Shown piece by piece: positions 1 through 25,897 of a stretch of 25,897 nucleotides of DNA. Numbering within the stretch: position 1 is the stretch's first letter; each line of letters opens with the position of its first letter. The notes under the pieces are model-generated. The model saw only the letters and a list, made by a program, of their open reading frames with translations. It did no database searches and had not been told where the DNA came from. The DNA is from a virus. The stretch spans positions 1-25,897 of IMG/VR virus record IMGVR_UViG_3300046690_000156. One strand, written 5' to 3'. The position numbers and the translations under genes are program-made.

Positions 1-76
1 TCCGGGCTTGCGGGAAGCAACGCACGGGAGATAGCGCAATCGGCGCGTGACCAAGCGCGCTACGCGCCGTCTCGTA

Positions 77-90
77 TGCAGGCGCCTGCA
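77..90. repeat. Perfect 14-bp palindrome
   Basis: TGCAGGCGCCTGCA is a perfect palindrome in the non-coding leader. It could be a dimeric protein site or just GC-rich chance; nothing else supports a function. Confidence 0.3.
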
Positions 91-173
91 ACGGCGCCCG
101 TACCTGACGCGCCCCGGACCACGGGCGCAGGTTGGGCAGGGGTGCACGCGACAGACTGACGCGACGCGCCACG

Positions 174-214
174 GGCGCCCGGCAGACTTCACAGTCTGCC
201 GGGCGCCTTGCGTT
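174..214 (+). terminator. Strong intrinsic terminator-like hairpin
   Basis: A perfect 15-bp GC-rich stem (174-188 with 193-207) closes on the four-base loop TCAC and is followed by TTGCGTT. The tail is short of a classic T-run, as is common in high-GC genomes. It would isolate the downstream small genes from transcription coming from the left. Confidence 0.7.
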
Positions 215-218
215 ATAC

Positions 219-243
219 GCACGGCACGGCACGGCACGGCACC
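219..243 (+). repeat. Tandem GCACG pentamer repeat
   Basis: Four perfect GCACG units plus one GCACC variant lie directly after the terminator. It may be a slippage product or a set of helically phased half-turn sites; no function is known. Confidence 0.6.
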
Positions 244-286
244 GATGGCAGGCCACGGCACAGCGAATCAATGCGCTGTGCTGTGG

Positions 287-302
287 CGTGCCGATCGGCA
301 CG
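287..302. promoter_or_regulatory. Perfect 16-bp palindrome upstream of first gene
   Basis: CGTGCCGATCGGCACG is a perfect palindrome centred about 27 bp before the ATG at 322. Position and symmetry suit an operator for a dimeric regulator controlling the first small-gene unit. No matching -10/-35 pair is obvious beside it, so the operator role is inference. Confidence 0.35.
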
Positions 303-321
303 GGTTAGGGGGTGAGATCCA

Positions 322-498
322 ATGAGACTCACCGTCAAGCAGCGCAATGTCCTGAGTGAGGGCAGGCGCTACCACGCCACGACCGGTGACACCACGCCAT
401 GGTCGCTGAGTGTCTGGCAGATGACCACGACACCGTGCCGCAAGGCAGGCCACGACCACGATTACGACCGCATCGTTGCGGGCATCGTCGTGCGTTGA
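322..498 (+). CDS. Small hypothetical protein (58 aa)
   Basis: The frame opens with ATG preceded by a strong ribosome binding site, AGGGGGTGA, and stops at the edge of the ACC repeat; the TGA shares its last base with the first repeat unit. The product begins MRLTVKQRNVLSEG and is basic overall, with a His/Asp patch (AGHDHDYDRI) near residues 42-51 and one Cys. There is no membrane segment or signal peptide. I do not recognise a family. It is the first of three small genes with nearly the same leader sequence, which argues that it is translated. Small early proteins in this position in actinophages are often host-directed and toxic, but nothing here shows that. The start is the only good one. 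Confidence 0.7.
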   Translation: MRLTVKQRNVLSEGRRYHATTGDTTPWSLSVWQMTTTPCRKAGHDHDYDRIVAGIVVR

Positions 499-553
499 CC
501 ACCACCACCACCACCACCACCACCACCACCACCACCACCACCACCACCACCAC
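498..553 (+). repeat. ACC microsatellite, 18 perfect units
   Basis: Eighteen uninterrupted ACC units (498-551) plus a partial one fill most of the gap between the genes ending at 498 and starting at 574. They begin within the stop codon of the upstream gene. Such a tract is prone to slippage and also creates meaningless long frames (poly-Thr, poly-Trp, poly-Val, poly-Gly). A shorter, degenerate ACC-rich stretch (766-788) sits before the next gene. Confidence 0.95.
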
Positions 554-573
554 AACGGCAGGGGGTGAACAAC

Positions 574-765
574 ATGCAGCAACAACGGCACATCGTCGTT
601 GTGTCCGATTGCCCAACAATCCGGGCACTGTGCTTGTCCTGCGATTGGCAGGGCACCGAACGAACGATGTACTCCAGTGCTCGTGCCGATGGCGAACGCC
701 ACCAAGGGCAGGTCATCTGGCAAGCGCTTGAGATCGCACGTCTCAAGGCGGTGCTCAAGGGCTAG
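574..765 (+). CDS. Small hypothetical protein with CxxC (63 aa)
   Basis: I chose ATG 574 because AGGGGGTGA lies seven to eight bases upstream; an in-frame GTG at 565 lies within that ribosome site and is less likely. The product has an N-terminal beta-like stretch (RHIVVVSDCPTI), a CLSCDW motif near residues 20-25 and a helical C-terminal part ending in ARLKAVLKG. Three cysteines could bind a metal, but a full zinc site is not evident. No family is recognised. The leader GGGGGTGAACAACATG is almost identical to that of the next gene, so the two upstream regions are probably duplicated. Confidence 0.7.
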   Translation: MQQQRHIVVVSDCPTIRALCLSCDWQGTERTMYSSARADGERHQGQVIWQALEIARLKAVLKG

Positions 766-805
766 ACACCGACCACCACCGACCACCGAGAGGGGGTGAA
801 ACAAC

Positions 806-985
806 ATGTTCCGCAGCAAGCGCCACAACCTGCCACAACCGGTGAATCCGTTCACCGCTCACGTCCAGATGTTCGAGCGACTTGAGATCGAACTACTCGC
901 CATCACCGCTGAGGCTGAGTCGATCGCTCAAGCCATCCTGGCGACACCGCTCTACCTGCCCACCCTGACCACCATCAACTGGTGA
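806..985 (+). CDS. Small hypothetical protein (59 aa)
   Basis: ATG 806 follows GAGAGGGGGTGAAACAAC, the same leader type as the two preceding small genes. The product has a basic N-terminus (MFRSKRHNL), a central amphipathic helix rich in Glu, Ala and Leu (about residues 20-44) and a hydrophobic C-terminal end (PLYLPTLTTINW). It is not long or hydrophobic enough to be called membrane-spanning. I do not recognise a family. Its stop codon TGA overlaps a GTG that could start a 30-codon frame, and a copy of the dispersed GGGGGTGTGCT motif begins at the stop. Confidence 0.65.
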   Translation: MFRSKRHNLPQPVNPFTAHVQMFERLEIELLAITAEAESIAQAILATPLYLPTLTTINW

Positions 986-1074
986 GCACACCCCCGAGCC
1001 GATACCGCTCAAGATCAACAGCGACCGGCAAGGGCAAGATCATCATCGAAGATGATCTTGTGCAAACACGTTGA
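982..1074 (+). CDS. Possible 30-aa peptide, translationally coupled
   Basis: GTG 982 overlaps the stop of the preceding gene in a GTGA arrangement, which is the coupling style used elsewhere in this window. The frame encodes 30 residues with MSTPPSRYRSRST at the start and KIIIEDDLVQTR at the end. Against it, the frame contains both the dispersed motif (985-995) and a perfect 10-bp hairpin (1035-1060), so the DNA may be regulatory rather than coding. There is no independent ribosome binding site. Treat it as tentative. Confidence 0.25.
   Translation: MSTPPSRYRSRSTATGKGKIIIEDDLVQTR
985..995 (-). repeat. Dispersed motif copy 1
   Basis: Exact GGGGGTGTGCT on the minus strand, starting in the stop codon of the 806-985 gene and lying at the entry to the non-coding gap. 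Confidence 0.8.
1035..1060 (+). terminator. Perfect 10-bp hairpin after the first small-gene unit
   Basis: CAAGATCATC (1035-1044) pairs perfectly with GATGATCTTG (1051-1060) around a six-base loop. It follows the third small gene, so it may end that transcript, though no T-run follows. Confidence 0.4.
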
Positions 1075-1093
1075 CCAATCGCCGCAGGTCAAC
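1070..1093. promoter_or_regulatory. Spaced inverted repeat GTTGACC/GGTCAAC
   Basis: GTTGACC (1070-1076) and GGTCAAC (1087-1093) are separated by 10 bases, so the half-site centres are about 17 bp apart, an operator-like arrangement. The TTGACC could also serve as a -35 box, but I see no good -10 at the right distance. Confidence 0.3.
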
Positions 1094-1137
1094 GGCACTA
1101 CCCTGGCACCCGATCGAGCCGATTTCTCAAGGTGTGA

Positions 1138-1389
1138 AGTGTCAGTATTTCTTCACTCTTGAGTGACTTCACTGTTGGTGGCCATTGTCCTCGGCATCGG
1201 TGCTGACGTTATTAATGCAGGTCACACTCTCTAATCACCCGTACATACAGATATACACACACACACACAAACGTATATATGTGTGTGGGTGATTAGAGTG
1301 TGTGACCTGCATTTATGACGTGAGCCACACTGTATTTCCTAGTGGCCACCAACAGTGAAGTCACGTAAGAGTGCAGGAAACCTGACACT
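1138..1389 (+). repeat. Long imperfect inverted repeat (103-bp arms)
   Basis: The left arm (1138-1240) and the reverse complement of the right arm (1287-1389) align without any gap, with 80 of 103 positions identical. Perfect blocks include GTGACTTCACTGTTGGTGGC and the inner AATGCAGGTCACAC and CTAATCACCC segments. The 46-base tip (1241-1286) is itself CACA/TGTG-rich and partly self-complementary, so nearly the whole 252 bases could fold into one rod. A poorly matched patch lies at arm positions equivalent to 1186-1201. There is no gene inside. It could be a structured RNA, a cruciform-forming origin element or a small non-autonomous mobile element. Confidence 0.9.
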
Positions 1390-1400
1390 CTACGTGTGGA

Positions 1401-1424
1401 AACTGGGAGCGAAACCGGGAGCGA
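1401..1424 (+). repeat. Tandem 12-bp repeat pair
   Basis: AACTGGGAGCGA is followed directly by AACCGGGAGCGA, identical at 11 of 12 positions. The pair is directly right of the long hairpin and looks like iterons or paired protein sites. Confidence 0.6.
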
Positions 1425-1479
1425 AAACTCACAAACCGGACTTATCGGGAGGTTGTAACGAGAGCAAGACGTTATAGCT

Positions 1480-1512
1480 GTGAGTTTCCTGTGAGTTTCC
1501 TGTGAGTTTCCT
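1480..1512 (+). repeat. Three tandem 11-bp repeats
   Basis: GTGAGTTTCCT occurs three times in perfect tandem array (1480-1490, 1491-1501, 1502-1512), ending just before the ribosome binding site GAAGGGAGG of the 1530 gene. The period is one helical turn, so a protein would see all copies on one face. The inverse sequence AAACTCAC occurs once at 1425-1432. Confidence 0.85.
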
Positions 1513-1529
1513 GTGAAGGGAGGCATTCG

Positions 1530-1619
1530 ATGTTGATCTTGATGGGCTGGGTCGTGCCGTGGGGATTCATCCTCACAGTGGGAGCGCTCGTCCTGATCGC
1601 CGGGACGATCAACCGGTGA
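1530..1619 (+). CDS. Small single-span membrane peptide (29 aa)
   Basis: ATG 1530 lies seven bases after a strong GAAGGGAGG ribosome site. The 29-residue product is almost wholly hydrophobic (WVVPWGFILTVGALVLIAGT across residues 7-26) and ends NR, so it would form one membrane span. Small membrane peptides are common in phage early regions and can affect host membranes or superinfection, but no specific function can be assigned. It is flanked by the iteron-like repeats on the left and a perfect hairpin on the right, so it may have its own short transcript. Confidence 0.65.
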   Translation: MLILMGWVVPWGFILTVGALVLIAGTINR

Positions 1620-1620
1620 G

Positions 1621-1646
1621 ACAACGGATCTCACGAGATCCGTTGT
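1621..1646 (+). terminator. Perfect 12-bp inverted repeat
   Basis: ACAACGGATCTC (1621-1632) is the exact complement of GAGATCCGTTGT (1635-1646) with only two bases between, and it begins two bases after the membrane peptide stop. It may end transcription, although no T-run follows, or it may be an operator for the long operon that begins at 1694. Confidence 0.45.
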
Positions 1647-1693
1647 GACACAAGCGAGGCAACGAAACGTCAAGGGAAGGGAGGTGAATCACC

Positions 1694-2008
1694 ATGAGAA
1701 CACCGCTGGAGGATCTGTTCGATTCGCTCATTAGCCAAGGTTGGGCGGACGCGCAGGGAGGCGACGTAGCAAGCCCCGCAGGGCATTACGCGCTGTTCAT
1801 CAACCGGAGGCGGGAGCGGGACCAGATCCTGCTGACCTCCGACATTCCGGAGGCTCAAGAGCTGGACCCGTCCGAGTACCTGGGAGCGTTCCTCGTCGTC
1901 ACGGACGACCAAGGGTTCCTCTGGATCAACAAGTTCAAGCATCCGGAGCAGGCGCGGAAAGCCTTCCACGCCAAGGAGATCGAGTACCAGAACTGGGAGG
2001 AAGCATGA
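1694..2008 (+). CDS. Hypothetical protein, first gene of the long operon (104 aa)
   Basis: ATG 1694 follows a good GGGAGGTGA ribosome site. The soluble product has an N-terminal helix (PLEDLFDSLISQGW), a central segment with NRRRERDQILLTSD and a C-terminal helix rich in Lys/Glu. There are no cysteines, signal peptide or membrane spans. I do not recognise a family. It opens a string of genes that run to 13800 with mostly 4-base or 1-base start/stop overlaps. Its stop overlaps the next ATG (ATGA at 2005). Confidence 0.85.
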   Translation: MRTPLEDLFDSLISQGWADAQGGDVASPAGHYALFINRRRERDQILLTSDIPEAQELDPSEYLGAFLVVTDDQGFLWINKFKHPEQARKAFHAKEIEYQNWEEA

Positions 2009-2868
2009 CCACAACGCTGTACTGGATCGACGCCGAGAGGGGAGGTGACTCACGGCTGAGCTGGAGCGACCTGCGCCGCTGGAAGCGCTACGAGGACGAC
2101 ATTCCAGTGCTCCTCCCGCCTTTCATGTCCTACGGGGACTACGACAATTCGGGAGTGGAGGAGCGCTCGAACGTGCGCCGAGTGCGGGAGGACTTCCCGG
2201 ACACGCCGGAGCAGGACAGTGTCTGGCGAGACCTGTACGGGGACTTCGGTTCTCGGGGACTCGTGCTGATGCTCCCGCCGTACATCCCCCGCTGGATGGG
2301 ACTCGTTGCGGGACAACGGGTTCACCGAAACCCCGCGCTGTCACAGCGCTTTCCGTCCGGGTTCTCGGAGGTGGAGAACGAAGTCTGGGGGGAGCACATC
2401 TCAGACTTCCTGATCGCCAGGATGTGGAGCCGGAACAGTCACAACCTCCCGAGCGACCAGTGGGACAACGCCGCCAGTGTCCTGGAGACCCTGGCGGAGC
2501 ACATCGCCTACGACGAGGACGACACCTACCAGATGCAGCAGGAGATGGTCGAGGAGGCCTGGACCGATTGGGGCTGGGACGACTTCAAGCGGGATCTCAC
2601 ACGGGAGCCACCGCTCCACTGGACCGACAACCTCCTGGAGTGCCTGGAGACCGTCCTGGACGCTCAGGACGCCGGGGGTGTGCTCGCGTGGCTCATGGAG
2701 CCGGGAGACCTTGACCACGGCGTCGAGGGAGGCGGGAACGTCTACTTCCGCTGGGAGACCCGACTGACCGAGGTCTGGGAGCAGTTCGAGGACCACGGCA
2801 CCCTGCCGTGGGACAACGCCGACAAGCCGGACACGACAGATCCGGCCCAATACCAACTGGAGGTCTGA
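2005..2868 (+). CDS. Hypothetical acidic, Trp-rich protein (287 aa)
   Basis: Translation starts at the ATG overlapping the preceding stop (ATGA), with GGGAGG just upstream, rather than at earlier in-frame starts that run back inside the 1694 gene. The 287-residue product is strongly acidic and rich in Trp, with repeated WxxD/E clusters (TDWGWDDFKRDL; WEQFEDHGTLPWDNADK). No signal peptide, membrane span or catalytic motif is visible. Highly acidic phage early proteins sometimes mimic DNA or bind host enzymes, but that is speculation. The segment encoding DDFKRDL is a 23-base exact repeat of one in the 5212 gene. The dispersed motif copy at 2674 lies inside the frame. Confidence 0.85.
   Translation: MTTTLYWIDAERGGDSRLSWSDLRRWKRYEDDIPVLLPPFMSYGDYDNSGVEERSNVRRVREDFPDTPEQDSVWRDLYGDFGSRGLVLMLPPYIPRWMGLVAGQRVHRNPALSQRFPSGFSEVENEVWGEHISDFLIARMWSRNSHNLPSDQWDNAASVLETLAEHIAYDEDDTYQMQQEMVEEAWTDWGWDDFKRDLTREPPLHWTDNLLECLETVLDAQDAGGVLAWLMEPGDLDHGVEGGGNVYFRWETRLTEVWEQFEDHGTLPWDNADKPDTTDPAQYQLEV
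2577..2599 (+). repeat. 23-bp exact direct repeat, copy A
   Basis: This stretch is identical to 5349-5371 and is read in the same frame in both genes, encoding a DDFKRDL segment. See the 5349 entry for the partner. Confidence 0.85.
2674..2684 (+). repeat. Dispersed motif copy 2
   Basis: Exact GGGGGTGTGCT inside the 2005-2868 gene, read there as codons for Gly-Gly-Val-Leu. Confidence 0.8.
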
Positions 2869-2871
2869 GTC

Positions 2872-3111
2872 ATGGCAGTTGAGCACCACGAGGGCGGGAC
2901 GACGATCACCGGGGGCGACATCGAGCGCCTGCGCCTGGTCGCGCTGCGGGGACGCCTGCGGCTGGAGGTCGCCGGGCTGCGGTTCAACGGGAGGCCGAGC
3001 GCCGTGATCATCCGGGAGGCGACGGGCCTGACCACGAGGAACAAGGCCAAGCTGCTGCTGGAGTTCGACCAGTGGCTGGACGACAACGGGATCAGGAAGG
3101 CGGGAGCATGA
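2872..3111 (+). CDS. Small hypothetical protein (79 aa)
   Basis: ATG 2872 lies three bases after the preceding stop, with GGAGG at the end of that gene serving as ribosome site. The product is basic in the middle (ERLRLVALRGRLRLEVAGLR) and predicted helical at its C-terminal end (KAKLLLEFDQWLDDNG). It contains no cysteine and no membrane span. The arrangement of Arg-rich helix and LTTRNKAKLLLEF could suit nucleic-acid binding, but no family is recognised. Its stop overlaps the next ATG (ATGA at 3108). Confidence 0.75.
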   Translation: MAVEHHEGGTTITGGDIERLRLVALRGRLRLEVAGLRFNGRPSAVIIREATGLTTRNKAKLLLEFDQWLDDNGIRKAGA

Positions 3112-3392
3112 ACAGCCTGTACCAGAACGCCGAGCAGCGTCACCGGGACGCCATGCAGGAGCCGCGCGGGGACGAGACGCCGATCGTGGATCTCCTCCAC
3201 GCGCTGGACGAGCTGGTCCCGAGGTACGCCGACGACTTCGTGTTGCGGGAGCCGGTGGCGCAGATCCTGAACGCCACCCTGGCGCTGCTGAACGGTCCGA
3301 TCGGCCGCCTGGACGGGGGCATGGTCTGGGACGTGGTCGAGAGGTTCGCGCACACCATGCACTACAACCTGGACGTGGAGGAGTTCGAGTGA
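3108..3392 (+). CDS. Hypothetical helical protein (94 aa)
   Basis: The start is the ATG of ATGA at 3108, preceded by GCGGGAGC. The 94-residue acidic product appears all-helical, with segments PIVDLLHALDELVPRYADDF and PVAQILNATLALLNGPIG. There is no cysteine, signal sequence or membrane span. I do not recognise a family. Its last codons and stop overlap the GTG of the next gene (GTGA at 3389), so the two are likely translated in concert. Confidence 0.75.
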   Translation: MNSLYQNAEQRHRDAMQEPRGDETPIVDLLHALDELVPRYADDFVLREPVAQILNATLALLNGPIGRLDGGMVWDVVERFAHTMHYNLDVEEFE

Positions 3393-3802
3393 AGATCAAG
3401 ACGACAACCTGCGAGGTGTGCGGGACGGAGCACATCGTCGGTGAGGACTGCCCGAACTACGGGTTCGGGGAGAAGCACCGGGAGGACTACCGCAACTTCG
3501 AGGAGCGGGAGATTGACGACGTGCTCCGGTGGTGCCAGGACGGCAGGGGGGACACGTTCCGCCTGGTGATCAGCACCGAGGCGGGACGCACCAAGCACCT
3601 GACCCTGACGCGGGAGCAGGTGCGGGTGATCCGGGGGATCTTCGCGGAGGGCTGGATGTGCTGCGAGCACACCATCCACGACGTGAGCCAGTGCGGGGAC
3701 ACACCCGCAGGTCTGAGCCGGGACGGCTACATCCTGTGTCGCCGTCACCTGGACGACTACAACGCGCTGGACAAGCTGGCGCGGGAGACGGAGGAGGAGT
3801 GA
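3389..3802 (+). CDS. Cys-rich probable zinc-binding protein (137 aa)
   Basis: Translation starts at GTG 3389, overlapping the preceding stop. The product has an N-terminal CEVCGTEH...C ribbon (residues about 8-23) and a second cluster CCEHTIHDVSQC with a later CRRH (about residues 91-119), which together suggest one or two structural zinc sites. Between them is a charged region containing FRLVISTEAGRTKHLTL. Such small zinc-ribbon proteins are frequent in actinophage early operons; their partners are mostly unknown. The stop overlaps the next GTG. Confidence 0.8.
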   Translation: MKIKTTTCEVCGTEHIVGEDCPNYGFGEKHREDYRNFEEREIDDVLRWCQDGRGDTFRLVISTEAGRTKHLTLTREQVRVIRGIFAEGWMCCEHTIHDVSQCGDTPAGLSRDGYILCRRHLDDYNALDKLARETEEE

Positions 3803-3930
3803 ACGAGTACGCGGTGAAGGTCATCTACGTGACCGAGGCCGAGTCCGAGCAGGACGCCATCGACCAGTTCCGGGAGTGGATCGCTGATCCGCACGTCGAA
3901 CTGGAAGCAACCGAACTGGAGGAGGAATGA
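3799..3930 (+). CDS. Very small acidic protein (43 aa)
   Basis: GTG 3799 overlaps the preceding stop (GTGA), and the end overlaps the next ATG (ATGA at 3927), so a 43-codon gene fits exactly between its neighbours; GGAGGAG lies immediately upstream. The product starts MNEYAVKVIYVTEAES and resembles a single beta-strand plus helix, with an acidic tail (LEATELEEE). The pattern KVIYVTEAESEQDAIDQFREW resembles the short ferredoxin-like strand-helix proteins seen in many phages. No function is assigned. Confidence 0.7.
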   Translation: MNEYAVKVIYVTEAESEQDAIDQFREWIADPHVELEATELEEE

Positions 3931-4784
3931 CAGCAGCAACACGGACCAGACGCCGGAGCCAAGCGCCTGGGACGGACAGCACACCCCCGGTGGAGATGCC
4001 GGAGTGGAGCCAGATCCTGGAGAAGGCGCTGACCACCCCTGGCAGCATCGGGAAGCAATACTCGCGCTTCTACCGGTACTCGCTGGGCAACACGGTGTGG
4101 CTCATGTTCCAGATGGAGCCGGAGCCGGTGGCCACGTACGAGCGCTGGAAGGCGATGGGACGGCAGGTCAAGCTGGGAAGCAAGGCCAAGTACATCCTCC
4201 GGCCGATCATGGTCAAGGACCGGGACGGAGCCACGGACGCCAACGGGGAGCCGAAGAAGTTCCGGCTGTTCAAGCCGAGCAAGTGCATCTTCGGACTGTC
4301 CGAGACGGACGGGCCACCCCTTCCGGATCAACCGGAGCAGGTGGAGGACTGGAACCTGGGATCGGCCCGAGCAGCACTGGGTGTCCGACTGGTGGAGTTT
4401 GATTCCACGGACGGGAACGTGCAGGGCTGGTCGAGCATGAGGAACGGGGAGCCGGTCTACGCGGTGAACCCGATCGCGGAGCACCCGCTCAAGACGGCGC
4501 TGCACGAGCTGGGACACATCATGTGCGGCCACTTCGAGGAAGGGGAGCGGTCAAGCCACGCGGGAGTGGCGGAGTTCCAAGCCGAGGCCACGGCGTTGCT
4601 CGTGGCGAAGGAGTTGGGGGTGTGCTCGGAGCAGCAGGAGGCCGAGTCACGGGGCTATATCCAGCACCACCTCCAGACCAGTAAGCCGACCGAATCCGAT
4701 ATTCGGAAGGTGTTCACCGCAGCAGACAAGATCCTCAAGGCCGGACGGCCGGAGGACACCACAGAACAGGAGCCACAGTCATGA
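3927..4784 (+). CDS. ArdC-like antirestriction protein with zinc-peptidase domain
   Basis: The N-terminal half (residues about 25-140) matches the ArdC-type ssDNA-binding domain: a helix pair with RYSLGNTVWLMFQ, followed by a basic segment (ERWKAMGRQVKLGSKAKYI). The C-terminal half carries a zincin motif, TALHELGHIMCGH at about residue 190, with a probable third ligand Glu in VAEFQAEATALLVAKEL about 22 residues later. ArdC proteins bind incoming single-stranded DNA and protect it from host restriction; the peptidase role is not settled. At 285 aa the length is normal for the family. ATG 3927 is coupled to the preceding gene. Its position early in the operon fits a protein made soon after DNA entry. 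Motif copies lie at 3978 and 4616. Confidence 0.85.
   Translation: MTAATRTRRRSQAPGTDSTPPVEMPEWSQILEKALTTPGSIGKQYSRFYRYSLGNTVWLMFQMEPEPVATYERWKAMGRQVKLGSKAKYILRPIMVKDRDGATDANGEPKKFRLFKPSKCIFGLSETDGPPLPDQPEQVEDWNLGSARAALGVRLVEFDSTDGNVQGWSSMRNGEPVYAVNPIAEHPLKTALHELGHIMCGHFEEGERSSHAGVAEFQAEATALLVAKELGVCSEQQEAESRGYIQHHLQTSKPTESDIRKVFTAADKILKAGRPEDTTEQEPQS
3978..3988 (-). repeat. Dispersed motif copy 3
   Basis: Exact copy on the minus strand, about 50 bases inside the ArdC-like gene, read on the plus strand as Ser-Thr-Pro-Pro. Confidence 0.8.
4616..4626 (+). repeat. Dispersed motif copy 4
   Basis: Exact copy on the plus strand near the end of the ArdC-like gene, read as Gly-Val-Cys-Ser, a different frame from copy 2. 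Confidence 0.8.
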
Positions 4785-5212
4785 GCATCACCACCGAGAT
4801 CGAGGAGCTGACCGCCACGAGGTTCACGGCGGAGCACCTGGCCAAGCGGTTCGGGAGCATCACCGAGCTGCCCGCCGAGAAGCAGCACGGCGAGGAGGTG
4901 TTCTGCATCAACATGGACAACCTCCCGGCCGCGTTCTGGGGGAAGGCGGGAGACTTCATCGCCGCCGTCGAGAAGGCCGGGATGCTGACCGGCAAGGAGT
5001 ACGGCGGGCACAAGGCGTGGCTGCCGCTGACGCCGGAGCAGAAGGCGCACCGTCTGGACGAGGCCAACCACGAGTGGGACAAGAAGGCGGACAAGTACGA
5101 CGCCGCCCTCGTGACCCGGACCCGTCCGGGTGACTGGAGCGACCGGTACGCCATCGAGTCCTACTGCAACCGGCGCGGCCTGTCGTTCCCGTGGGACGGG
5201 GAGGACAACTGA
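4781..5212 (+). CDS. Hypothetical protein (143 aa)
   Basis: ATG 4781 overlaps the preceding stop and follows GAACAGGAGCCA, the recurrent start-associated sequence. The product begins MSITTEIEELTATRFTAEHL and contains a central segment PAAFWGKAGDFIAAVEKAGML and a Lys/Asp-rich helix around HEWDKKADKYDAAL. There are two cysteines but no zinc pattern, and no signal or membrane segment. The stop shares a base with the next ATG (TGATG). No family is recognised; coupling to the ArdC-like gene suggests joint early expression. Confidence 0.8.
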   Translation: MSITTEIEELTATRFTAEHLAKRFGSITELPAEKQHGEEVFCINMDNLPAAFWGKAGDFIAAVEKAGMLTGKEYGGHKAWLPLTPEQKAHRLDEANHEWDKKADKYDAALVTRTRPGDWSDRYAIESYCNRRGLSFPWDGEDN

Positions 5213-5514
5213 TGGACGAGGTCACCGAGTACCAGAGCAGCGTGATGGAGGAACCGGACGGCACCATCGTCGTCCGGTTGCACCGTCGCACCATCGAGTA
5301 CGGGCAGGTGATGCCGTTCGTGGAGATCGGGACGCGGATCTTCACCCCGGACGACTTCAAGCGGGATCTCAGCGTGGGACCGGGGAGCGAACCCGCCCGG
5401 CAGAACTGCATCACCGCAGCGCAGCGCTGGGCGGACCGGCGCATGGCCGTGCTCACCCGGACCGGCCTGTACTGCACCATCTCGATCCAACCGGTGCGGG
5501 AGGTGGACAACTGA
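5212..5514 (+). CDS. Hypothetical protein (100 aa)
   Basis: ATG 5212 overlaps the previous stop in TGATG, with GGGGAGGAC directly upstream. The 100-residue product has a beta-rich N-terminal half (GTIVVRLHRRTIEYGQVMPF) followed by FTPDDFKRDLS and a helix with NCITAAQRWADRRMAV. The DNA for DDFKRDL is identical over 23 bases to part of the 2005-2868 gene, although the remaining proteins look unrelated. No known domain is visible. Its stop overlaps the next ATG. Confidence 0.78.
   Translation: MDEVTEYQSSVMEEPDGTIVVRLHRRTIEYGQVMPFVEIGTRIFTPDDFKRDLSVGPGSEPARQNCITAAQRWADRRMAVLTRTGLYCTISIQPVREVDN
5349..5371 (+). repeat. 23-bp exact direct repeat, copy B
   Basis: Identical to 2577-2599, 2.8 kb away. 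The shared frame (DDFKRDL) suggests either a short exchange between genes or a shared protein-binding peptide. Confidence 0.85.
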
Positions 5515-5684
5515 TGCCTGACTGGAAGCCGGGCTATGCGGTGACGTGCCCGGCGTGCAACGCACGGATCGGGGAGCCCTGCACCGCACCGACCAACACG
5601 GGACGCCGACCGGTGTCCTGGACGCACCTGGCCCGCGACGACGCGGCCAGGTTGATCTTCAAGAAGGGAGTGGACGAGTCATGA
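5514..5684 (+). CDS. Small phage zinc-finger protein (56 aa)
   Basis: ATG 5514 overlaps the preceding stop (TGATG). The product has the spacing VTCPACNARIGEPC followed by TGRRPVSWTHLAR, matching the widespread small zinc-finger pattern CxxC-x2-x-x-G-x2-C...H seen in actinobacterial phages and their hosts, here with Asn-Ala-Arg-Ile-Gly between ligands. The three Cys and the His in WTHLAR are probable zinc ligands. These proteins are thought to bind nucleic acid, though few have been studied. The stop overlaps the ATG at 5681. Confidence 0.8.
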   Translation: MPDWKPGYAVTCPACNARIGEPCTAPTNTGRRPVSWTHLARDDAARLIFKKGVDES

Positions 5685-6604
5685 TCGGAACGACCACGGT
5701 GACAGTGTCATCGCTGGAGGAGAAAGTCCTGGAGTGGACGATTGAGCAGGTCCGCATCCTCATCGGGATCGACGCGCCGTTCGATCTGGTCGGCATCGAC
5801 CGGGGGGACCAACTCACGGACGAGCAGATCGCCGCGTACATCGCGGACGACTACGAGACGCTGGACGACAGCATGGACGACTGGCTGTCCGACGTGCGCC
5901 GGGACGCAGCAATCGAGGCGCTGCAAGAGGAACTGGCCACCGTCAAACGCTACGGCGGGGACAGGCTGGTCGAACACCTGATCAGCACCGGAGCCATCCA
6001 CCAGTACACCGAGGAGGAGAACGAGGCCGTCAAGATCCTCATGCGACTGGAGTGGGACGACATCGACAGCGACCAAGAGCTGGTGATGCTGATCGAGGAG
6101 CACGACGAGTCCGATGTGATTAAAGATCTGGCAGGCAACACGAACAGCAAGCTGTTCCGGACGACGCTGATCGACGGCGAGTCGGGCTGGAGCCAGGACG
6201 AGGAGGGCATCGAGGAGATCGCCACGGCACTGGTCGAGTTGTGCCGGGGGACGCTGACCATCTCCACCGCGACGGACATCGCGCGTGACCTGACGCAGAG
6301 CTGGGACACGTTGCACGAGGGCATCGACCTGGACGTGGTCTGGTACGGCGACGTGGAGACCGCCTACCAGGGCAACCTGCACGGGCTGGAGTTCAACCGC
6401 CCGTGGCTGCTGATGATCGACCGCTGGAACGGTGCCGGGGAGACGATCCGCACCGAGCAGGGAGTCCATCTGTTCACCACGCCGGGCGAGGTCACGCGCC
6501 TGGACGCCAAGAGCACCGGCTACAACTGGCAGACGATCGCCGGGAGCGTCGAGTCCACGTACTCGCCCGAGTACGTGGCCCCAATCACGAAGGAGGAGGC
6601 ATGA
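5681..6604 (+). CDS. Large acidic hypothetical protein (307 aa)
   Basis: Start ATG 5681 overlaps the previous stop (ATGA) and has GAAGGGAG upstream. The 307-residue product is strongly acidic, with helical runs such as DDYETLDDSMDDWLSD and a C-terminal beta-rich part (VHLFTTPGEVTRLDAKSTGYNW). There is one cysteine, and no membrane segment or catalytic signature. Like the 2005 protein it is a large acidic early product of unknown role. Its stop overlaps the next ATG at 6601. Confidence 0.82.
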   Translation: MIGTTTVTVSSLEEKVLEWTIEQVRILIGIDAPFDLVGIDRGDQLTDEQIAAYIADDYETLDDSMDDWLSDVRRDAAIEALQEELATVKRYGGDRLVEHLISTGAIHQYTEEENEAVKILMRLEWDDIDSDQELVMLIEEHDESDVIKDLAGNTNSKLFRTTLIDGESGWSQDEEGIEEIATALVELCRGTLTISTATDIARDLTQSWDTLHEGIDLDVVWYGDVETAYQGNLHGLEFNRPWLLMIDRWNGAGETIRTEQGVHLFTTPGEVTRLDAKSTGYNWQTIAGSVESTYSPEYVAPITKEEA

Positions 6605-6894
6605 CGGACACCGAGCGCAGCGAAGCGAGTCAGGAGTGCTACGACCGTGGCGTCACGGACGGCCACGTCTGGTACGCCACCGACCGGCAACCGCCGACGC
6701 CGAGCAACGAGGACTTGCAGACGTGGGCGGGGATCGAGGAGCCGTACGCCGACCCGGCCGAGCACTTCGGAGTGATCGACCCGAAGGTGCTGGACGCACA
6801 CGACACCATGCTCACCACGCTGTTCAACGCCTACGAGGACGGGCTGATCCAAGGACTCAAGGACGCTGCGGACAAGGCCGCAGCTCAGCACTGA
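6601..6894 (+). CDS. Hypothetical protein (97 aa)
   Basis: ATG 6601 overlaps the preceding stop, with GGAGGAGGC just before it. The product begins MTDTERSEASQECYDRGV and has an acidic middle and a helical C-terminal end (LFNAYEDGLIQGLKDAADKA). No domain is recognised. It ends this tightly coupled block; a 30-base gap with AACAGGAGCCA leads into the DUF2786 gene. Confidence 0.75.
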   Translation: MTDTERSEASQECYDRGVTDGHVWYATDRQPPTPSNEDLQTWAGIEEPYADPAEHFGVIDPKVLDAHDTMLTTLFNAYEDGLIQGLKDAADKAAAQH

Positions 6895-6924
6895 CCACCG
6901 CACCACGACAAACAGGAGCCAATC

Positions 6925-7758
6925 ATGACCATTCCCACCGACAGCAAGCTGGAGAAGATCGCCAAGCTGCTCCGCATGGCGGAGCGCAGCAAGAACATGG
7001 ACGAGTCCGCCGCGTTCATGGCCAAGGCGCAGGAGCTGGCCAGCGAGCACAGCATCGACTTGACGCTGGCCCGGCAGCACGCCGCGAAGGACGAGAAGGC
7101 ACCCGCCCGTATCCCCGAGGTCCGCAACATCCGGCTGGGCAAGGCCGGGACGAAGGGGCTGTTCACCCTCGTCACCCTGATGACGGGAATCGCCAACGCC
7201 AACGACGTGCGGTGCAACATCGCGCACGACAGCACGTACCTGATCTGCTTCGGGTTCTCGGAGGATCTGGACATGTGCGAGCGCTTCCTGGAGTTCCTGT
7301 TGCCGCAGATGCAGCGGGACTGGCTGGTCTACAAGCGGTCCGACCAGTACGTGACCGACCAGTACAGCAGGCAGGACCGCTGGAGCTGGAGCAATTCCTG
7401 GGACCGCAAGCCGGTCTCGGGCCTGACGTTGCGGCTGTCGTTCCAAGAGGGCTGGGCCAACACGATCTCCCGGAGGATGCGCGCCGCCGCACTGGACAAG
7501 CGGATGGAGCGGATCGCCGCCGACACCCCCGCCCCCAACACCTCATCGAGCACCGAGCTGGCCATCCGGAACAAGGAGCTGGAGGTGGCCGACTTCTACA
7601 AGCGCCGGAGCAACGCACGGGGCATCTACCGGGGCGGGGCCAGCTTCTCCTCGCACAGCGGCGCGTACGGCAGCGGACGCAGCGCCGCCGAGAAGGCGCG
7701 TCTCGGAGGGGAGCGCGCCATCTCCTCCACCTCACACAACAAGGGAGCCATCCGATGA
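6925..7758 (+). CDS. DUF2786-domain protein (277 aa)
   Basis: The N-terminal 45 residues match DUF2786: KLEKIAKLLRMAE followed by AAFMAKAQELASEHSID. The rest is a mixed alpha/beta region with WLVYKRSDQYVTDQYS and a Ser/Gly/Arg-rich C-terminal tail. ATG 6925 is preceded by AACAGGAGCCAATC. DUF2786 proteins occur widely in actinobacteria and their phages, and their biochemical role is not established. The gene overlaps the next one, a probable metallohydrolase, by four bases; this pairing suggests a shared function. Confidence 0.88.
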   Translation: MTIPTDSKLEKIAKLLRMAERSKNMDESAAFMAKAQELASEHSIDLTLARQHAAKDEKAPARIPEVRNIRLGKAGTKGLFTLVTLMTGIANANDVRCNIAHDSTYLICFGFSEDLDMCERFLEFLLPQMQRDWLVYKRSDQYVTDQYSRQDRWSWSNSWDRKPVSGLTLRLSFQEGWANTISRRMRAAALDKRMERIAADTPAPNTSSSTELAIRNKELEVADFYKRRSNARGIYRGGASFSSHSGAYGSGRSAAEKARLGGERAISSTSHNKGAIR

Positions 7759-8261
7759 CCACCGCCAAGAGCCTTGACCCGGACCAGCAGCGGGTCTATG
7801 ACGCGGAGCACCAGTTGCAGGACGTGCTGGACCGCTACCCCGGCAGCGTCAGGCTGGCCGGGAGCACCATCACCGTGCCGGTGGAGCGGAAGTTCGGGGA
7901 CACGGCCAGCATCCAGCGGTACGTGAACCACGTGGCCGAGTTCCTGACCACCGAGGGCATGGTCGGGCCACGTGCCCTGCGGGGGACGCCGATCGTGGTC
8001 ATGAACCGGGCCACCAGCAAGGCCACCTACTCGTGGAGCACCAACCAGATCCGCATCCCAGACCGTTCCATCGGCAGGTCGCTGACCCGTTGGGCCATGC
8101 GGGAGACGGTGGTGCTGCACGAGATCGCCCACTGGCTGACCCCTCACGGGGCCAGTCACGGGACGGAGTTCCAGTCGGCGTTCATGTGGCTGCTGGACCA
8201 CGTCGTGGCACCGGAGGCCGGGTTCGTGTTCCGGTTCTTCCTTGCCCAAGCTGTCAGATAG
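7755..8261 (+). CDS. Zinc metallohydrolase-like protein (TIGR04338-like)
   Basis: The motif VVLHEIAHWLTPHGASHG (from about residue 118) gives an HExxH zinc site with a downstream HG and TEFQ, matching the TIGR04338 group of small actinobacterial putative metallohydrolases. The protein is 168 aa, without signal peptide or membrane span, so it should act in the cytoplasm. The start ATG 7755 overlaps the DUF2786 stop and has AAGGGAGCCA upstream. No substrate is known. It is the second HExxH protein in the operon after the ArdC-like product. The family name is from motif recognition only. Confidence 0.82.
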   Translation: MTTAKSLDPDQQRVYDAEHQLQDVLDRYPGSVRLAGSTITVPVERKFGDTASIQRYVNHVAEFLTTEGMVGPRALRGTPIVVMNRATSKATYSWSTNQIRIPDRSIGRSLTRWAMRETVVLHEIAHWLTPHGASHGTEFQSAFMWLLDHVVAPEAGFVFRFFLAQAVR

Positions 8262-8313
8262 CTGTAACGTCCATCATCACGTCACGATCCATAACCAAGA
8301 ACAGGAGCCAATC

Positions 8314-8886
8314 GTGAACGCACAATCGCTGCTGCCCGGAAAGGATCAGCACGCGCCACGCACCATCACCGTCAGCACACCCCCACGCCCGGCCACCGAG
8401 AAGCAGGTGGCGCTGATCGCCAAGCTCCGCCAGGAGAAGGACGACACCGGCATGGGGCCGACGCCGCCCGACCTGGACGTGACCACCGCGTCCACCGCCA
8501 TCGAGTGGCTGCTCAAGCGGCCCGCCCGGCCGAGGCCCGAGGTCGTCCGACTGGCCGAGGGCAACTACGAGCTGGACGGCACCGTGTACCGGGTCACCAG
8601 CTCCAACGAGACCGGCAACACCTACGTCCTGATCCTCAACCTGGAGCCGGAGGCCGTGGTCAAGGGAGCCAAGATGATCTGGCTGCACGACCCGAGCCAG
8701 ATGACGTACCGCAGGCTGTGTGAGCTGAACCCGCCCGTCATCAGCGCGGAGCGCGCCGGTCAGATCGGACATTTGTTCGAGCGGTGCATCTTCTGCAACC
8801 GGCACCTCAGCCGGGACGAGTCGGTCAACGGTGGCTTCGGGCAGAAGTGCGCGGCCAACAACGGACTTGAGTGGGGGGTGTGCTGA
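8314..8886 (+). CDS. DUF6011-like zinc protein (190 aa)
   Basis: I place the start at GTG 8314, four bases after GAACAGGAGCCA, because an ATG at 8242 would lie inside the preceding gene. The N-terminal region has TEKQVALIAKLRQEKD followed by a helix ending in EWLLKRPA, a pattern common to DUF6011-type proteins. The C-terminal 30 residues carry CIFCNRHLS and a later GGFGQKCA, the zinc pattern of DUF6011. Role unknown. The gene ends WGVC with the dispersed motif copy at 8874, and its stop overlaps the next ATG. Confidence 0.85.
   Translation: MNAQSLLPGKDQHAPRTITVSTPPRPATEKQVALIAKLRQEKDDTGMGPTPPDLDVTTASTAIEWLLKRPARPRPEVVRLAEGNYELDGTVYRVTSSNETGNTYVLILNLEPEAVVKGAKMIWLHDPSQMTYRRLCELNPPVISAERAGQIGHLFERCIFCNRHLSRDESVNGGFGQKCAANNGLEWGVC
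8374..8384 (-). repeat. Dispersed motif copy 5
   Basis: Exact copy on the minus strand, 60 bases inside the DUF6011-like gene, read as Ser-Thr-Pro-Pro. Confidence 0.8.
8874..8884 (+). repeat. Dispersed motif copy 6, at a gene start
   Basis: Exact copy on the plus strand ending just before ATG 8886. Its G-run doubles as the ribosome site of the HTH-like gene, so binding here could control that gene's translation or transcription. Confidence 0.8.
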
Positions 8887-9452
8887 TGGCTACGACACCG
8901 AAGGGCCGGGCCTGGCCACGGGGCCAGGAGGCGCGGATCTACCTGCGTCTGCCGGTCTGGAGCGCGATGGGGGCGCAGCGTCTGGCCCACCTACTGAACA
9001 TCAACATCGCCTCCGCCACCCGGATGCTGGGCGGGGCACCGGTCAGCGACAAGACGGTGGCCAGGGCGCTGATCCTGCGCAACGACAAGCTGTTCGGAGA
9101 TCTGTTCGAGATTCGTCTGGATGACCCTGACCTGATCGGTGTCAGGAGCCCGACCTTCTACCCGTTGAGCTATGTGGATGCGGTAGCGGATGGGATGCAA
9201 CCGAGCGAGGAGACGGACTTCGCGCTCGGGGTGTCCGGGTTGCACGTCACGATCTACCGGGGTCAGGAGCCGGTGATGACGCACACCCCGGACGGGACGA
9301 TCTACATCCACCCCGGAGGCCGGTCCGATGTCGGGCTGCATGAGGTGATCCGGAGGCGGTTCGGTCTGGAACCGGCCGACTATCCCGTGAGCGGAGTGTT
9401 CGCGGAGATCTCCGTGGCACGGACCAAGATGGCCAAGGAAGGCATGTCATGA
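8886..9452 (+). CDS. HTH-like probable DNA-binding protein (188 aa)
   Basis: ATG 8886 overlaps the previous stop (TGATG) with GGGGGG seven bases upstream. Residues about 29-60 (GAQRLAHLLNINIASATRML then GGAPVSDKTVARALI) resemble a phage-repressor type helix-turn-helix with the two-helix spacing and a Gly turn. The C-terminal part is beta-rich (LHVTIYRGQEPVMTHTPDGT). It could be a transcription regulator, but a repressor role is not shown, and no immunity genes are visible here. A motif copy sits on its own start, making it a candidate binder of the dispersed motif. That link is inference. Confidence 0.7.
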   Translation: MATTPKGRAWPRGQEARIYLRLPVWSAMGAQRLAHLLNINIASATRMLGGAPVSDKTVARALILRNDKLFGDLFEIRLDDPDLIGVRSPTFYPLSYVDAVADGMQPSEETDFALGVSGLHVTIYRGQEPVMTHTPDGTIYIHPGGRSDVGLHEVIRRRFGLEPADYPVSGVFAEISVARTKMAKEGMS

Positions 9453-9745
9453 GCTTGATCACCATCGACCCGGAGCGGCTGTTCACCACCGCCGACTTCG
9501 CCCGGATCACCGGAGTGCAACCACAGTCGGCACGGTCCTGGGTGCGGCGGCATTGGAACGAGCTGCCACCCCCGGTGTTCACGCTCGCACTGGGTGGCGG
9601 GAAGTTCGTCTACGTCTGGACCGAGGACGACGGTAAGACCGTCATCAACGCCTACAAGCTTGCGAAGGAGCAATGGCCGGTCGCCAAGTGGACGGCCAAC
9701 AACAACGGGGGAAACCTCAACCCGAGAACAGGAGCCAGCACATGA
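9449..9745 (+). CDS. Winged-helix/MerR-like DNA-binding protein (98 aa)
   Basis: ATG 9449 overlaps the preceding stop (ATGA). Residues about 11-40 (LFTTADFARITGVQPQSARS then WVRRHW) look like the helix-turn-helix of MerR/excisionase-type proteins, followed by a beta-hairpin wing (GGGKFVYVW). Excisionases and small regulators have this size. No integrase is present in the window, so I do not call it Xis. The stop overlaps ATG 9742. Confidence 0.65.
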   Translation: MSLITIDPERLFTTADFARITGVQPQSARSWVRRHWNELPPPVFTLALGGGKFVYVWTEDDGKTVINAYKLAKEQWPVAKWTANNNGGNLNPRTGAST

Positions 9746-9939
9746 AGGTCCGCATCACCCTGACGCTCGACGTGGAGCCCGATAAGTACCAAGTCCAGGA
9801 CTGGGTATGGAGCAAGAAGCCGTCTCAACTGATCGTCAGGGAGTCGATCAAGGGTGACCTGATCACCTCCATCTCGGACGCCATCGACACTCCGGAGAAC
9901 CGGGACTACTTCGGCATCCAGCACATCCAGTTCCTTTGA
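9742..9939 (+). CDS. Small hypothetical protein (65 aa)
   Basis: ATG 9742 overlaps the previous stop and follows GAACAGGAGCCA. The product starts with a beta-strand (MKVRITLTLDVEPDKY) and has a helix around IKGDLITSISDAID. It contains no cysteines. The strand-helix-strand layout resembles short ferredoxin-like phage proteins but no function can be given. Its stop shares a base with ATG 9939. Confidence 0.72.
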   Translation: MKVRITLTLDVEPDKYQVQDWVWSKKPSQLIVRESIKGDLITSISDAIDTPENRDYFGIQHIQFL

Positions 9940-10265
9940 TGACCCCGGCCATCAAGGTCCACGTGCAGAACACCGGAGTCAGGACGGCGTGCGGGATCAA
10001 GGTATTTCCGCATGACTGGCCGACTCGATTGGTTCTCAAGGCGCAGGCTCTCAGCGAACTCAAGCTCGATGCTGTGACGTGCAAGATCTGCCTGTCCAGT
10101 ACTGCGTACCGCTGGGCCAAGCTGGAGGAGCAGGAGCAGAAGCAAGCAGTGATCGACAACAAGGCTCAGCAATGGCTGGAGCTGCAACACAGTTCCCACT
10201 GGTACATCGGTGACGCCACCGAGGCCGAATGGGCTGCGGCATACGCCGCAACCACCGACAAGTAG
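9939..10265 (+). CDS. Small zinc-binding-like protein (108 aa)
   Basis: I choose ATG 9939 (TGATG overlap) over the adjacent TTG. The pattern HVQNTGVRTACGIKV followed by AVTCKICLSSTAYRW gives three Cys and a His in an arrangement (H...CG...TCxxC) common in small actinophage proteins and likely to bind zinc. The C-terminal half is a charged helix (KLEEQEQKQAVIDNKAQQW). Role unknown. It precedes the SF2 helicase by 17 bases. Confidence 0.75.
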   Translation: MTPAIKVHVQNTGVRTACGIKVFPHDWPTRLVLKAQALSELKLDAVTCKICLSSTAYRWAKLEEQEQKQAVIDNKAQQWLELQHSSHWYIGDATEAEWAAAYAATTDK

Positions 10266-10282
10266 AACAGGAGCGCACCCCC

Positions 10283-11788
10283 ATGAGGCAGCTCACACTG
10301 CGCCCGGACCAACGGGCGGACGTGGCACGGTTCCTCTCGGAGCCGACGAAGGCAGGACTCAACGCCACCGTGGTCGGTGGCGGCAAGACGGCCACCGCCG
10401 TGCAGGCCGTGATCGAGGTGGCCACCGCAGCGAAGCGCGGACTGGTCGTCCTGATCGTCGCGCCGCTCAACACTCAGGACGGCTGGGATCGGACGATCAA
10501 GATGCTCGCCGGTCCGGATCAGCACCTCAAGTTCGTCACCTCCAGCAAGCCGGAGAACATCATCGGTCTGCGTGAGGGCATCCCCGGCTGGTACTTCGGG
10601 GGCTGGGAGTTCCTGCGTCAGTTCTCCCTTGACGCCTGCCCGATCGACTTCCTGATTGGTGACGAGATCCACCGGGCACAGAACAGGAAGTCCGATAGCT
10701 TCCTCATGTTCAGCTATGCGGCCAATGCCGTTGCGAGGCGTGGCGGGTGGCGGATGACCCTGTCCGCCACGCCGTACGGGAACCGCCCGGCCGGAGCGTT
10801 CGGTGTGGCGCACTCGCTGTGGCCGGATCGGAAGGATCTCAAGTTCCACGCCTTCTGGCCGTTCGTGGAGAACTACGTCGGCAAGGTCTACAACCAGTAC
10901 GGCGGGGTGTACGAGCCTTCCAAGTCGGAGCGGCTGCCGGGCGGGATCGCCCGCGCCATGCCGTGCTACTGGAGGCACGAGCAGGACTTCGCGTGCTGTG
11001 AGTACCACCCGCGTGGCATCCAGGAGGATCTGCCACGCCGGGTCACGCACCAGATCGGCGTCGATCTGTCGGCCACTCAGCGCAAGATCTACGACGAGCT
11101 GGAGCGGCGGATGTTCGCGTGGGTGGAGGAGCACGACACCCCGATCCAGACGCACGGCTACCCGCTGGTGCTCGGCACCCGGCTGCGTCAGGTCTGCCTG
11201 GCCGTGCCGACGCCGGAGATGGTGCGGTTGCTCAAGTCCAACCCGGACGGGACGCAGGACGAGTCGGAGGTGATGAAGCTCCGGTTCGCGGACGGCTGCA
11301 CGTCCACCAAGATCGACGCGGTGATGGACATCATGGCCGACGTGCCCGAGGGGGAGCGCGTCCTGATCCTGACGCACTCTGCGGGGATCATCCCCGCCAT
11401 CGTGGCGCGGCTGGCCAAGGCCAAGGTCCGGGCCGAGGGCTGGTACGGCGCGGTCAACGCCACCAACCGCCAGCGGATCAAGGACAGCTTCATCCAGCAC
11501 GCACCTCAGAACGGCGGGGATGGAAGCGGGGTGCAGGTGATCGTCGCTCAGATCGGGGCCATCGGTGAGGGTGTCGATGGTCTCCAGTGGGCGTGTTCGA
11601 CAGAGATCTGGTTCAGCCTTACGAATAACGGGGTTCTCAATACCCAAGCGGCGGGCCGACTGGTACGAGATGGACAAACGCGGGCAGTGAACTCGTATTC
11701 ATTAGAGGCTCGGGACACTATTGAGATCGACCAGCTTGATTCACTCAATGCGCAAACTGTTCACATGACGACGGCACTGAGGGGGTGA
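10283..11788 (+). CDS. Superfamily 2 (DEAD/DEAH-type) helicase (501 aa)
   Basis: The start ATG 10283 is preceded by GAACAGGAGCG. Motifs are in order: LTLRPDQRADV near the N-terminus, Walker A VVGGGKTATA (about residues 29-38), DEIH (about 127-130), LSATPYG (about 160-166) and motif VI QAAGRLVRDGQ (about 455-465). This is a complete two-domain SF2 ATPase of the Snf2/RAD3-like phage type that would use ATP to translocate on DNA during replication, recombination or host-DNA handling. The 3-prime end of the gene is visibly lower in GC, next to the HNH gene. A one-mismatch motif copy (10272-10282) covers its ribosome site. Confidence 0.92.
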   Translation: MRQLTLRPDQRADVARFLSEPTKAGLNATVVGGGKTATAVQAVIEVATAAKRGLVVLIVAPLNTQDGWDRTIKMLAGPDQHLKFVTSSKPENIIGLREGIPGWYFGGWEFLRQFSLDACPIDFLIGDEIHRAQNRKSDSFLMFSYAANAVARRGGWRMTLSATPYGNRPAGAFGVAHSLWPDRKDLKFHAFWPFVENYVGKVYNQYGGVYEPSKSERLPGGIARAMPCYWRHEQDFACCEYHPRGIQEDLPRRVTHQIGVDLSATQRKIYDELERRMFAWVEEHDTPIQTHGYPLVLGTRLRQVCLAVPTPEMVRLLKSNPDGTQDESEVMKLRFADGCTSTKIDAVMDIMADVPEGERVLILTHSAGIIPAIVARLAKAKVRAEGWYGAVNATNRQRIKDSFIQHAPQNGGDGSGVQVIVAQIGAIGEGVDGLQWACSTEIWFSLTNNGVLNTQAAGRLVRDGQTRAVNSYSLEARDTIEIDQLDSLNAQTVHMTTALRG

Positions 11789-11789
11789 C

Positions 11790-12293
11790 ATGGACAACGA
11801 CCTACTAGAACAACTGTTCTGGCCACACGTTGACATCCAAGGTCCAGGTCGATGCTGGCCGTGGGTTGGTCCAACCAACCAGGAACGTAAAGGACAGAGA
11901 CGAGGCGTGCTTTGGATCGTAGGGCATGAGCGCGCTATCTACGCACCTCGTGTTCGACTGATGCTGGCGGGATACACGTTGGGACGCTGGGACTTTGCGT
12001 GCCATACCTGCGACAACCCACTGTGCGTCAACCTCGAACACCTCTACGTTGGATCGCCGCAATCCAACCGAGATGACGCTAAGGCACGGGGTCGGCTGAA
12101 CTCCAAGGATGGCCATCCGCCATTCAAACTGACTGTCGAACAGGTGCTGTATATCCGTGAGGAATGTGCCAAGGGAATACGTGGTACGCAGGCCCGTCTA
12201 GCTAGGGAGCTGGGCGTCACCCCATCCATGATCACTATGATCAAACAAAGGAAAGCCAGAACAACACTCTGGTCTGAACAGGAGCCAGCATAA
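11790..12293 (+). CDS. HNH homing endonuclease-like protein (167 aa)
   Basis: The middle of the protein has CHTCDNPLCVNLEHLYVGSP followed by QSNRDDAKARGR, the typical HNH signature (His, Asn, His with paired Cys) of freestanding phage homing endonucleases. The C-terminal part has a helix-turn-helix (ARLARELGVTPSMITMIKQR) for site recognition. ATG 11790 follows GAGGGGGTGAC. Codon and base use is less GC-rich than in the neighbours, typical of a mobile endonuclease gene. It would cut genomes lacking it and spread with flanking DNA. It sits between the helicase and an unrelated hypothetical gene. Confidence 0.88.
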   Translation: MDNDLLEQLFWPHVDIQGPGRCWPWVGPTNQERKGQRRGVLWIVGHERAIYAPRVRLMLAGYTLGRWDFACHTCDNPLCVNLEHLYVGSPQSNRDDAKARGRLNSKDGHPPFKLTVEQVLYIREECAKGIRGTQARLARELGVTPSMITMIKQRKARTTLWSEQEPA

Positions 12294-12637
12294 TGGAATC
12301 AACATTCTCAGCGGACATCGCGGAGTACGCCGTCACGCGACTCGGTGAGCCGGTCGAGTTCATCACTATCGGAAACATGGGCTGGTGGGACAACGACGAC
12401 GACGGGACGGGCAAGGAGATCCCGGCCGAGAAGAAGGGTGTCGCCATGTCCTGGGAAGCCGCACGGGAGTACCTGGACTACAGGTACAGCACCGGATACG
12501 GCGGAGTGGATTGTCACGCCATCTACGCCTGGACCGCCAACCACGTCATCCTCGTGGTCCAGTACGACGGCAGCACCCGCCTGGTCTCGGTGCCCCGGAA
12601 CCCCACCAACGTGATGCCAGAGATACCGGGTGGCTGA
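12293..12637 (+). CDS. Hypothetical protein (114 aa)
   Basis: ATG 12293 overlaps the HNH stop (TAATG) and follows GAACAGGAGCCA. The product has an acidic Trp/Asp patch (GWWDNDDDGTGKEI), a helix MSWEAAREYLDYRYS and a beta-rich end (HVILVVQYDGSTRLVSVPRN). It has one Cys and no membrane span. No function is recognised; small proteins with the pattern W..A.EYLDY.YSTGYGG are, to my knowledge, common in actinophages. Confidence 0.75.
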   Translation: MESTFSADIAEYAVTRLGEPVEFITIGNMGWWDNDDDGTGKEIPAEKKGVAMSWEAAREYLDYRYSTGYGGVDCHAIYAWTANHVILVVQYDGSTRLVSVPRNPTNVMPEIPGG

Positions 12638-12671
12638 GATGGCCATCTACCAACCAAGACAGGAGCCAACC

Positions 12672-12938
12672 ATGACCTACCCCAGCACCATCCACGTACC
12701 ACCGCCTGTGAAGTACCCGATGCACGGCGGCATGACCGCTGTCGGGACGCTGTCCATCCTTGCCATTGTGATCGGGGTGATCTTCCTGATCATCGGCAAC
12801 AACGGATCGACGGAGTCCTACTACACCGACGCCAGCACGGCAGCGTGGGGCATCGTCCTCGTCATCACGGGCGCGGTCATGACCTCGTTCTGGGGCATGA
12901 CGCTCGCCGTGATCTCCGCCATCAGGAGCCGACCATGA
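12672..12938 (+). CDS. Small two-span membrane protein (88 aa)
   Basis: I start at ATG 12672, because GACAGGAGCCA lies just upstream; an in-frame GTG at 12630 would overlap the previous gene and lacks such a site. The product has a Pro-rich N-terminus and two hydrophobic spans, GTLSILAIVIGVIFLIIG (about residues 25-42) and WGIVLVITGAVMTSFWG (about 58-74). It would sit in the host membrane. It is far from the lysis genes, so I do not call it a holin. The stop overlaps ATG 12935. Confidence 0.8.
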   Translation: MTYPSTIHVPPPVKYPMHGGMTAVGTLSILAIVIGVIFLIIGNNGSTESYYTDASTAAWGIVLVITGAVMTSFWGMTLAVISAIRSRP

Positions 12939-13288
12939 GCAAGAAGGGCAAGTCCCTACTCGGCAGGGAACTCGATGAGTACATCGCCGGGCTGGAACTC
13001 GAACACCTCCAATGTCGTGACTACAGCCATAGTTGGAGGTCTTACACCGCACGGTGGTACGCCAAGGAACGGTGCTACGAAAGCATTCTCCGGTGCGCCA
13101 GGTGCGGCACGCTCCGCATCCGGTACCTGTCCAAGACGGGGGCGCAGCTCCGTGCCCACTACGACTACCCCGAGGGCTACTTGCTCAAGGGTGTCGGACG
13201 CCTGACCGGCACCGACCGGGACAAGATCCGGTTGGCCAGCGTCCTCAAGGTGATCGTCCCCGACGCAGCGGACGAGGAGACGGCATGA
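12935..13288 (+). CDS. Small zinc-ribbon protein (117 aa)
   Basis: ATG 12935 overlaps the previous stop and has CAGGAGCC upstream. The pattern CRDYSHSWRSYTARW followed by LRCARCGTLRIRYLS gives Cys-His and CxxC pairs of the type seen in many small actinophage proteins. The remainder is basic with HYDYPEGYLL. A structural zinc site and nucleic-acid contact are plausible; function is unknown. The stop overlaps ATG 13285. Confidence 0.78.
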   Translation: MSKKGKSLLGRELDEYIAGLELEHLQCRDYSHSWRSYTARWYAKERCYESILRCARCGTLRIRYLSKTGAQLRAHYDYPEGYLLKGVGRLTGTDRDKIRLASVLKVIVPDAADEETA

Positions 13289-13800
13289 GGGAAGTCCGCA
13301 TAGATTCGTTTTGTGATTGGTGCGTCAAGGACGGCAACATCCGGACTCCGTCCGAGCTGACGTTCCACGTCGTCATCAACACCGTGGTGCTCCAGCGTCC
13401 TCAGACGCACATGCTCGATGTGTGCGCCGCCCACTACAAGAGCCGCATCCTGGAGTTCGCGGATCTGCTGGAGCAACTGCCGGTCTCCGACCTGGCCGAC
13501 GAGCCCACGTTCAGCACACCCCCGAGGGTGAAGGCCAAGGCGAGGGGCAAGGCGGAGGAGATCGAGCGGTGCCCGTTCTGCCCGGAGGAGATGCGGCACG
13601 CCAGCCTGGTCACGCACCTCTGGAACAAACACTCCGGGCCGGGCAAGCGACCGGACCCACCGAAGAAGTGCCCGGAGTGCGGAGCGGTCATGGTGAACCC
13701 CAGCCACATGGGGACGCACCGGGCACAGTCCCACGGTTGGTCCGCGATGGGGGCGGCAATCGCCGCCGCCTATGACTACGCCGCCCGTGTGCCCGAGTAG
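13285..13800 (+). CDS. Multi-zinc-finger protein (171 aa)
   Basis: The N-terminal 60 residues have FCDWC and a later LDVCAAHY, a zinc pair pattern met in Lsr2-like and other actinophage regulators. The C-terminal half has two C2H2-like fingers: CPFCPEEMRHASLVTHLWNK plus H, and CPECGAVMVNPSHMGTHR with a following SH. The two domains are joined by a basic linker (RVKAKARGKAEE). A nucleic-acid-binding role is likely, with target unknown. It is the last gene of the long operon, ending in TAG just before a strong hairpin. A dispersed motif copy lies at 13513. Confidence 0.82.
   Translation: MREVRIDSFCDWCVKDGNIRTPSELTFHVVINTVVLQRPQTHMLDVCAAHYKSRILEFADLLEQLPVSDLADEPTFSTPPRVKAKARGKAEEIERCPFCPEEMRHASLVTHLWNKHSGPGKRPDPPKKCPECGAVMVNPSHMGTHRAQSHGWSAMGAAIAAAYDYAARVPE
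13513..13523 (-). repeat. Dispersed motif copy 7
   Basis: Exact copy on the minus strand inside the zinc-finger gene, read as Ser-Thr-Pro-Pro. Confidence 0.8.
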
Positions 13801-13813
13801 TACTACCGAACCT

Positions 13814-13862
13814 GTAGTGGCACCGAGAAGTGGCGTATCCCAACACTTCTCGGTGTCACTAC
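13814..13862 (+). terminator. Terminator-like 19-bp hairpin ending the operon
   Basis: A 19-bp stem (13814-13832 with 13844-13862, one G-U wobble) encloses an 11-base loop, beginning 13 bases after the TAG of the last operon gene. No T-run follows. A second hairpin (13874-13892) lies just downstream. Confidence 0.7.
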
Positions 13863-13880
13863 TGCCAATGGCTGACAGCC

Positions 13881-13908
13881 TTGCGGGCTGTCGGACCAGG
13901 GGTATAAC
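13881..13908 (+). promoter_or_regulatory. Possible promoter of the replication module
   Basis: TATAAC (13903-13908) is a good -10 match, with TTGCGG (13881-13886) 16 bases upstream as a weak -35. The -35 lies in a 7-bp hairpin (GACAGCC 13874-13880 / GGCTGTC 13886-13892). Placement between a terminator and the ATG at 13945 makes it the likeliest start of a new transcript. Confidence 0.4.
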
Positions 13909-13944
13909 GTCAAGACCTTACAGTTCAGAAACCGGAGCCAAGCC

Positions 13945-14271
13945 ATGACACTCACCGACCCCCAGCTCCAGCTCGTCCGCGAGCTGGCCCAAGCCAAGGT
14001 CCAGTTGGACCGCGCCACCGACCGCATGGAAGAACTGAAAGCCCGCGCCCGCGACGAGCTGCCCATGGGCAAGCTGGAAGCATTCGAGCACGTCAGCGTG
14101 TCCATCACCCCGAGCAAGATCTGGGACAAGACCAAGGCCCGCGAGTCCTGGGGCGACGAGATCTGCACGCTCCAGGTTGATCTCGACAAGGCCCGCGCCG
14201 TCATGACCGGCGACCAATTCGCCGCGCTCTACAAGGAAGGGCTGGCGCGAGTAGAGGTCAAGATCACGTGA
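13945..14271 (+). CDS. Coiled-coil hypothetical protein (108 aa)
   Basis: ATG 13945 follows GAAACCGGAGCCA. The first 40 residues form a clear heptad-like helix (LVRELAQAKVQLDRATDRME). The second half has SITPSKIWDKTKARESWGDE and a beta-like end. It is the first gene of the recombination/replication unit, upstream of a Cas4-like exonuclease. In related phages a small gene at this place is common, but I know no function. No cysteine-rich motif or membrane span is present. Confidence 0.78.
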   Translation: MTLTDPQLQLVRELAQAKVQLDRATDRMEELKARARDELPMGKLEAFEHVSVSITPSKIWDKTKARESWGDEICTLQVDLDKARAVMTGDQFAALYKEGLARVEVKIT

Positions 14272-14543
14272 TGGCCAAGCTTCCCGACAATGACGCCCGG
14301 ATGCTCGCCACGATGATGGGGCTCGGCAACGTCGAGGCCCGAACCTGGGAGGTCGTCAGCCGCAGCGAGACCGCCATCGCCAGCGACGCCTGCCACACCA
14401 AGGTCGGCATCCACCTCGAACTGGACGGCTACGAGATCGCCCACGGTCCCGATGGCAGGCTCGTCATCGCTGCCGAGGGGGACCACATCGTCACCCGGCC
14501 CGTCCGCGTCGTCATCGACTGCGTCCGATCCATACCGACATGA
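14271..14543 (+). CDS. Small hypothetical protein (90 aa)
   Basis: I choose ATG 14271, overlapping the previous stop (TGATG), over the adjacent GTG 14268. The product has a helical start (NDARMLATMMGLGNVEARTW) and beta-strands later (KVGIHLELDGYEIAHGPDGR). No family is recognised. Coupling on both sides (ATGA at 14540) places it in the recombination unit. Confidence 0.72.
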   Translation: MAKLPDNDARMLATMMGLGNVEARTWEVVSRSETAIASDACHTKVGIHLELDGYEIAHGPDGRLVIAAEGDHIVTRPVRVVIDCVRSIPT

Positions 14544-15304
14544 ATGATATCGGCGCGGCCCGCGCCTTCCTGGACGGCGTTGCCTACCTGATGGGCGCTC
14601 CCAACCAACGGAGCCATCAGGTCCGGGTCGGGCCGAGTCAGATCGGTGATCCGTGCGACCACTGTCTGGGCAGGGCGATGGCCCACATGGCGTACCCGAT
14701 GCCGTTCTCCCCGTCCAGCGCCACGCTGCCGACGTGGATCGGCACGGCCATGCACGAGAAGCTGGAGCGGTTGATCGCCCAGCACGTCGGGTCACTGGGC
14801 ACGTGCCTGCTCGAACACCGCACCGTCTGCGGAGAGATCGCAGGGTACGGCCGGATCAGCGGGAACGTCGATCTGTTCCACGTGCCCACCGGCACCGTTG
14901 TTGACTGGAAGGGCAGCAAGAAGGACAAGATCCGGGACTACAAGATGAACGGTTCCGGCCAGCAATACCGTGTTCAGCGCAACCTGTACGGTCTCGGGCT
15001 GCACGCCGAGGGCTACGACGTGCGGTCCGTCGCCAACTTCTACATCCCGCGCGACGGGTTCTCCCTCAGCGAGATCTATTACGAGGTAGAGCCTTTCGAT
15101 CCCGACATCGCACTGCGCGCCCTCGCCAGAGCCACCACCATCTGGAACATGGTGCTCGCCGGAGAACTACCAGATCTGGGATCAGACCCAGAGTGCTTCC
15201 ACTGCAACTCATTGACGCTGCCTACCGGTGTCCTGATCAAACGTAACGGAGCGAGACGTGACGAAAGCCCAAGCGGCCCAACCGATCCCATCCTTGGAAT
15301 CTGA
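14540..15304 (+). CDS. Cas4/RecB-like PD-(D/E)XK exonuclease (254 aa)
   Basis: The N-terminal part has IGDPCDHCLGR (Cys about 39 and 42), then GTAMHEKLE, then the nuclease core GYGRISGNVDLFHV and TVVDWKGSKKDK (about residues 103-127), where the Asp in NVDL and D-x-K in DWK are the likely metal-binding and catalytic residues, followed by the helix QQYRVQRNLYGLGL. A C-terminal DPECFHC adds two Cys; together four Cys could hold an iron-sulfur cluster as in Cas4. The product would resect DNA ends to give single strands for the Sak4-like ATPase coded by the overlapping next gene. Length is normal. Confidence 0.85.
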   Translation: MNDIGAARAFLDGVAYLMGAPNQRSHQVRVGPSQIGDPCDHCLGRAMAHMAYPMPFSPSSATLPTWIGTAMHEKLERLIAQHVGSLGTCLLEHRTVCGEIAGYGRISGNVDLFHVPTGTVVDWKGSKKDKIRDYKMNGSGQQYRVQRNLYGLGLHAEGYDVRSVANFYIPRDGFSLSEIYYEVEPFDPDIALRALARATTIWNMVLAGELPDLGSDPECFHCNSLTLPTGVLIKRNGARRDESPSGPTDPILGI

Positions 15305-16085
15305 ACCGCGATTCATCGGGGGTGTCCTCATCCAAAAGGCGCAGGCCCTCAACGAACCCAAGTCGATCATGATCCTGGGCCACCCGAAGCGCGGCAAGTC
15401 CACCCTCGGTGCCTCACTGATCGAGGTGCCCGGCTACTCCCGCATCCTGGCCATCGACGTGGATGGGGGGTGTGCTGGATACGCCGACCAGTACCCGAAC
15501 GTGGACGTGGTGGGCGTGGACTACGGTGACGCCGCCACGGTGAGCAAGATCATCATGGAGCTGGCCGAAGATCCGACCGGTGCGGGCTACGACGGCGTCA
15601 TGCTCGACACGCTGTCGGTCCTCCAGGACTGGAAGATTGACGAGATCGGGCACGGCCGGAAGCTCGAATGGGACCAGTGGGATCTGGTCGCCAAGTGGAC
15701 CAACAAGGTGATGTGGCTCCTCCATTCGATGAAGCCGCTCGGGGTCAGCGTCTATCACATCAAGACCGAGAAGGACGAGCTGACCCGTGAGGTGTGGAAG
15801 CTGCCGAAGATCCGGGGCAGCGCCAAGGACACCGTCGCCACGGTGCCTGATCTGATCATCGAGATCCGCATCGTGGACACCAAGGACGGCCCGGTCCGGG
15901 TGGTGGACTGCGTGCCTCACGAGACCGCCACCACCGGCAACCGCTACGCCTACATGCCGGTGCAGCCCATCAGCGATGCCACCATGTCCGATCTGTTCAG
16001 CTACATCCGGCACGAGCGCACCGACGTGCCCACCGCCCCGCTCACGGCAGCCGACCGGTTCGCTGCCGGGTCCGACGCGGAGTAA
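15258..16085 (+). CDS. Sak4-like RecA-fold recombination ATPase (275 aa)
   Basis: GTG 15258 lies inside the end of the exonuclease gene (47-base overlap), after AACGGAGC. Walker A is ILGHPKRGKSTLGAS (about residues 38-52) and Walker B is DGVMLDTLS (about 112-120); the layout fits the phage AAA/RecA-fold nucleotide-binding family (AAA_24, Sak4-like). Sak4 proteins bind single strands and promote annealing, usually next to an exonuclease and an SSB, exactly as here. The C-terminal end is a disordered-looking tail (VPTAPLTAADRFAAGSDAE). Dispersed motif copies lie at 15466 and, with one mismatch, at 15318. Confidence 0.85.
   Translation: MTKAQAAQPIPSLESEPRFIGGVLIQKAQALNEPKSIMILGHPKRGKSTLGASLIEVPGYSRILAIDVDGGCAGYADQYPNVDVVGVDYGDAATVSKIIMELAEDPTGAGYDGVMLDTLSVLQDWKIDEIGHGRKLEWDQWDLVAKWTNKVMWLLHSMKPLGVSVYHIKTEKDELTREVWKLPKIRGSAKDTVATVPDLIIEIRIVDTKDGPVRVVDCVPHETATTGNRYAYMPVQPISDATMSDLFSYIRHERTDVPTAPLTAADRFAAGSDAE
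15466..15476 (+). repeat. Dispersed motif copy 8
   Basis: Exact copy on the plus strand in the Sak4-like gene, read as Gly-Gly-Cys-Ala; a one-mismatch copy with the same orientation lies 148 bp upstream (15318-15328). Confidence 0.8.
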
Positions 16086-16093
16086 CCAGACCA

Positions 16094-16117
16094 CCGGACC
16101 GGCGACCGCTGGTCCGG
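16094..16117 (+). terminator. Weak hairpin between Sak4-like and DUF669 genes
   Basis: CCGGACC (16094-16100) and GGTCCGG (16111-16117) form a 7-bp stem with a 10-base loop in the 75-base gap. It may attenuate transcription but has no T-run. Confidence 0.35.
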
Positions 16118-16160
16118 GTAGGCGGGGAGTGATCCCCAATCATCCAAGGAGGCGACCCCT

Positions 16161-16661
16161 ATGGGGCGCATCATCAAGCTCGGCCCCGGCAACACCATCC
16201 CCTCTGACGGGGGCGGTGAGCCGATCCCCGAGGGCAAGTACGACGCCGAGATCTCCAACGTCACCGGGATGGACGGATCGCTCAAGGTCAAGTCCGGTCC
16301 CAACGCTGGCGAGGAGATGTGGCGGGTCCAGTTCAAGATCACCTCGGGTGATCAGACGGGCCGTCCCGCGAGCCGTCACATCATGCTGTTCGAGGGCAAG
16401 GAGGGCAAGGCGCTCATCGGCTACGCCCAGCTCGCCAAGGCGGTCGGACAGCCGATCGACTCCAAGGCCACCGAGTTCGAGTTGCTGGACGAGAAGGATG
16501 TCGTCGGCAAGCCGGTGCAGATCATCATCAAGCACGGCACGTACCACGATCCGGCGACCAACGAGGATCGCATCACCTACAACGTGGACCGCATCCTCCC
16601 ACCGGCCAACGGTGGCACTGTCCCGGCCATCAAGGGCAGTGGCAAGCGCGTAGCGCTGTAG
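16161..16661 (+). CDS. DUF669 single-strand-binding-like protein (166 aa)
   Basis: ATG 16161 follows CCAAGGAGGCG. The product begins MGRIIKLGPGNTIPSDGG and has the DUF669 layout: IPEGKYDAEISNV, EMWRVQFKITSGD, ASRHIMLFEGKEGKALIG and ELLDEKDVVGKPVQIIIKHG, an OB-like set of beta-strands. DUF669 proteins sit next to phage annealing ATPases and are taken as ssDNA-binding partners. It would cover the single strands made by the exonuclease and used by the primase-helicase. A strong terminator follows. Confidence 0.82.
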   Translation: MGRIIKLGPGNTIPSDGGGEPIPEGKYDAEISNVTGMDGSLKVKSGPNAGEEMWRVQFKITSGDQTGRPASRHIMLFEGKEGKALIGYAQLAKAVGQPIDSKATEFELLDEKDVVGKPVQIIIKHGTYHDPATNEDRITYNVDRILPPANGGTVPAIKGSGKRVAL

Positions 16662-16668
16662 TTCGCAG

Positions 16669-16710
16669 ACCGGTCCCGCTGGCTTCCTCAGCAGCGGGAC
16701 CGGTTCTGTT
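16669..16710 (+). terminator. Strong intrinsic terminator
   Basis: A perfect 13-bp stem (16669-16681 with 16692-16704) with loop GCTTCCTCAG is followed by TCTGTTAT. It begins eight bases after the DUF669 stop and splits the recombination genes from the primase-polymerase genes. Confidence 0.75.
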
Positions 16711-16715
16711 ATCTG

Positions 16716-16726
16716 AGCACACCCCC
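16716..16726 (-). repeat. Dispersed motif copy 9, intergenic
   Basis: Exact copy on the minus strand between the terminator and the ribosome site of the primase-helicase gene, an operator-like place. Confidence 0.85.
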
Positions 16727-16746
16727 AGCATCGAGAGGAGGGCGGG

Positions 16747-18939
16747 GTGGCAGAGGGAGCGGACTACACCGAGTTCGTCGGAGCGCTGCTGGGGGAGGGC
16801 TATATCGGCTGGCTGTGCTTCGGTCGCATCCGGCCGGGTCAGACGGCTCAGACCCCGGACTTCAAGGTTGATGTTCAGGACTGGTTCCAGTGGCCGTATG
16901 AGGAACCGGCGATCAACGAGTTCATCCAGGCCCACCTCGCTGATGATCTCTACATGTCCCCGATGCTGTTCGACACCAAGCGTCGGGTCAAGGACAACGT
17001 CAGCTATACGCCGGTCCTGTGGGTGGATGTCGATACCGCTGACCCGGAGCTGTTCGCGTTGGAGCCGACCATCCTGGTGGAGACATCGCCCGGCAGGTAT
17101 CAGGCGTACTGGCTCCTGAGTGACACGGTGCAGCCGATGTGGGCCGAGAGCATGTCGCGGCGCATCACCTACACACAGCGCGCCAAGGGCAGCGACACAG
17201 GCTGGTCTCTGGGCAAGTTCCTGCGGGTGCCGGGCACCACCAACAACAAGTACAAGGAACCCTTCACCGTCCAGATGCTGGTGAAGGGTGAGGTCTACAG
17301 CGCCGACGACATCATCCACGCCTTCGGTGCCGTCGATGTCTCGGCGCTCGCGGGCATGAACCGCGAGATGCCGAAGGTCATGCCCGACCGCACGCTGGTG
17401 CTGGCCAAGGTGCCGCTGGAGTACCAGATCCAGAACGCGATGACGGTCTCACCGGATGACAACGCCGACTGGAGCAAGAAACTGTTCTGGCTGGAGTGTG
17501 AGCTGTTCCGTTACAAGCTCACCGCACCCGAGGTGTTCGTCGCGGTCAGGGGGTGTGCTTGTGATAAGTACGAGCGCGACCGCCGACCGGAGATCGACCT
17601 ATGGGTGGATGTCCTGCGCGCCGAGGCGTCGGTGGCGCAGCAGATGCTCACGGGTATCGAGCCCGCGCTTGAGAACGAGATCTTCGAGTTCGAGGCCCCC
17701 CGGTTCGTCACCGTGGCGGAACGTGACAGCGTGGACACCACGTTCATCGACCGATACGTGGAGTGGGCAGCCGGAAAGACCAGAGCTGACAAGGGTTATC
17801 ACGAGTTCAGTGCGATGGCGATCCTGTCCACGGTGCTCGGTGACTTCGGCTATGCCATCCCCAAGTTCGGCAGGCTCCAGCTCAACATGTGGTTCATGAT
17901 CATGGGTGTCACCACTCGGACGTACAAGACCACGGCCAAGCGGCTGATGCTGGATGTTCTCCGGCTGATCCGCACCGACAACTATGACTACGATCTCGGA
18001 TCTGATGCCACTGCCGAAGGTCTCATCTCCGAGATGGCGGACCGCCCCGACCGTTCCGTGCTGTTCCACCGTGATGAGGTGGATGCCCTGTTCGACGCCT
18101 CCAAGGGTGGCAAGGGATACATGGGCGGGTTCCTTGAGTTCCTGACGGAAGCGTTTGACGGCTACATGCGAGGCAAGATCCGGTCCACCGGGTCACAGAA
18201 ACGCACCGAGGAAGTGGCGGTGGCGTTCAATGCCTACTTCGCTGGTGTTCCCGACAAGATCGGAATGGTCCTGACTCCGGAGGATTTCGCGTCCGGGTTC
18301 ATGGTGCGATTCCTGTTCTGCATCGGCAAGCCCGAGCCCGCATCCGACACGATGAACCACCACGAGCAACAAGTGGTGGATGCCCAGTCACGGCCCAATG
18401 ACACCGCCTATCTTGCGCTGTGTCAGTCGCTGTTGGACGCCCGTAACTACTGGGCGCAGCGTGCCTCACCCGACAATAAGACACCGATCATCCTGGACCA
18501 GCCTGCCTTGGATCGGATGAATCAGTTCATCACTGAGATGGACAAGATCATCGCCAAGAGTAAGTACCCCGAGGTGGTCGAGGCCGGAGCGAAGCGTATG
18601 ACGATCGCTGTATGGAAGCTGTCTTGCCTTGTCGCCATGATGTCCCGGCGCTCGGTCGTCAGTCTTACAGACATGCTGACGGCCATCATCTACGCCGAGC
18701 GTTGGTATCTCGGACTCAACCAAGTCATCGCCATCGTCGGCCGCAATGCATTCGCTGCCCAGGTCATGGAAATCTGCACCTGGGTATCGGACAATGGCCC
18801 GGTCTCCTATGCACAGTTGGTGCGTAGGTTCTCGAACTACACACCCCGACAATGGGATGACGTTTATCGGTCGGCCATTGATCAACAACGCATCAAGGAG
18901 GATCGCGTTGGTAATGCGAGGATGGTGACAGCGTTATGA
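16747..18939 (+). CDS. Primase-helicase (AEP/RepB-type primase plus helicase)
   Basis: GTG 16747 follows GAGAGGAGGGCGG. The N-terminal 220 residues fit an archaeo-eukaryotic/RepB-like primase: PVLWVDVDT with the metal-binding Asp pair (about residues 90-96), then ETSPGRYQAYWLLS, then KFLRVPGTTNNKYKEP. The central part is an SF3/DUF3987-type helicase: Walker A MGVTTRTYKTTAKR (about 386-399) and Walker B SVLFHRDEVDALFD (about 436-449). The C-terminal part, about residue 685 on, has a winged-helix flavour (PVSYAQLVRRFSNYTP). At 730 aa it is a normal bifunctional phage protein that would unwind DNA and make primers for the family A polymerase encoded downstream. The domain names rest on motifs alone. 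Confidence 0.85.
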   Translation: MAEGADYTEFVGALLGEGYIGWLCFGRIRPGQTAQTPDFKVDVQDWFQWPYEEPAINEFIQAHLADDLYMSPMLFDTKRRVKDNVSYTPVLWVDVDTADPELFALEPTILVETSPGRYQAYWLLSDTVQPMWAESMSRRITYTQRAKGSDTGWSLGKFLRVPGTTNNKYKEPFTVQMLVKGEVYSADDIIHAFGAVDVSALAGMNREMPKVMPDRTLVLAKVPLEYQIQNAMTVSPDDNADWSKKLFWLECELFRYKLTAPEVFVAVRGCACDKYERDRRPEIDLWVDVLRAEASVAQQMLTGIEPALENEIFEFEAPRFVTVAERDSVDTTFIDRYVEWAAGKTRADKGYHEFSAMAILSTVLGDFGYAIPKFGRLQLNMWFMIMGVTTRTYKTTAKRLMLDVLRLIRTDNYDYDLGSDATAEGLISEMADRPDRSVLFHRDEVDALFDASKGGKGYMGGFLEFLTEAFDGYMRGKIRSTGSQKRTEEVAVAFNAYFAGVPDKIGMVLTPEDFASGFMVRFLFCIGKPEPASDTMNHHEQQVVDAQSRPNDTAYLALCQSLLDARNYWAQRASPDNKTPIILDQPALDRMNQFITEMDKIIAKSKYPEVVEAGAKRMTIAVWKLSCLVAMMSRRSVVSLTDMLTAIIYAERWYLGLNQVIAIVGRNAFAAQVMEICTWVSDNGPVSYAQLVRRFSNYTPRQWDDVYRSAIDQQRIKEDRVGNARMVTAL
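17549..17559 (+). repeat. Dispersed motif copy 10
   Basis: Exact copy on the plus strand inside the primase-helicase gene, read as Gly-Cys-Ala after Arg. Confidence 0.8.
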
Positions 18940-19352
18940 CCTGGTCTCCCAGTATTCCCGATACCGAAGTCGGGCGTATCGAACTGCTGAACTGGCTGTG
19001 TCAGGCACACCACGACATGGAAACGGCACCGTACCCATCTGCGGGTAGGGCAACGCTACCCAAGATCGCCAGCATGGGGGTGCTGTCGGTCCATCAACTG
19101 TCACTGCTCTACGGATATGCCCGGCCGTACATGTACGAGAAGCTGCGGGCGCTGGAGATACCGATACCCGACAAGGATTACCAGGGGTGGGTCGATCCAC
19201 GGGGATTCGAGAAGATGAAGATCCTTGTCATGGCCTGCACCAATCGCAGACCCATACCCAAGGAAGTACTGGAAGCCATGCCCAAATGCGGACGCCGAGG
19301 GGTCGTGCGTTACTTGACCGGCTACGACTACATGACCGGAGAACTCTCATAG
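18936..19352 (+). CDS. Hypothetical replication-associated protein (138 aa)
   Basis: ATG 18936 overlaps the primase-helicase stop (ATGA). The product has a helical N-terminal half, and LSVHQLSLLYGYARPYMYEK followed by LRALEIPIPD could be a helix-turn-helix with short wing. Two Cys are present but do not form a zinc pattern. It lies between the primase-helicase and the DNA polymerase, so a replisome or regulatory role is likely, but no family is recognised. Confidence 0.75.
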   Translation: MTWSPSIPDTEVGRIELLNWLCQAHHDMETAPYPSAGRATLPKIASMGVLSVHQLSLLYGYARPYMYEKLRALEIPIPDKDYQGWVDPRGFEKMKILVMACTNRRPIPKEVLEAMPKCGRRGVVRYLTGYDYMTGELS

Positions 19353-19360
19353 GAGCCACC

Positions 19361-21433
19361 ATGGAACTGCAAATCGTGAGCGACTACCCGCTCATAGACG
19401 ATGTCTGGCAGGTGATCATCGACACCTGCCGCCGTTACCCGTCCATCACCGGCATCCAGGAGATCACCGCTGCTGACGACATCGACGTGGACCGACCCCT
19501 GCTAGTGCTGGGCAGACCCGAACGGGCCGCAGGACTGACGCCCACCGCTCGGATGCCGCTGTCCGTGAAGCAGATCCTGGGGACCAGTGGCGGCGGCACC
19601 AAGCTGGACCACGCCATCCGACTGATCGCCAACCCGCTTGCCGAGGTCCAACGGGTGACCCTGAGCACACCCCCGAGGTGGCGCGATGAGGTGATCGCCG
19701 TGGACATCGAGGTCTCCGGGGACATCCAGGTGGACGAGCCCGAGGACACCGAACTGCTCTCGGTTTCTGTGGCCCGTCAGTCCAGCCCCACCACGATCGA
19801 GACGTACGCCTTCACTCAGGAGGCCCTGAGATCGCCGGAGACGCGCCAGACCCTCATCTGGCTGGTCAGCGCCAACCGCACGATCTGGCACAACGGCAAG
19901 TTCGACTGCCGCTGGCTGATCCCGTACCTCGGGCGGACCATCTACCCGGACCACGACACCATGCTCATGCACGCCTGCCTGTACCCGGCAGCGGGTGAGA
20001 ACTCCCTCAAGGATCTCGCCAAGCGAATGTTCAACGCGCCGGATTGGGAAGCGGATGTCAAGAAATACACGCGGAGCAAGGCGCACTACGAGCGCATCCC
20101 GCAAGACGTACTGGTGGACTACAACCAATGGGATGTCTACTGGACGATCCGGCTGTTCGACAGACTGTGGGATGAACTTGACTACCATGCGCCAGCTAAG
20201 GCGCTGTACTACAAACACGTACTCCCCGCCTCGCACATGTTGCAGGACGTAGAGCAATACGGGATGCCGGTGGACACCGAGTACGGTGAACTGCTGTCCG
20301 AAGAACTGGGGATCGAGATCTCCCGGATCACCGACGATTTGCGCGATCTCGTTCACAGCGACACCTTCAACCCCGGATCGACGCAACAGATCCAGCAGAT
20401 CCTCACCAACCGCTGGGGCTACACACTCAGCAGCACCGACGAGAAGTCCCTCGCCACGCTGCGACTGACCCAGATCCCTGATGATCTTGAGACGTTCTGC
20501 GGGGGTGTGCTCGATTACCGGTCGCTCTCCAAGATCCGGGGCACGTACCTCACCGGGATCTTGAGCAAGGTCCGCGACGGTCGGGTCCACCCGACGTTCC
20601 TCCTGCACGGCACCAGCACCGGCCGGTTGTCCTCGCGTAAGCCCAACGCCCAGAACCTCAAGAACGACGAGGAGGGCAGGCCGTCCGTCAAGCGGATGTT
20701 CCATGCCCGGCCGGGCCGGGCCATCGTCGGGGTGGACTACGCACAGGCTGAGCTACGTGTCATGGCCGAGCTGTCCGGTGATGAGCTGATGATCGCTGAT
20801 CTCCAGGCCGATGCTCCGGACTTCTTCGACAACATGCTGCCGTCCGTGTTCCCTGACGTGGACTTCACCCTGCTGACCAAGGAACAGCGCAAGCCCTACC
20901 GGCTCCGCCTCAAGCGGGTGGTGTACGGCACCAGCTACGGTCTGACCGCGCCCAGTGTGGCCACCCTGTTGACGCTGGAGGGCACGCCGACCACAGCAGC
21001 GGAGGCGGCGTTCATCCAGAACGGCTACCTCGGCAGGTATCCCGGACTCCGGGCGTGGCGGGCCAGCATTGGCGAGCGGGTGGTTGCCGGGGATGATCTG
21101 ATCACGCCGTTCGGTCGCCGGTTCCAACAGGACACGGTGACCGCTGGCTACTGGCGGCGCATCCAGAACCAGGCGTTGGCCTTCACCCCGCAATCCATTG
21201 CCAGTGACATCTGCGTCACAGCAGCGATCGCACTGCACCCGTTGCTGTTGACAATGGACGCGCACATCATTGTGCTGGTGCATGATCAGATCTGTGCGGA
21301 ATGCCCCGAAGAAGATGCACAAGAAGTGGCCGACTTGATAGCCGAGAACATGCGTGAAGCAGCGCGGCTCTACTTCACCCGCACTCCCTTCCTTTGCGAC
21401 GGACATTTCGGTGCTCATCTTGCCCAAGTCTGA
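19361..21433 (+). CDS. Family A DNA polymerase with 3'-5' exonuclease (690 aa)
   Basis: ATG 19361 follows ATAGGAGCCACC. After an N-terminal extension of about 105 residues of unknown fold come exonuclease motifs: VDIEVSG (about residue 114), IWHNGKFDCRWL (about 174-185) and NQWDVYWT (about 255). The polymerase part has GRLSSRKPNAQN (about 420), motif A GVDYAQAELRVMAELSGD (about 456-473), motif B RLKRVVYGTSYG (about 514-526) and motif C VLVHDQICAE (about 637-646). All core Asp residues are present, but motif C reads HDQ where most family members have HDE. The 5'-3' exonuclease domain of bacterial Pol I is absent, as usual in phages. This is the replicative polymerase. Confidence 0.95.
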   Translation: MELQIVSDYPLIDDVWQVIIDTCRRYPSITGIQEITAADDIDVDRPLLVLGRPERAAGLTPTARMPLSVKQILGTSGGGTKLDHAIRLIANPLAEVQRVTLSTPPRWRDEVIAVDIEVSGDIQVDEPEDTELLSVSVARQSSPTTIETYAFTQEALRSPETRQTLIWLVSANRTIWHNGKFDCRWLIPYLGRTIYPDHDTMLMHACLYPAAGENSLKDLAKRMFNAPDWEADVKKYTRSKAHYERIPQDVLVDYNQWDVYWTIRLFDRLWDELDYHAPAKALYYKHVLPASHMLQDVEQYGMPVDTEYGELLSEELGIEISRITDDLRDLVHSDTFNPGSTQQIQQILTNRWGYTLSSTDEKSLATLRLTQIPDDLETFCGGVLDYRSLSKIRGTYLTGILSKVRDGRVHPTFLLHGTSTGRLSSRKPNAQNLKNDEEGRPSVKRMFHARPGRAIVGVDYAQAELRVMAELSGDELMIADLQADAPDFFDNMLPSVFPDVDFTLLTKEQRKPYRLRLKRVVYGTSYGLTAPSVATLLTLEGTPTTAAEAAFIQNGYLGRYPGLRAWRASIGERVVAGDDLITPFGRRFQQDTVTAGYWRRIQNQALAFTPQSIASDICVTAAIALHPLLLTMDAHIIVLVHDQICAECPEEDAQEVADLIAENMREAARLYFTRTPFLCDGHFGAHLAQV
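19664..19674 (-). repeat. Dispersed motif copy 11
   Basis: Exact copy on the minus strand in the DNA polymerase gene, read as Ser-Thr-Pro-Pro, between the N-terminal extension and the exonuclease domain. Confidence 0.8.
20501..20511 (+). repeat. Dispersed motif copy 12
   Basis: Exact copy on the plus strand in the DNA polymerase gene, read as Gly-Gly-Val-Leu. Confidence 0.8.
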
Positions 21434-21434
21434 G

Positions 21435-21905
21435 ATGCCGCAGTCGATCTTGTCCATTGATCCCGGCCCTCACACCGGGTGGGTCGAGTTCGCCATCTCG
21501 GCAGACAGTGCGGCCGAGATCTATGCACATGGGCTGGTGTATCCCTCGGACTACTCCACGATCGCCACGATCTACCGGAGCTTCCTCCACTCAGCACACC
21601 CCCCGACACTGGTGATCTGCGAGAAGTGGATCGACATCCCCTACATCGACCACGCCACGGCCAGTGAGGTGGTCCAGCAGCAGATCGGGGTGATCCGGCA
21701 GCTCACCCAGGACGGGGGTGTGCCCCTCGTCCTGGCCCCGCCGCAGGCCCGGACGCAGATCACCCCGGAGACGCTGTACGCCTCCGGGTACCGCATGGAG
21801 GGACGGGACTACGACCACGTCCGCCAGGCCACCAGACACGGTCTAGCATGGCTGGTCGATCACCGCCACAGGCCGACCATCGACCGGCTGTACCCCCGGA
21901 ACTAG
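21435..21905 (+). CDS. RuvC-like Holliday junction resolvase (156 aa)
   Basis: ATG 21435 starts one base after the polymerase stop. The N-terminal strand ILSIDPGPHTGWVEFA carries the first catalytic Asp (about D9), VICEKW gives the Glu (about E63) and DYDHVRQATRHGLAW gives the C-terminal Asp region, matching the RuvC-type resolvase fold. It would cut branched DNA during recombination or before packaging. It is the last rightward gene; its stop TAG lies in the left arm of the following terminator. Motif copies are at 21593 and, with one mismatch, 21714. Confidence 0.85.
   Translation: MPQSILSIDPGPHTGWVEFAISADSAAEIYAHGLVYPSDYSTIATIYRSFLHSAHPPTLVICEKWIDIPYIDHATASEVVQQQIGVIRQLTQDGGVPLVLAPPQARTQITPETLYASGYRMEGRDYDHVRQATRHGLAWLVDHRHRPTIDRLYPRN
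21593..21603 (-). repeat. Dispersed motif copy 13, rightmost exact copy
   Basis: Exact copy on the minus strand in the resolvase gene, in another frame (Ala-His-Pro-Pro). No exact copy lies to its right; a one-mismatch copy is at 21714-21724. Confidence 0.8.
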
Positions 21906-21934
21906 CCCGGCCGCTCATACCGGGCCGGGCTAGT
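21901..21934. terminator. Terminator between convergent transcription units
   Basis: A perfect 12-bp stem (21901-21912 with 21923-21934) with a 10-base loop lies between the resolvase and the end of the minus-strand tail genes. It includes the resolvase TAG and reaches to one base before the TGA of the facing gene, so it can serve both directions. Confidence 0.8.
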
Positions 21935-22270
21935 TCACCCAGGGAGGATCAGATGCGGATTGAGCGGTATCCAGGTGGAGGTTCCACGTTTCCAGATCGT
22001 ATGAGGTAGTGCGTAGTAGACGCAGATCTTGTGGCTGGAGGTTTCAAAGGTCAGCTTCGATCCACTTATCGTCGCCGGTACGGTGAACACGTTGCTGACA
22101 ATGGTGACGGTAGCTCCAGAGGTTTGTGTCCATGTTCCGGTGGGCAGCGTTATCACGGTGAATGGTTCGACCGGCAACTCCGCGATAACAGTGACTTCTG
22201 AGACCTGAACCGTGCTTGGGATATGTGTTGCAGCGACTGTAACTACAGAGACCTGAACGGTAGAGGTCAT
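21935..22270 (-). CDS. Small beta-rich tail-associated protein (111 aa)
   Basis: On the minus strand ATG 22270 overlaps the stop of the upstream gene (ATGA). The product is rich in Thr, Val and Ser and begins with a two-fold repeat, STVQVSVVTV and STVQVSEVTV, followed by beta-like stretches (TGTWTQTSGATVTIVSNVFT). There is no signal peptide. It ends the late operon against the convergent terminator. It could be a small tail, head-decoration or adhesion protein, but no family is recognised. Context is the only support for a structural role. Confidence 0.72.
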   Translation of the reverse strand: MTSTVQVSVVTVAATHIPSTVQVSEVTVIAELPVEPFTVITLPTGTWTQTSGATVTIVSNVFTVPATISGSKLTFETSSHKICVYYALPHTIWKRGTSTWIPLNPHLILPG

Positions 22271-23622
22271 GATGGGATCAATCTGATGTTCAGGTTGGCC
22301 CGGTCAGTGATCGCAGCATTCTCACCTGTTGTCAAGGACACAGGCACGTCAGTGAACGTGGTGGTCAGCAGAGAGGTCGGGCCGGTGGAAATGGTAGTAG
22401 TTCCCTGCATGAGCACCGCTGCGACGTGTCTGGTACCAGACAGGGTCCGTGCCTTGATCTTGAAAGTGACTGCGCCCAGGTCCAACAGCTCTGCGATGTG
22501 GACCGTGATGTAGTCGGCTGTTGTCGGAGCATCTTTCGACTCGATGTAGGTCGAGTCGCTGCCATCGCTCAACGCTGTGGGGATGTCCGCTGCGCCGCCC
22601 ACATTCGTCCACGCGCCAGGGTTGTCGATCACCGTAGCTGGATGCGATGCAGTACCCAGTACAGCGATCTGGAGCGTGTCGTTGCCCGAGGCACCGAGAT
22701 CATCGGTGGCTGTCGAGGTCCAGATGTAGAAGCCGGGGTCCGTCAACGTTGCTGTCTGCTGGAGCGCAGCGTTCGCTGTACCGATGCCGGTCGGGTAGGT
22801 CGCCACGTTGGTCAGCGTGGGCGTGGAGGTTCCAGACGGGACCGACGTGAACGCCCCCACCAAGGTGGCTATCGTGCCATCAGAATCGTTAGCAGCCGAT
22901 GTGACCGTTACTAGGGAACCAGCAGACACTGACTGGTCGATTCCGGCGAGCACCGTAGGGGCGACGTTCCCGACCGGCCCGACCGCCGTCATCGTGCCGG
23001 TGACCGTCTTGATGTCATCGAACGTCACGTCGATGGTGACGGAGTCATTGTTGCCGAGCTGAGTACGGATGATCGTGGTTCCGGCTCCGGCATTCACCGC
23101 CGCACCCGAAGCGTAGGACTGGATCGCCGTCGTAGAGTCCCCGGCGAACAATTGCATGTTGATGGTGCCGTCAGTGGTGGTCGTGCCAGTGTTGATCTGC
23201 AACTCGCAGCGGTACAGCGTGGCGGCGGTCAGGGCCGCAGTGGTGGTGAACTTCGTAGATCCGGCAGCATCCTGCACCACGAACTTGTTGCTGCCGTCGA
23301 TGCCCACTTTTGTTACTGACGCGAATGCGGAGTTTACCAGCGCGTACAGAGTACGGGACGCGATCAGGGTATTCATCGTGAAATATACCCTGGTGGCGAT
23401 TGTGGTAGTTCCTGTGTACGCCCAATACGCCCGCCATCCAGCGGCGGTCCCTTGGTTGCAACGCCACCCGGTGGAGCCGTGCGCAACGCCTACGTTGGAG
23501 TATGTCCAGACGCTGGAAGCTGGAGTGACGTTGGCGAGTGCGTCACCCCCGGTGTTGGAGTTGGCGGTCGTCAGAGTTGTACCGGACGCCGTGCCTTCGC
23601 AAGTGTTCTGGATGATTGTCAT
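22267..23622 (-). CDS. Minor tail protein with lectin- and Ig/PKD-like domains (451 aa)
   Basis: ATG 23622 overlaps the previous stop (ATGA); earlier in-frame starts would lie inside the upstream gene. The first 220 residues look like a concanavalin-like beta-sandwich seen in phage tail proteins, ending in TIDVTFDDIKTVTGT. Residues about 225-325 (NVAPTVLAGIDQSVSAGSLV and ATLTDPGFYIWTSTATDDLG) fit a PKD/Ig-like domain. The last 110 residues form another beta domain (WTNVGGAADIPTALSDGSDS). Such proteins decorate the tail tip and bind host surface sugars. Base composition is AT-richer than in the early genes. Confidence 0.8.
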   Translation of the reverse strand: MTIIQNTCEGTASGTTLTTANSNTGGDALANVTPASSVWTYSNVGVAHGSTGWRCNQGTAAGWRAYWAYTGTTTIATRVYFTMNTLIASRTLYALVNSAFASVTKVGIDGSNKFVVQDAAGSTKFTTTAALTAATLYRCELQINTGTTTTDGTINMQLFAGDSTTAIQSYASGAAVNAGAGTTIIRTQLGNNDSVTIDVTFDDIKTVTGTMTAVGPVGNVAPTVLAGIDQSVSAGSLVTVTSAANDSDGTIATLVGAFTSVPSGTSTPTLTNVATYPTGIGTANAALQQTATLTDPGFYIWTSTATDDLGASGNDTLQIAVLGTASHPATVIDNPGAWTNVGGAADIPTALSDGSDSTYIESKDAPTTADYITVHIAELLDLGAVTFKIKARTLSGTRHVAAVLMQGTTTISTGPTSLLTTTFTDVPVSLTTGENAAITDRANLNIRLIPS

Positions 23623-24689
23623 GGCGTGTGCGCTCCTGAGTTGAACATCCAGGCTTTGGTGGTACCGAACACGCTGGGTGCTTTGAGTGGCTGTCCACGC
23701 CATGCAATTGGTGTGTCGGACTCATCGGAGTAGACATTATTGAGTTCCGTCAATGACCAGATGGTCGTCGGGTCGATACGCATCTGCGTATAGACACCAA
23801 ACTCCTGGCTCTGATTAGGCGTGAACCGGTTGCTACTAATGTACGCGGAGTTTCCAGTGTAGGTGTTCTGCGTGAGATGGATACCACAGGCCCCGTACTC
23901 GAACCAGTTACGTTGAATAGTAATGGACACGTTATTGAACGCCGGGTCACTGATGATGCCGTGACAGTTGGGCCAGACTTGCTCTGCGGTGGGTGACGGG
24001 TTGGCGGTGGAGTTCATGCCAGTCAGAGTTGAGAACTTCATGACACAACGATTGCCGTCGATCATGTGGTTGATCCCACCGCGTATCTGAACACCATCAT
24101 TATGGGACCAATACGGATGCGCAGCGTTCCCCGACTGGTCTGCGTCGTCGGTACGGAACCCTGGATCGTGGACATAGTTGCCCATCACGGTATGAGTACC
24201 GGACGTGAGATACACCCCGTCATTGACATTGCTGATGTTATTTCGTTGGACAGTAGCGGTTCCACCAGTCAGTTTGACCCCAACGACATACCAGATTGAG
24301 TTATTAGCGCTTGTCGTGTCATCGTATTGTGTTAGCTCACAGTTCTCAATGAGCACGTTGTTGCCATTAGAGAGGATCAATGCGTCAGTCGTGAACGACG
24401 TAATGGTGTGAGACACCACTTTGCAGTTGCGAATGACCACATTATCCGCACCGATGTTGACCAGACCACGGATCAGGTACCCGTCGATGACGGTACCGGG
24501 TGTGGTGATCGTCCAGTTGCCGTTGTGGATAAGAAGGTCAGTGTTGGTCAAACCACTGACAGCCAATCCCGTATTGGTGTCATCAGGCTTGGAAGTACCG
24601 ATGATGAAAGGGGGTACTCCGGGAGGACGCGGCTTTCGCTGAGGCGCAACCCAGTTGGTGCCATCGAACTTCCAGAGCTGTCCAGCCAT
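23619..24689 (-). CDS. Right-handed beta-helix tail spike, possible depolymerase (356 aa)
   Basis: I choose ATG 24689, which overlaps the preceding stop (TGATG), over the adjacent GTG. After a short N-terminal region (GQLWKFDGTNWVAPQRKP) the protein shows successive beta-helix rungs typical of pectate-lyase-like folds: VIDGYLIRGLVNIGADNVVI then RNCKVVS, LIENCELTQYD, VQRNNISNVNDGVYL, and IDGNRCVMKFS. His and Asp clusters such as PYWSHNDGVQI could be part of an active site. Tail spikes of this type bind or degrade host polysaccharide. Whether it is an enzyme cannot be told from sequence. It lies in the late operon with other tail genes. Confidence 0.85.
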   Translation of the reverse strand: MAGQLWKFDGTNWVAPQRKPRPPGVPPFIIGTSKPDDTNTGLAVSGLTNTDLLIHNGNWTITTPGTVIDGYLIRGLVNIGADNVVIRNCKVVSHTITSFTTDALILSNGNNVLIENCELTQYDDTTSANNSIWYVVGVKLTGGTATVQRNNISNVNDGVYLTSGTHTVMGNYVHDPGFRTDDADQSGNAAHPYWSHNDGVQIRGGINHMIDGNRCVMKFSTLTGMNSTANPSPTAEQVWPNCHGIISDPAFNNVSITIQRNWFEYGACGIHLTQNTYTGNSAYISSNRFTPNQSQEFGVYTQMRIDPTTIWSLTELNNVYSDESDTPIAWRGQPLKAPSVFGTTKAWMFNSGAHTP

Positions 24690-25615
24690 CACATAGCCTG
24701 CAACCAGAGATCATTGACCTTCGGGCTCGGAGGTGCATCCGGCCCTACCCACACGGACAAACCGGTGGGGTTGATGTCCGACCCGTAACTGGTACCTCCT
24801 TCGATGTTGAACATCCCCAGCCCGGCAGGCATGAAGGCAGTGGCTATGCGTGTACTCGAATCGAGCGGGGTGACACCACTGGCAGCACCCTTCTCCGTCG
24901 TCGGGATGGCTCCGACAGCAGCGGCGGTGGACGGGATCGTTGGCTTGCCGGAGAGGTCGGCATAGGCACCCGACGTGGCAACCGTGGCAAACGTCGGCTT
25001 GCCGGTGATGGAGGTCCACGATGTGGCAACCGTGCCCGGCCCCCAGACCGGGCCAGCTCCGGTAACCACCAATGCCTGACCGGTGGTCGCACCCGCAGTG
25101 GTCACATCCGTCAGACCGGCCAGAGTGGTGGACCCACCACCTCCCGTGACCGGCGTACCAGCGGCGTTGATGACCTGACCGCTGCTGTTCAGCCCGGCCA
25201 GACCACCCGGCTTGCTGCGCATGTACACCGGGTCCGGTGTGTCCGGTGCGATGGACGACACAACCACCAGATTGAGGTTGATCCCACCCGGCAGATCGGA
25301 CAGCTTCGGCTGGATGTAGTAGTTCTGGCCGGACCCGTCGCTGAGCTGTTCCTCAACGAAGATCTGCCAGCCGGTCTGCATGATGTCCGGATCGTCGGAC
25401 GCCGGGAACGACGTGGTGATCGACCCGGCTCCGAGGCCGGTACTCGCCAACGACACGATCAACTTGCCGCCACGCGGATAGATGGCCGTACCATCCGTCC
25501 GGTTGACCCGTTCTGTCAGCGTGAACTGGATCTTGCCGCTCTTGGGTGTGTTGTCCAGGTTCAGCCACGTTCCGACGATCGGAACCTGATCCCATCCCGT
25601 TGTCGGATTCGTCAT
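24689..25615 (-). CDS. Tail fibre / minor tail protein with repeats (308 aa)
   Basis: ATG 25615 overlaps the stop of the upstream membrane protein gene (ATGA). The N-terminal 120 residues form a beta domain found at the base of actinophage tail fibres (VPIVGTWLNLDNTPKSGKIQ; YYIQPKLSDLPGGIN). Then come Gly/Thr-rich segments and two approximate repeats of about 20 residues, TVATSWTSITGKPTF and TVATSGAYADLSGKPTI, common in phage tail fibres. The last part (GPDAPPSPKVNDLWLQAM) resembles a small attachment domain. It likely links the tail to the beta-helix spike encoded next and takes part in host recognition. Confidence 0.82.
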   Translation of the reverse strand: MTNPTTGWDQVPIVGTWLNLDNTPKSGKIQFTLTERVNRTDGTAIYPRGGKLIVSLASTGLGAGSITTSFPASDDPDIMQTGWQIFVEEQLSDGSGQNYYIQPKLSDLPGGINLNLVVVSSIAPDTPDPVYMRSKPGGLAGLNSSGQVINAAGTPVTGGGGSTTLAGLTDVTTAGATTGQALVVTGAGPVWGPGTVATSWTSITGKPTFATVATSGAYADLSGKPTIPSTAAAVGAIPTTEKGAASGVTPLDSSTRIATAFMPAGLGMFNIEGGTSYGSDINPTGLSVWVGPDAPPSPKVNDLWLQAM

Positions 25616-25866
25616 GGTGCGGGCCTCCCGATGGCCTGAGAGCCATCACTCTCCTTGGTGACCGTACCGATCACCTTGACGCGCTGCGGCCGGTTGGCCA
25701 GGGCCAGCCCGCCACCAACAAGCCCGAGCGCGCACGCAGCGATGTACAGCCACTGCGGCGCTTCCTCCTTGGTGATGAACCCGAGGACTCCCAGGATGAT
25801 GATCCCGATCACCACGATGCAGTACGTGATGATCCGTGCCGTGGGTGACAGCAGCTTGTCGTCCAC
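25612..25866 (-). CDS. Holin-like two-span membrane protein
   Basis: The product has two membrane spans, ARIITYCIVVIGIIILGVLG (about residues 10-29) and WLYIAACALGLVGGGLALA (about 39-57), joined by a short charged loop (TKEEAPQ) and followed by a basic tail, the layout of a class II holin. GTG 25866 with GGAG nine bases upstream is a reasonable start, giving 84 aa. However the frame stays open to the window edge (IKAVPQEFTA before the GTG), so the true start may lie outside. Its place next to tail-fibre genes fits a lysis gene, but holins are only inferred from size and topology; a general membrane protein is also possible. Confidence 0.65.
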   Translation of the reverse strand: MDDKLLSPTARIITYCIVVIGIIILGVLGFITKEEAPQWLYIAACALGLVGGGLALANRPQRVKVIGTVTKESDGSQAIGRPAP

Positions 25867-25897
25867 AGCGGTGAACTCCTGCGGGACCGCCTTGATG

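Follow-up and report, generated by a model that had tools for sequence, protein, structure and literature searches.

Why should a phage genome hold exact copies of one 11-bp word on both strands, most of them inside genes? The question arose from a sequence-only reading of a 25,897-nucleotide stretch of viral DNA (IMG/VR record IMGVR_UViG_3300046690_000156; here, the window), which listed 13 exact copies of GGGGGTGTGCT in strictly alternating orientation. Positions and strands prove correct for all 13, and alternation is indeed strict inside the window, where dinucleotide shuffles give a chance expectation of 0.04 copies. The three near copies it listed, at 10272 (-), 15318 (+) and 21714 (+), are also present, each with one mismatch.

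985..995, minus: exact copy of GGGGGTGTGCT
2674..2684, plus: exact copy
3978..3988, minus: exact copy
4616..4626, plus: exact copy
8374..8384, minus: exact copy
8874..8884, plus: exact copy
10272..10282, minus: one-mismatch copy GGGGGTGCGCT, T-GTG-C broken, a doubtful site
13513..13523, minus: exact copy
15318..15328, plus: one-mismatch copy GGGGGTGTCCT, T-GTG-C broken, a doubtful site
15466..15476, plus: exact copy
16716..16726, minus: exact copy, directly upstream of the primase gene
17549..17559, plus: exact copy, within the primase-helicase gene (16747..18939)
19664..19674, minus: exact copy
20501..20511, plus: exact copy
21593..21603, minus: exact copy
21714..21724, plus: one-mismatch copy GGGGGTGTGCC, core unbroken

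Copies, strands and spacing on the closed genome

The whole genome is a 52,736-bp circle, closed from two overlapping IMG/VR contigs. It contains 26 exact copies of GGGGGTGTGCT (0.03 expected), 10 on the plus strand and 16 on the minus strand (0.02 expected on each), which makes this the top word among the 8- to 13-mers scanned. The motif had been thought absent from the minus-strand late arm; this holds within the window, which takes in 4 kb of the arm, and fails beyond it, where 13 further exact copies lie. Every exact copy on the circle has T-GTG-C, and the flanks are little conserved.

Codon-preserving shuffles of the circle give a mean of 5.1 copies and a maximum of 8 (300 shuffles) versus the 26 observed. 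Four of the 26 are not wholly within a called gene and largely escape this shuffle, so that about 1 copy is expected versus 22 within genes. These 22 read in different frames and have no clear direction relative to the genes (13 sense, 9 antisense). The excess and the mixture of frames and directions bear out the earlier proposal of selection at the DNA level, and a strand-specific binding site is also compatible with the motif. Only one pair of copies, head to head around 50958/50979 of the circle (folding energy z -4.5), would suit a role as part of a hairpin. A word tied to the ribosome-binding sites of start codons, as are the start-associated sequences of cluster K phages, was also rejected, given that 22/26 copies are wholly within called genes.

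Round the circle, the order of the copies is -+-+-+-+-+-+--+-+--+--+---, and the strictness seen in the window gives way to 20 alternating neighbours of 26 (P ~0.003 for 10 plus and 16 minus copies in random order). The 16 minus-strand copies have a mean gap of 3,296 bp (CV 0.36, largest 5,263), and none of 20,000 random sets was as even. The exact plus-strand copies are not significantly even (P 0.11); when one-mismatch copies are added, the plus array becomes evener (P 0.012) and the minus array less even (CV 0.48, P 0.0004). When the plus copies are rotated as a set relative to the minus copies, alternations average 17.3, and 12.8% of rotations reach at least 20 of 26. No pairing is therefore needed, and the looping or paired sites proposed earlier were discarded as a design. 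Alternation is largely a consequence of even spacing on one strand.

The primase and a proposed use of the motif

Immediately following the minus-strand copy at 16716 is a gene for a primase-helicase, which is proposed to be the reader of the motif.

16747..18939, plus: primase-helicase gene, 730 aa, RepB_primase (AEP) and DUF3987 (PHROG 10514, E 3.3e-127; both Pfam families above cut-off)
16747..17346, plus: predicted AEP catalytic domain, codons 1-200 (AF2 model and PDB structure matches)
17335..17652, plus: predicted helix-bundle domain, codons 197-302 (pRN1 helix-bundle structure matches)
19187..21433, plus: family A DNA polymerase (Pfam DNA_pol_A, E 8.9e-59)

By prediction, the N-terminal domain combines an archaeo-eukaryotic primase (AEP) with a helix bundle, like the RepB', pRN1 and NrS-1 primases; its listed sequence and fold matches include these three and the S-2L PrimPol. 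RSF1010 RepB' (3h20, 3h25) is both the best Foldseek match (E 1e-10) and the sole PDB sequence match below E 0.01. In the AF2 model of residues 1-345 (mean pLDDT 87), the catalytic domain matches S-2L PrimPol with Z 16.8 (rmsd 2.9 over 170) and the RepB' catalytic domain with Z 15.3 (rmsd 3.6 over 179). The helix-bundle model matches pRN1 6gt7 with Z 7.8 (rmsd 3.8 over 99) and 9rtj, which contains DNA, with Z 7.5 (rmsd 3.7 over 96), scores that are modest for a helical domain. Two peptide patterns detected no relatives of the primase in GTDB genomes.

We consider it probable that the copies are stringent start sites for the phage's own primase, set at Okazaki-fragment distances. The number of copies, their evenness on one strand, the predicted fold and the link to the primase domain in other phages are shown here; from them we infer that this enzyme recognises the motif and starts primers there, what primer it makes and that the primers serve Okazaki fragments. 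As expected of AEP recognition sites, a GTG core is found in all exact copies, and the same genome encodes a putative cognate AEP primase with a helix bundle, judging from the model, the PDB matches and Pfam RepB_primase. The accessible text of a T7 study gives Okazaki fragments of ~1-6 kb with a mean of about 3,000 (PMC12839067). The primase is favoured because the minus-strand gaps fall mostly in this range (15/16 within 1,000-6,000 bp; plus strand, 6/10), and because GTG is the core of AEP primase templates and the word tends to track the primase domain. For AEP primases of this type, GTG alone is biochemically established, and an 11-bp site would be new.

In the proposed mechanism, the primase would read the single-stranded template 5'-GGGGG-T-GTG-CT-3'. 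The helix-bundle domain, proposed from the model to hold GTG, would grip GTGC, while primer synthesis by the catalytic domain would begin opposite the T immediately 5' of GTG, making A the first nucleotide. Copying of the G run would then yield the primer 5'-A-CCCCC-NN, to be extended by the phage family A polymerase. Because an 11-bp site is rare, copies would be needed every few kb on each strand, and selection would keep two interleaved arrays; neighbours would tend to alternate because the arrays interleave. Among the points against priming is the strand balance, which shows no clear fork direction. With the origin taken as the inverted repeat near 1264, the left arm has 3 plus and 9 minus copies and the right arm 7 of each, and a right-moving fork would need a plus excess.

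The word and the primase domain across phages

A word with a TGTGC or TGTGG core is the most over-represented one in 22/32 genomes or contigs with the N-terminal domain and in 0/6 without a detectable one (Fisher P 0.003, an optimistic value given that the genomes were mostly picked by primase homology, many are inter-related and the controls number 6). The final scan had no letter-diversity filter; an earlier one, which excluded words of fewer than 3 different letters, hid TGGTGTGG. In 10/32 domain-bearing cases, the word is not at the top. It ranks second in G018, third in Cleo and 14th in the Desulfofustis phage; the top word is CCGTGCG in CN1A and CCTGTAGG in ctEqG8; it is not the top word in the 80 of 187 kb of Satis that were read; and G015, G019, G020 and G021 are without a clear TGTGS word. 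The catalytic part is found in G021 (residues 47-187 matched) and the bundle region looks shortened, which would fit, after the fact, its missing word. Among primase-bearing loci of 8-22 kb, several of them pieces of the same contigs, the word is top in 7/21.

Gordonia, Mycobacterium, Microbacterium and Curtobacterium phages whose domain-bearing gene carries a recombinase or primase/helicase annotation show GGTGTGG or GTGTGGCC words. Most of them match the 59 called proteins of the present phage in primase and polymerase only; CherryonLim and Emalyn also match the helicase, and Cheeto1 one late protein. This group, which shares mainly the primase domain and polymerase, has TGTGG in place of TGTGC. 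In WaterT, which lacks the word, the primase match covers the C-terminal part only (from residue 320). For JacoRen57, PrincePhergus and the Desulfofustis phage, the catalytic part alone is matched, so that a helix bundle common to them and the window primase is putative.

Within the relatives searched, the exact 11-mer is private to this phage: an identical word was found in 2/20, 0/14 and 0/11 records, one copy each. Sites in close relatives are partly kept and partly turned over. Copy positions are kept above background between Ilzat and both Cheeto1 and PrincePhergus, Shrew and Triscuit, and G016 and G017; from Amigo to Molivia P is 0.03 (0.12 in reverse), and Muddy with JacoRen57 and Cleo with Emalyn are not significant. 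Shrew and Cheeto1 have even spacing on both strands and an excess of alternation; Molivia, Amigo, Emalyn and others have no even spacing, and the strand-relabel test falls below 0.05 in 4/12 genomes. Nearly all copies in Muddy and CherryonLim lie on a single strand, and priming would therefore require one-directional forks there.

The copies might instead be sites for another protein of the replication/recombination module, such as an origin binder, a Chi-type recombination hotspot or a genome organiser, co-inherited with the primase. The window does encode a helicase, Cas4-like exonuclease, Sak4 and SSB-like protein, and small fast-evolving genes would be missed by tblastn. We nevertheless regard this as unlikely. 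Among 23 motif-bearing relatives, the primase is found in 23 (partly by construction, as relatives were selected largely by primase), the helicase in 13, the exonuclease in 9, and Sak4 and SSB in 4 each; PolA is found in 19/23, but also in 5/6 motif-less controls. The GTG core, too, points to the primase.

The parallel drawn from the sequence alone was with stoperators, asymmetric operators scattered through a phage genome where a repressor or silencer stops transcription; we think them quite improbable here. The cluster A stoperators and cluster K start-associated sequences, named repeats of known consensus, are likewise short, asymmetric, dispersed words and come up in the same scan, and 26 mostly intragenic copies in 52.7 kb resemble the cluster A pattern. 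Unlike the present motif, they are mostly or wholly one-directional, and the words differ. In cluster A phage Jabith, the top word of the scan, which we take to be the stoperator word, is clustered (CV 1.36 on the plus strand) with 22/27 copies in one direction, whereas the present copies have no clear gene direction, are even on the minus strand and carry a GTG core in a word that varies with primase subtype. A DNA-binding protein could be encoded at 9449-9745, where there is a weak HTH_17 match (E 0.016, below cut-off). Among the proteins scanned (part of the ORFs), none was assigned to an immunity repressor or integrase family, and the helix-turn-helix candidate suggested earlier (8871-9452) gave no match in Pfam or PHROG. 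A role in modification, restriction or host defence (as target or escape mark), or a sequence artefact, is scarcely credible: the word is very exact with little flank conservation, but related words recur in independently sequenced isolate genomes, copies are identical in both overlapping contigs, and defence targets tend toward depletion, not retention at even spacing.

Comparison with known primases

Whether the start-site explanation extends to a scattered, large class of phages with this AEP primase domain is, in our judgement, an evenly balanced question. In such phages, the genome would be a readable map of lagging-strand starts: stringency (up to 11 bp here) would fix how many Okazaki starts there are, on which strand and how far apart; the word would follow primase subtype (mostly GTGC in phages with the DUF3987-like form, GTGG in those with the RecA-like one); and strand balance would show fork direction. 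The accessible parts of published work resolve primase specificity enzyme by enzyme on short templates. In openly accessible literature, including the available text of the Microbacterium and Arthrobacter phage surveys (PMC7302621, PMC5513430), we found no report of such words as primase sites, which is weak evidence of absence. Here the genomes themselves seem to spell out what many AEP primases recognise, those of phages of laboratory hosts among them; specificity, site use and enzyme-site coevolution become directly testable, and dispersed alternating phage repeats gain an explanation besides gene regulation.

RSF1010 RepB' acts at two fixed plasmid hairpin sites (ssiA, ssiB), whereas the present motif is dispersed. 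As is proposed for the present motif, the T7 primase sites, (G/T)2GTC, set lagging-strand starts by sequence; T7 differs in its DnaG-type enzyme with a zinc domain and in short sites present in large excess and chosen by their flanks. Which of the hundreds of T7 candidates fire is still unsettled, according to the accessible text of PMC12839067. The pRN1 primase (ORF904) has, like the present enzyme, an AEP catalytic domain followed by a helix bundle. In the portions of the pRN1 literature available, template GTG is required, 8-nt primers begin from the base on its 5' side, and the template of the NMR study, 5'-CTGTGCTCA-3', resembles the TGTGCT of the present motif. ORF904 is, by contrast, a plasmid primase with a 3-nt core, and no long, enriched, evenly spaced site is seen in those portions. 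The NrS-1 primase-polymerase (NrSPol) is, like the present enzyme, a phage AEP enzyme with a helix bundle. From the available text, it is efficient on 5'-GTGG/GTGA-3', with synthesis starting from the base on the 5' side of this motif; the authors propose TTTGGTTA for site-specific start and GTG for restart. Unlike the present primase, NrSPol doubles as the replicative polymerase; here there is a separate PolA and an 11-bp site.

The motif on the window and on the closed genome

The 11-bp motif GGGGGTGTGCT is present in the window in 13 exact copies of strictly alternating orientation, as the sequence-only reading had reported, where 0.04 are expected; three one-mismatch copies lie there as well. 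A circle of 52,736 bp is closed by two IMG/VR contigs, each overlapping the window and the other contig. Their overlaps are free of mismatches, the exceptions being indels at 216-218 and within an ACC repeat at 498. The circle has 26 exact copies, against 9 that carry one mismatch and 19 that carry two, so the motif is nearly all-or-none. It had been thought absent from the minus-strand late arm, which in fact carries 13 exact copies beyond the window. Most of the exact copies (22/26) are wholly within called genes, 13 in sense and 9 in antisense, and the codon-preserving shuffle proposed earlier as a check yielded at most 8 copies in 300 shuffles vs the 26 observed on the circle. Between two late genes, at circle positions 50958-50989 (L022, about 1941-1972), two copies, one of them carrying a mismatch, stand head to head and make a strong hairpin; a terminator or a special start site is suggested.

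The 16 minus-strand copies are evenly spaced, with gaps of 714-5,263 bp and a CV of 0.36, an evenness equalled by none of 20,000 random sets and by 0.05% of strand relabellings. Adding three one-mismatch copies makes this array less even (CV 0.48, P still 0.0004). The evenness of the 10 plus-strand copies is not significant (P 0.11); together with six one-mismatch copies, the plus array is even (P 0.012). When one strand's array is rotated against the other, the mean is 17.3 alternations of 26, and the observed 20 is reached in 12.8% of rotations. Thus, alternation is mostly the product of two interleaved arrays; it is strict within the window, and the special alternating design once proposed for it is not needed.

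The window phage and its repeats

A comparison of the window, a virus record of 25,897 bp, with 50,697 phage records turned up no near relative at the DNA level. Its features include:

Plus strand: helicase, HNH endonuclease, Cas4-like exonuclease, Sak4, SSB-like protein, primase, family A polymerase and a weakly RuvC-like protein
Minus strand: tail genes
3927-4784: ArdC-like anti-restriction protein that may include a metallopeptidase part

At the protein level, the primase has its relatives chiefly in Microbacterium, Gordonia and Arthrobacter phages. The best terminase matches are to Arthrobacter, Streptomyces and Curtobacterium phages, and the most numerous are to Salinibacter phages. The host is probably an actinobacterium.

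The AT-richer gap that separates leftward from rightward genes holds, at 1138-1389, long nested inverted repeats (52-nt arms, 83%; 47-nt arms, 87%), which resemble a replication origin or a regulatory centre. Nearby, at 1478-1516, an iteron-like 11-bp tandem repeat, CTGTGAGTTTC, has 3.5 identical copies and equal length across overlapping assemblies. The (ACC)18.7 repeat at 498-553, within the leftward ORF 268-855, has 12 bases fewer in the overlapping contig, and is therefore length-variable.

Related words and the gene that accompanies them

When over-represented words were counted blind to genes, Molivia and Amigo gave GTGTGC words; CTGTGC words came up in Yappy, Nonagon, CMP1 and Stenotrophomonas phage Jojan60. 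The primase's N-terminal 331 residues, used as a query, matched 327 records; among the matches listed, many genes carry the annotation RecA-like recombinase or primase/helicase. Thirteen of these records were taken for a word scan. GGTGTGG or TGTGGCC is the top word in CherryonLim, Emalyn, Muddy, JacoRen57, Triscuit, Shrew, Ilzat, PrincePhergus and Cheeto1, and GTGTGG in Tlacuache. Two of these phages show a strong strand bias: Muddy has 21 copies on plus and 1 on minus, CherryonLim 19 and 2.

In a uniform scan, a TGTGC or TGTGG (TGTGS) word ranked first in 22/32 genomes with the primase's N-terminal domain vs 0/6 without it (Fisher P 0.003), and reached 1e-8 in 25/32 vs 1/6 (Fisher P 0.008), for relatives that are mutually non-independent and mostly picked by primase. 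Some genomes were scanned in part, e.g., Cleo (40/45 kb), Yappy and Shrew (60/68 kb) and Satis (80/187 kb). The scan also returned the stoperator word of Jabith and the start-associated word of TM4, and so is not blind to other motifs. In the lone control at 1e-8, G010, the word belongs to a start-associated repeat. This contig lacks a window-type primase; it carries GGTGTTGACA 17 times and has recurring AGGAGCACACCAT words (L081-L083; also L031), with the appearance of start-associated sequences together with a stoperator- or promoter-like set. The podovirus record ctEqG8 (L126-L127), with a related AEP domain, has 27 copies of CCTGTAGG (as CCTACAGG) vs 1.8 expected; its primase maybe uses GTA in place of GTG.

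Of the genomes that have the word on top and match most of the primase length, 11 have C after GTG and 1 (contig G023) has G; in the RecA-like group the base is G in 10/10. To judge from the alignment, DUF3987 is probably present in every genome of the first of these groups. When the 59 called proteins of the circle were compared with 37 other genomes by tblastn, the primase was matched in 23/23 motif-bearing genomes, as expected from primase-led genome choice. The RecA-like group has little in common with the window phage except primase residues between 17 and 297 and PolA, which is also found in 5/6 motif-less controls; the extra matches are a helicase in CherryonLim and Emalyn and one late protein in Cheeto1. 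This narrow sharing is more telling than the 23/23 count. WaterT, whose primase match starts at residue 320, has no TGTGS word in the scan. Neither does contig G021, counted among the domain-bearing genomes; it has the catalytic part of the domain, and its helix-bundle region is shortened in pairwise alignment.

Predicted fold and proposed mechanism

An AlphaFold2 model of primase residues 1-345, built from an alignment with 30 viral-contig sequences, has a mean pLDDT of 87. Its top Foldseek matches in the PDB are RepB' of RSF1010 (E 1e-10), S-2L PrimPol and the RepB' catalytic domain with DNA; a profile search gives RepB' at E 0.0075. By VIA-align, S-2L PrimPol scores Z 16.8 (rmsd 2.9 over 170), and both RepB' domains Z 15.5 with an rmsd of 16.8 over 250, so the domains are placed differently. 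The pRN1 primase gives Z 8.5 (rmsd 11.2 over 239) and NrS-1 Z 7.0-7.3. The helix bundle against the pRN1 bundle alone gives Z 7.5-7.8, a range possible by chance for helical domains.

In TGTGS words the base before GTG is T, and in CN1A's word it is C; a primer would therefore begin with A, or with G where C precedes GTG. In the window phage, C would follow five times after the first base, and such GC-rich first bases may stabilise a short primer. Counted from a candidate origin, the left arm has a strand balance of copies consistent with left-moving forks, and the right arm one that does not fit right-moving forks.

According to passages in PMC8076596 and PMC11009956, the pRN1 primase requires a template GTG held by its helix bundle, and its 8-nt primers begin at the base 5' of GTG. 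NrS-1 primase is described in part of PMC8718748 as efficient on GTGG and GTGA, and T7 Okazaki fragments, in a passage of PMC12839067, range from about 1,000 to 6,000 with a mean of 3,000.
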